DNA of 64,000 nt, taken from the NCBI GenBank assembly GCA_029964075.1, contig CM057142.1:38876392-38940391 (forward strand). The letters are read 5' to 3'. The translations under genes were made by a program, and so were the position numbers. Shown piece after piece: positions 1-64,000 of this stretch (its first letter is position 1; each line of letters starts with the position of its first letter). A model generated the notes under the pieces. The model saw nothing but the letters and a program-made list of their open reading frames with translations, did not search any database and was not told the DNA's origin. The stretch is from Patiria pectinifera. Lineage: Eukaryota; Echinodermata; Asteroidea; Valvatida; Asterinidae.

Positions 1-373
1 TCAACTGCCAGTCAGCGGGAGGGGGCACATTTATGGCCGCAAAAGGGGCACTTGGGAAAATCAGGGGCCCCCCAGCCCCCCCCCCCCCCGGTTCCGCCGC
101 CCCTGCTGCCAGTCCTCGGTGCTAGAACTTATTCTCTAAAGCCCTGGACATCGTGAATATGCATAATGCAGAGAGCGCCCTTTTTTATATTGTCTGATCT
201 CGTTTGGGGGAAAAAATGTGCCCCGGGCTAGTTAACTGTCTTTTTTTTTTGTCTTTTTGTAATAGAGGGCGACAGTAACGACACTGCTTGCTGTATAGCG
301 CTACAAAGTTCACAGACTGACTTTGAAACAGAGGGGTACACCCAAGCAATTAAATTATATTCCCATGGACACC

Positions 374-810
374 AATGTTAAATCCCCATATTTCAAATTT
401 TTTTAAACACTCACAACTCTCACAGGTATTCAGGCTGCACAGAAAAATGATGATCAACATGTCATCTTTCCTTTTCTTTTAGTGGTGGGTTGACCATTGA
501 TTTTTCAAGAAATTTTCACCCAAAAAAGACGACCTCTAAAACGAGTGATGTTTCCCAAAGTGCGTGGAAAAGCAGCCATCTTGAAAAAAAAGTCTCCACA
601 ACGGTCTAAATATCGCCTCTTTCGGGCCCAATTCAGGCACCCAAAATGCTCCGAATTGGAAGCCCTAAGTCAGGGCCAGAGGTGCATTGCCATATTATCT
701 TCAATTCCCCAATTCCATGGCTCTCAGAACTCTCAAATATGGAAGAATTTGAGTGTATTACTTTTATTCCTGAGCTCAGCGGACGGAATTTTGGCCTATT
801 TTTTTTTTAT
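374..810 (+). repeat. Dispersed repeat, copy 1 (partner at 11981-12385)
   Basis: This segment matches 11981-12385 in the same orientation over about 400 bp. Shared blocks include aaatccccata, caggctgcacagaaaaatga and ggtgggttgacca. The copies differ by many substitutions and small indels, so they are old. No terminal repeat or coding signature was seen. It is probably a decayed transposon fragment. Confidence 0.6.
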
Positions 811-1156
811 GGATTTCAGCATTCACAGGCGAATAATTAGGCTTGGAAAACACTAAATGTTCACCTTAATTTATTTACACAAATGGAACTGCGCTGAGGA
901 CAAAGCCATTATGCTCGTGGTGGATATAGTTATACACTGTGCAAGAATTTATGCAGATAGTAAGTCATTTTCAATTAATTGGGAAATTATGCATATTTTT
1001 TTACCCCATCACGCAAGTCTGGCTTTACAAAACGAAGAAAAGTGATTCTATTTGTACAGCTACAGCTATAGCTTTGAATAAAGGACGTACCCAAGCCTCT
1101 TTTTTTTCCAATTTAAACGAAAAATACTGAACATATAAAAAATGATCGGGAAACAA

Positions 1157-1436
1157 ACAGTGGCGCACGGGGAGGGGGCTTAAGCCCCCCCCCCCCAGCC
1201 AAGAGGTTGTCAATTTTTATCAATTATTTTTTTTGGGGGGGGGGTAATATTTTTTGTCCGACAATTTGACCTAGGTGATAAGTTTGTGGCCACTATTCGA
1301 GTAGTATAATAGGGGTGTAAGTGGCACCACCAACGTCAAAATAGTCCGTCCCCGAAGAAAAGCCTCGAAGTTTTTTCTGCGGCCAATTTTGGGCAACATT
1401 TTTTTGAGCCCCCGACAAATCCTGGGTGCGCCAGTG
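1157..1436. mobile_element. Inverted-repeat (MITE-like) element with poly-G/C flanks
   Basis: The left end carries agtggcgcac followed by G-rich sequence. The right end carries gtgcgccagt preceded by C-rich sequence, so the ends are inverted copies. Elements of the same look occur at 7183-7508 and 24209-24516. The interior has long G and C runs and no open frame of note. Confidence 0.45.
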
Positions 1437-2256
1437 GAAACAATCCCTGAAAGTTGAATGAAGATATGGTCACATCTTTCAAACGGGAGATATTGATTTT
1501 CAGATATCTCGCCATCTGTGTCTCTATTCCTACCTCATGGTCATACGCACTGACGCGTCAGCGCATGTTATTTCATTCAAAAAATATTACGTAACCTTTA
1601 GAAATCGGCCATTGCAAATGGCTGGTAAGGTACCTTTCTGAACCACTCATGCATGTTTAGGCTGGGCGGAATTCTGCCCTCCGCTCGCATGTTACGTATG
1701 GCAGTCCTGTACGGAGATCGAAAACGTATGGACGTTCCCATCCCACGCTGTGCTGATGCAGGTAGGTAGACCCGAACACTATGATCTGGACCCAAATTGG
1801 AAATTAAGAATGTTGCAACCTGACGCTGCTTTTTTCTTCATATATCATCTCAATGGAGGTCAGTCGTTGCAAAAATGATAGTAAGACATGAACCTGGGAC
1901 TAAGAAACAGTTTTAATGTTGTTTACTTCAAAATTGTCTTGACTCTCTATAGACTTTGTGTACAACCACTGAAGTAGCGTCAGGTTGCAACATTCTTTCC
2001 CAAAATGGAAGAAAATATTAAAAGATGTGTAGCAATTATCAAGTCAAGTGCAAATGAGATATATTATAGGCTGGTATGTTGGACATAAATATAATATAAT
2101 GATGAACGTATCGTGTGAATCCATTGTCGGCACCATTTTGAAGAAACGCACTAGGAAAGAGGTAAACAATTTTGTTTTCTGCCGGTGTATTATGAAAAAG
2201 TCGTGTAGTTATATTGATTGATTTCCTTTTTTTCAGTTTCACGTGTTCACAGTTTG

Positions 2257-4634
2257 ATGAACAAGGTTACCATGGCAAAAGTTCGTGGAAAACTTGTAAC
2301 TATTTGGAGCATCACCTGCTTCATTTGCCTTCTTGTTACTGGTGAGTATTGGACAGTGTGGTCATTCTATAAATTTGGGGTCCATTGTGTGACATTTGTC
2401 CCGTCCCTGTTACCTTGGTACTTTGTAATTTGCCATTCAAGCATCATTAACAGTGACTTCAAATGATTGTTTATTTGTTGGGTAGGTAGTTTGCTATTCA
2501 TATTCACTCTTGGAGGATGACTGCATTAAGGAGTGCATCAGAATTATAAAATCATAGATGTCAGATGTAACAGGGACGGGGAAAAAAGTGGACCCCAAAT
2601 TTATAGAATGACCAGCCTCGCCCTTCCTCATTGGAGTTGCATTACAACGTCGATCGTCGGTCAAAGTAAGACCGCAACCTTCCAATTAGCTTGCGACGCC
2701 CGCGGGACGGGCCCAGTCATGCACTCGGTGTTATGTTCGCGACAGCTTTGGGGTATGTCTGAATGCAATGTAAATTTTTATTCCCCGGAAAAATACCCGC
2801 CATGCTTGTCATTTTTCCTAATTATTGTAATTAAGATAGGAAAGTTGTCCGTACTAGGCCACCACTCACCTGCCGCCAAAACACATCTTTTTTTCACCTT
2901 AACTTGTGATTTCACCCAAGACGAATCCATGGACCTCCGGCAATGCCAATAATTTTTATGAAAAAGTGTGTTTTTAGAGCACATTTTGGATGCACACGTC
3001 GTGCAGAACTAACTTTGGAGGCAGCTAACCCTATAGTGATTATACACATGACACCACAACGCAAGAACCGGCCGATGATAGTGCAATACGTCATTATGAA
3101 TATTTAATTTCTCATGAATATTTAGTTTATTCAATATTCATTAGTCTTATTTCGATGGATACCTTAAATACGTCTGAAGATTGCAACAAGCGATCGTTTC
3201 AAACGAGAGTCCGAAGTCGAATCTCGATGAAGTAAATGACTGATTCAGAAATAGGAATAAAGGAAAGCAGAGGGTGAGAGTAGAGGAGGGAAAAGTGGAG
3301 GAAATAACCATAAAGGATGCAACTATTATGCACTTGAAAATCAATTTAAAAAGTTGAGTCCTTGTACGGGAAACTTTCCTTAAGATCAATCAAGCCTTGC
3401 CTTTATATAATTTCAATGCCAGACATAAATAGGTGTTGCAAAGTAAAAAAAGTATCTGTAATTGTTTTCGTCCACTATGACGTTGTCTCGAGTATGCACT
3501 CTCTCGAGGGAGGAGAGTTAGTCAGCTTTAAATCCTGCCCATTGTGTAAACCAGATGCAAGAAAAGACTTCCAGTGAATAGCCATTTCGATTCAATTTAA
3601 TGGAATTGTGTGCGCTTTGCGTTCCTTGACTTACCCAGTTGCCCTTTCTTGTTCATGGTTTGCAGTTTTACGATTTATGAGGGGGGGGGGAATCAGAGTT
3701 TAATTGCTGCAATTTCTCTCAAACTAATGGAAAAAAACATGAGGTGATAATGCATTTTACTATTTCAGCTCGCCAGTTGTCCATTTCAATGGTAACTGTC
3801 AAGACATCCACACGTTCGACACAGACTGTGCCTCCAACAGCTTTCCTGCCAACAGCTTTCCTGCCAACAATGAACGTGATTAACGCCGCCATACCAGGAC
3901 CACCCATCGTCGTACTGACTTCAACGAACGCAGGTTTCTTAAAACTCACCGAAAACCTGCTTGAAAGTATCAAGAGAACAACGTCCTCTGCAAACATAAC
4001 ATTGATCGCCGAAGACGAGCAGTCGTATAGTTACTTGGCCAATAGAAGTGAATTATATCCGGGCCTGAGAGTACAGATGACCGATACGGGACTCACTACT
4101 TCCAAGAAACTGTTGATTGGCACGAAGACGTACAACCAATTCATTAAGAAACGTGCACGGTACATATTGCAGTTCCTCCAGTCGGGTGTGGCAGTGCTCT
4201 TTTCCGATTCCGACACCTTTTGGGTGAAAGATCCCTTCAAAGATTTAGAGGGGGAGTTTGATTTTGCCGCACATAATGAGGAAAAACCTCCCAAACGACC
4301 CATATTTTGTGCCGGTTTCGCCTATTATCGGCCAACAGAGAACACACTTCGTCTGGTTAAGGAATGGGTGCAGTTGCTAGATACAACGGATCGGAATACC
4401 ATGGATCAAGTAGTTTTAAACCGCCTGATCAATAGAGAAATACAGAAAGAGGTCCCCGGTTTGAAAATCAAGACCTTGGATCCTAACCAATACCCTGATG
4501 GTAGATTGGATTATCGTATTCCTGGATGGAAAGAGCCTCGCTATGATGACATAACTGTAGTGCATTTAAGTTACATTCGTGGATATAACGCCAAAGTACA
4601 GAAATTCAGGGAACTTGGTTGGTGGTTGGTATAA
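2257..4634 (+). CDS. GT77-like nucleotide-diphospho-sugar transferase, type II membrane protein (two exons: 2257-2341, 3769-4634)
   Basis: Predicted Golgi glycosyltransferase of 316 residues. Exon 1 encodes a short basic N-terminus (KVRGK) and one hydrophobic signal-anchor (about residues 13-29). It ends at 2341 before gtgagt. Exon 2 starts at 3769 after tatttcag. The intron is phase 1 and restores an Ala codon. A Thr/Pro-rich stem follows, then the catalytic domain from about residue 55 (PPIVVLTSTNAGF). A DxD metal/nucleotide-sugar motif, DSD at residues 175-177, lies in the context LFSDSDTFWVKDP. This matches the Nucleotid_trans (PF03407)/GT77 fold, which includes plant xylosyltransferases; sugar and acceptor are unknown here. 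Two in-frame starts compete: 2257 (weak context) and 2272 (accATGG, strong), the latter giving 311 residues. A 15-base tandem duplication in the stem encodes TAFLP twice. Confidence 0.85.
2342..3768 (+). other. Intron of the glycosyltransferase gene
   Basis: Bounded by gtgagt at 2342 and tatttcag ending at 3768, phase 1. The interior has AT-rich sequence and short unrecognised open frames, the longest about 139 codons (2533-2952). None shows a domain or biased composition, and I see no exon in it. Confidence 0.75.
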
Positions 4635-4916
4635 ATAGATTTTGGGAATAGTTGGTTAATTAATGGTAATCATTAAAACTGTTTTTGGGTTTTTTTTTTG
4701 CTTTTCAAATTTTACTGCGGCAGCGGCGATTTCTTGGGGGGGGGGCTTCTTTGCGAAATTCAAAAGGGGGAAGCAGTGCTGGACGTCATCTTACCACCGA
4801 AATGCGTTGTATTGCAAACATGACTTGTGTAACGTACATTATTTTGCGCGTTTGACGCCCATTCTTGTTTTCGACAACCGGGCCCCGGACACGGGGTTTA
4901 CGCACATCTTGTGTGC

Positions 4917-4922
4917 AATAAA
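4917..4922 (+). terminator. Candidate polyadenylation signal AATAAA for the glycosyltransferase gene
   Basis: AATAAA lies about 280 nt after the stop codon, inside a run of overlapping AATAAA-like hexamers. It is followed within 25 nt by a GT-rich tract (ttgtgtgtt), as expected of a downstream element. Confidence 0.5.
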
Positions 4923-5313
4923 TAAAATAAAAAAAATTGTGTGTTCTGATATGTAACGTACGTGGGTGTGCGCATGGGGGGATTTCAATCGGTACCTACG
5001 GTTTGAAATTCCCCATGGGGGGGGGGGGGGTTGCCGCCCATTCTTGAATATAAGGTGTAAAATAGTATAATGATCTACAAGATTTCTTCGATTTGTAGGT
5101 GTAAAACTCGCTTCAATTTCTTGAGTTGTTTCTAAAAGTGAAGACATTTTTGTTGGCTGCAAGAGAGTAGCTAGGTATTCACCATGAGATAAATAAAGCA
5201 ACATAATCAACCTAAGTGGCATACTCGGCTCTTTCATAATGATGAATGTATCCTGATTGAGATGGCGTACTTGAACTATTATAATATTATAGACTTGAAT
5301 GTCTGTTGTTTTG

Positions 5314-5485
5314 TATACCACTCAGTCTCCGATAAAACTGTTGTCATGGTCACGTTCGTTACCATGATGTTCAGTGGTGATGTCCTTTCCTGACTGGGAA
5401 GTGTTAACTTAGCGAAATTTGTTTTGCTAATATACCAGTCTCCTTGACAACAGTATACAGTCTGATAAAACTGTTGTCTTGGATA
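5314..5485 (+). repeat. Pair of ~25-bp direct repeats upstream of the lectin gene
   Basis: A block reading agtct-(cc)-gataaaactgttgtc occurs near 5323-5346 and again near 5458-5480, and cagtctccttgacaacagta between them is partly inverted. The pair sits 90-260 bp upstream of the lectin start. It could be a small foldback remnant or paired regulatory sites. Confidence 0.4.
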
Positions 5486-5512
5486 CATCAGCTACGATTA
5501 GTGAAGCGTCAC

Positions 5513-5519
5513 TTATATA
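5513..5519 (+). promoter_or_regulatory. Candidate TATA box for the lectin gene
   Basis: The sequence ttatata lies about 55-60 nt upstream of the ATG at 5574. That would place transcription start near 5545 with a short 5' UTR. No initiator was verified. Confidence 0.35.
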
Positions 5520-5573
5520 CCGAGTTGGCTAATTTTTGTTGAGTCTGAGTTCTAGTTGCAAGGCACAACTGGC

Positions 5574-6311
5574 ATGGCGTGGTTTACACCGAGCTCTCCT
5601 TGCATACTCTTTTTGATCTCCGCAAGTTTACTACGTTCACAGGCCCTCCCCGCATCATGCCCGCCTGGCTGGCTCGAATGGCATCAGTCTTGTTATATCT
5701 TACTCCCTGACAAGATGAATTGGTTTGAGGCCTCGGAGGCTTGTAACCGGCCGGGAAGCAGCCTCGTTGTGCCCAATTCACGAGAGGAAAACCTCTTCAT
5801 CTGGAAGTCGATGGTGGAAGGCGTTGAAGGTCTGTGGATTGGCTGTACGGACGCGGCTCAAGAGGGTGTCTGGTTGTGTGGGGGTCAGGCTGCACAATAC
5901 ACCAACTGGGCTGTAGGTTTTCCAAGCGTCAATGACAAGATGAACTGTGCCCGTATAACAGTTTACAATGAAGGACGTTGGCGCCATGATGTACCATGCG
6001 ATATCACCAATAATCGCAAATCGGCAGCCTGTGAGATGCCGGTTTTTGCGGCACCAGCCTACCACACCTTCTCCGGTCCCGCCGGGCGTGTCCCCCAGCA
6101 ATGCCTCCTCCACCACGACATCAAAAATCTGACGGTGAAGGGCGTGCTTGCCTGTGGCTGGGCGTGCCGTGCCGCTCCTCGATGCCGCTCCTTTAATCTT
6201 TGGCAGGGCAGCAAGCGAGAAAAGACGTGTCAACTCAATGACGTCACTCGTCTTGGAGCTGATCGTATCGACTTCGCGGCTGTTAACGACTGTTACTACT
6301 TTGACTTGTAA
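5574..6311 (+). CDS. Secreted C-type lectin-like domain + PAN/apple domain protein, single exon
   Basis: Intronless frame of 245 residues. The ATG at 5574 is the first true ATG; a few in-frame non-ATG codons precede it. A hydrophobic signal peptide covers about residues 1-24 and ends near RSQALPAS. A C-type lectin-like domain follows (about 28-158): CPPGWLEWHQSCY, then WIGCTD, then GRWRHDVPC, with the usual conserved cysteines. The Ca-binding EPN/QPD motif is not visible, and the usual WND is replaced by W-R-H-D, so classical calcium-dependent sugar binding is doubtful. Residues about 165-245 look like a PAN/apple domain (QCLLHHDI, LACGWACRAAPRCRSFNLW, CQLNDV, NDCYYF). Likely an extracellular recognition or adhesion protein. 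It ends 20 nt before an AATAAA. Confidence 0.9.
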   Translation: MAWFTPSSPCILFLISASLLRSQALPASCPPGWLEWHQSCYILLPDKMNWFEASEACNRPGSSLVVPNSREENLFIWKSMVEGVEGLWIGCTDAAQEGVWLCGGQAAQYTNWAVGFPSVNDKMNCARITVYNEGRWRHDVPCDITNNRKSAACEMPVFAAPAYHTFSGPAGRVPQQCLLHHDIKNLTVKGVLACGWACRAAPRCRSFNLWQGSKREKTCQLNDVTRLGADRIDFAAVNDCYYFDL

Positions 6312-6331
6312 AACGTGAAGATTTTGATCTC

Positions 6332-6337
6332 AATAAA
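6332..6337 (+). terminator. Polyadenylation signal of the lectin gene
   Basis: A canonical AATAAA starts 20 nt after the stop codon of the lectin/PAN gene, which implies a very short 3' UTR. Confidence 0.7.
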
Positions 6338-7182
6338 CAGTCACCATCAACGTTCGGACCAGTACTGTATTATTTTTCTGATCAGAGACGATTAGGCTGA
6401 AGAATTTATGGCTAAATACCACGTTTTGCGTCAGCGACTTTGGCAATTACTTCAATTGTGTGTACAATAAGTTTGAACCTGATTTCGTTACTTCAGAAAG
6501 GGAAATATTAACATTGAACATTAAAATTGAACATTAACAAAATAACGCTGATGAAAACGTTAACTGCTACCGACCACTATTCGATATGATGTCAGCAGAA
6601 ATCCCCCTGGCCTGCCGTCTACTGGACAGAGAGAAAACAACATCCAGACAAAATGTTTGTGTTATTTTCTTCAGAAAAAAAAATAATTAAAAACATACAA
6701 CGCTTCAAGTCAGCTTTGTATAATAGCTTGTTTCCCTGCTATTTATTCTTAATTTTAAAGAAGAGATAGATCGTACTATAACTTTGTATATACTTGTATT
6801 CATAAAATTATATGCGATAAGACATGGGTCAGAGAATCCCTTAAAAATACACACCATCTTGAAAACATCTTGTTTTGTCTTCGGTTGCTTGAAATATAAT
6901 CATTATGTCGGTCACATGGGACGCCCTTTTACGTCCAATTTTCCTTATAACCCTACAACAGCCCTTTCATCTGTTCATAGTGTGAGTATCACCCGTTGTC
7001 TAACGGAGCCCTCTCTGTAACCAACGTCTGATACAGTCGACTCTCGTTAATTAATACCGAATTCTGCTTATAACAAACAAAAAGCCTTGGAAATTATGCA
7101 TATTATTAAACACAGGTCCAGCTGAGTTTGTATTAACGGAAGTCGACCGTATTGTGAGCAATGCCCATTATCATGCAGTGGC

Positions 7183-7508
7183 GTATCCAGCGGGGTGCAG
7201 GTTTTTTTTTTGACAATTATTTTTGTCAGTAATGATTTAAATAAATTTTTATAGAGTTTCTCTGACATCAATCCCGCAAAAGAAAACTCGCGCAACAACC
7301 ATTACAATGCGCCATGAAAAGTATGCATAATAATGGTCAGTTTTGAAGAGCGCCCCCATTTCTAAGATGGGTACCAGGCCCCCCCCCGGGTTTTTGATTT
7401 TCAGGGGGCCAAGTGTCGAGGGAACATAACATGTGTACATTTCGGTGCGGATCATGTGCGGTTGCCCCCCCCCCCCCCCCGACATCAAAAGCTGGATACG
7501 CTGCTGCC
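7183..7508. mobile_element. Inverted-repeat element with poly-G/C flanks
   Basis: The left end reads cagtggcgtatccagcgggg. The right end reads agctggatacgctgctg, its inverted counterpart. C-rich runs lie inside the ends. It resembles the elements at 1157-1436 and 24209-24516 in layout. The interior shows no transposase. Confidence 0.55.
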
Positions 7509-8431
7509 ATTATGCACCAGCCAATCAGAGTCGACTTTAGAAATTGTGAAGTTATTTCGATCAGCAATTTGGACTGAGCTGTTGATTGGTCAATAGGCTA
7601 ACATGTTTTTTTAATACACAAATTACTCTGGTCAATACGCAGTCTTGTTTTGCATCATTTATCGCCGAATCTGCTCGCTTTTCACAGACCCGTGCTGTGC
7701 AAGGGGATATTCCATATAGACTACCCTTTACAAGTCTGACGGCGAAGCTCTTTCTCCACAACGTGCACGTGAAGGAAACGCAGCCGTCTAGAGCTAATTT
7801 GGGTAGCATTGTCAATCACCGGCAGATCGAGAACAAAATGTTGGGGTGGGACTAAGGATTCGTCTCTTGGCAATGACAATAATGCGCATGCGTCAGTTGG
7901 TAACTCAATGGTTCTCGGACTTGACTTCCCTTTAACAAAAATCATCAAAAGCCATGAATAATGGGGGGGAAAGTGACTTTTATTTCATCGATCAGTTGGA
8001 CTTGATTTAATTACAAGTTAAGAAAAAAATATAACTTTTGGGATTTTTTAGATACCGGTAGCCTATAACTATGCCCTGAAATATCACAAATGGAGTAATT
8101 GGGAATATTTGCATCATAAATCTCTCCATTGTATGTACTTACTTGTATTCAAGTCCCACCCCATCTTCAGTGTATTTGTAGCTTGCCACGCAGTCGTCTA
8201 GTGGCGTCATTTACAGGCAACCACCCCGGATAGACCCGCTCGCGAGCCGGGGACATCGGGTCAGACACGAGTATCACGTGATGGCTAATTGAACCTTCTC
8301 GCTTTTTTACTTTTTACACGCGTGTAAGCAACTCGAACGCACCATTAATGCAATTATTTCAAATCACACGACCTTTTTTTTCAATCACGTGATATGTTTC
8401 ACACATGCGTATAAAGGTAAATAAATGTTAC

Positions 8432-8804
8432 TAAGGCCAAACAAAAAAAGTCTCCGGTTTCTGGTATGCGCGCGTCGCCGTAGCCATGCGCGTCGGCAAA
8501 ATGAAAAAGTTTTTTTTTCAATGAAAGATGATGTCTCAAAACCGCCAAACTCACTGGTTTGAATGGAATGCTGCTGCTGCACAATTTAACGTGTTTTTGG
8601 ATGGGGTTATGATCGAGAATAAGCTTTATGTGGCCTCTCTGGACTCCCATATATTTGCACTAAGTTTAGTCGGGCACCATTTTGCAGTCATCAGCCAACA
8701 TTTGAAGCAAAAAAATCAGGAAAAAAAAAAAAAGCCGCGTCGCCGCACCACTTTTTGGGCAAGCTCCATACCAGAAACCGGAGACTTTTTTTTTTTGGGC
8801 CTAA
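8432..8804. mobile_element. TAAGGCC-family MITE, copy 1
   Basis: The element begins taaggcc plus an A run and gtctccggtttctggtatg. It ends with the inverted block cataccagaaaccggagac plus a T run and ggcctaa. The interior contains a GCTGCTGCACAA block and a gccgcgtcgccgcaccac block, both shared with the copy at 26131-26508. It is about 370 bp, non-coding, and has TA-rich ends. A third, more diverged member lies at 27697-28065. Confidence 0.8.
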
Positions 8805-9971
8805 CCTGGGGCAAGTTCGCGCCACCATTAGTCAACCAATGGTTGGTTGGTCTCAAAGAGTGCGCAACTGCGCATGCGCTGTAACATTAAAGTGCAAACG
8901 ACTCTAGTCGAACCATTGTCTTCGCTCATGGAACCACGAACAGATTTAAAGGAAACGTCAACTGTATTAATATTCCCGGCTCACTTTCCACTGCCAATCA
9001 TGATATCAGCAGACCTTGATAGCGCCCTCTCTTGGCATGCCTCTCTTGAATGTCATTTTTCTCGCATATTGGTAAATAAAAGGGCGCCCCCATTTCGGAT
9101 CGCAGCAGATCGGGCGCCCCTATTTTGGCTTCACAAACATTGTAATAAACTATCCTTTTCGAATTTAAAGGTTTTTCGGGTGGAGTTGGGACTTGGAAAG
9201 ACTACTCAAAAACTCAGCAACTGCTGCCTTCGTTTTGTATAGGGAAAGTCTTCGAAGTGTTATTACTGCACTGACGCAGCCATAAGATCAAGGGGTAGCA
9301 CACCATGTGCTCCCAACTCAAATCTTGTGCTCTTGGTGCCCAGCTAAGAATAAAGAGAATACAATTCAGTATTTTGGAACTCGACCTGTATGACCCATGA
9401 ATGCCTTCTCACCGAAAATGAGGACCCGCACTATCCTGCAAGTATAGTTTTGTCACACTGGTGTCTCTTCCGCTTTTAACGAGGAAACTCGCAGCTCACA
9501 AAAATAAATTGCTCTAGCTTCGAAGGGGTTTAGACTCCATATTATCAGACTCTCTGATTTTCAATATGTTTGCATTTCAAGAAGTGGATCCCTGTCGAAA
9601 CACAATAGTGTATTTATCAAGCAGAGGCCTATATTCCTGTACGTCTTTTTTTCTACAAAATAAAACGGCAGCTTGTTTATGTTTTGCTTCATGTTATCCT
9701 GAGGAGGGAGAGAAGTATGCCGTTTATAGCGGCAATAGACGTCACACAAAATAATCATCACAGAAGCCTTTACGTGCGTCAGCACTACATTTTTATTTTC
9801 GTCCTTTCGACGTACAGCTTTCCAGTGGCTTTGGCCATGGCACTTCAAGCACAAAACGTAATTTTATTGAGACGAAGAGAAATCATCCAGGCCCGTAAAA
9901 CATGAACTGCATAATTGAGATTTGTCTGGCAACATTAATAAGTCCCCTCTATGCGCGCCACCATGGAAAGG

Positions 9972-10522
9972 TTTAAAGGGATCATGAAATGCAATTTTTC
10001 TTTTAAACACAATCCTTGTAACTATATGCACATTTTTAACCTTATTTTCAATTTTCATTTTATCACTTTAAGGGCATTTTGGTGCTTTTTTGCTAATGAA
10101 AATGTGCATATTCATGAGCAAAATTGTGATGTCATTTCAGGTAGAAACCTCAATGTTACAGCTATTTCAGCACCAAAAATTTCCAGCTGTAGTAAATGTT
10201 CTTTCTTTGGTGATTTGTTGTTGTTTCAGTACATGACAGTAGGCTTTTGAGCACAGTTTTCTCACAAATATTTTCAATGAGCAAAGTTTGAGTCCACAAT
10301 TTGAATAGAAAATCCCTAAACTGAACAAATGTCTTCCTGAAATGACATCACAGCAACAACGCCCTCACTTGTCGGGAAAATAATTTTAAATGTTAAAGAA
10401 GTGCACTTTTCAATAAGATTCACCAAAAAGGAATGCCAAGCAGTTTTCATACATTTAAAAGAATTAATAGAAAGTTGCACAGAAATTTATTCTCAAGTAA
10501 AATTCATGTCATGGCCCTTTAA
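9972..10522. mobile_element. 551-bp TTAAAGGG-ended MITE-like element
   Basis: The left end, tttaaagggatcatgaaatg, is mirrored at the right by catgtcatggccctttaa. The interior is AT-rich. The 99-codon frame here is incidental. Other elements in this window also start with TAAAGG (25265-25788), but the interiors differ. Confidence 0.55.
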
Positions 10523-11418
10523 GGTTCTGCTCAGTGTGTACGGGCCTGGATAATTATCTGCTAAAGTTTTGACAAAAACATTGAACGGTGACTGGTGGCA
10601 TAATAAAACCGCAGTGCTCAGCAGCAATAAATGAACTTTATTTTAGATGTCATTTTCCGTGCTAGATTTAACAAATATTCGTTCACCAACATTGTACCGC
10701 GTTAGGTCAATTTCTTGACACTGCACAGTATTTCTCATTATTATGTCTACAGCAACTTGGCCCGAACGCCCATTTCTAGTAAAACCCATCTTTATGACTC
10801 AGTCATACGGCGATGGCAAATTCGGGAGAGGGATCTAGAGATAAAATTAGAATAAGGGTTGGCCTTTCCATGCGATTCTCTTTGTGTGTAGGAAGGGACG
10901 GGTGGAGAGTATAGTTATAGGTCAATAATAATTGGAAAAACGTTGGAAAACTTTTACTTATTCCAAGGTTCCAAATACAGATCCGAAAATTGTCTCGACT
11001 TCGGTCTTCAAAAAAAAAAATCAGGTTTCTTCCGATTTCTTAACCTCCCGCCCTCAATTTTTTTAAAAGGTTACTGGGTTCCTAAATTTGATTGTAAATA
11101 TCACGTGAACGTCTCATTACCGTTTGGATGTTTAGCCCTTCTGTTTCTGCGCCAATGTACATTTTGTAAACCCCTTCACAGTCACTATGAAGACATCTTG
11201 TCAACCTGTTGCCCCATCCCGCTTGAATCAAATTTGCTCATCAATACATGGCCGATTAATGCACCACACTCATATAAATTATCTGATTGTTCAGATTTGT
11301 CTTTAATTGGTCAATGCGCATTACCAGCCATAAACATCAGTACATAGAAGCGCGTTAAATTATTAATCGGCCATCCATAAAATACAATGCGTCAGTGTAC
11401 TACGCAGCAAAAACTCCC

Positions 11419-11602
11419 TGGTCAAAATTGACCCAGAATCTGCGTCTATATCTGCACAACCTAACCCTTTTCTGGTCAAAATGATCTTTTTCCCGAGTCA
11501 AAAATGACATTTTCCTGCATCATTTTGACCTAGAAAAGCGTCGTTCTTTGACCCTGGAACGGACTGTGCAGATATAGACTCATATCGGGGTCAATTGAAC
11601 CG
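11419..11602. mobile_element. Foldback element (~184 bp)
   Basis: Paired blocks nest symmetrically: ggtcaaaattgaccc with ggggtcaattgaacc, gtctatatctgcaca with tgtgcagatatagac, and tctggtcaaaatgat with atcattttgacctaga. The result is one long imperfect hairpin, typical of a MITE. Confidence 0.65.
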
Positions 11603-11980
11603 GGGCCCGAGTGCACTGGAGTGGTTGGGATTTTGCGCCCAACTGGTTCAGCCAAGATCGTGGCCAGCCCAACAATTATTTTGCCAACTTTTCCACACGC
11701 ATGTGAAGGTACACGGTCGAGAAACTGGAAATTGTGCTAGTCCTCATCGCCCTATCAGGGGCGCTCGTGGCCTCTTAATTCTTTGAGAACTCAATGGACA
11801 GATTTGTTTTAATATAGTCTATGACCCCGATCAACTTTTCTGAGCTCCCATTTGACAACCCGGGTCAACACTTCTGAGTGCGCACATGACGCAAGTGACC
11901 TACCATCAATATTTTGCGAATCTGTGTTTCTTTCACAAGCATTTGTGAAAAGTGCAACCAAGTAATACATTCCCTTAGAC

Positions 11981-12385
11981 CAGTGATAAATCCCCATACT
12001 TCAAAATTCTTTTTAAAATACTCAGAACTTTCACAGGTGTTCAGGCTGCACAGAAAAATGATGATCAGCATGTCGTCTGTCATATTCCTTTCAATTTTTG
12101 GTGGGTTGACCAATGATCACCCCTAAAACGAATGATATATCCTAAACTGGAATAAAGTAGCTATTTTGAAAAAGGATCCCTCCACAACATGGCTAAATGG
12201 CGCCACTTTTGGACCCAATTGCATCTGAAATGCTCAGAATTGGAAGCCCAATGTCCAGGCCAGAGGTGCAGTGCCATCTGCCTTCAATTCCCCAATTCCA
12301 TGGCACTCAAACTCTCTAATATAGAATAATTTGAATGTACAACTTTTATTCATGAGCTCGGCAGATGCATGTTTAGCCTTTTTAC
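11981..12385 (+). repeat. Dispersed repeat, copy 2 (partner at 374-810)
   Basis: Direct copy of the segment at 374-810 with many substitutions. It ends shortly before the 3' region of the F-box gene. No coding or terminal features were seen. Confidence 0.6.
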
Positions 12386-12618
12386 TGGGCTGCACCCCAA
12401 AACGGATTTGCAATCACCAGCGCCTCAGGATAGATTAGAGGAAAAAGCGAAACTTAAACAGCGACAAAATTTTCTTCTGGTGAGGTTATAGTAATGCGGT
12501 TAGTACATGCCAAAAATATATATGCTTGATACATCCATTTGATTCGGGCACCGAACAGGTATTTTTGCACAGTTCTGCGATGTATTGACTTCTCTCCAAG
12601 CGCTATATATGTTGAGTC

Positions 12619-15600
12619 TCACATCGCAAGGGTGAAAAGCTGTGGCACCCGGTCGTGGCTCCACCTCAGCGACTGATGAGGCAAGACGATCTTGGGATAC
12701 TTGGTGACTGGATGCATGCCTAGATCGTACTCCAACCCTCGAACGAAGAGCCGGGTTTTGATACATTGTCCTAAATTCACGGCCGCCACTCCTTGACAGT
12801 CTATGGTCACTCTGGCTAGACTCTTACAACCGAACAGGTTCAGGTATTTGAGAGAGGAGGCATGAGCTGGTATGCCCACGCTCGTCAGAGTGTCGCACTT
12901 TTCCACGCTCAAGTGGACGATGTTGGGGCAGCCACTCAAAGCCATTTTGAGGGAGTAATCGGAGATCTGGCACCGGTAGAGGACTACCGTATATGCGCAC
13001 GGTGTGCTCAGCATCAGTGCTCCTATGGAACAGTCAAAGAGTCGCATAAACCCGATGTGTCGGCTAGCGTGGACAACGAAGGAGCGTAGACACAGAGCGT
13101 CATCGCTGCACATGTTGGCTTCAATCAGTTCTAGGCTGTCACACTGCACCATGACGTTAGTCAGCCCGGGGAGTCCCACCAACGACACTTTGAGCAGGTG
13201 CTCAGCCACGACGATGACTTGTCGCAGGGCGGGAAGTTCAATCTCCTCTGCCGTTTGTAGGACTCTTAGGTTGGGACATCTCAGGAGCATGCCGCCACAG
13301 GCGAAGTCAGCCTGGATGATGAGCCTCTCTAGACTCGGGCAGCCGATGTGATCCAAGACCAGCTCGTCACCACACACGCACCCCAGAAGCAGATCTGTCA
13401 GGAATGGATTCTCCAGAAAGAAACTCCGGAAACTCCTTGGATCCAACACCGGACATCGACGGATCTCAGCGGTAGTCAGCCTACCGCCACGGACGGTCAA
13501 CGTCCGCAGGACACCACTGCCATCCACCTGTAGGGTTCGTAGCTTGCCGGCGAACACCTCCAGGTGTTCGTTGGATTCAAGACCGCTGTCCACGCGAAGA
13601 AACCGGAGCGAAGGTGCGTTTATGCTGACAAAGTGAACAGACCACAGGTTGAGAAGGTAGATCTTTTGTAGCGAGGAGGAGTGTAAACGGATGCCCTGCA
13701 GTCCCTACGGAGGAAAAAAACGGACGTCATGAAACCAAAGCGCCAGAAAATGTATTGCATAAACGTCGAAAATGAAAATGTATTGTATGTAACATTGATA
13801 GGTAACTACATGTACATTCAATAAGTATCTCAAAATAAAAACCCATACTTTGGCAAGCTAATAGCATAGTTTTGCAGCGTGACGATGTTGTTATATCTGA
13901 TGATTTTAGAACAGTCAAAGGGACAAAGTTCAAGTCCGTATTTAGCATTTTTTTTTTTTTTGAAAACATCAGCCTAAAATATCGAAGACTGACGAGTATG
14001 GACCATCGTTGTCCACTCGCTAAAGTGGTCAAATGAAAATGATTAGGGTGAGATGGTTAAAGAGGCATTTTGTTCCCCGAACCCTTTTTACCGCACAATT
14101 TAAAACCTAATATTTAAACTTATCAGGACTGGGGGCCACAATGTGCCGCCCCCACACCGAAACTTCTTGTAATAACTCCAGAACGCTTTGGCCAGTCGGC
14201 CTGAAATATACTGAATTTTGATCTGGGGTCAATATGATACCAGAACAAATTCCGTAGGATGTCCCTGGTTAACATGGTAACCGATGTAAAAACACTAATA
14301 AGCAAAACAAGGTTGTTTTGTATACAAAACATGAACATGAAATATGCGTTTTTGGAGGGTCAAAACCATGTTTTCTGTGCCCGAACCTATCAGGGGTCCA
14401 ATTTAAACTAAAATCCAAGATAACGTGCCAACTACAATGCATGCTGCAAATCTAATATGGCCGCCATTCACGCGAAAAGTGGCTTATAATTTTCACCTTT
14501 TCTGCATACATTTCTTCGTTTTGGGGTAATTTTGTGACAAACCTAGAGTGACGAAACGTAAAGAATTTATAACACTTCCATGAGTAGGTGCCCAATTTGG
14601 TTTAAAAATATATATTCGATTTGGGGTGTCAAAAGTTGTAACAGTGGATTTATACTGACCAAAAGAATGTTTGTAACCGAATTTGAAAGAATTTAAATGA
14701 AAAATATGGAAATTATTCCAAAATACTGTTTTCGACCAAAAAATGGGCAACAGTGGAATAAAGCGCCCTCTTGGGGTCCCCGATGAAGCGCAACCAAATG
14801 ACGTCATATTGCATAGATTACCGGCCAACAAATATTCCTGCCGAATTTTAGGAAAATGGGCCATCGCATATGGAAATAAGGATTGGGGCATAATGTGTCA
14901 CCCCGGTCCCGAGAAGACCAAACATTTCTGGGGGGGGGGGGGGGGCATTCTTCAGTAATTTCCCTCGCTTTAAAAAAAACCCAAATTTTTAAGCTCTGGT
15001 AGCTCTTCTATATGTCACTTCGTAGTTGGTCGGTCGGTCAGACGGTAGATCTGTCCCAGTAAAATTGACTTAAAACGAGCTTTCAATTTTCTTGAACACC
15101 ATAACTTTGCTCATGCTGTCTTCTTATGCTCGGCTCCTTGACCCCCCCCCCCCCTCCCCCCAGATTCGTCACTCTGTGACTCTCCATAACACACTTAAGT
15201 GTTCATGGGTACTGTCCGCATATCAGCTTGAAGGTGATTTAGCTGATGCCTGGGATGTACATGTGCTCACAAATATTCTACTTTCAAAACATTGCCTCAA
15301 ACCAAGATTTTGATAAACCATTGACATGGCCCAGAAGTGCAAAAGCAGTTCTCGTTAACCGAGTATTTCAAATGTGTTGCCTATTGTGGATGGAGTATTC
15401 CCCTTCCCCACCCCCACCCTCAACCCCCAGATGCCCCATAAGATGCTCAAATCTTGATCGTGTACGTCTTGGGTCTCCATATGGGTAGAAAGAGGCATGC
15501 ATAACCTTTTGTCTACATCTCACTGTGGTTATTTTTCATCTTACCGAGATTCTTGTGCTAATGGAGCGCAGTCTGTAGTGCAAGCTAAAATGTCAAGTAG

Positions 15601-18600
15601 TCGGCGTAAAAAAAATAGACGACGGCTTGCAGCATGTATTATTTTGTTTTCTCCGGAGAAACATGACAACCGGTTTCTATTTTTAGGATTGGCAGGCTCC
15701 CATCTCCGCGGAGAAGTGTTAGTGGAGCGAGAAATGAGACGCTCTCTCGGCCGCAAGTGGGGGCGGTGAGTGCGGGGGAGCGCAGTCCCCCTCTTGGGTA
15801 TTGCAGTACCTAGAAAAAGCAGTATGGGCATGCTGTTGGCTCAACGGACTGTCGAAGAAAATAAGCAAATAAAATAGCTATGGTTAGGGTTTCTTCGGAG
15901 GGAATGAAGATTAATTTCTTGTCTCCCCTGTGGCAAGGTTTTCTTTCTTCGTGTCAAAAGGATTTTAAAGCGCACCGACGTTTTCACATCAATTGGAAGA
16001 AAAAAGTATCAGACGTCGAAGAAAAAACAAGTTACATAAAAAACACAACAGAAAAACAGACGATAAAACAAACAAACAGTAAAAAGACACACCCCCCCCC
16101 AAAAAAAGAGCCTACAACTGCGAAATAACGTTTCCTATTCCTCATCTTCTTTTCGGATTAGAGCAATGGTTCGTAGTTTCGTGTACATGTACGGATGATC
16201 ATCAGTACATGTACATCATAATGACATCACTTCGAGGAATTTCGTCCAAGTTGCTGAGCTACAGACATTCTTAACCAAGCTCACTCGAAAAAGGACTAGG
16301 CCTATCCTTACTCGCTCCTTTTTTTTTCAGGGATTAGTATCCATCACACAGAAATGAACTACCAAATTGTATTTTTGTTTCGTTAATTATTGGAACGACG
16401 AAATGACTGCCAGTACACATGCAACTACCTGGAGAAAGATAAGAAGGTCCAATTGACATAATGCCCACCAAATCTCTCATAAGTGCATTATGTCTCCGCG
16501 GGATGAGTGCATGCCTACTGCCGCTTATATTTAATAAAAATGGCCTTTTCTTGTGTCTATCCTAGCACAGACCCGTCTGGCTGGCGGTTTCTACGCATGC
16601 AGCGGTGCGAAGCAGACGGTCGGCGAGAACAATTTCATTACAATGCAGATTTGGGGGTTCCCATGACAACGCACCAGAGAATCGTCCGATGGGGGAAAAA
16701 GTCAGCATTCACGACAGCTGAAGGTTTCTTTTTTTTTTATTTCACGCGTAGCACAGTGATCACAGTGTCAGGAAAACTTGCTTCTTCTCATTATTATGAA
16801 AATGATAATACGAAATTGCAGGCGCATCGTGACTTTATAATACAGTAGGCCCACCGCATGCGCTATCTGTTATGATTTCGCACGACTGAGATTTTTATGG
16901 ACACGCTTCTAGGCTGTTTAGTGAGGCAGTGGGTGTTCGGCCGGTGATGAGCGGGGGTGAATAAATGGGGTCTACCCGATGTTCCCCAATACATATGTTC
17001 TCCAATACCTAAGTTCCCCAAAATTCTTAGGGTTAGGGTTAGATGGTTAAGGTTAGGGTAAAATGGTTAGGGTTAGAGTTAGGGAACTTAGGTATTGGGG
17101 AACATATATGCACCCGAATCAATGGGTTTTTGGGTGCAGCTGGGGGAAAATGAGGGATGTTAAACAATTTCAAACGTCACTATAGGACCACGTGCGCTGG
17201 TTTGAAAAGAAGTCGGTGAATTTAAAAAAAAAAAGGAGAGGAAAGAGTTCCATACCTGGACATCACTGGACACCCTGTGCACAAACCCTATGAGACTGGT
17301 TTGAAAAATTCCAAGTGTATTCTCAGTAAATGCTTCAATATTTTCCCCGCTAAATTTGACTTTTTAGGACATGTTATCGCTTTGTGGTGGCCGATAGGTC
17401 ACTGCAGGGAAAGATTAGTGATGTCAATGCATGGAATTCTTCCCAAAGTGGAACTTATGTGGATAATGTGACGAAAATTATTATTATTTTTTTTTAATAA
17501 CAAATATAAATATACATCGTACACAAGTGTACTTTAAAAAATGATAGCTGGGGAAAAATCCCCCCCAAAAAGGTGGTTGTAAGGTCGGTAATTTTTCAAG
17601 CGATTGGTGTCGTATCACAATAAGAAAAATAGTCCAGAAGAGGATGGGGGTAATGGAAGCATCCTGGCCTTCGAATCGTGCCTCGTTCATCACGCAGAGG
17701 CAAAAAAACCACGTTTACCATAATAATATGATTTCCCGGCATAAATCTGTGACGGTGAGTGTGGGAAGGGGGATGACCAAAATCCAAAAAAAATGCTCGG
17801 ACGTGGAAATTCAAAAAGCGGAGGGGGAGGGGACGTGATACAGATGTACATTTTTATGCATACTCGCGCTTACATCAAAACGGCGCATTTTAAGTTTGTA
17901 TTTTTTATTTTTATTTTATTTAATTTTTATTTTAAGTGCTGTTGAATACGCTTTGGTTGTTGGGAAGGCCGAAAAATATTTCGAAATCCGCATTTTTTTT
18001 TATTGTTCTCACCACGAAAAAGTAGGGGTATGATTCAATATTCCCCGGCCAAAAAGTGGGGGGGGGGGGGGAATTTATACCCCATCTCCCGGGATTTACG
18101 CCCTTTAATATTATAAACGTGAAGATACCTCATTAAATTAGCAGATTCAGTTATTCACTCAAAATAACTCCGGTATAATCTTTGCAGTACCGCATAAATT
18201 AAAATTCCATCGGAAAAAGTCAGAAAAGATATTTACTCGACCATGCAGAGAAAAGATCTTTTGTATTTATATTTCGGCCATAATTCACAACAGGACGGCG
18301 CATGATAAATAATACTGCCCTCTGTTGAGCCCTCGGAGGGAAATTCGAAATGACTAACACTTCAGTCGCATCGTGACGTTGGGCATTCGCTTCATCAGAT
18401 ATTTCGTATTCATTTCCTAATACCGTGACTTTCAGGAAAGTGTGATTCTTAAGATATTTACTTATTTAAGAGGAACTTAAAACTCGAAGTTATGCTGTCG
18501 TTGTTCTGGGTTCGGGGCAGGCAGTTGCTTTACATTCTGAATTAATATTTTGTGTGGATTATGAGGCTTCCCATTTGGGCAGAGAGATCTATCCCGGGAA

Positions 18601-19732
18601 CAAGCCATCATAAAATTTACCCAAATTGGAAGCAGAATCGCAGATGATCCATTTGTGAAGAGATACTTATATTTACCTCACAGTTGCTGATAGAAAGCTT
18701 CTTGAGACGAGGCAAGCAGTTGACCACACCCCAAACCTCCTCCATCTCTACCGGTACGAAGTTCAAGCTCAAGGCGGTGATGGTGCTTGCCCGCGAGGCG
18801 TTGCCGACACTCCGAGCCACCATGCTACCCTGGAGCATGGCAAAGTCACTCCTCATGTCACACAGCGGTAAGCCCTCGTTAATCTTCAGCTTACACTCCT
18901 CCAGCTGCGGCAGGGACTCCAGGAAACTCTCCACTCCTTTGGCCGTGACGGCCCAGCACGAGCCGAGGACCACCCGCCTCAGACCGGGGAAGTTACCCGC
19001 GATGCGGAGCAGGTCTGGGTCGGTCAGTCCGAAGCCGCCGTTGATTTGTAGCTCCACCAGTCTGGTCAGCGGTGCTAGCTGGTCCACAACCCACTTGTTC
19101 CATAGGATGGGCAAACGGAGGATAGTCAACGAGGTGAGTTTAGGAATCAAACAGAAAAGAGACTCGTACACGCGAGACCCTGTCTGCCACGTGAGTTCGC
19201 GCACGTGGGGGCCGTACACGCGAAAGATGATGGATAAGACAGTGTAGTGCATTGGCGAATAATCGTCGGACCTGACGTGAATCTTCCTCCACAGCTTCGG
19301 GGTGTCCAAGAGAATTTTCCTCCATCTCCGACTGACCCTGGCCAGCAGGGGTAGAGCGTCTTCGATGGGGCGCAAAAAGCTGAAAATCCTAGTTGTGAGT
19401 TCGACGGGTAGCCTTTCGAAATATGACAGGTCACGATCTCGCTCGACCCGACCCGGCGCGGATGCGCGTGTACCCGCATCCCTCTGGTAAGACTCATGAT
19501 GGTCGCACTGGTCCGAAGCATCAGCTACGGCCTTGGCATCGGTCAACCAGTTTGATGCTTCATCGACTACCTGATGGGTGTCCGCGTGACCTTGATCCGA
19601 GTATCCATCGGTGGTGTGTGACCCCTCCTGTGCCAGAGTCTCTCGATTATCATCATCATCTTGGCCATGGGTACCCGAGGAAGGCACTTCAAGACATGCA
19701 CAAGGCGAGAGCTGGGTGGTAAGAGGCAGCAT
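12619..19732 (-). CDS. F-box/leucine-rich-repeat protein (two exons: 19732-18677, 13704-12619)
   Basis: Predicted substrate-recognition subunit of an SCF ubiquitin ligase, 713 residues. Exon 1 starts with ATG at 19732. An acidic, His/Asp-rich N-terminal region of about 100 residues precedes the F-box (about 104-150: LPVELTTRIFSFL, then VSRRWRKILLDTPKLWRKI). Leucine-rich repeats follow (LTSLTILRLPIL, LVELQINGGFGL, LRRVVLGSCWAV, LEECKLKINEGL). The donor gtaaat lies just below 18677. Exon 2 begins at 13704 after ccgtag. The phase-0 join is clean, and the repeats continue (LRFLRVDSG, LRTLQVDGSG, LKYLNLFGCKSL) to a TGA at 12619-12621. The LRRs resemble AMN1/FBXL-type cysteine-containing repeats with the LxxLxLxxC pattern. 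No orthologue is named; the substrate is unknown. The sharp GC rise in both exons against AT-rich flanks supports coding. Confidence 0.88.
13705..18676 (-). other. 4.97-kb intron of the F-box/LRR gene
   Basis: Phase-0 intron bounded by gtaaat below 18677 and ccgtag above 13704. It contains AT-rich sequence, homopolymer runs and a telomere-like hairpin (16979-17112). Small open frames such as 15497-15831 and 16507-16848 have no recognisable domain. A further small exon cannot be excluded, but none is needed because the two exons join in frame. Confidence 0.7.
16979..17112. repeat. Hairpin enclosing interstitial telomere-like repeats
   Basis: Degenerate TTAGGG repeats (17027-17085, ttagggttagggttag and variants) lie between two inverted arms. 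The left arm, acatatgttctccaatacct, pairs with aggtattggggaacatatat at the right. The arms are about 29 nt with one or two mismatches. Confidence 0.7.
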
Positions 19733-20110
19733 ACCACCATACTACATGTCACGTGCACCTACAAATGTCAGTATACGTCGCCGACATCGAACAGTCTTAC
19801 ACGAAATCCACGAATCCAACCGAATCTTCAGTCCGTATTTCAACCTCTGTCGCTCATGAAAGCCCCTATTTTGTCTCTGGAAATGAGCACCGTTGTTCGA
19901 ACATTATCAACCGCATCATCAACACAGGTTGCCTTTTGCCGCGGCGGACCCGACATGTACCGTGCGGAGTGTGTATGTACGGCAGGGAGACAGTCTAATG
20001 AATTACTAATGCGATCGAGCTGACGTCACATAGTGAGCAATGACGCAAACGACGAGGGAACAAACAGCGGCCATGGCGAATTCATCAGTCTGCGTTGCTA
20101 TCTACTGCTG
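19733..20110 (-). promoter_or_regulatory. Candidate promoter region of the F-box gene
   Basis: The segment upstream of the F-box ATG is GC- and CpG-richer than its surroundings. It holds a perfect CRE palindrome, TGACGTCA, at 20021-20028, about 290 bp upstream of the start codon, and a gccatggcg block near 20070. No TATA box is evident. Assignment rests on position and composition only. Confidence 0.3.
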
Positions 20111-23100
20111 CTGAACAGTGCCGCAAGGTTTGTACATGTACATCGCCAGTAGATGGTGTGGGCGATGAAACCGTTTGGATTTCCGCGTCGTGCTGTCAGA
20201 TGTGACACACCAACCGTCGGTGTACACGAGCATTGCCTATGCTCCCCTAACCCGAAGCTACCAGCTGTTATTAACGGTGCGTGCTATAGCAACCAAAAAC
20301 AACCATGTGACGCTTCATGACGTTTCCAATTATTGCCAACTTAACAATCTAATGACCCAAGATAAAATTGGGAAGAAATCATGCATGGTCACCCAACGTC
20401 CTATTAATTTTGATGACAAACTTATCTGTGATTACTGGAAGGTATTATGAGCTTATCCAGTCATACGAATAGATAACGAGATTAACAATAACATTTTTGT
20501 TCGTAAAATTGCAGACGTACTACAGCCAGTTATTAATAACAATCTATATATCGCTAAACTGTTTTCACATAGAACACGAACAAAATACAAATGTAAATTC
20601 TGAAAAAAAGTTCAGAGTTGCCTAAATTTGTGATAGCGGCCAACATTTCTCGAAAAGGGGAAAATACGCCAATTTAGACATTACATGTATTTAGAATGAT
20701 TATCGAGCATGGAGGGGAAATGCATAGAACAAGGACCCAAACAATGAATGAATGCATGGTTTTAAGAATCACGATTATGCGACCAAAATAAGCAATTAAA
20801 AAGAAAAAGAAAAAAAGGAGATGGCAAACGAAATACATGCAAAGTCTCATTAGTACAGAAGGATCCCATATGGTACCGCAATGATCGGAAGCTATAAACG
20901 GCAGACTAAGCGACCAAAGCGGATGTCATCAAGCAGAGGCTTTTGTTTGCCCGGCTAAAATTATCCGTCTCTTCCATTGATAAAATGGATGTTATGACGT
21001 CAATGGCGACATTATCTGGAATTGGCGAGTGCAGTTGGTCACGCGATATTCAAAATAACACGTGGAGGGTTCCCACCTGTTGAGTTAAACCAAAAAAACA
21101 TTAAAATATATAACTAGATTTTCGTCATGATTTCCAACAAACCGGAAACACAGGCGGTTGATTATTAACATTCCTCTGCCCACGATTTCCGTGCAGATTT
21201 CCGTGGTAAATGTTGCATCGTCATAATTTAATGACGATCGGTAATAATACATTCGTCTTTTAATACTAGTATTCCCGCGTGTGGTGAGATTGGCTGAGAT
21301 AGAGATACGCACGTCGCAGGATCGCCCACGGTGGACGTGCTCAACTTTAAATTGGCGGGAAAACACAAAGTACATGTATGCCCCGAGATCAATGGGGAGA
21401 AAATGAACTGGTCTATGAAATATTTGCTGACAACGCTTCAGGAAACAAACTTAATACGACAGAATAAAAAATAAAAAACAGTAGTCCAAGGGTATAATGG
21501 CATGCCATTTGGGGGTAAAGTTCTGGGCAACTTAAAGTTGTGGATACAAATTCAGATCCTCCTTTACCACCACCACCACAGAGTAGGATACCGTGATCCA
21601 TGGACAGCTCAGAGAAACACGGAAGGTTGAAAACGACAATAAATATAACAATACACACATACATAGATAAATTTACTTCACACAATATTCCCCCCCCCCC
21701 CCACACACACAAAAAGGACCAAAAATAAATTGATAAAATACAAAATTAATACAAAATAAATAAACGAACGCCAGTGGAAAGGGAGTTTAAGTATCTCTGG
21801 CTTAATTTTATTGGAGAAAAATATAAGACGACATTTCCCTGATGCTATTGATTTCTCTTCATAAGGAAGATTTAAAAATTGGTCGTATTTCATGAGACAC
21901 CGTTCTATACCGTTTTTTTGAAAAAAGCTTAATTCAACTCTGTGTATTTAAAAACACGACACGCTTTCACAAATCTACTTAAGTTTACGAAAAGCAAACT
22001 AGCACCATTGCAATCATCGGCAGTAAATAATATAACTGGCACCCTTTTGTAACAGAATACATTTACTGTAAAAATAATCATAATAATTTAGGTTTCAATT
22101 AGAAGTACACGTGTTGCTACAAACTAATCTCTGAAACGTGCTAAAATGTAAATTCAATATTTCTAAAATGTAAAACAAAAACTACGGATAAAGCTGTACT
22201 TTCACTGCTGTACACGATCTACACGTACGAAATTATTATACAAAGTATACATGCGCCTGTTCCTGGAAATAAAATGAACAGATGTTTTTATCCAGGCGTA
22301 TAAAACGTTTAAAAATACATGTTGTTCCTATTCATAAAAAAAACAACATTCAGCGACTGCTAAAATTAGACGCGTTCATAAATATTTCTTCGGCAGCATC
22401 TGATTAATTTCAACACCTTAACTATTTTAAGACAAAACGTCACATCAAAATGCATTTATCTATTACAAATAGGCATTACTACAATCCTCATAAATTATAA
22501 ATTGGATAAAAACTTCGTGAGGACATTAATACATATTGACAAACTTTTTATGGTCTCTGTGGATGCTGGGTTGAAATTTCAGGGCACTTGTTTCCGAAGC
22601 TTGGTCGGAAAAGAGCTGGAAGTTAGCAGATTCCAAACGTATACTTGTATTAGGGACGCTCACTTTTGCCACAACGTGCCAGCCTTGAAGTGTGCAAGAA
22701 TAACACATCAGTGTATAAGCAGTTCACGTCAAATCAATGACGTCCATTATCAAGTTCACATTCGTATCAGTGCGCCATGGCAGTGGCTTTGAATAGCTAA
22801 AAATAACTTAAAAAGTAGAAACTACACACGCTGCATGCGGAAGAGAATATGGAGACAACAAAGTAAGATTTCTCTCTGTACCTCAAAACCTAGTCCGATA
22901 TTAATACAGCAGAAATGAGAAAATACAAAATAATTTGTGCCTCCATGGACATCCAACATTTGGTGACAAACGAATATCCTGCTTTTTTGTGAAAGACAAA
23001 TAATCTGTGGAAAAGGATCGAATTACTACGAGCTTCAAAAATGTCAAAAAACAAAAACAGTAAATGTAAATTAAAAAAAACACACCTGAATGGAAATGTT

Positions 23101-23897
23101 GTTGCCCAAAATATGCGAAAGACATGAAAATAAAGATAGCAGTATTTCTTTTGGAAGTAAAAAAAAAAAAAGCAGACAAAAAAATTGCAAATATGTTAAT
23201 TACCCTGTTGGGAGAAAGAACTGGGGTCAGTTACAGCTGTGTAGGTAAAGTACAATGTCATTGCACAGTGCCAGGGAATTCATTCATAATTGTTGCATAA
23301 TTGGCAAATCATTCAAATCAAGGATAAAACTCAAGTCAACTTCTTTCCTGGGCACAAAACCTCAGTCAAAGAGCATTTTGATTTGATTTTTTTTCACAAA
23401 TTTAATATTTCTTAACAACCTTAAGTCTGTCTTCTTGGGGGAAGTTTAAAAATTTACTTTTAATTAAAAAGTTACTTTTAGGAAAAAAAACCACATAAAT
23501 TGCAATCTGAATTGTTATTAAAAAGAACCTTAAAACAGCACCATTTGAATCTGAGGTACATTTCTTAGAAATGCAAAAGTGTATTCGTTTTCTATACCAT
23601 TTTTCTTCACATGCCTGAACATATGCATGCACCGCTAAATCCACACAACAGCACAGAACCAATTCAGCCAAAATATCACTTCAGCTTGCTTAACTGTAAA
23701 AAATATATATCCATATAAAAATCCTACAAAAGGTTTGTGTCAAATTTAATATGAAGATAAAAAACACTGTTTGTTAAAAAAAATTGTTTTTTAAAAAGTC
23801 TGTGCAAGTTAAAACATTTCAGAAACATGAACGTGTCTGTTTTTCGTCTCAGAAGCGAATGCGATAGTAAACAATTCTAACTCGTGCGGACAAGGTT
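20111..23897. other. AT-rich spacer, including the presumed 3' UTR of the papilin-like gene
   Basis: No exon is recognised. On the minus strand, candidate ATTAAA signals lie at 23745-23750 and 23401-23406 and an AATAAA at 21807-21812, at about 0.15, 0.5 and 2.1 kb past the papilin-like stop codon. I cannot choose between them. The segment has A/T tracts and a C run near 21690. Confidence 0.45.
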
Positions 23898-24052
23898 TTA
23901 TCGTCGTCGGCGCCGTCCCCGCATCGGACTGTCTTGGCACGTTGCACAGCAGTAAGTGTCGTAAGGCTTCTTGTGGCAAAAGTTGGCGCGAAGGACCACG
24001 CGGCAGTTGGCGTACACGTTGTTATCTTTACAGTTGGGATCAACGGCCGCGC
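23898..24052 (-). CDS. PAPLN-like: Papilin-like exon 32: C-terminal PLAC domain and stop
   Basis: Encodes about 50 residues with six cysteines in PLAC spacing (DPNC, YANC, ANFC, YCC, ATC) and a basic tail of consecutive arginines before the TAA at 23898-23900. PLAC is the C-terminal module of papilin, lacunin and several ADAMTS proteins. The acceptor is ccag at 24056-24053, phase 1. The basic tail could bind heparan sulfate (inference). Confidence 0.9.
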
Positions 24053-27000
24053 CTGGATTAAAACAGACAAAGCAACGAATGAATGATTTGCATGGCAAGC
24101 ACAAAAGTACATTAGCCTTTTTGAGATATGGCTGAAACAATAAGAGGCTGCTGTTTGATTTGGGTAAAGTCTTTTTATATTTGTATTTACCCAAACCAAA
24201 CAGCGCCCTCATCAAGGGCGGATCCAGGAATTTTTGCAGGGGGGGTGTTTCATCGGCAAAACATTCTGAAATATAGACAGGTTTTTTCTCTGGACATTTT
24301 GCCTCCGAAATTCAATAGGTGGGGGGGGGGGGGGCACTGTTCAAATCCGACGATTATTAACACTATATCACAGAATAGTGACAAATACCCCCTAACTAAG
24401 CTGGCTCTGTCCGTATTTTGTGCAAACGCAGACATTATTACCAGTAAAAAATTGTTTTGGTGTCGCAGCAGGGGGGTTCTCTTTTTTTTTAACCCCCCCC
24501 CAGATCCGCGCCTGCTCATACTGTGTCTGTCATATCTCAAATTGGAATAAGAATAGAAGGATAATCATAAAGAATTCTTTAATAAAAAGAAGGAATCTGA
24601 CAGGAAAATAAATGAGGAAAACAACAGCAACAAATGTGACATGTTATATAAGACCGAAGATCCATGTGTTTGTTTTCGTTGTGCACAATTGTGCTGTGTT
24701 AACCAGTTGGGTATCCGTGATGCGTACTCTGAAATTCCATGTGTACATATTTCTCTGCACACTTGGCAGACTTTAACGCTCAAATAGAGAGAATGAAGCA
24801 GTTTTGCAAGTAAAAATGAAACCTTAGTCAAATTTCAAATTGATCAGCTTTGGCAAAGTACACATTTTACTAAACGAACATTTAAAAGTTAAAATCAAGG
24901 TAGGCCTGAATTTTTCTCCATAGGATTCACATACAAACTGTTTTCTTTTTAGGCCAACCATTTAATATTTATCGTTTACCCCTCCATTTCATCGTTTTTT
25001 TTTTTAAGTTACAGGCAACAAATCTTGATCCTGTTCAATCGCTACCCGAAGTGTATACAATTTTCAATGGACAACGCAGTTAGGATAACGCAATGCACAA
25101 TGGAGGTATGACTTGCTTATTGAACAATTGTTTTTAATGCATCACGTACTACGCTTTCCGCACACATGGATTTTTTGGCCTTACACAATCTGTAATCAAT
25201 CCTGTTTCTTAAAAAACAAAAAACAAATCTGTCACAGACAGAAAGTTTGAGCTTGAAATCAGTATTAAAGGGAAAATACAACATTTGCAAACATCAAAAA
25301 ATAAAACTACCAAATCATTTTGAAATACCTTGCTGGACTGTTAGTGAATGACAGTGTAAAGCATCCTGTAAAATCATGGCACCTGGTATACTGTCATTTT
25401 CAAGAAAAGTGGTATTTTTGTATCAATTTTCCAACGCTGATCGGCCGATCAGCGTTGGAAACAACTGGCTTTTTTTCAAATACTGGCCCCAATTGACCAT
25501 CGCACTTGTTTGCAATCGATTACAAACCTATGAACGGGTACGAGCCAGCTAGACTGGTTCCCTGACCTTACAATTCCCCAATGTATGTAAACTGCTCCGT
25601 TTCTTCTTATATGGAGTCAGGGAACCAGACTACAGGAAAATGATCGCTTTTCTTGGTTTTTATAGCATTTTCGAACCCAAAACCTCAAAAAAGTCAGTGT
25701 AACTATATTTGCTATATATTTCCAACCCCCTTATTCCATACATTTCTGAAAATTACAGCAAAAGCAAATGATGTATATTGCCTTTAAATGACTTACCCAG
25801 GACAGTGACTGTAGCCCTAGCACTGTGACTTGAGATACCATTGGCTGCAGTGCATGTATACGTACCAGCATCGGTGCTTCTCAGACCTGGAACATTAAAC
25901 AGTTCAAGGCAAAGACATATCATACAACGTTGCAATAAAGAGGGATTTCTGGCAATCATACCCAACTGCAGGATATTTCTGATGAGAAGTCATGTAGTGT
26001 TTCAAAAAGGCATGACAACTATGTGCACACACGCCCAAATACGGCTTTGTGGAGTCCTAAAATGCTGGTTAAGAGCCGTTCTTCAGAAATTGAACCTAAC
26101 TTATTTTTGGGGAAAAAAAAGAAGGTTTTATTAGGCCAAAAAAAAAAAGTCTCCGGTTTCTGGTATGCGCGCGCGTCGCCGTAGCCATGCGTGTCGGCCA
26201 AATAAAAAAGTTTTTTTTTCAATAAAAGATGATGTCTCAAAACCGCCAAACTCCCTGGTTTGACTGGAATCCTGCTGCTGCACAATTTTAACGTGTTTTC
26301 AGATGGGGGTTATGATCGAGAATAAGCTTTATGTGGCCTCTCCGGACTCCCATATATTTGCACTAAGTTTAGTCGGGCACCATTTGCATTCATCAGCCGA
26401 CATTTGAAGCAAAAAAGACAGGTAAAAAAAAAAAAAAAGCCGCGTCGCCGCACCACTTTTTGGGCAAGCTCCATACCAGAAACCGGAGACTTTTTTTTTT
26501 GTGGCCTTATGTGATGTAATACAAGTGATTATTGTTTACTTAAATGTTGCTGGTAAGTCAAGATGCAAATGTCTTAAGAAGTTTTATAAGTTGGTCTTTC
26601 CGTGCATAAGGTAGCATAATTTTAATTACAAAATGTCACACACGTGACTGATCAAAATGTCACGCACGTGACTACAGAACAAATCCCATTTAATAAACCT
26701 AAAGCAGAGGGTGTACATTGTTTATGCATTCTGTAAATCACAAAAGACTAGCCTTACTCCAAAATAAGTATGGGCGTGTGTGTCCTTAGAAATTGGAGAA
26801 AAGCGTGAATTTCCGGTATGGGCCGTATAACATTTTTCGTCTGAAGTCATACACTTGACCAAACTTTGATGACCCCTCCTAATATTTGGACACAATTTGT
26901 AAAAGTAGAACTATACTCTGAGGTAGGGAGTAAAAAGTACTAACCTAATGAATCAGTAAAAGTAATATGTCAGATGAAGTTAACAAGGGGTAAAACTTCA

Positions 27001-30000
27001 AAAATCAGACGAGCCCAATTTTATGTCACAGTGACCAAAGAATGGCCCTCAAGAGATTAATTTGGACTTATATTTTTACCCATGAAATCTGGACCTCTTC
27101 TTTTTGGCTTTTATTATTATTTTTTTTTGGGGGGGGGGACCTGGGATTGTGTAATGGGAGTGTTCAGACCCCCCACCCCTCCCCGTTGCTACGCCCTTGA
27201 ATACACTCAGGTTAACAATGCCAACCTACCATTGATAATGAGATCCCCGGTGGACAAGAACTCAAAGCGGTCCATGGGAGGGAGCCCTACGTTGTTAACC
27301 GTCCAGCGGGTAGTGGGCTTGGGTGAGCCTGTGCTGCCACAAGACAGCCGGACAGTGGCTCCTACGTCAGCTGTAACATCCTGGGGCACGTTCACAATCT
27401 GCACCTCCGCTGTACAGGTACAACAAAACAAATGTGCTTCTGTTTAGTCATTATTATAACGGCACTCAGTATGTGTAATTATGAAGATGATTCCTGAACA
27501 AGTAAAGGTGGCAGCCCACTAATGCCAATTTGAATGCTTAAATTGAGCAAAATATGACTTATTTCAACAAAAAGCATAAGAAACTGAGTTTTGAAACTCT
27601 TTTTTGTATATATGGCTTTGGCTTGAGGAGAGCTGGCAAGGGACTTGAGGGACTTCAGCTCAATAATGGTCCATAACTGAAGAGTTATGCGGAGGATAAG
27701 GCCAAAAAAATAATAAGTCGGTCTCTGGTCAGCGCGCGCATCGATTTTAATCATGCGCGTCAATCTTTTTTTTCCTCCAAAATTATCCGCGGTAGCTCCA
27801 ACAGCGCCCTCTATTGCCGCACCTCCTCAATTTTTTTTTACCAAAGAGCACCAAGGAATGGGAAATCGCACCAAGGCAAATGATCGAAAGCACCAAGGCA
27901 AATTATGGAGGACACCAATGTACATGAGGACACCAAAAAAGCAAAATAGTACCCCACCTTGTCTGTACAATCCAAGGTTGAAGAAAAAAAAAAAAAGCCG
28001 CGTCGCCGCGTCAATTCCGGAACTTTGGTCTGACCAGAGACCGAATATTTATTTTTTTAGGCCTATACCGAGTGCCTGATTTACCTTCCACTGTTAGAGT
28101 CACTGTCTTCTTCTGCACAGTGCCAAACATGTTGCGTCCAGTGCAGACGTAGTTGCCCGCATCGCCCAGCTCTACGTTTTCTATGCGTAGCGTGTCGTCA
28201 TCCAGCTGGGTCATGCGGGGGTCGTTGCCGGGCAGGAAGGCCACGCCTTGCATCCAGGTCACCACGGGTTTGGGGTTGCCCGTCGCCTGGCATTGCAGCT
28301 CCACAACATCCCCTTCCTTGGCCCGCACAGAATGCTGGCTGGTCTCGGGAATTTGCACTGGTGCTGTCAAACAAAAGATTGTCACACAACTGTTATAAAG
28401 TTACCGTAATTGTGACCCAACCCAACAAAGTAGGTCAGAAGTCTTTAACAAGTTCACATCGGATCACATGTATACACGCGAATGTTTTGCGGTATTCGTA
28501 ACGGATGACGAATAAACACGCAACGAGCTAGGCCGGAAATATCTGTGTGCGACCCGCTCGCAGCGAGCGAGGCTGGAAATATCAGGGTGTGCTACCCACA
28601 GATGACAGCATGAACCCGTCTGGCATCAAGGTTCGTGAAAAACATTCCCGCGCCTGGGTCCGGTCAATGGTAATTCCGTTACTCATCAGTCAAAAGGATT
28701 ACCTCTTATGGTCAGAGTGATCTTTCCCCTAAGGATGTGTGTTTACCGTTGCCAACCCGAGGAATCGAGCCTACATTTCCGACATGTTCATTTTTTTTTT
28801 TTACCTGGCGTTTGCCACAGTAAACACACATGCTTAGGGGAAAGATCAATATGCCCAAAAGAAGTAATCCTTCTGACTGATGAGTAACACAATTAGCAAG
28901 TGACAATTGTCCATAAGACTCGTTTTGGTCAAGGAGGAACTCCTTGGCCATTCTCCCAACCTTGGCTTCGTCTTTAGGAACAGCTCCACATCAACCTCCG
29001 GAATAAGTTTTAAGAAATTACTGCACAACCAAATAAATGTTACTCCAAATGTCAGATGATTGTATGTTGTTCTGTAGCAAAAAATGCAACTGGAGTGTGC
29101 TAGCTTTTGAAACAATTTACCCGGTAGCTGGAGCCTACAGCTCATGCTGGAGATGAGCCAAGCTTATGACGCCTCAACATTTACAAGTGCTCAAGGCACC
29201 GTTATGCACAAGCCTGAAAGAACCACTTTTTACTTGGCCAGAGTTGTATAGTTCAGTACTTTTCAAATACTGAATTTATTTCTAAATATTCAGCTGGTTG
29301 TATATCAAAGCCAGAGGGTTGTGGTGCAAAGGTTACGCAGCTGAGCTGTTTTCCCTAAAAGAAGGTCAAGTCTGAAGTCTTTGATTTACTGTTAAGTCTG
29401 CTGAAGCATTAATTAAGCAATGTCCATGCTCTATATGGCTTTATTCACATAAAGCTAGCTAAGTATTTGGCAATAAAGTCAATGAGTACTCAAAAAAGAT
29501 GCCGACAACACTGACTGGCTGCCATGGAATAATCCACATAAAATGCACTATGCCTTCTATAGACCGCTTGCAGATGCGTTCGATAATCGACGCGCGAAGG
29601 CGCGCAACGCCATGTTGTGGGACAAGCGCATATCTATCCATGCACATTTTGTCCCACAACATGGCGTCGCGCACCTTCGCGCATCAATTATCGAACGCGT
29701 CTGCAAGCGGTCTATTGACTTTATGCACTATTACCCCTCAACACAGAGATACAGCGGGCACATGAACGTCACTGCCATCTGCACTCTTGCGAAAATGCTA
29801 CCAATGAATACCCATTTGTGAAACAGTGTGAGCATAGTGTGTCCCACATATTGGGAGTTTTGACACTTGTAGGATATTCACATAAAGGATATGGTAACCC
29901 ACAAGGACAACTCTACCAAAGGCATTCAAACTGCCACAAGAAGATCTTGCCACTTTTTGAATTTTTTAATTAAAAAAAAATGCTATTGGGATATTAAGTT

Positions 30001-33000
30001 GATGATCTAATATTCGGTATATTCGGCAAAGCTAGTCCTACTAATGTTCCTCTATGGTGTCAATAAGCTGAGCTTAAGTGCTGAGCCAATAATACTTACT
30101 GAAGACATCTACGTCCACGGCAACCTTGGCAGCCTGTCCCACTCCATTGGACGCCCTGCAGACATACGGTCCAGCGTCTGCCTCCATTACATCCTCGATG
30201 ACCAACGAGCCATCCTCACTCACGCTAATCCTGCTGTCCCTAGCAGACGTGATGTCTGCATCGTTACGATGCCACGTGATGGACGGGGTGGGGTTACCCT
30301 GGGCACGGCAGGAAATAGTCAGGGTACCGCCTAAGATCACTGTGGAATCTGAGGGGGCCACTTCCACCATGGCTGGGGTGACACCTGTACATGACAGGGA
30401 ATATTGAAATCAGGCAACTCTTGTTACTTACCTTTCAAAATAGGGTTCTTAGTGAAGGGTACTAAGTGTGCCTATGAATTCAGGGACAATTGGCTGAACA
30501 GTAGTTGATTCATGGTGCAAGTTTTGCCGCAGTGCTGATATTATTAGTGCAAACTACGGTCAAATGTCACCACAGAACGTCTTGATTCTGGTTCCCTGTT
30601 GTGCATTGCAATCAGCACGGCTGTTGATAACTGGGCTGGTCTGTCTAAATAGTCGTCCAGACTTCTCCATTGTCAATTAGCGCGTGCATTTGGTGTGAGA
30701 ACATGTAAGTCAAACGATTGGTTTTCATGTTTTTTTCTCAGCAGGAAAATTTGCCAATTAGTATAAATTATTGCTAAGCAGCTCTGTGAAATGGATCATT
30801 CCTGATTCAGTCACAAGCCCCCCCCCCTTTCCTCTGTGCCTTTGACCGGCTTTGCCCGAGCTACCACAGGGCCGGAGTAAGTGTTCCGTAGGCCCTAGGC
30901 ACCATGGTTCTGTAGGCCCTACTCTGCCCTAGGCACCGGCACCAATGTTGATGCTAAGCTTTCCTAAGCATACCAGGCCAAACTGGTATCTCCAAGAGCC
31001 TGTTGGCACCGTGCTTCAGAACGACAACCTTATGAGTAAATTTTGTACGTACATGTTCATGCAGTTAAGCCAGCGTCAGTTGGTGAAATCGAAATTTCTG
31101 ACAGAGACACTAATAGCTTTTCTCGTGTCCGTAGGTGTTGCTGTGGGTGTATGTGTTTTATGGTACATTGCGGTATTTTCGTAGGCCCTCAAATTTTTGT
31201 AGGCCCTACATTTTTCGTAGGCCCTAGGCACAATGCCTATTGTGCCTATTGGATAATACTGTACGCAATTGACAAAAAGTCATCATCTAATAATTCAATG
31301 AATGACAGGCAGTATAGAGGTCAAAATTGGGCCAAGCAGCTCACCTGGGCATCCGAAGCGATCTTCCCTGCTGGCTTGGGTGACGCCGTCAGGGCAGCAG
31401 CCAAACGTTGACGTAGCACAGCCCTCATCACCTAATGGATGGCTAGGGCTCAGAGTCACGCCATCGGTAGGCTCAGTGGCATTACTCACAGGCTCATAAG
31501 CCGTGGTTGTGCTGTTCTCGTAGAAGGCTATTTGGGGGAAAAATAGGACCCTTTATTTCTACAAGTGTGAATTCTCCTAAGGCTGTAGTGATGGAAGATC
31601 TAGAACTATACCCAGTATAACTGGGATGCTAGAACTGCTTTTTGAAAGTTTGGTTTTGATTGGTCATACTAGCGCCATGGCGTAATAAGCATAACACTGG
31701 ATTTCATAATTTGCCAAACATAGGTTATAGGGTCCAAATCTACGCTGCATGTGCTATATATCAACTTGGGATATGTTACAGACTGTAAGCAGCTGTTACT
31801 TGAGCTTCCTTGTTGACAGGATGATTATCCACATCCTGTTGCGAAACTGGCTAGACTCACCAAAAGGATTTAATTGTGGTTCTTGTCAGAGGAGTTAATG
31901 TTTGGCTAGGATTTTTAGGGTCAATAGTTCAACCCAAGCTAAGGGACACTCACCAGGCTATTTGGCTATGTTTGAATGAGGAACTTGTGAAATATACCAG
32001 AAAATGTCGGCGTAATTAAAAAATTAAGCAAACCGGACTTGATTTTAGAGCTGAATGGGTCGGCGGAGGGTTCTGAGTGAGATGACTCCTTACCATCACA
32101 ATCCGGTCGGGCCCTTGGTTCCTTGGGAATACTGCTGACAATCTCTTCCCCAGTCATCTCGTCCACACACCAGCAGTAACCAGTGCTTGCGTGGCACTGC
32201 AGCCTGGTAAACAGACCTTCAGCTGTGCACTGCGGTACAAAGTTGCCAACGATGGTTTGGGCCTGGGCATGCTGTCTGGTCACCAGGCAGAGCGAGACGG
32301 GCTCGGAGGTTGTGGTTACTGAGGGAGGAAGGGAGGAAAGATGTACAACATCACAAAAGGATCTTCAAGACAAATCACCCGTATGTGTTCCGTGATTCGT
32401 TGTCAGATAGTAATAATGTAATTGGGGGTGTGCAATGGCAAGAAAATATTTCTGCTTTCAATAATTCACAAGAAAGATGTTTTAGCACAAACATAATTCA
32501 TCAGCTATTGCCTTGATATGCACAGAAATTGCTGTGCATGCAGCTTTGAATATTGAAAAAAAATGTGGAAAAAATGAAACAAAAATAAAAGGTGGGCAAA
32601 CAAAGTGGCAACGTTGAAAACAACTTCTCTGTGTTTCACTTTTGCTTTCGTGCAGGGCTATAATTTGATCGTTACAACTGTGGCATCTCCTATGTAGGAA
32701 ATCTGGCCAAGTTATAAGCAGTCATTTATCATATTAGACAACTTATACATGTGATCTAAAAGTTTGCATTACCTTGCACCGTGCAGGATCGCTCACATTC
32801 CTCTCGGCTTTCAAATCGGTTGCCGTTGCCTTGGCAACCACCATAGATGAATTGCTGGCACGCCCGTTCCTCAGTGTCATAGTACCACATGGCAAAGTAG
32901 GCCAGGCAAGGCCCGGTGGCCTTAGGGAAACTACACATATCTATTTGGAAGGTAAAAATGAAAAATCATAGTACCTCGATCTTTACTACTGTGGCAGTTA

Positions 33001-36000
33001 AGCAGACTTTGAGTAGAACATTTAAGCCATTGGTACTACTGGGGTTCACTTTGTAGGGGGAACTTTGCGGGCCTCATTTTTGTGGAGGGGGCACTCAAAA
33101 GGTCTGCATCTGTTAGCTACTGTGCAAACTCCATCTAGCAGACATCAAGCACAGGGCAGCACAGAGTGCTGACGCGGAGCAAGCATGTTTAACGTGAAGA
33201 GCCCCCTGGTCAGTTCAAGCAGACTGCTGGCTTTTAACGATACAAAGCTCATTTCTGACGTCTGCATTTTTGAAGGTACCAGATGTGAAAATCCTTAAGA
33301 AGTTTAAGAAGTTTTATATTTATACATTTAAGCATACAAAACAAATTGGGACTGTGCCACTGTTTTATATATCGGTCTTCTCAAAAAAATCTGTCGATGA
33401 TAAACAACCTCATTAAGAAATATTGCTTTGCCTACCATCACAATCCACCAGAGGCATCCCTGGTTCCCGCATGGTCTCCCCTTGCTCCATTCCAGTCTCG
33501 GTGACGCACCAACACTGGCCAGTGCTGCCGTGACATTGCTTGGATGTGAACCAGCCATCCTCGGTGCACTCGGGTACAAACCTGCCGGGGGTGGGGTTTG
33601 CCAAGGCTTCCTCCCTCTGCATCTGACAGGAAAGCATCTCAGGACCTGTTAACGAAAAGGAATATTAAATACTTGCAATGAATGCTCCTTCAACTGGCAG
33701 TGGCCCACCTGTTTTTTTCTTTGGTCTAATTACAGCCTTTAAAAACAAAACTAATCGAAAAGAAATTAAAAAAAAATTAACAAGAAAACCCCCCTAAACA
33801 TATGTGATGCAATCAAGCTCAATGAGTCGTTTGTCAGAAATTTTTATATGCAATCAAGCTAAATGAGACGTTTGTCGGGAAGTTTTATTTGGAGATTCAG
33901 GCCAAAATAGGGCCACTTCATCACATCACTTCGTCACATCTCTTGGTGTTCCAACCTTCATAATTTTTTTAACTAAAGATGGTATCAGCATGCAGTTTTC
34001 ACAGCAGTAATGCTGAGATTGTGCTTTTTTCAAATCTGTAATAAAAACAAGTTTGACCAGGATCGACAAACAACTCATTTAGCTTGATGGCATCACATAT
34101 TCCCTTGGCTGAAAAGCTAATTACATGTATTAAATCATCTATATAACAGTTTCTTTTGTTGCGTCACTTTTATAAGCAAATTGTGTCTGTGATGTTAGTT
34201 TGCTCTTTGCTGTTCTTGATGCTTACAGCCACTATGGAATGGGTAGAGGCTCAGTTAGCAGAGAACTGTGTGCTTAGCGGCGCACTATGAAATTGGGACC
34301 TGACATCACATCATACCTGTACATGTTGACATGCAGGCAATACCCGCAAACCCTTTACAAATTGTCCTGATTGCTGTATGCGTCATAGCAAATCTACCTT
34401 ACCTAAGTAAAATTAATGGACCCCACATCAGCAGTCAAGGACTACAATGACCGTTCTTACTGGACTAGCTGACGGATATAGGAGCCAGCAAACTTTTTGG
34501 CTGGGATAGGCCACTTTTGCCCTACTGCAAATCATTTACCCTATACCACACACACACACTAATGGATTTGGAAGCTTTTTTTAAATAAATATATTCACAT
34601 TAGAAACATTTCAACTTAAGTCATCACCCCCCCAAAAAACACAAAATATTAAAAAATGCTCTGCCATTGTGCAGAAGAGTACAATTTGGCGCAAAATAGT
34701 TGACTGTTTTCCCTGTTAATGCCCTGGAAAAATGGCCTCTCAATGGTTACATCTTGGTGGCGCTCTGTATTGTGATTAACAAGCATGCAACTGGGAATTT
34801 ATAAAAACGGAGAAACTCCAAACCACACATTGCAAGACTTTGTACAGTATTTTTTCAATTTGTAATGGGAGCTAAAAAAAACAAGGAAATCAGCGGATCC
34901 GAGGAAAAGTTGCATGCCTGGCACACACTCCTATCAAGTCCAGGTAAACAACTTTCTTAAGGTCTATACCTTGTGGTAGACAGGCTTGTTGGCATTCTTC
35001 CTGGCTGTCAAACTGGTTCATGTTGCCTCCGCAGCCACCGTAGGCAAACTCCTCACAAGACATGGTTCCCATATTGTAATACCACTTGGGGATATCGGCA
35101 CGGCAAGGCCCAACAAACTTAGGGAAGGAACACTTGTCTGCAGATACAACACAGACAGATAGATATTATACAAATATTGAATGCTTCGAGTGGTGTAGTA
35201 AAACTAGCCTCCCGAGGTGATCCATGGACCATTCTATTTTCCCGAGGCGAAGCAGAGGGAAAATAGAATGCTCCATGGATCACCGAGGGATGCTAGTTTT
35301 ACTTCACCACGAGATAAAGCATTCGATATTTGTTTTATAACACTACACCCACAGATTCTGCTTGATTTTAATATTTTAAATTATTTAAATCTGAACACAG
35401 CTGAAATAAACTTCAATTTCAATACAAAATTGGTGGAAAATGTATTTCTCTCTTAAAAACTAACCCTTCACGAAATGTTTGAACCCAAGTCTGCGGCGCG
35501 CTCTCTTTGGAATAATACGCGCTGCGCACAACGCGCACACCAGCATGCATTTGCACACAAATACCGCGCCGTGGAAATAGTACTTTGGTTGCTAATGGTA
35601 TGGTACTTTGGTTGCTATGCGCATAGTACTTTTGGCCGTGCACAGAAAGATAGCAAAATTAGAAAGTAACATGTGACTCGCTCTCGGCCAATCAAGACAC
35701 AGAATCTGTGGGTGAGGTGTTATAAATACGTATATCTAGCTTTTACATCAAGACTACGCAAGCATAAACAAAGCTATTCCTTAAGTGCAAACAATTCTAT
35801 TCAATTGATTCAGAGTGGCTATATGTGACCTGCTCCACAAAAAGGGTATTATGTCGCAAAAAAAGTGAAATTGAGTTATATACATGTTTGGAAAGCCCAC
35901 AATGTAAGCTTTCATTTGATATATAATAGAGCTCCATAGTTCCTCCCGTTCTGGAGATATGATGTATTTGCATGTTAATTACTTCCTTGGAGTTCAAATT

Positions 36001-39000
36001 ACACGACTGAGAAAACAGGCTTTGAAATAGCTGGCTTTGTTGTAGAACAACAGAACGATAAAACACAAAATGGTTGTTTTTTTCCACTTTATTCATCAAA
36101 ATCAACTTTTCTGTGAATGAAACCCGAAACTGTAGGTATTAAAGATGTCATTCATGACAAAAAACGAAAATCACATTTTGACAAAATTTTCACCTCTCAA
36201 CGTTGAGCAGGCCATTACAGAATAATGCTCAGCACGACTTAATACCCTTTTTTGTGGAGCCGGTCACATATTCACTGCAAGTCTGTTCATGGTCGACACA
36301 ATGGGCCAGATTTAGCCCATTCATCATCGTTATCGGTTAATCCTGTAGTGCAATATGACAGCACTGTCCGACTCTTCTCCAGTTTAACCCTGCGCAGCAT
36401 TTACAAGAAATTTTTTATCCGAAGTCGCCAACTGCGTACCTTTGGGACGCAGGTACTTTCCCCACTACGCAAGACCCTATCCATGTCATCCATGCCAAAA
36501 CAACAAAAAGCCACGTGCCAGACAGTGCACTTAAAAGATAATTGACTGGTGGCTGCAGTTTGCGGCTATGAAGGGAGATGGCTGTGTCAAGTTACAGGTG
36601 TTTGTATATGTTTCAATGAGACTTGGCAGGAGGCCTGGTTCCAAGATTGTTGACACCGCTCGGGTGAAGCCCTGGCTGCAAAGTTCATTGAACCAGCTGA
36701 TTTGGCATGGGTTGAATGAGGATTAGATGGAAGGTGAACGTCATTGGCCCTCAATTTTTTATTTTTTTCAAAAAATTCGGTCACCTGTGTACCCGGGGTA
36801 CGCAGGTCACTCCACGCAGGGTTAAGTCACAAGTGAAAAGTCAGTCAGTCAGTCAGTCAGTTAGTCATTCAGTGAAATTGGTACAAAGAGCAAATCAGGC
36901 TGGCACACTACAGAACCAGTAAAAACAGGATACACAACTAAATTGTAACAAATCTTCAAAGACACCACACCTAAATTGTAACACATTTTCAATTGACACC
37001 ACATAGGGAAACTGACTATGTGTATTATAATTATTTTAAGGTTGAAGAAAGAAATTGACTGGAGCAGGGTTTGAACGTGCGACCTCCGGTTAACAGTTCC
37101 TGTGCTCTACCAACTGAGCTATCCAGCCCCATGTTGGCGGCTCCCCATTTAGTCAATGTCTTTGTTTCAGTTAACCACACATCCAATTTTTACCATGGAT
37201 CCCATCAAATAAGACCCAAAAGCTTTCTTCACTGATTTAAGTTTGCAACGGAATCCAGTTATAAGACCCCCAAAAATTGTTCATGTGTTTTCTCTGTTTT
37301 CTAAAAATATATAGTATCCACTGAACTGAAAAATAAAGCGGTTAGTTGCTATGTACCCTACTTAAAATAATATAGATCGTGATATGCTTCAAACAAAAAG
37401 AGCACCAAGAGCAAATGATTATGAACTTGTGTGCATGTAGGCACTGACTGTTAGTGGTTATATGTGACACAAGTCTTGGCTATAGGCAACTTGGCAGTCA
37501 AAGATCTTACCATTGCAGTCCAGCGGCACTTGCCCGCGTCTGGTCTTGGTGCCCCCCTGGGCCACGCCGTCTTCGTTCACGCACCAGCACTGACCAATCA
37601 GATCGTAGCACTGACGGGACTCAAAGGCACCCTCGCTGGTGCACTGTGGGACAAACAGGTCCAAGCGGTCGCTAGACAAGGCCTCCTCTCTCTGAATCTC
37701 ACAAACCGTTGGTGGTCGGCCAGTGAACTCTAGTGATCCAAGACAAGACATAAGAAAAAAAACAAAACGAACAATGAAAATTGAGAGATTTTTACTGTGG
37801 CCGGCTAGTTCTAAATAAGTCTAAAATTGCCGCAATTAAGCCATCAAATGTTTGTTCAACTGAAGTATCATAACATATACCTATTGGGGAATGCTTATTA
37901 ACAATGTCATTAAAACCAGTGGCGGATGCGAGGGGGTGCGGAGGGGGTGCCCGACCCCGGGCATTGACCGAACTTTTCTCAAGCCATTTTTCACTTGTGA
38001 GAGCCCCTTCACCCCCCCTTCCCTTAATGTTGCAATCTCTGTCTGTCATTTTGCCAGTGTCAGCTTTTCCTCTGCTTCTTGTGACCTGGCTTGTGACTGA
38101 CTTTTTTTATTTGACTTGTGATTTTGACTCCGCCCAAAAAAGGAACAGAAAGTGTTTTTTACCTGGGATATAGCACGCCTGATGACACTCGGCCTCTGTC
38201 TCAAACCGATTGCCGTTGCCTTGGCAACCACCATACTTGAAGGTTTGACACCTCTCATCCATGACATCATAGTACCACATGGTGCTGGACCCCCTGCACG
38301 GTCCGCTGTACTTGGGCAGTCGACACACGTCTAAGGAAACAAAAGATCCAAGAAATGATAGGAGCAAAACGACGGCCGTTCTTAACAGCCACTTTGAAAT
38401 CCAATGCTTTGTCCCCCATCAACCACGTACAATGAAAATAATTAAATTTGATCTAAAATATAAAAAAGTATAGGAAATAACATATCCTTTGTGTTTCGAA
38501 GATTTTTTTCATGTGTCACTTGTCAAACAGATTGTGAATGGTAACAATTTCATCACCTACTCAATCTCCTGGTTGATTATTTTTTCGACAATATCAATCA
38601 TAAAACAAGAAAAGTGTGTCTTCCAACACAAATGCCCCTCCACCCCAACCGTCCCATAACTTGACACACTGCCACCCTCTTGATATGATAATTTATATGA
38701 GCTATCTGGTTCTGTGGGACTATTCAGTTACATAACCATTGATTTGTTTAGTTAACACTGATCTTGACCTGTGGCACCCCCCTCCCTCTGAATTAAAACT
38801 GGTTTCACAGGGTAGGTGTTGTGTAATTAAATGTGAAGTGAAAAACAACAAGATCCTACAGAATGAAGTAGAAAGAGATGTACCACTTGAAAGCTACCTG
38901 ACAAGTTTCATGACAATACACCAAGTCTAAATTGAGTTATCGTGATGACAAGCGTTTCTTTTGTTTTAGCCATATTGACCTTGACCTTGTACCTGTAGCC

Positions 39001-42000
39001 CCGAAATTCAATAGGCTTCTTGGAGAATCCACTTAAACTACCTGCCAAGTTTTATGACAATCCATCAAGTCTATCTTGAATTATCCTGATGACAAGCATT
39101 TCTTTTGCTTTAGCCATATTGACCTTGACCTTTGACCTGTAACCCCCAAATTCAATAGGCTTCTTGGGGGTTCCACTAGCAAGCCATCTTTAAAGTTTCA
39201 TGACAATACATCAATGCTAATTTGAGTTATCGTGATGACAAGCACTTCTTTTGTTTATGTTATCATAATGCATTTCTTTTGTTTTAGCCATATTGACCTT
39301 GACCTTTGACTGGTAACCCCCAAATTCAATAGGCTTCTTGGGCGTACCCCTAGCAAGCCACCTGTCAAGTTTTATGACAATACATCAAGTCTTCCTTGAG
39401 TTATCGTGATGACAAGCATTTCTTTTGTTTTAGCCATATTGACCTTGACCATTGACCTGTAACCCCCAAATTCAATAGGCTTCTTTGGGGTTCCACTAGC
39501 AAGCCATCTTTAAAGTTTCATGACAATACATCAATGCTAATTTGAGTTATCGTGATGACAAGCATTTCTTTTGTTTACGTTATCATAATGCATTTCTTTT
39601 GTTTTAGCCATATTGACCTTGACCTTTGACCAGTAACCCCCAAATTCAATAGGCTTCTTGGGCGTACCCCTAGCAAGCAACCTGTCAAGTTTTATGACAA
39701 TCCATCAAGTCTTCCCTGAGTTATCGTGATGACAAGCATTTCTTTTGTTTTAGCCATATTGACCTTGACCTTTGACCTGTAACCCCCAAATTCAATAGGC
39801 TTCTTGGGGGTTCCACTAGCAAGCCATCTTTGAAGTTTCATGACAATACATCAATGCTAATTTGAGTTATCGTGATGACAAGCACTTCTTTTGTTTACGT
39901 TATCATAATGCGTTTCTTTTGTTTTAGCCATATTGACCTTGACCTTTGACCAGTAACCCCCAAATTCAATAGGCTTCTTTGGGAACCCACTAGTAAACTA
40001 CCTGCTAAGTTTCATGACAATCCATCAAGTTTATCTTGAGTTATCTTGATGAAAGCATTTTCTTTTGTTTTAGCCATATTGACCTTGACCTTGTACATGT
40101 AGCCCTCAAATTCAAAAGGCTTCTTGGGGAACCCACTATCAAACTAAATGCCAAGTTTCATGACAATCCCTCAAGTCTATCTTGAGCTATCGTGATGAAA
40201 GCAAAAGTGTGACATACACACACACCCACACCCACACCCACCCACACACACACGGAAGGACAAGACAGAAACAGTATGCCCTTCGGCTTCGCCGGGGCAT
40301 AAAAAAAGGTTTGGAGATGCATATGATTAGCTGGTGAATATCTTTAGCTGGTAACTGCTCATCCAGTGGTGCTTTAATTCTGATGGCTAATTAATCTCTT
40401 TCACACAAAAAAACTTAGAGATGCACTTCCCGTGCTATTTTCGAGTTTCATCCCGAAAAATAGATTCATTCTTAAATACAAAAGTTATTCACTCTTGAAT
40501 GAGACATCGACTGAAGAAAAAAATTGGCCTGTGTTTAGTTATTGATTTATTACATGTACTTAGCAATTTTGAATTATCGGCTGCCAAACAATAATTCCTG
40601 GTATCATGGGGTAGGCTGGTTCCCGCCCCACAATCAGTATTGATAATGTACGGACCAGAAGCCAGACTACTTGCAAAGCAGATCTATTTATGCCCAATAC
40701 TAAAACTCTTTTTTATTCAGAGGCTTGTAAACATTCAAAAAGGGGAAAAAAATCTGGTTGGAATAAAACATACAAGTTGAAATTTATCAACAAAAAGCCA
40801 ATTCGAATTTGTCGAAGAGCACGGTGAACACAACTTCAAATTCGGGCGATTCACAATGCAGTGCGCCACCAAGAAAGAGTTTGCCATGGAGAGTCAATTT
40901 TTCAAGTTTACGGTCGACAAAACATGGCCCATTTGAATGAGTGTCAGTAGACTACTTGAGCTCATTTGTTAAAGATTGGGGCATATACGTTCTGCCGCCT
41001 TACAAAAAACACCACATTGATAACAAGAGAAGAAAAGGGCAAACAGATCCTCGAATCATACATTTACAAAACTACTGACCGGAAAAACGAACAATTTCAA
41101 ATGTCCCGAGCGGCGAATTTGTCGACATCTCCCACAATGCACTGAGAAAAATGAACTCTCCGTGGCAAACTCTTGGTTGGCGCACTGCATTGTGAATCGC
41201 CCGAATTGAAGCCAGATACAAAGCTGAGGTTTGGAAAGCTCCTCCTTACCATCACAATCCAGTAGTTCCTCCCCTGGCCCTCGACGCGTGGCTCCCAATT
41301 CCATTCCTTCTTCGTCCACACACCAGCAGTGGCCGATGCTACCGTGGCACTGCTGCGATGCATACTGCCCGTCCTCTGTGCACTTTGGAATGAATTCTCC
41401 CAGCAAGCCACGGGCTAGGACCATCTTACGCTTCTCTGTGCAAGTTGTCGGTTCTGGCAGCGGAGAAAAAATTTTCATGTATACTTACATTCATAAAGTG
41501 GATTTAAATTCTGATAAAACGTAACTTTTCAAGTTACGGAGTTTTAAACACAACCACCGTTTGAAGGTTCTGTCCACAGAGCACAAAAAGTTCAGTGTTC
41601 TTTCAGCAAAACGAAAACAAATCACATTGGGATGTGTGTGAATTGTTTTCATTTTGCTGAAAGAAGGCACACCTTTTTGTGATCCCTGAGCAGAACTTTA
41701 AAACGGTGGTTGTGTTTAAAACTCGGTAACTTGAAAAGTACATAAGTGACTTGAATGATTCTTGTACTAAAAGAAAGCTCATGAATTGGGCTTTCATATC
41801 CTAGATTTTGAAAGTGCTACATGCAGAACTTCATTAAAACAAGGTCCTGACATTTGGGTTTTTTTTTTTTACTCACCCTGTACAGAGAATTTTTATACTT
41901 AATGAGAAAAAAATAATAGATTTTATCGCAAATTGACTGACTGTCCTACCTGGGGTGATACACGTCTGCTCGCAAGTCTGCTGATCATTAAACTGGTTCA

Positions 42001-45000
42001 TGTTGCCTTGACAACCACTGTAGGTGAACGTCTCACACACCCCAGCCTCGGCATTGAAGAACCACTTCTGGATGTTGTCAGGGCACTGGCCTCTAAACTC
42101 TGGCATGCTGCACACATCTGCTCATTGGAAACAAAAGACATGTCTTCACTGACCTATCGCGGTAGAATCGCGGTAGAATCGCGTCAATGCTGCTTGTGAA
42201 ATATTGTCCAATTACATGACACACAAATAGACGTGGTGTGCGCAAAATCTGATACGAATAAAACTAAGAGCCCAAAAATTCCATAGGGTTGTCTGAGGGG
42301 CATGGCTAACTCGCTAACGGCGATAGGTCAATTGTGACGATCAATCAGAATTGGATCAAGAAAGTTGCAACAGGCCTTCATTTCCTGCAATTTACAAGTG
42401 GCTGACGTAGGAGCATTCCAGGGATTGACTCCATCACAAGTCCAGTCACAAATAATTCACAAGTCCAAGCACAAGTAACAGTGGATGAACAATAACAAAG
42501 GAATGCCTTTGTCAAAGCTCATTTGAATAGCTTGTGAGTTCAATTGGGACTTGAGGACTTGTGATGGACTTGTGATGGACTTGCAGGGACTTGTGATGGA
42601 CTCGACCACATCCCTGCTGCGATTCCATTTCTATGAATAACACGATGATTTAAAATGTATTCATGTCTCAATGAATGGGGAATGATTAAGTGCAAGATAG
42701 CATACAAACTTGGATAGCATACAAACTTGGCCTCCTTGAGGTAAAATTTAATACAATATGCCAGTCATTCTGGCAAAATGAGACAGAACTGGGCAGAGGT
42801 CAAAATGAGGGTTTGCAGGTATAAAGAAAGAGAACACAATTCTCCTTACAATACTGCACTTCAATTGTACATTCTGTTGACACTGAGAAAAAGGCCTTCA
42901 AAGTTTTGAGTTCTTGTAAGTCGTGAAAAATGAAAGATGCCTCAAAAACAACTTTTTTTCCATGATTTGCATACCATTTCTTTAAAAAATGTGTAGCGGA
43001 CATTACAAAGATTACAAATATCAATAAATCTGAAAATCGAAAAAAAAATTCTCATTTTGCCCGAACGCCTCATGTATAGGCTTGGGAGTCAACACAATGT
43101 GACACAATGTAACAGAATGTAATAGGCAAGCAAATGACTATTGAATAGCTCACCTTGGCAGTCCAGGGGCTCATTCATGCGGACTCTAGTCCCTCCTTGT
43201 TCAATGCCGTCTGGGTGAACGCACCAGCACACGCCGACCAGCTCGTAGCACTGCTTGGGTCTGAAGGATCCGTCCTCCTCACACTGAGGAATGAAGACGC
43301 CTGGCAGCGTGTTGGCAAGCGCCTCTTTCCTCTGGATCTCGCACATGGACGCAATGAGAGTGGTGGTCTGGGGCGTTGTGGAGGGCTCCCTGGGCGTGCT
43401 CGAGTCTGGTGTAGTGGATGCTGAAGGTGTTGTGGATGCCGCAGTTGAGCCAGGACTCGCGGTTGAACTGGACCAACCGGTGGTGGACGGCAAAGCTGAA
43501 GAAGGCTCGGGTGTGGTGGACGGGGAGGAGGTTGTCGCAATCTGCACTCTGGAGGTCGTGCTGATTGATGCGCTTGTGGTGGATGAAACCGTTGTTGGCT
43601 CTGTGGTTGGTTCTGGTTGGAAATCTAAGATGTTGGAAAAGTCATTCCAACGGAGCTCATTTTCTTATGATATCAATAGATACTTCCAACAGATGAGTAA
43701 TGTTCACAATACTTTGAACCCCTAAAATATCACACAGCGGCCACAGAGCTTTAGAGCTGAAAGTTACAAACTAACAGCATTTTAAACATTTTTGGAAACA
43801 AACAAAATGTTGAAGATTTAAACATTCTGATCATACAGTTAAAAGTGTTGTCAGAAAAGATATGCTTTTGTGAGGGTTTGAAAAAGTAAAAGAATTTTAC
43901 CTCTTACTAGCCTTGGTCATGCTCTCGTCGTTATTTGTCCCGTACGCGGTCAATCGTCGGCATATATCCTCACGCACTATGCACAATTGCACATGCATGT
44001 AAAATTACAGCGCGAACAGCGACCTCACGCGGCCACTATTTTTATATGCAAATCAGTTGGGGACGATCGAGAGCCTTGGTTCAATCATCCATGTGAGGTT
44101 TTGGGGGTGGTGCTCATTATGTTAATAGCCTTAGCTGACCTTAAATGTCGTTTTCTTATTGGTCGATCGTTGCGTGGAAACTTGCATAGTGAAACGTGGC
44201 ACCGTACATAATCCATACACGTACACGTTGTGTGTCTCTGCACACGGCACCAATGCACAAACACTGTGGTTCCTGTCACGTCCGCAAAAGGCGAATAGCT
44301 GCAAATAATTTGATGACGTCCGGATTTACCAAGGTGTGATTGGACACTCCACATATTAGCCCCGCCTACACTTATCTGTATTCGCTAGAAATCCAGCGCA
44401 AAATAAACAAAAACATAAGCTTTTGCCGACGATTGAACCAAGGCTCGAGATCGTCCTCAACTGATTTGCATAAAAAAATAGTGGCCGCATAAGGTCGCTG
44501 TTCACGCTTTATTTTTACATGCATGTACATAGCGCGTGAGGATATATGCCTTGGCCGCGTACGGGACGAATAACGACGGGAGCATTGACCAAGGCTAACC
44601 TCTTACAGGAAACGCTGCGGGCATACCAAATTATACACTGAGAGAAGTGTATACTAAAGGGTTAGGCCATGCTGATTCTTATTTGTTTGGTAGAGGCATT
44701 TGAGGCCACAAGAATGTCCAGGAAGGGACCAAAGGGTACACACTTCAAATGTAATATGCGGAAAAACCATAGACATAACATTTTGTGATGGGGATGTGAT
44801 CTACATTTTGGCCTACCTGTGCAAGTCATTAAACAGGCTAGACGAGTCTGGAAGCGGTTGGCGTTGCCTTGGCAACCACCATAGATAAACTTGTCACAGG
44901 TTCCCATCACTGCATCGTAGCCAAACACAGGGAAGTAGCCCCGGCAGGGACCGGTCACCTTAGGCAGAATACACACATCTGAAAGACAATCATCATTATT

Positions 45001-48000
45001 ACACCTCCAGCATATTTACGAGCCTAAGGCAATTGAAGAGTTTACTTTCAAAACGTGACAAACCCCATTTTGTTACCTTTTAAGAATCCTGCACTCTCCT
45101 AACTGTCCAAAGTCAGGTTTGAAGTTGCCCAGGTTGGACGACGTCTTTATTGCATTAAGACTAACGTCAAATTCTACCACCATGGCGAAAAAAATTATAA
45201 CACATTTTTTCATATTTTTACCTGACGGAGGAAGCTGAAATTTCGCTTACATATTTTTTGTGTCCAGAATTGTGCCTGCGCTGGGTTTAGAAAAGGCAAA
45301 TATGTCCGTGGGCGGCGTGTTTACCGAAAATAAACTGCAACTTTTACACTGTCGTTGAAAACATTTTCAGTACGAACTCCCCGTGTGAAGTCGTACACGT
45401 GCGTGCCGTTTGCTGCCGTGGCGGCAGCGTGCTAGATGTGCATGCACGCGCACCCATAATCTTCACGCGGGAACTTCGTACTGAAAATGTTTTCAACGAA
45501 AGCATGGGATTGCAGTTTATTTTCGGTAAACACGCCGCCCACGGACATATTTGCCTTTTCTAAACCCAGTGCAGGTACAATTCTGGACACAAGGAATATG
45601 TAAGCAAAATTCCGTCAGGTAAAATTATGCAAAAATTGTGTTATATTTTTTTTCGCTATGGCAGGAGAGATTCATACCCTGGACTCCGTTGCGTGTACAC
45701 AACGGAGTCCAACCTGGGCTAGGTTTGACGGGTTTTTATAGTTAAACACAATTTAAGAAGACAATAGAGCAAAAAATGCAGTTTGGAAACAGCTGTCATA
45801 TTGATTTTATTCTTTAAACTTTGATAAACGTGCAGATGTTTCACTTTTTCAAATGGATAAATCGTGTTTAGAAATATTTCTCGCTTGAACTTGCTCCTTG
45901 GTAAATCCCACACAAAGAAAAAACAGACGTTACCTTCACAGTCGACCCGTTCCTCTCCTGGCCCCCGCCTGGTTCCCGTCACTTCCTCTCCATTCTCATC
46001 CACACACCAGCAATTGCCCGTCCCGCCTTGGCACTGGGTTGGCTCGTACAGGCCCTCCTCGGTGCATTGTGGGATGTAACCGCCGATCCGTCCCGACGAT
46101 AGAGCCTCCTCCCGTATGACACGGCAATCTTTGACTGAATTCATTGACATTCAGAACGCTTTCGGTTAATTTTACCCCAACTCCTTCATTCAGAATTTGC
46201 TTGGAATCTTGAATCCTCCCAAGTCCACCCATCTCCTTATTGGTCGAAAGCGCATCATGTGGTATTCACGTTTTTACTCTTTTACTGTGCACTATCTCAG
46301 TGTGTAACCATCACAACTCTATTCTGAAAAGTGATTCTGAAAAATATATGAGTAGTAGCAGGAGCACAACCACAGTCTGTATCCTTGTACAGTGCACATT
46401 TGTTTTCCTAACACAATGATACTGGTAGGTGCAAACATTTCAACAAATGATTTTTAAGAAAGTGCAAATTAGTTTTTTGACTTATTCCAATTGAAATATA
46501 TGAACATTAAAACATTGGTTTGGGTTTATTTGACTGAATATGACAATGAGGTGTATAAATACTGTCTGCTTTAACTTGTGGTGGTAAAACTATTTTTTTT
46601 CCCCCCATGAAATAAAATGCTCCAGGGATCAGGTTAGGTTTACTATACTTCTGAAGCAGTCAAAATTGTTTATTGAGACCGATCATTACGGACTCCTTGC
46701 GCAGGTACCCCCCTCAGCGGTAAGGGGAGTAAAATGGGAGAGACATATTCCAACGCATTGCTGATGACGTCTGTTGCTCACGCATATGCTATGCCAAATT
46801 GAGAATAAAATTAGTCATGGGTACTTTGTGCCACATGCGTGGGAACCAGTTAAGCGCATACAGTGTGAACCATCAACTAGGCTCTTAACCAGTTCACATC
46901 AAATGACGTGTATACACGCAAACTTTTGCGGTATTCAAAATGGATGACGGACAAACATGCAACGAGAGAGGCCGAAAACATCTGTCAGCGAGCCGCTCGT
47001 AGCAAGCGAGGAAGGAAATATCAGGGTGTGCTGCCCGCAGACGACGGCCTGAACCCGTCTGGCATCGGGTTCGTGAAAAACAATCCCGCGCCTGGGTCCG
47101 GTCAATGTCAAAATAATCCTTGCGCGAACTGGTTAAAAGTGGAGCCCATCAACACAAAGACCCATCCTTACCTGTGCAGTCGGGCACTCCCTCCCCAGGT
47201 CGCTTGCGCGTGCCATCTATTTCCTCTCCCATGTCGTTCGCACACCAGCAATGACCCGTGTCCCCGTAGCACTGGATCTGTCTGTAGTCGCCTGCCTCGG
47301 TGCATTGTGGGACATAGCGGATATGACCCTCAGGCTCCTCCCTGGCAAGTACGCTGTTCCTGTGCAGCTGGCAGCGTGTTGGTTCCTCATGGGCATCTGA
47401 AGGATGAAATAGATCCGGGGGAAGTATTTTACAATGGTGTAAACACTGTGTGGTTTGCAAAGTTGTATTTCAAGTCAATCACAAAGAGTGAGTTCAGTAT
47501 TCCAACTGCGCATGTGCACATCAAGGTTTGCCGATTTCTTTTTCGGGGTAAAAATTTCATCATATACGTGCAAAAGCATAGCGGGGTACCAGCAAATTTA
47601 AAGAGATCGTTGGTTTTCTGAAGTAGAACATTTTGAAAAAAACTTTGGACAGCGAAGTGTTTTAAGGTGTCTTGTGTGTCAAAACTTTTGTGCAAAAGAA
47701 ATTTCCATCTCTTTTCGAAGAAAAATTGCACAGAATGCAGATTTGGTTACCACATTCCCCCATAGCCTCGTGTGCATTTATCTGCCGCTGTTATCCCGGA
47801 AAAAAAAATCATCAAGTCTTGCTGTGCATCAGACTACTTTGGACTACCGAATTGGCTTATTGTAATCACAGGCCAAGGCAGTAAACAGGGATTGAACAAT
47901 GACAGTATCCACTATTTGAAGTGATCGTAATGAATCAGGGGCAGCGGACAAAAATGATTCACTCAATAAGACGAATAGAGATCTCACCATTGCAAGCGTC

Positions 48001-51000
48001 AAAGTCCCCGTCCTGTGGCATCTCGCTGAGGACCTTCAACACTTCCCCGGTAGTTTCATTGACGCACAGGCACTGGGGTACGCCGTCGCACTGAACGCGC
48101 ACAAACAGCCCGTCGGGGGTGCAGATAGGCTGGTAGTCGCTGGTAGCTGATCCTGCTTCTATCTGGCTGGCTAGAGATGGGCAAGGGCCCTGGGGACCTC
48201 CTGACACAAAGACAGAGAAATAGTATACAAATATTGAATGCTTCGAGTGGTGTAGTAAAACTAGCTTCCCAAGGTGATCCATGGACATTCTTTTTCCCGA
48301 GGCGAAGCCGAGGGAAAATAGAATGCTCCATGGATCACCGAGGGAGGCTAGTTTTACTTCACCACGAGATAAAGCATTCAATATTTGTTTTATAACACTT
48401 CACCCACAGATTCTGCTTGGTTATAATATTTAAATTATTTAAATCTGAACACAGTTGAAATAAACTTCAATTTCAATGCAAAACTGGAGGAGAATGTATT
48501 TCTCTCTTCCAAACTACCCCTTCGCAAAATGTTTGAACCCAACTCTGCGGCGCACTCTCTTTGGAACAAAACGCGCTGCGTGCAACGCGCACACCAGCAT
48601 GCATTTGCACACAAATACCGCAACGTGGAAATAGTACTTTGGTTGCTAATGGTATAGTACTTTGGTTGCTACGGGTATAGTACTTTTGGCGGTGCACAGA
48701 AAGATAGCAAAAATAGAAAGTATCATGTGACTCGCTCTCGGCCAATCAAGACAAAGAATCTGTGGGTGAGGTGTTATAATGGCATACATGGACGGTGGAT
48801 GTTTGGGCTAAACTACAGTATACACTAATCCACCGATTTTCAAACTGTGATACACTTTTATTAGCCAATACCAATAATGATTACATTATTTGGAAATGAA
48901 AAGCAGTGAAATACACAGAAAAAAAACGACAACTTTTTGTTTAAATACCAGAGATGTGTTGCTATATTTATTAATTAATTTATTGATACCAACAATAGTT
49001 GTTCTAACAAATATAATAGGTGTGGAACTGAAATGCGTCACATGATCAATTCTTGACCAATTAAATTTCAGAATCTAATACCACACTTTAACCCATTACC
49101 ACCTGTACTACATTGTATTACATTGTGCTTATTCACTGAAGATTTAATAAAACCACAGAATGCTCCGGCGATTTTTGGGAGCTACAGTGAGTAATAGGCA
49201 GGGCGGTTTCGGACGCTACAGTGACTAACCTTCCTGCTGTTAAGGTCACAAACGGTCAAAGTTTCCTTCCACTTCCCCTGGTGTACTTTTAACAAACCAA
49301 TGGGTCACTTGACCAATAATGACCTAAGAATTAACAGCATGGCTCAGAATGCATGTTTCCATAGGAGGATTAATATCTAATACCATGCAGTGTTTATGTT
49401 TCCCTTCAATTACACTGGATTGTTTTAGCCGAGGAGCTGCAAATGCTTACCGTCACAATTCGGCGAGCCCGTGCCTGGTCCCCTTCGTGTTCCATCGATC
49501 TCTTCCCCGTTCTCGTTGACGCACCAGCAATATCCCGTGCTGCCGTAGCACTGGACGGTCTCATACTCGCCTGTCTCGGTGCACTGTGGGACGTACTGGC
49601 CCGGCCGCGATTGGCCGTTCTTCCCCTGGACCTGCTTGAGGTGTCGCTGGCAGGTGGTCAACATGCGCGGGCGCAACGCTGACATGCAAAAAGAAAAAGG
49701 AAAGCAGCTCAGACCATGAATGATTCATAATTTGGATTGAATCACATACAAGTTTGATTCAAGACTCAAGTTGTTAACATTTCGCGTTTCCTTTTTTTAA
49801 TGGAGCCTGAAAGTTCGCCCCTGGTGGCGCGCTTCCAAAACCCTCGAATAGGAAAATTTACTTGCAAAAATTCTAAAACGTGCAATTATTTTTGGTACAT
49901 TTCTTACGAAAGTCACCTGCGAAAAAGGCCTTTGTAAAATTGTTACTAACATCTCAATTTATGGAAACTGAAAAATCGCCTGACGTGAAAGAGAAACATC
50001 GTGCCAAAACTTGACCTCTCACTTCCAAAAATCAAAAATACATGTGGACTTGTGGAACTTGGTGTACTCAGACAAAGATGAAATGAAAATGCCGGATGTG
50101 AAGGGTCGTGAGAAAAATTTGTTTTTACCCATCTCCAAGTGATTTCTTCAACTTTTTTCTTGACAAATACCAAGATAAAATTCCAACACGAATGTTTCTT
50201 GGGGTGATTACGGTTAGAAATCATTCTGTCTAAATTTATAGCAAGAGAAAGGGCACCCCTATGTAAATTCCCGTAGGTGGGCCGTGCGAGGGGTCCGGAA
50301 ATTCACCGCATGACCTTTGATTTTCAGGCTCTGTTGTTTTTTGGTCAGGTCACTAAATGAAGGAGGGGGCGGGAGTGTTTCAAACATCCCACTCTACTGC
50401 AGTGTTAACTTTGTTCCCACTCCAGAAACACTTTGAAATTTCAAATTTAAATTAGGTTTTGCCCTTCACCGATGTTTAAACGCTGTATACTCAGTGTGTT
50501 ACCTCCCGAGTGAAAGTTGGAAAAAAAAAAAAAAAGTCGGTTAAGGGCAAAACCTAATTTGAATTTGATTTATATCACCCCATCTTATAACAGTTTATGC
50601 GGTACCCGTCGCTATACACATCAGATTCGAACCAGCCAACCGATCCCGTTAGCTCGGTGGTCGAGTGGTAAGAGCAGGAGGTCATGGGCCCCCACCCAAG
50701 CAATTTTTCCCAACTTTCACTCAGGAGGTAACACACTGAGTATACAGTGTTTAAACGTCAGTGAAGGGCAAAACCTAATTTGAATTTGATTTATATCACC
50801 CCGACGAAAAATTTCATCTTATAATAACTTTGAAACTTGTAATGCCAACACCAAATTGCAATGTTCTTCACTTTGGCCTCATATTACAAATTTGAAAATT
50901 TGAAAATAAAAAAATAATAATAAAAAGTTGCCAATTGAGTGTAAACCAACCTTCACAATCGGGACGTTGGACATGAATGCCTGGTGCTCGCCGGCTGCCA

Positions 51001-54000
51001 TTGATCTCATGGCCGTCCATGTCCACACACCAGCAATAGCCCGAGCTACCGTGGCACTGCATGGCTTCAAAATGGCCGTCCAAGGTGCATTGTGGGATGA
51101 AGGCCCCCAGCCTACCCTGGGCCACATAGGTTGCATAGTTTCTGCTTCGTAGACACTTGGTAATGGCTAGAGAAACGTGATAAAACAAAAGCATTTTATA
51201 ATAGCCTTTTTGACACGTGGTGGACACAATACGAGGGCGCTGCTTGGGTTGGGTAAATTCTTTTGCATTTACCTAAATTCATCCAAACCAATCAGCCCCT
51301 TTCTATTTTGTCTGCCAAATGTCAAAAGGCTAATGATAATTGTGACACTCGTTTGTCTGTGTTTTCGATTAGCTCACCCAAGGCGACTCTGGTAAGTCAA
51401 AGGGGTTAGCCATGAAAGCCGCCTAAGCAAACACTCAAATGCAGACATCATGATTGTCACGTGACTTCCATAGCCAAGGCCGTACCCATTGACAAAACGC
51501 TCTTTTTGACTGAGTCTTATTTATACTTCAATGAGATCTACTGCTTTTCCCTCAATCACAAAAAGTAACAACGTCTGGCTGGAATTATAGCATTGAAATC
51601 AATAACTAATTATGAATAAGACTTCAAGTAAGTCTACTTCATCTTTTCTGCTTTTCGTCAATATTTGTCTGCTTCTGGAATTAACAACGCATGCGGGTGA
51701 CGTATTTCTACCACTGACTCAACCCCACAAGTAGGACCAGTCTGTGGTGGCTGGTCAGGGTGAGCACCGAGAATGACGTCAGAGCTAATAGAACGACACG
51801 AGGCTAACCCGAGTTGACACGAGGCTAACCCGAGTTGACCCGAGTCGATCTGCTTCCTAGAATTAACAACGCATGCGGGTGACGTATTTCCACCACTGAC
51901 TCTACCCCACAAGTAGGACCAGTCTGTGGTGGCTGGTCAGGGCGAGCACCGAGAATGAAGTCAGGGCTAACAAACGACACGAGGCTAACCCGAGTTGACC
52001 CGAGTCAATCTGCTTCCAAAAATTAACAATGCATGCGGGTGACGTATTTCCACCACTGACTCTACCCCATTAGCAGGACCGTACGTCTGTGGTGGCCGGC
52101 TGACCCGGTTGAGCACCGAGAATGAAGTCAGGGCTAATCAAACGACACGGGGCTAACCCGAGTTGACCCGGGTGAGCTAATCTAACGCACACTTTAATTT
52201 TCAGTGCACTGAACAGGCAGTTTGCACCCTGAGACCAAATACACATATTCCAGAAAAACAAAATGTATTGTACCTTGTGGTCCGCACTCCTGGTCACAAG
52301 CCTCTTGTGTTTCGAAGCGGTTGTCGTTGCCTTGGCAACCACCATAGACAAATGGCTGACAGATGCCCACTGTAGAATTGTAACCCCATGTAGGAAAGTA
52401 ACCAAAGCATGGGCCAGTCGTGACAGGCAAGGAACACTTTTCAGCTGTAAAATTAACACAAAATAAGGAAGGTTTTTTTATTAAAGTTTTAAGAATTGTG
52501 AAGAACTTCGGTAGGTTTTTCACCAAAAGTGGATTATGTCTGGTCCAAGTATCCTTCACTACCATACACCCAATGTATCGATTATCCTTAGTCAAAGAAG
52601 CAATCATAAGTTTGTAAAGGTTTACATCTTTCACGTTACTCATCTTTTACATTACAAAAGTACAGGGTGTGTGATGTGTCCGGTTCCGAAAGTTTGAGGA
52701 AAGCGCTTTGTGCCCAAAAGGAAATATCTCACAGAAACCACAGGATACACTGTGATTATAAAATCCATTTCTTGCAGAGTAAACCACAACTTTTATCTGA
52801 ATTATTGATGACGTTAAGACAAAGAAAACAATCGTTGACTGTGATGTGGGACATTGATATCAGACACCCCAAAAGATGCATTTTATCCCGGGCTTCGCCT
52901 TGGGTGCCATGAGACCCTTGGATGTAAATCACGCCAAGTCCCACATCAGAGTTTGTTTAGATAATTTAGTACGAGTACACCTACCACCGTATGATACACA
53001 GGCCTGTGTGCAGGTAGCCTCTGAGTCAAACCTGTTGTCATTGCCCAGGCATCCTCCATATAGGAATTGTTGGCAAGTGTTCCGTTCAGTGTCATAGTGC
53101 CACTGTGGGATAGACTCCCTACAGGGTCCGTGGTCCTTGGGCAAGCCACACACATCTGTTGAGAATGACCAAAGAATGAATGCAGGTGAATGACATTCCC
53201 TGCTCTAGCAGCGTGTTCTGGCTTCAAACCGTCGTTAACCGACGTGGTTATACGTCTCAGGAATGGAAATACGAAGCGAATTTGACATCATGACACACAA
53301 GGGTTAAATTTTCACAAAGTTGAAATGGCTGTACAAATAATTGCCACGACATCCAAAATTTGTTTTTATGTTTGTTTTCTCACAATGTTTGAATTGAACT
53401 ATAAATTCACGATTTTTCTCTGCAGCATCTAATAGTGGGCCATATTGTTTTTCTATATTATGAACACTGCGGTACCCGCTGCTACATTGAAACAGCCAAC
53501 AAATCTGGGCTAGCTCGGTGATCGAGTGGTAAGACGTCAGCACTAGAAAGCAGGAGGTCGCAGATTTGAGTCCACACGAGTGATTTGTTCTCACTTTCAC
53601 TCAGGGAGTAACACACCAAGTTATCAGTGAAGGGCAAAACCTAATTTTGAATTTACATCACCCCGTAGCAAATTCAATCTTATGAACAGTGCAATACTGC
53701 TATACTTTCTCTGTGACTTAAGATCCTGCTACAAATTGCATAACATTTGCAAACATCGAAAAATAAAACTACCAAGTTTTTAAGAAACACCTTACTAGGA
53801 TGTTGGTAAATGACAGTCTAAAACATCCTGTAAAATTATGGCACCTGGTGTGAAGTCATTTTCAAGAAAATGGTATTTTTGTATACATTTCCAACGGTGG
53901 TCGGCCGACCACCGTTGGAAAAATCTAACTATTTTTCAACTACTGCTCCAAATTTACCCTTTTTTCAGTCCAAATTTTGTTTGGTATTGGTTACATGTTC

Positions 54001-57000
54001 ATGAACGGATGCAGGCCAGCTAGACTGGTTCCCTTACCTTACAATTTTCTGGCAAATATAAATTGATCCATTTCATCTTTAGTGGAGTCAGGGAACCAGA
54101 CTACTTGAACAATTTTGTTTTTCTTGGTTTTTCCAGCATTTTCGAACACAAAACTTCAAACATGTCAGTGTAACAATATTTGATATATAATACTAACCCC
54201 TCAAATACTCCATTTCTGAAAATTACAGCAAAAGCCAATGATGTAAGCCTTACAATAAGAAAAAAACACCATGATTTACAGGAATGAATGTTTCTCTGAT
54301 GCTATGTGTGACCAAACAGAAAACCTATTGCAAATTTAAGACCAAATGCCCATAAGACATATTTATTGTGCGCTGTTTGGTTCTTCAACTAACTGACCGA
54401 TTCATAAAAAGTGTGATAGGACGCAATAACAAAGCATTACCAACAATGACTCCCACGGTCTCTCTCTCGTCTGGCACCCTGTTCATCACAGCACACCGCT
54501 CCTCGCAGATGGCAAGATCCTCAAATCGGTTGGGGTTCCCAAGGCAACCAGTGTAGTTGAACTGCTCGCACTGCTGGGTGCGGATGTTGTAAAACCAGCG
54601 AACGTGGATTTCAAAACAGTTGCCGGGGTCTTGTGGTAGAGTGCAGGGATCTGAACACAAGAGACATGAATTGTGCAATTTTTAAATATAGCAAGCTGCT
54701 TATATGCGAACATTTTTTCATTACAAATGTGCCAATATAAACTGTGTAGGCTGAAATCTACCAGTTGAACCTATGACTGACTTTGTAAGCTGCGCCTGAG
54801 CTATGACCGTTTGGAACATTTCAGTCGCCGATTTTGGCAAACTGAGTAAAACTGCAATGATACAAAGACGATCAACGTCAGTCGGCGTTAACAAAAAAAC
54901 CTACAGTCGCAAGAGTAGAAGAAAACTACTGCACCATGATGGAATGTGACCCCAACGGGTGGGAATGAATCGCAGTCTACCTGTGTGAAGTTAAGACATC
55001 GTGCGCGTATCCAGATCATCTAATTTTATTGTGAATCATCGTCGCCCGTGGGTGACATGAGCATGGTTGTGATTAGCCTGTGTCGAGATGCCGCTTGTCC
55101 CACGATAATCACATATGATTTCTCAATTTTTTGACCCGAGCCTGACGTTTGTGCTGATGGTGACAGTTCCGACCTGGCCCAAGCAAATCGCAGGCCAACC
55201 CAAGGCCGGCTTTAGGGTTCTCACAATTATGACTAAGATTATGACTAATAATTTTATTTCCCTTATAATGCAAGATTTATAAAGACAATATTTATGAATT
55301 ACACTCAGAAAATGAAGCTAAAAAGTCAAACTGTGTAATGTGCATGCGCTTTCCAATGAGTGTCATAAAGATGATGTTTTCAGATTGTTCTTTTTCACAA
55401 AATCAGGAGAAACTTAAATAGGGAATGGAATACCAAATTAAGTTCATTTTGTTCAAGTAACTCGCTCCGACCCATACCATTGTTCAAGGTGCCACACTTG
55501 ATGTCGCACTCTTCCTGAGTGCGGAACTTATTCATGTTGCCGTGACAACCCCCGTAATTGAAACTCTCACACTGGCTCGTTTCTGGGTTGTAGTAGTAGT
55601 TAAGAATGCTCGCCTTGCACGGCCCAACCTCCGCAGGCAGGGAACACAATTCTGCAAGAAAACAAATACTACAAGTTACCCAAGGAACTTTGGGTTTTGT
55701 CAAAACAAATGCAAGGGCTGATTTCAAGAAACTCGTCTTATCTTGCGACTCATCTCAGGACTTAAGACGGGTCCCCGCTCTAAGATTGATCTTAGCTAAG
55801 ACGCGTCCTAAGCCCATTTCACTCAACCCGTCTAATAAGCAAGACGCATCAAAACTTCACGAAGCTCGTCTTATCTTGCGACTCATCTCAGGACTTAAGA
55901 CGGGTCCCCGCTCTAAGATCGATCTTAGCTAAGACGCATCCTAAGACCGATTTCACTGAACCCATCTTAATAAGCAAGATGCATCAAAACTTCCAATTTG
56001 ATGGCTGTTTCATGTTTGTTTTTACTGCTTGACGAAACAGTCGTTGAAAAGAAATGGGCAAAACCATCTTCCCACGCGTGTGTACTAGAACACAAACTTT
56101 CGCCAGAAAAAATACTCCAATCAATAAATACCATGCGCAAGGTTGGTCTACACAAGGTACATGTACTTGTTCTTGTTTCCCATTTCATCACTCTATTTAA
56201 AAAAACTGGACTAGGTTCTGGCGATAATTAAAGTATGTAAATAAGCTACTTTGATTAAAACTACCCTTGTACCAGAAATCTTTTCAAATCTGTTTCTACC
56301 TCGGTTTTCTTCCTCGAAACTACAACTCTACGCCACCACTCGTCTTTAATGGCAATAATTTCCAGACGATATACAAATTAACACACGCAAAAAAGACCCT
56401 CAGACCGATCTTAAGTTAACATGAGTTCAGCCGCCTTGCTAAGGAAGTTAGGTCGCGTTGAACGCGTCTTAAGGCAAGTCGCGAGTTAAGACGAGTCAGA
56501 CTTCCTAAGACACGTCTTAGCATTTTGTGAAATATGCACGGTCCAACTGACCACTGTACCTTCTTGCGTCATGGGTTCCTGCTGGATAGCACACACTGAC
56601 TGGCATTCTAGTAAAGTGTCAAAGCGATTGGCGTTGCCTTCACAGCCACCATACCAGAAATTAGTGCAGCGCTGGTAAGAGATGTCAAAGTACCACTTGA
56701 GCTCAAAGGCAAAGCAAGTACCATCATCGAAGTCCATTTCACAGGTTTCTAAAAGGCAAAAACAAATGTTTGATTTGCAATGAGGACTCCTTTTCAAAAC
56801 CTTTTCATGATTGATAAAACCCGCAATGCCAAAAGACAGCAACAGACAAATCCAATATCCTCATTATAAATCAGGTGAGATTCAACCAGATGTTACACAC
56901 ACAAAGGTCTCTTGGGGTCATTACTCAGTACAGAAATGATGTACGCTTGTACTCAATTCTATTTGTGTGATCATTGTTAGTTTCTCTCTGTCAGTGTCCA

Positions 57001-60000
57001 GAGTTTACATCGTCCTCCAGAATCTGGGGGATTTTCTGATTTCAAAAACATTCCCAAATCATTCTCAGTCAAAGCTTGACCAACTTTATACTAATAAACA
57101 CATGATGGTCCGAGCACTGTACCTATACTTGAGTATTTGTTTATTCAAATTTGATTCAATTGAGATTTAATTTTGACAATATTGTGGATTAATCAATAGG
57201 TTATGATGATTTGAAACTTGAACCCAGGGGCGTGTTTACATTTCTGGTTCTCAATGGAATTGCTTTTTGTATTCCAGGGACCCACTGACATAAAAGGACA
57301 ATGATTCTTCAAATGAGGTTTTTGTTTTTGCAACAGCCCTCCAGTCTGCCACCCCCCCCCCCCCCCCCCCTAGATCTGGATCGACCGATGGAATGTCAAT
57401 GCTCACCCAACGTTTCTCCCTCGCATCCCTGTCCATCTGGTCCTGAGGCTGCGTTTGTGCTATTCGCACAGCAACCAAAGGTGGAATCAGCACATGTAGG
57501 GATGGCGGTTGAAGAAGGTACAGTTGTAGGAGACTCACTCGTACTGTTTAACAAAGGAAAGGCAAAAATAACCACTGTTTCATGTAATATTATAAGTTAT
57601 CCCGCGAGCGCGAGTGGAACACGGAATAATGTAGTGCATCTGCGTCCCACATACCACGAGGCCGAAGGTGATAACGCATTTATCTTCAAGCAAACTTGAC
57701 ACACAGTAAAGATGGAACACACACGCTGTACACAAACTTTTCAGCAGTTATCCCATTGCATGTGCGTGTTGTACAGAATGGCACTCGCATCTTAGAAAAG
57801 CGCAATACGCGGAGTGCGGTATGGACCGAGGCCGTGCTACATGGTTATATGTAACACGGCTTGTTGCCATGGATCGACCAATCATTATCGAGGATTCAAC
57901 TTTACATGAAGATAAGAATATTACTTCATATTGCAGAAAAGCTGATGAGTATATGTTTACAGATGCCGTGCGATGATGAACTTCCCAAAATGGCTTATCC
58001 CCCAGCAACCATCGGAGTCGGACATTCATCATCACGCGACTGACTATAAGCCGACTTTTAGTTTGTCACAAGCACACTATGATCGGGGTATTGGGGAAGC
58101 GTTTAATCTGAGCAGGGTGCATGAACAGTAACTGACCTGGTAACACAGCCATCCTGGTCGGGTCCGGTCGCCTCGGTGATTCCATCTGGGCAACACCCAT
58201 GGGTTGAGCTCTCACAATCCCCTAAATCCAATCAAACCAAAATCACATTCACATTTTGTCCAACTTGATCAAAAACAGGCACTGTAATCCCATGGACCCC
58301 ACGAAAGCTCCATGTCCAAGACAAATAGCATGCACTGTTGCCGTGCATATGGACAGCATAAACCTGAGGCTTCTGAGAGTGAACTGTCAGACAAGGGACT
58401 GTTTCAACTCATTCACTTAGTTTTTTTTTGTCAACAAGAGTCGCACCATTATGGAGCCCCTGCCTGAAATAGATATGAAATTTGATTAAAACAACAACAA
58501 CATATTCAATTCAATTCAATTCAATTCAATTCAATTCAATCACAACGCTTATTTCCATACTTTTGCTGTAGTAAATTCCTCCCTTTCTTGTATTAAATGG
58601 TCCAACCATGCAACCGGTGTGTGGTTAATAAAAGACTTTGTTGCGTGCAGCTTGTTTCTTTTCTTTTCGTTTAAATGATCTATTACGTATTCGCGGTATA
58701 AAAACAAGAAGCGCTACCCACGCAGGCACAGGCACTCTGCTCTACGCCAGCGATCAACAACGACAGCAATTTTAGCAACATTAATTGTACATTTAGTTTA
58801 TTTTAATCTTCAACTCTGTGGGCTCCGATACTGGCTAGGTGGCGTTTGCTCCTCACAGAGGAAGAGTCCACATAGTTGTCTACTAGAAGCCTCGGCAGTT
58901 TCCAGGAAATCTTCTATATATTTTGGTAAGCCTCGGCAGTTGCGAGCACAGCTTTTATTAATTTAGTAAGCCTCGGCAAAAGCAGGCCAACTTTATCACT
59001 AAATAACCTCAGCAAGTGCCTGGTACAAGTTTATCAAATATTAATCATACCACTAAACTTTCCAGATGTAAATCAATTTAAGTTAGCAAATAAAACGAAG
59101 TAATAATACATATCTGAAAGTATAAACGGCTTAAGATATTAAATGAAGGTGAATAGTGTGGGGCTGTTCATATTATTATAAGCCGAGGCTTGTAGAGATC
59201 TTACACAGACAGACAATTTAGGACAATCTACACAGACAATTAGGATAAACACGAAAACAAACAAACAAAGAGAAAACAGGACAAACCAAAAACAAAACAA
59301 AAAAAGACGAGACGGGACAATCAAGACAGACCACACTAAATCAAGAGAAGCATCAAATATGGAAATAGATATTGTATTCAACTAAATAATAATAATAATA
59401 ATTTGGGAGGCTAATCATCCTTACTCACAGCTGGTATGCTGAATTGCGAAGGACGCGGCTACAACGTGGTCGGGCCGCTGGCACGTAAAGGCGCCTATGG
59501 CTGCCGGCCACATCGACCCATATATGACCACGGAGCATAGCCTGAGATCGAAAGTGTTTGATTTTTCCGAAGGGAGGAAAATCGGAGGGCCCGGAGAAAA
59601 ACCCTCGTGGCACAGGAGAGAACCAACGCACAACTCTACTCACAGTTACATGTGGTCCGCGGCCAGGATTCGAACCGTGGTCACCTTGGTGAGAGGCGAG
59701 CGCTTTACGCACAAGCCACCCATGCCACCCCCTAAAGTGATTGAATGGTCAAGGACTGATGACAGTTAGACGGTATTCTAATGAACAGAGAAGTGAACAA
59801 CTTAGCTAACCTTCTCCACCATCGCAGGGCTGGGTGTTGCAATACTCTTGCTCGATTGGCTGGCTCGTCATGTCACACTGGGAACCGTCCAATGAAGTCC
59901 CGTCCCTGAAACACAGGATCTGCCGTGTCCTCTGTCCTCCCCCACACTTGGCTGAACACTAATCAAATATAATCGAGAAGTTAAAGTTAAGCTCTTCTGG

Positions 60001-63000
60001 TGGTGCACTGTAAATCAGCACAAGAAAAATGGCTTGAATCGTTAAAAGCTGGAGACGACAGGCTGCTGTAACTACTCAATGTTAATAATGACATAATGAC
60101 ATCAGGCTCTGTCTATATGTGCATTTTCCTTTGAGCCAGGTGTGGACGAGATGCCTTCATATACACTGTAAATAAAGCATGACGTCATTATGTCTCGGAC
60201 CTACCGTATGACAGTGGAACAGGTAAAAAAAAAACACTGGTTATGTGGGAAAATGAAAAATCAACGACATATTCGGCATAGGGTGTGAGGTCGTCGAAGC
60301 CTGGAACATTACCTAGGGTCTATGGTACATGCAAGTATTTGCCTCAGGATACCCCTAGAAAAAGATGACAATTGCTTTTTTCCATATAAACCATTGATTT
60401 GTGCTGTGTTTCATACAAAAACAAATCGTCGCGTCAGTGCAACACGGTCATAACTCAATTCTGCGCAAATATCGGTGCACTCCATCCTACAACGTGGTAT
60501 CTCGCGTATCGCGACGTCCTATCTCGCGTATCGCGACGTCAATGGACTTTGTGTGAACATCTGGGTTGTTTTAATCAAGAAATGACCTTTTGACATTGAA
60601 AACTCGTGTTTCACGTACATGACGCGACACGCCATTTAAGGGGATACGACCTTGTTGAACGGGCACGACAAAATAATAAAGATGGAGAAACCTTCATGGT
60701 AAGACCTCAAAAGTTCTGCAATTCAAAAGAATTTTTTTTTGTTAATCAGGCAATCCGGTAAAAATCTGGAGAAATCTTATCCTTGATATGCAAAAATAGG
60801 CATTAACAAAAATCATGAGAGTTTCATACAGATGTGGAAAACTGGTTTGCCCTTGATTCAGCATCGTACCTTTTGCCAGGGTCCAGTCAACCACACAGCT
60901 CCCACGCACGGTCCGTTGTCGCAAACCTCCGAGGTGGACAGTTTGATGGTGGCATTGCACATGCCGTCCGAGGTGGTCTCCCATTGGTCGTTCACAAAAT
61001 GAGCACAGAAGACGTTCCTAATGCGTAGGCCCTGCCCGCAATCTGTAGAACACTGCACAGCAAAATACAATACAGGTTTTTGTATGCTGCGAAAGCCAAA
61101 CACAGGGCCCGTTTTCCTGCACTTACAAAAAGTTTTAATAGATAGTAGTTGTAATATTACATCATGTATTGGGCATTCGGCAGGATAGCCCACAAAAGTC
61201 TTGCAATGTATTTACAGTGGAGTCACTTCACTAATAGTAAATATGGAGGAAGGAAATTGCAATTTCATAGACGGAAGGGAAAAAACACCATAGTATTGTA
61301 GGGAAAAGCAAAAGAATCAGGTAGGAACTGAAAACCAAATCCTGATGTTGGCCCAGCAGAATTGATTTTAAAAGTTTTTTTTTAATTTTTTTTTTTTTAA
61401 ATTTGACTTTGAGTGATTGTTGCCTACCCCTGATGTTTTTTATCTTGTTTTTTTGTGGTGGGGGGGGGGGGGAGTCATGGGATTACTTTTTTCTGTCAAA
61501 ACATCAAGTAATAATTCAGGAAATTTCAACTCTCTTGTTAAAACTTATGTACCAATTTTATGAAACTCTAGTCAATCAAACAAAGCAAAGGAATAATAAG
61601 GAGGCTTTTTGGTTGGAATAGACCATATAACAGTTCGAAAATGTATTAATACAAATAGTTTCGCATTTGGGGTTCACAACTTTAACCAGGGATTAGATGA
61701 CAAAGTATCGGTTGGTTTACCTCAGTCCAACGAGAGGCATGCCACAGAGGGCGGCAAGCCTGCCTGGATGAACAGCGCTGGGTGGTAGCCGGCCGTAGAC
61801 CAGCATCACAGATATCCTCGCTGTACAAGGTACCTGATGGTCCCATGCAGTGTACTTGCCTGGTCTGAATGCCTTCACCACACTGGTCAGAACACTAGTA
61901 AAAGAACAAAAGTGGCGTCAATGCAATGCCATTATGAATGACAGAGAGAAGCATTTCACAAGGTTGTATTGATAAGCACAGCAAGAACTATACCCGTTGG
62001 TTTGAATGTTGGTTGATATTTTCTTCACAGCTTAAACTATTTATCCCGCAATTATAATTGTAGCATTAAGCACAGTGTACATGTACAGTTTTAGACTGAA
62101 GTTCAACGAATGTTGCAATTCAGTTGAAAGTGATATTTCAACGCTATAAACCAAAGAAAACTAACCCAACAGAACAAACCGTTACATTTCCACTCGGACA
62201 AGTTGGAGTTACATATATACGGTACATGTAAGTTGTTCACAGAGGATACACTTTAGAAACAATTTGAACAAATTAAAATAAATGAAGTATTAAATTATCT
62301 TACACCTGTTTCAGCCTGGAAGAACCAGAGTCGCGACGTAACATAAAATACTGAAACTGACTCAGTTACACCCAAATACAATTCAGTTTCAAAAAGGCAG
62401 ACTTCATGCATTACTATTTCATTCGCTGATACAACAATGCTCACTTCCAACAACGGCAACAGCCGATCTTTTCGATGTCTTGCCCATGTAGTGAATACCG
62501 GAAGTCGCTCATAACTGTTTCAAATAGCCAACGTACTAAACTCTGGAATGCAAGACTCGAAACAGTTGTAACATTATATTGGCATTCCACAATCTCATAC
62601 TGTTGTTCCTTGACCCACTTCTGCACTTTCCTGTCCCACAATCCGACGTTAGTTCCGGAGGGCTCACACTATCTAGACCCTTCTACCATGCCATCCCCCC
62701 CTCTTCATCCACAAAAGAAATTGAACCATCTTTTAGCAACCTTAAGCATCCTCTTCCTAATAGTTATTGAACTTTGTCCCCTTCCCTCTTTAATAAAAAA
62801 AATAGAAATTTTCCTGTAACCAGCTCTTGTTTCTCCAATAAAAAAGGTCCAGATGATCCTAGAATACTTTGACAGCTATACTTGTATGCACCACCAAAAG
62901 GATGTTAAAAAAACCCTGGCCAGTCGAGACGTGATCAGAGACAAGATCCCGAGGGGACTTACATCAGACCACTGGGTTGCCAGCCACTGCACCTCCTCGC

Positions 63001-63133
63001 ATGGCCCCATGTGACACGCCTTCTGGCTGTCTGGTAGGGTTTCGATGGTACATTTGGTGTCGGCAAGGGCCTCCTCCCCAGAGCTGCAGGAGACTTGTCG
63101 GGTCTGGATACCGCGCCCGCAGGTGACTGAGCA
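23898..63133 (-). CDS. PAPLN-like: Giant papilin-like protein with ten Kunitz and ten thyroglobulin type-1 domains (32 exons, 5' end outside window)
   Basis: Secreted extracellular-matrix protein; 2076 residues are readable in the window, and the signal peptide and N-terminal cassette lie beyond the right edge. Joined exons, N to C: 63133-62963, 61894-61721, 61052-60870, 59958-59811 (TSP1); 58221-58137, 57543-57407 (GCC cassettes); 56748-56560, 55651-55478, 54650-54441, 53155-52985, 52444-52274 (Kunitz); 51166-50951, 49678-49451, 48200-47988, 47396-47172, 46134-45934 (Tg1); 44978-44817 K, 43624-43154 T, 42117-41950 K, 41453-41250 T, 38330-38163 K, 37729-37511 T, 35137-34970 K, 33645-33436 T, 32940-32773 K, 32318-32094 T; 31527-31345 cassette; 30384-30100, 28363-28085, 27409-27230, 25886-25797 (Ig); 24052-23898 (PLAC). 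Every junction keeps frame; total length is 6231 nt. TSP1, Kunitz, Ig and PLAC in this order define papilin; Tg1 domains are not part of the fly, worm or mammalian papilins I know. Confidence 0.85.
24209..24516. mobile_element. Inverted-repeat element with poly-G/C flanks
   Basis: The left end reads aagggcggatccagg followed by a G run. The right end has a C run followed by ccagatccgcgcctg. Ends and layout resemble 1157-1436 and 7183-7508. It lies in the intron between the PLAC and last Ig exons. Confidence 0.5.
25265..25788. mobile_element. Two-copy element with a 28-nt perfect palindrome, copy A
   Basis: About 520 bp. It starts taaagggaaaataca and ends atattgccttta, which are weak inverted ends. 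It shares its whole length with copy B at 53743-54246. It contains a perfect palindrome at 25431-25458 and a second inverted pair (tagactggttccctgac ... gtcagggaaccagacta). The right end stops about 8 bp from the donor site of exon 31. Confidence 0.75.
25797..25886 (-). CDS. PAPLN-like: Papilin-like exon 31: second half of Ig domain 3
   Basis: A 90-bp phase 1-1 exon encoding LRSTDAGTYTCTAANGIS and the G strand, i.e. the F-strand cysteine part of an I-set Ig domain. It is the only Ig domain in the gene split by an intron. Donor gtaag, acceptor ttccag. Confidence 0.88.
26131..26508. mobile_element. TAAGGCC-family MITE, copy 2
   Basis: Same orientation and interior as copy 1 (8432-8804), with small indels. 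The terminal inverted blocks gtctccggtttctggtatg and cataccagaaaccggagac are intact. It sits in the intron that splits Ig domain 3. Confidence 0.8.
27230..27409 (-). CDS. PAPLN-like: Papilin-like exon 30: first half of Ig domain 3
   Basis: A 180-bp phase 1-1 exon encoding VPQDVTADVGATVRLSC, then the tryptophan strand (PTTRWTVNN), to DLIING. It joins exon 31 in frame to complete an I-set Ig domain of about 90 residues. Donor gtaggt, acceptor gtacag. Confidence 0.88.
27697..28065. mobile_element. TAAGGCC-family MITE, copy 3 (diverged)
   Basis: Begins taaggccaaaa and ends with a T run plus aggccta. The inner inverted pair is gtcggtctctggtcag with ctgaccagagacc. It shares the gccgcgtcgccgcg block with copies 1 and 2, but most of the interior differs. 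It ends 19 bp from the donor of exon 29. Confidence 0.7.
28085..28363 (-). CDS. PAPLN-like: Papilin-like exon 29: Ig domain 2
   Basis: A whole I-set Ig domain on one 279-bp phase 1-1 exon. B-strand cysteine in VVELQCQATGNPKP, tryptophan in VVTWMQG, and DAGNYVCTGRN at the F strand. Donor gtaaat, acceptor gacag. Confidence 0.9.
28445..28670. mobile_element. TTAACCAGTTC element, copy 1 (partial right end)
   Basis: Matches 46885-47136 over about 220 bp, including gtatacacgc, ggaaatatcagggtgtgct, tgaacccgtctggcatc and cgcgcctgggtccggtcaat. The left end (ttaacaagttcac) is present. The right inverted end is missing or replaced by the neighbouring hairpin element. Confidence 0.65.
28678..28888. mobile_element. 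Foldback element (~210 bp)
   Basis: The left arm runs gttactcatcagtcaaaagg ... gatctttcccctaa. The right arm mirrors it with ttaggggaaagatc ... ccttctgactgatgagtaac. The arms are about 65 nt with few mismatches. It abuts the truncated element on its left. Confidence 0.65.
29559..29715. mobile_element. 157-bp near-perfect hairpin MITE
   Basis: The arms start atagaccgcttgcaga and end tctgcaagcggtctat. Pairing continues through gcgttcgataat and the gccatgttgtgggacaa block to a loop of about 25 nt. Almost the whole element is inverted repeat. Confidence 0.75.
30100..30384 (-). CDS. PAPLN-like: Papilin-like exon 28: Ig domain 1
   Basis: A 285-bp phase 1-1 exon with one I-set Ig domain: GGTLTISCRAQGNPTPSITW and EADAGPYVCRASNGVG. 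Donor gtaagt, acceptor gtacag. This is the first domain after the inhibitor array and the third cassette. Confidence 0.9.
31345..31527 (-). CDS. PAPLN-like: Papilin-like exon 27: linker and third GCC cassette
   Basis: A 61-residue phase 1-1 exon. A Thr/Ser-containing linker (FYENSTTTAYEPVSNATEP) leads to CATSTFGCCPDGVTQ ... GCPG, the short four-cysteine motif also seen in exons 5 and 6. Papilins carry such C-x-S-x-x-GCCPDG segments near their Kunitz region. Confidence 0.85.
32094..32318 (-). CDS. PAPLN-like: Papilin-like exon 26: Tg1 domain 10
   Basis: A 75-residue phase 1-1 exon. Thyroglobulin type-1 hallmarks: FVPQCTAEG, LQCH, GYCWCVDEMTGEE and a closing PDCDG. Last of ten Tg1 domains and second half of the fifth Kunitz-Tg1 pair. 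Confidence 0.92.
32773..32940 (-). CDS. PAPLN-like: Papilin-like exon 25: Kunitz domain 10
   Basis: A 168-bp phase 1-1 exon holding a complete Kunitz/BPTI domain with six cysteines (MCSFPKATGPC, YGGCQGNGNRF, ECERSC). The P1 residue after the second cysteine is Leu, which does not suggest trypsin specificity. Confidence 0.93.
33436..33645 (-). CDS. PAPLN-like: Papilin-like exon 24: Tg1 domain 9
   Basis: A 70-residue phase 1-1 exon. Motifs CQMQREEALAN, RFVPECTEDG, QCHGSTGQCWCV and LVDCDG. Forms a pair with Kunitz 9. Confidence 0.92.
34970..35137 (-). CDS. PAPLN-like: Papilin-like exon 23: Kunitz domain 9
   Basis: A 168-bp phase 1-1 exon with a complete Kunitz domain (KCSFPKFVGPCRAD, YGGCGGNMNQF, ECQQAC). 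P1 is Arg, compatible with inhibition of trypsin-like proteases (inference). Confidence 0.93.
35168..35725. mobile_element. Composite double-foldback element, copy 1
   Basis: Two adjacent hairpins. The first (35168-35335) pairs atattgaatgcttcgagtgg with the inverse near 35315, around a central cccgagg. The second (35336-35725) is bounded by tataacactacacccacag and ctgtgggtgaggtgttata. The same pair, in the same order, recurs at 48225-48779, so both halves move or amplify together. Confidence 0.75.
35821..36271. mobile_element. 451-bp MITE-like element
   Basis: The left end, atatgtgacctgctccacaa plus aagggtatta, is mirrored at the right by taataccctttt plus ttgtggagccggtcacatat-type sequence. 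The arms are about 37 nt. The interior is AT-rich and non-coding. Confidence 0.7.
36384..36825. mobile_element. MITE-like element with TTAACCCTGCG ends
   Basis: Starts ttaaccctgcgcag and ends cacgcagggttaa. Further inverted sub-blocks occur inside (cgtacctttgggacgcagg and ctgtgtacccggggtacgcagg are related). About 440 bp. Confidence 0.6.
36839..36866 (+). repeat. AGTC microsatellite
   Basis: Seven near-perfect tetranucleotide units of agtc. Confidence 0.9.
37057..37128 (-). tRNA. tRNA-Asn(GTT)-like pseudogene or SINE head
   Basis: On the minus strand 72 nt align with tRNA layout: 7-bp acceptor stem with one mismatch, D arm gctcagttggtagagc, GTT at the anticodon place, and T loop ttcaaac with one mismatch in its stem. 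The anticodon stem is badly mispaired, so a functional tRNA is unlikely. The A and B boxes remain recognisable. Confidence 0.5.
37511..37729 (-). CDS. PAPLN-like: Papilin-like exon 22: Tg1 domain 8
   Basis: A 73-residue phase 1-1 exon. Motifs VCEIQREEALSS, LFVPQCTSEG, QCYDLIGQCWCVNEDG and PLDCNG. It is closest to Tg1 6 by eye (CEIQR.EAL, VCWCV/QCWCV, QGGT, PLDC), suggesting recent duplication. Confidence 0.92.
38163..38330 (-). CDS. PAPLN-like: Papilin-like exon 21: Kunitz domain 8
   Basis: A 168-bp phase 1-1 exon, complete Kunitz domain (VCRLPKYSGPCRGS, YGGCQGNGNRF, ECHQAC). P1 is Arg. Confidence 0.93.
38885..40252. repeat. Tandem array with alternating 146/174-bp units, ending in a CA tract
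   Basis: The block tttagccatattgacc recurs near 38965, 39110, 39282, 39428, 39602, 39748, 39922 and 40068. Spacing alternates about 146 and 174 bp, a 320-bp higher-order dimer repeated three times. The long unit has an extra tgtttacgttatcataatg insert. Each unit carries attgaccttgacctttgacc or a variant. The array ends in cacacac/cccacac repeats (40212-40252). It lies in the intron between Kunitz 8 and Tg1 7. Confidence 0.9.
40835..41210. mobile_element. Foldback element (~376 bp)
   Basis: The left arm, ttcaaattcgggcgattcac plus aatgcagtgcgcca, is mirrored by tggcgcactgcatt plus gtgaatcgcccgaattgaa. Pairing extends through the gagtttgcca and ggagag blocks. It lies 39 bp from exon 20. Confidence 0.7.
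41250..41453 (-). CDS. PAPLN-like: Papilin-like exon 20: Tg1 domain 7
   Basis: A 68-residue phase 1-1 exon. Motifs TTCTEKRKMVLARG, FIPKCTEDGQY, QCHGSIGHCWCVDEEG and LLDCDG. Pairs with Kunitz 7. Confidence 0.92.
41524..41739. mobile_element. Foldback element (~216 bp)
   Basis: Arms acttttcaagttac ... gttttaaacacaaccaccgt and acggtggttgtgtttaaaac ... gtaacttgaaaagt. A second inner pair is tctttcagcaaaac with attttgctgaaaga. Nearly all of it is inverted repeat. Confidence 0.75.
41950..42117 (-). CDS. PAPLN-like: Papilin-like exon 19: Kunitz domain 7 (P1 proline)
   Basis: A 168-bp phase 1-1 exon with all six cysteines (VCSMPEFRGQCPDN, YSGCQGNMNQF, TCEQTC). The residue after the second cysteine is Pro, and the usual YGGC is YSGC. 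A Pro at P1 makes canonical serine-protease inhibition unlikely. Confidence 0.92.
43154..43624 (-). CDS. PAPLN-like: Papilin-like exon 18: Ser/Thr-rich linker and Tg1 domain 6
   Basis: Longest exon in the gene (157 residues, phase 1-1). The first ~90 residues are Ser/Thr/Pro-rich (PEPTTEPTTVSSTTSAS, STTPEPSSALPSTT and similar), a likely mucin-type O-glycosylated spacer. A standard Tg1 follows: MCEIQRKEALAN, VFIPQCEEDG, VCWCVHPDG and PLDCQG. The spacer could act as a hinge in the paired Kunitz-Tg1 half of the protein. Confidence 0.9.
43899..44606. mobile_element. 690-bp long-TIR element with 9-bp target duplication (Mutator-like)
   Basis: The element is 43908-44597. The arms (43908-44086 and 44431-44597) are inverted repeats of about 170-180 nt beginning tagccttggtca. 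A perfect 9-bp duplication, acctcttac, flanks it at 43899-43907 and 44598-44606. Long arms with a 9-bp duplication are typical of Mutator-like elements. There is no transposase inside, so it is non-autonomous. Confidence 0.85.
44817..44978 (-). CDS. PAPLN-like: Papilin-like exon 17: Kunitz domain 6
   Basis: A 54-residue phase 1-1 exon with a complete Kunitz domain (VCILPKVTGPCRGY, YGGCQGNANRF, ACLMTC). P1 is Arg. Six bases shorter than the other paired Kunitz exons because the tail after the last cysteine is short. Confidence 0.93.
45127..45719. mobile_element. ~590-bp foldback element
   Basis: Outer arms gcccaggttggac and gtccaacctgggc. Inner pairing covers gtgtccagaatt, aaaaggcaaatatgtccgtg, gcggcgtgtttaccgaaaat, and gaaaacattttcagtacgaa. 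Loop near 45420. Arm length is about 250 nt with scattered differences. Confidence 0.75.
45934..46134 (-). CDS. PAPLN-like: Papilin-like exon 16: Tg1 domain 5
   Basis: A 67-residue phase 1-1 exon. Motifs CRVIREEALSSG, GYIPQCTEEG, QCQGGTGNCWCVDENG, TGTRRGPG and VDCEG. Last of the five consecutive Tg1 domains. Confidence 0.92.
46885..47136. mobile_element. TTAACCAGTTC element, copy 2 (complete)
   Basis: Starts ttaaccagttcac and ends gcgaactggttaa. About 250 bp. It is the full version of the partial copy at 28445-28670. TTAA at both ends could be a target duplication or part of the inverted repeat. Confidence 0.75.
47172..47396 (-). CDS. PAPLN-like: Papilin-like exon 15: Tg1 domain 4
   Basis: A 75-residue phase 1-1 exon. 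Motifs CQLHRNSVLAREE, RYVPQCTEAG, QCYGDTGHCWCANDMG, DGTRKRPG and PDCTG. The usual CWCV is CWCA. Confidence 0.92.
47988..48200 (-). CDS. PAPLN-like: Papilin-like exon 14: Tg1 domain 3 (atypical)
   Basis: A 71-residue phase 1-1 exon. Cysteine pattern kept (GPCPS, YQPICTPDG, VQCDG, CLCV, DACNG), but the signature CWCV is CLCV and the G-x-R-x-x-PG segment is lost. Likely a diverged Tg1 with altered loops. Confidence 0.85.
48225..48779. mobile_element. Composite double-foldback element, copy 2
   Basis: Direct copy of 35168-35725, with both hairpins in the same order and a few small indels and substitutions. It lies in the intron between Tg1 2 and Tg1 3. Confidence 0.75.
49451..49678 (-). CDS. PAPLN-like: Papilin-like exon 13: Tg1 domain 2
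   Basis: A 76-residue phase 1-1 exon. Motifs TTCQRHLKQVQG, QYVPQCTETG, QCYGSTGYCWCVNENG, DGTRRGPG and NCDG. Donor gtaagc. Confidence 0.92.
50537..50806 (+). mobile_element. tRNA-derived SINE, copy 1, with an inverted partner at 50444-50520
   Basis: Contains an A-box-like tRNA head (gctcggtggtcgagtggtaa) and a tail with cactcaggaggtaacacact and gggcaaaacctaatttgaat. The tail sequence also occurs inverted at 50444-50520, separated by an A run. A second copy with a better-kept B box lies at 53462-53665. Confidence 0.65.
50951..51166 (-). CDS. PAPLN-like: Papilin-like exon 12: Tg1 domain 1
   Basis: A 72-residue phase 1-1 exon. Motifs ITKCLRSRNYATYV, AFIPQCTLDG, QCHGSSGYCWCVDMDG and RPDCEG. The donor, gttggt, is weaker than the others. 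First Tg1 after the Kunitz block. Confidence 0.9.
51669..52173. repeat. Three-copy tandem repeat, ~165-180 bp units
   Basis: Units start near 51669, 51848 and 52010 with ctgcttc plus an attaacaa block, then gcatgcgggtgacgtatttc, ccactgactc, ggtggctggtcagg and aggctaacccgagttgaccc. Unit 1 carries an internal 20-bp duplication of acgaggctaacccgagttga. The array lies exactly between the last consecutive Kunitz exon and the first Tg1 exon. Confidence 0.88.
52274..52444 (-). CDS. PAPLN-like: Papilin-like exon 11: Kunitz domain 5
   Basis: A 57-residue phase 1-1 exon (KCSLPVTTGPCFGY, YGGCQGNDNRF, ACDQEC), six cysteines. P1 is Phe, suggesting a chymotrypsin-like or other non-trypsin target. Confidence 0.93.
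52985..53155 (-). CDS. PAPLN-like: Papilin-like exon 10: Kunitz domain 4
   Basis: A 57-residue phase 1-1 exon (VCGLPKDHGPCRES, YGGCLGNDNRF, TCTQAC). P1 is Arg. Two nested phase-1 donors are possible; I chose gtaggt at 52985, while gtggta at 52988 would drop one residue. Confidence 0.92.
53462..53665 (+). mobile_element. tRNA-derived SINE, copy 2
   Basis: The head contains tagctcggtgatcgagtggt (A box) and gatttgagtcc (B box) within about 65 nt. The tail shares tttcactcagg, gtaacacacc and gggcaaaacctaatt with copy 1. Confidence 0.7.
53743..54246. mobile_element. Two-copy element with a 28-nt perfect palindrome, copy B
   Basis: Direct copy of 25265-25788. Its palindrome, 53891-53918, is also perfect but differs from copy A at four positions that form two pairs. 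Shared blocks include aaataaaactaccaa, gacagt, tagactggttccct and gagtcagggaaccagactac. Confidence 0.78.
54441..54650 (-). CDS. PAPLN-like: Papilin-like exon 9: Kunitz domain 3
   Basis: A 70-residue phase 1-1 exon (PCTLPQDPGNCFEI, YTGCLGNPNRF, ICEERC) with a 17-residue tail. P1 is Phe, and YTGC replaces YGGC. Confidence 0.92.
55478..55651 (-). CDS. PAPLN-like: Papilin-like exon 8: Kunitz domain 2
   Basis: A 58-residue phase 1-1 exon (LCSLPAEVGPCKAS, YGGCHGNMNKF, ECDIKC). P1 is Lys, compatible with trypsin- or plasmin-like targets (inference). Confidence 0.93.
55720..56527. mobile_element. Element with duplicated left end and AAGACG-type inverted ends
   Basis: A block containing ctcgtcttatcttgcgactc, atctcaggacttaagacggg and cttagctaagacgc occurs twice in tandem (about 126-bp spacing, 55725-55985). 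The right part (56400-56527) carries inverse-type sequence, gcgagttaagacgagt and aagacacgtcttag. It looks like a MITE whose left end duplicated. Confidence 0.6.
56560..56748 (-). CDS. PAPLN-like: Papilin-like exon 7: Kunitz domain 1
   Basis: A 63-residue phase 1-1 exon (TCEMDFDDGTCFAF, YGGCEGNANRF, ECQSVC). P1 is Phe. The acidic loop before the second cysteine (DFDDG) is unlike the other nine domains. First of five consecutive Kunitz domains. Confidence 0.92.
57407..57543 (-). CDS. PAPLN-like: Papilin-like exon 6: Ser/Thr linker and second GCC cassette
   Basis: 137 bp, enters in phase 2 and leaves in phase 1. After a Ser/Thr/Pro stretch (SESPTTVPSSTAIPT) it encodes CADSTFGCCANSTN ... GPDGQGCEGETL. 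The usual CPDG is changed to CANS. Donor gtgagc, acceptor aaacag. Confidence 0.8.
58137..58221 (-). CDS. PAPLN-like: Papilin-like exon 5: first GCC cassette
   Basis: 85 bp, enters in phase 1 and leaves in phase 2. Encodes DCESSTHGCCPDGITE ... GPDQDGCV. This is the clearest copy of the C-x-S-x-x-GCCPDG ... GC motif. Too short to stand out as an open frame; found from splice phase and motif. Confidence 0.82.
58505..58549 (+). repeat. TTCAA microsatellite
   Basis: Nine perfect pentanucleotide units. Confidence 0.95.
58889..59195. repeat. Interspersed AAGCCTCGGCA short repeats
   Basis: The 11-mer aagcctcggca or a close variant occurs near 58889, 58930 and 58969, and once inverted near 59181 (agccgaggctt), with AT-rich sequence between. 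Probably a decayed tandem or foldback element. Confidence 0.5.
59450..59735 (-). mobile_element. tRNA-derived SINE (minus strand)
   Basis: The minus strand shows a tRNA-like head with a perfect B box ggttcgaatcc (59666-59676) and gcgctcgcctctcacc at the anticodon region. A body with ctcctgtgccacgagggttt and tccgggccctcc follows. It is unrelated to the other SINE pair. Confidence 0.65.
59811..59958 (-). CDS. PAPLN-like: Papilin-like exon 4: TSP1 repeat 4
   Basis: 148 bp, phase 0 in and 1 out. CSAKCGGGQRTRQILC ... EYCNTQPC; its tryptophan part is at the end of exon 3. Last TSP1 in the window. Donor gttagc. Confidence 0.88.
60870..61052 (-). CDS. PAPLN-like: Papilin-like exon 3: TSP1 repeat 3
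   Basis: 61 residues, phase 0-0. CSTDCGQGLRIRNVFC ... EVCDNGPC, followed by VWLTGPWQK, the start of repeat 4. Donor gtacga, acceptor gtgcag. Confidence 0.9.
61721..61894 (-). CDS. PAPLN-like: Papilin-like exon 2: TSP1 repeat 2
   Basis: 58 residues, phase 0-0. CSDQCGEGIQTRQVHC ... CSSRQAC, followed by LWHASRWTE, the start of repeat 3. Donor gtaaac, acceptor actag. Confidence 0.88.
62963..63133 (-). CDS. PAPLN-like: Papilin-like exon 1 in window: TSP1 repeat 1 (start outside)
   Basis: 57 residues, phase 0-0. CSVTCGRGIQTRQVSC ... KACHMGPC, then VQWLATQWSD, which begins repeat 2. Its own tryptophan segment must be on an upstream exon beyond 64000. Donor gtaagt, acceptor ctacag. Confidence 0.9.
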
Positions 63134-64000
63134 CTGTAGGGGGTTGGGGGGAGGGGTTGGGAGAGATTGAGGTTGGAGAGGAACACATGAGGGGTAGTGC
63201 AAACATTGATGTGCCAATTTCAGGAGGCCATTATGAAAGATGATACACATAAGCAACCATCCCTGAGGGTTTCAAAACCAAAAGTGCAACTCTTTATAAA
63301 CACTTTTTCATGTGTGTGGTTCAACATGGGAAAGGTTTCGGAGGTTGCTCAATATGGTTTTCTGGAACAACTCAAAAACAATTCTGAGCCCATTTTTGAT
63401 CAAACTTTTTGTTTTCCTTTTGAATGCATTATACATCAAAGTCAAGCTGCTTCTTTTTCTGTACTTGCTTTTTCCACTTTGCATATCATTTTTTTCACAA
63501 CTAGTTCGTTCAAGCATCCACTATTTAGTTGCTTATAAATAAAAAAATACATTCAGATTTCTGCATTTATGAACTTGTGTCTGGAAAATACACTATTCCC
63601 AAATGAATTTTGCCTTAAATAAGTGCACAGAAATTCCTGTGGGAGGGATCAGTTTGGTACAAACATCCCCGACAGATTTAGAATTGACCTAAAAGGAACC
63701 GATAGGTGATGGACCAAATTAGCAGAACAGCTGTCAAACAGCTAGTCAGGCATTTAAACAGATGGAAATTCGGTTTCGCCAAATTTAGGTTTTGATCAAA
63801 AGTTTGGTTTTGCTGTTCAACAAACTTTTACAAGTACTTGAGTCTGAGTGGTTAAAGATGCGTTTTCTCGTCCTACATGTAGTTTAGAGTTTCACTTTGA
63901 AAAACAGATACAAAAACAGATTTTTTTCAACTGCTTCATTCGTAACAATATAAAAGTTATTCATTTTTGAATGAGACATTGAGCGAAGGAGACATCCAGT
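63134..64000 (-). other. Upstream intron of the papilin-like gene, to window edge
   Basis: No exon is recognised. A pyrimidine-rich acceptor tract lies just upstream (above 63134) of exon 1. The rest is AT-rich with no TSP1 or cysteine-rich frame on the minus strand. Confidence 0.6.

Follow-up and report, generated by a model that had tools for sequence, protein, structure and literature searches.

The minus strand of the window (the whole 64-kb stretch of DNA analysed here) carries 32 exons of a papilin gene, which run from 63133 down to a stop codon at 23898 and splice in a single frame. Within the window they encode four TSP1 domains, two Cys-rich repeats, five Kunitz domains, five thyroglobulin type-1 (Tg1) domains, five alternating Kunitz-Tg1 pairs, a further Cys-rich repeat, three Ig domains, and a PLAC domain, in that order. 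A preliminary description had claimed such an in-phase series of 32 exons, with ten Kunitz and ten Tg1 domains mixed in one reading frame. All 32 do occur in the stated order on that strand, with AG/GT borders and a stop-free frame, and Pfam bears out the mixture on the joined protein, giving 5+5 of each domain above cut-off. The exons are given below with their positions in the window; all rest on the exon model and, unless marked otherwise, on Pfam as well. We number the Kunitz modules K1 to K10 and the Tg1 modules T1 to T10.

62963-63133, minus: exon, TSP1 module a (Trp part on outside exon at 65159)
61721-61894, minus: exon, TSP1 module b
60870-61052, minus: exon, TSP1 module c
59811-59958, minus: exon, TSP1 module d
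58137-58221, minus: exon, Cys-rich GCCPDG repeat 1 (the cassette of the preliminary description); no Pfam match
57407-57543, minus: exon, Cys-rich GCCANS repeat 2; no Pfam match
56560-56748, minus: Kunitz 1, P1 = F
55478-55651, minus: Kunitz 2, P1 = K
54441-54650, minus: Kunitz 3, P1 = F, donor picked for frame
52985-53155, minus: Kunitz 4, P1 = R
52274-52444, minus: Kunitz 5, P1 = F
50951-51166, minus: Tg1 1 (CWCV)
49451-49678, minus: Tg1 2 (CWCV)
47988-48200, minus: Tg1 3, divergent (CLCV)
47172-47396, minus: Tg1 4 (CWCA)
45934-46134, minus: Tg1 5 (CWCV)
44817-44978, minus: Kunitz 6, P1 = R
43154-43624, minus: Ser/Thr-rich linker and Tg1 6 (CWCV)
41950-42117, minus: Kunitz 7, P1 = P, probably non-inhibitory, donor picked for frame
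41250-41453, minus: Tg1 7 (CWCV); top single-domain PDB match, among the matches listed, is saxiphilin
38163-38330, minus: Kunitz 8, P1 = R
37511-37729, minus: Tg1 8 (CWCV)
34970-35137, minus: Kunitz 9, P1 = R
33436-33645, minus: Tg1 9 (CWCV)
32773-32940, minus: Kunitz 10, P1 = L
32094-32318, minus: Tg1 10 (CWCV)
31345-31527, minus: linker and Cys-rich GCCPDG repeat 3; no Pfam match
30100-30384, minus: Ig 1 (I-set)
28085-28363, minus: Ig 2 (I-set)
27230-27409, minus: Ig 3, first half
25797-25886, minus: Ig 3, second half
23898-24052, minus: PLAC domain, basic tail RGRRRRR, stop TAA 23898-23900

The neighbourhood holds further coding frames: a nucleotide-sugar transferase (PF03407) at 3681-4631, a C-type lectin with a PAN domain at 5556-6308, an LRR frame at 12622-13704, and an F-box frame at 18620-19741. 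Within the gene, the intron between T7 and K8 contains a tandem repeat of about 320 bp (38955-40203; 3.9 copies, 91% matches), and a single dispersed repeat occupies intron sequence at 35162-35681 and 48220-48735, where it is 93% and 89% identical to a copy near 347.3 kb of sequence C18.

Gene model and papilin identity

The full predicted chain comprises 40 exons, 32 of them inside the window, and every junction pairs an AG acceptor with a GT donor and keeps the phase. Its frame is free of stops over 2473 codons, against 58 and 122 stops in the other two frames of the identical exons, and its GC content by codon position (0.546, 0.513, and 0.625) compares with 0.396 for the introns. A strict signature scan of both strands returned 12 segments, all 12 on the minus strand. 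To build the model, minus-strand segments were listed, splice sites were ranked by a simple splice score, and acceptors and donors were then picked. For the Kunitz and Tg1 exons the top-scoring acceptor was used in 20 of 20 cases and the top-scoring donor in 18 of 20, the donors of K3 and K7 being picked to keep the frame. The longest intron measures 2919 bp in the Kunitz/Tg1 array and 6119 bp in the whole model. At its 3' end the gene closes with a TAA codon (23898-23900) directly after the basic tail RGRRRRR (23898-23919).

The position 63133, taken in the preliminary description as the start, proved to be an exon edge and not the edge of the gene. Eight extra in-phase exons lie further upstream, at window-relative positions 65159-84836, so that the gene extends 20.8 kb past the window. 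One TSP1 module spans the 65159/63133 junction, with its Cys part on the 63133 exon and its Trp part (WTTGNWSQ) on the exon at 65372-65159; this module a and the third Ig module are complete only after splicing. According to Pfam, the upstream exons encode more TSP1 domains as well as the ADAMTS cysteine-rich and spacer domains. Several of their splice sites were picked for frame and the spacer exon has a low-scoring donor (72181), while the Pfam profiles are covered only in part (spacer positions 39-115, cysteine-rich positions 26-115); an exon may therefore be missing or mis-bordered there, and this upstream part of the model is less certain than the rest. The search for a first exon yielded just one, weak candidate for a signal-peptide exon, at 126104. 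The predicted protein is at least 2473 aa long.

For the Pfam scan the joined protein was cut in three pieces, and all families named here exceed the cut-off. Kunitz_BPTI matched in 5+5 stretches (4e-91 and 3.3e-89), as did Thyroglobulin_1 (1.3e-78 and 4e-74), alongside three I-set matches, PLAC (1.3e-6), TSP1_ADAMTS (2.9e-77), and TSP_1 in seven stretches. ADAMTS_spacer1 (4e-11) and ADAMTS_CR_3 (3.2e-7) each matched over part of the profile. Searching the whole genome without a gene model placed 10 of at least 34 Tg1 matches and 10 of at least 28 Kunitz matches inside the window, which makes up 0.01% of the 613.5-Mb genome. The Cys-rich repeats with a GCC motif, two of which lie between TSP1 and Kunitz domains and the third before the Ig domains, had no Pfam match; they may correspond to the lagrin-type repeats of papilin. 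No WAP match was obtained in the joined protein, nor any match to a protease family, the first exons lying outside that scan. An HExxHxxG metalloprotease motif was likewise absent from the six frames of 133.6 kb, in a scan run without a positive control and for a motif that an intron could split.

The gene is a true papilin of the ADAMTS-like family, because further TSP1, ADAMTS cysteine-rich, and spacer domains are found on its upstream exons. The papilin-like identity proposed earlier is thus strengthened by domains situated just beyond the window edge. As a prediction from genomic sequence, the gene and its architecture as described here are almost certainly correct.

Origin of the Kunitz/Tg1 array

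Five of the ten Tg1 modules form one block and the other five alternate with Kunitz domains; each of the ten has a phase 1-1 exon to itself. In the model, this phase is shared by 20 of 20 Kunitz and Tg1 exons, and likewise by Cys-rich repeat 3, the two exons that each encode a whole Ig domain, and the two that each encode half of one. Symmetric phase 1-1 exons can be inserted without shifting the frame, and the gene is a clear case of them; the uniform phase of the array fits exon shuffling and tandem growth. Tg1 exons would have entered an ancestral papilin via exon shuffling; tandem duplication would then have raised their number, in part by copying a Kunitz-Tg1 pair as one unit.

A tree of 23 Tg1 domains was computed from the ten papilin domains, which also supplied the profile, and 13 of the 24 other Tg1 domains reported from the genome (the fetched loci). 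The papilin domains cluster in it, requiring 2 label changes where shuffling gave a mean of 7.6, and none of 500 shuffles gave an equally low number. The papilin Tg1 domains may still have a single origin, although 0% of 200 bootstrap trees showed one. Four of the alternating modules, T6, T7, T8, and T9, form a group (90/81), within which T6, T8, and T9 (96/80) and then T6 and T8 (99/92) come together. The last alternating module, T10, joins T1 (93/88) apart from T6-T9, which argues against a simple five-fold duplication of one Kunitz-Tg1 unit. The Kunitz tree gave no resolved branching order.

The array looks old, because its Tg1 modules share just 24-54% identity with T7. This age would also suit a more prosaic reading, in which sea stars or echinoderms ordinarily have a papilin of this kind, and annotation pipelines have already predicted it without any discussion in print; automatic gene models would normally come with a chromosome-scale assembly. 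Set against this is the literature searched, which covered few subscription journals and in its accessible parts yielded no description of a papilin with Tg1 domains. We rate the chances of this reading as about even.

Inhibitor features and possible function

Papilin is a conserved basement-membrane protein in which the role of the inhibitor modules is not settled, and the addition of Tg1 to its Kunitz array amounts to a natural experiment on that array's purpose. All ten Kunitz domains have one exact Cys spacing in common, following the BPTI cysteine pattern. Their P1 residues are, in order, F, K, F, R, F, R, P, R, R, and L, that is, R/K in five of the ten, F/L in four, and P in one, so that nine carry a usable-looking P1. 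In BPTI inhibitors, R or K at P1 suits trypsin-like targets and F or L chymotrypsin- or elastase-like ones, whereas a Pro is probably inactive; by its sequence, K7 is probably non-inhibitory. Among the Tg1 modules the CWC core is kept in nine of ten, T3 carrying CLC instead.

When T7 was compared with the PDB, 16 sequences matched. Over whole chains the top match is thyroglobulin (2.7e-57), a protein with many such repeats. Among the matches listed, the top single-domain match is saxiphilin with 61.2 bits; p41 from the cathepsin L complex (1icf) reaches 47.2 bits, thyroglobulin's best repeat 30.4 bits, and the IGFBPs 27 bits or less. In the accessible part of PMC7863939, p41, equistatin, and saxiphilin are reported as inhibitors of papain-like proteases, Tg1 itself being described as a motif that just occasionally serves as an inhibitor.

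In the mechanism that we propose, the TSP1, spacer, and PLAC parts would regulate ADAMTS enzymes and give the protein its anchorage in the matrix, while the Kunitz/Tg1 array in the middle would act as a multivalent tethered inhibitor. Kunitz domains with R or K at P1 would target trypsin-like enzymes and those with F or L chymotrypsin- or elastase-like ones; some Tg1 modules would be directed at papain-like cathepsins. These two halves differ in strength. Excerpts of a preprint (PMC11844652) report non-competitive inhibition of procollagen N-proteinase by fly papilin, with the cassette alone also inhibiting, and a worm papilin that still functions in neuronal maintenance without its Kunitz region. 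Because of these fly and worm data, anchoring in the matrix via the TSP1/spacer part is likely and dual inhibition possible. That the array might inhibit both serine and cysteine proteases, a proposal drawn from its sequence, seems to us rather doubtful; the missing CWC core of T3, the Pro P1 of K7, and the fact that thyroglobulin is no model of an inhibitor would all count against it.

Alternatively, the Tg1 modules could be structural spacers, ligand binders, or sacrificial substrates, and only the Kunitz domains, or only the papilin cassette, would matter. Such a reading agrees with the independence of worm neuronal maintenance from the Kunitz region, with the place of thyroglobulin at the top of the whole-chain matches of T7, and with the Tg1 domains of nidogen, IGFBPs, and TROP2, for which the accessible text of PMC7863939 gives no demonstrated inhibitory role. 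It sits less well with the single-domain ranking of T7 (saxiphilin before p41, thyroglobulin, and the IGFBPs, among the matches listed) and with the ten Tg1 copies, five of them alternating with Kunitz, which suggest selection for module number. We give this alternative a substantial probability, somewhat short of even.

As a whole, the locus is in our opinion best explained by one papilin gene with a Kunitz/Tg1 array, its proposed origin and inhibitor function included, and we hold this account to be rather probable. The narrower proposal is that, in an echinoderm lineage, Tg1 exons were inserted among the Kunitz exons and amplified, and that papilin thereby became a matrix-tethered inhibitor acting on two classes of protease; we offer it as a speculation that is more apt to fail than to hold. 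If true, it would provide a tissue-anchored brake on serine proteases and cathepsins, perhaps of use in mutable connective tissue, in regeneration, or in feeding by gut eversion. Since the modules are encoded by single exons, each can be produced and assayed individually. For a sea cucumber, the accessible part of PMC3735544, a table that gives no domains for the protein, has papilin RNA much less abundant in regenerating intestine than in controls, with an inferred order of stages.

Related loci and known systems

Two or more adjacent genes wrongly joined, namely a papilin gene and an independent gene for a Kunitz/Tg1 inhibitor, would have a counterpart in the separate Tg1/Kunitz region elsewhere in the genome (C18:325-334 kb), but this is very improbable for an array that is flanked by papilin hallmarks (ADAMTS spacer and TSP1 on its N-terminal side, Ig and PLAC on its C-terminal side) and shares phase and strand with the flanking papilin exons across small introns. 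Two genes at the locus are thus unlikely, and we retain the single papilin gene.

The region on C18 (318758-345113) combines seven Tg1 exons with a single Kunitz exon, all on the same strand at 325-334 kb; an EGF exon lies some 6 kb upstream. Of six pieces of the region scanned with Pfam, four gave no match. This mosaic resembles the papilin gene in combining Tg1 and Kunitz but differs in its nearby EGF exon and in the lack of a listed PLAC, none of the seven PLAC matches listed for the genome falling on C18. Another three Kunitz exons lie on an unplaced contig of 25 kb (C625:10442-12623). We rejected this contig as a haplotype copy of the papilin gene, because its exons share only 49-55% identity with K2, K4, and K5.

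Apart from the protease inhibitors, a genome search for homeodomains (36 matches) revealed an ordered Hox cluster at C15:14.265-14.703 Mb. Of the 25 fetched loci 15 were read, one of them a partial match with no readable domain. We take the order to be Hox11/13c, 11/13b, 11/13a, 9/10, 8, 7, 5, 4, 3, 2 (the partial match), and 1, with the second posterior gene, taken as Hox11/13b, inverted. By signature there would be four posterior Hox genes, Hox4 would be present, and Hox6 is apparently absent. On C7, genes that we take to be Gsx and Xlox lie about 63 kb apart, followed by a third, unread homeodomain match 16 kb further on. Having four posterior Hox genes would place the animal in Ambulacraria, and a sea star would suit the apparent loss of Hox6, the retention of Hox4, and the tight ParaHox group; the species is thus probably a sea star. 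Searches for COX1 and for GFP gave no match, and since the control for GFP gave none either, the latter result carries little weight.

With the thyropins (equistatin, the p41 fragment, and saxiphilin), the Tg1 modules share the fold and the CWC core, and T7 matches both saxiphilin and p41. To our knowledge, these thyropins are not matrix scaffolds with Kunitz modules.

The closest relatives in architecture are Drosophila papilin, C. elegans MIG-6, and vertebrate PAPLN, which, in the accessible portions of PMC11844652 and PMC5309989, share with the present gene an N-terminal part with TSP1, ADAMTS cysteine-rich, and spacer domains, together with the Cys-rich repeats, several Kunitz domains, Ig domains, and PLAC that also occur here. 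WAP domains are reported for the papilins of flies and annelids, and deuterostome papilins are reported to lack them; unlike the former, the present protein has no WAP match. The ten Tg1 modules set it apart, as the accessible literature mentions none for fly, worm, or moth papilins. The moth Plutella xylostella offers both halves of the comparison (PMC5309989, in part): its papilin-like PxSPI42 is listed with Kunitz, WAP, TSP1, IGc2, spacer, and PLAC and with no TY (Tg1), whereas PxSPI44 joins Kunitz and TY in one chain, as here, its listed domains being just Kunitz, WAP, antistasin, TY, and WR1. Because PxSPI44 has both, a chain with Kunitz and Tg1 domains is already known, as is papilin itself; Tg1 as an added module type in a papilin did not appear in the literature accessible to the search.
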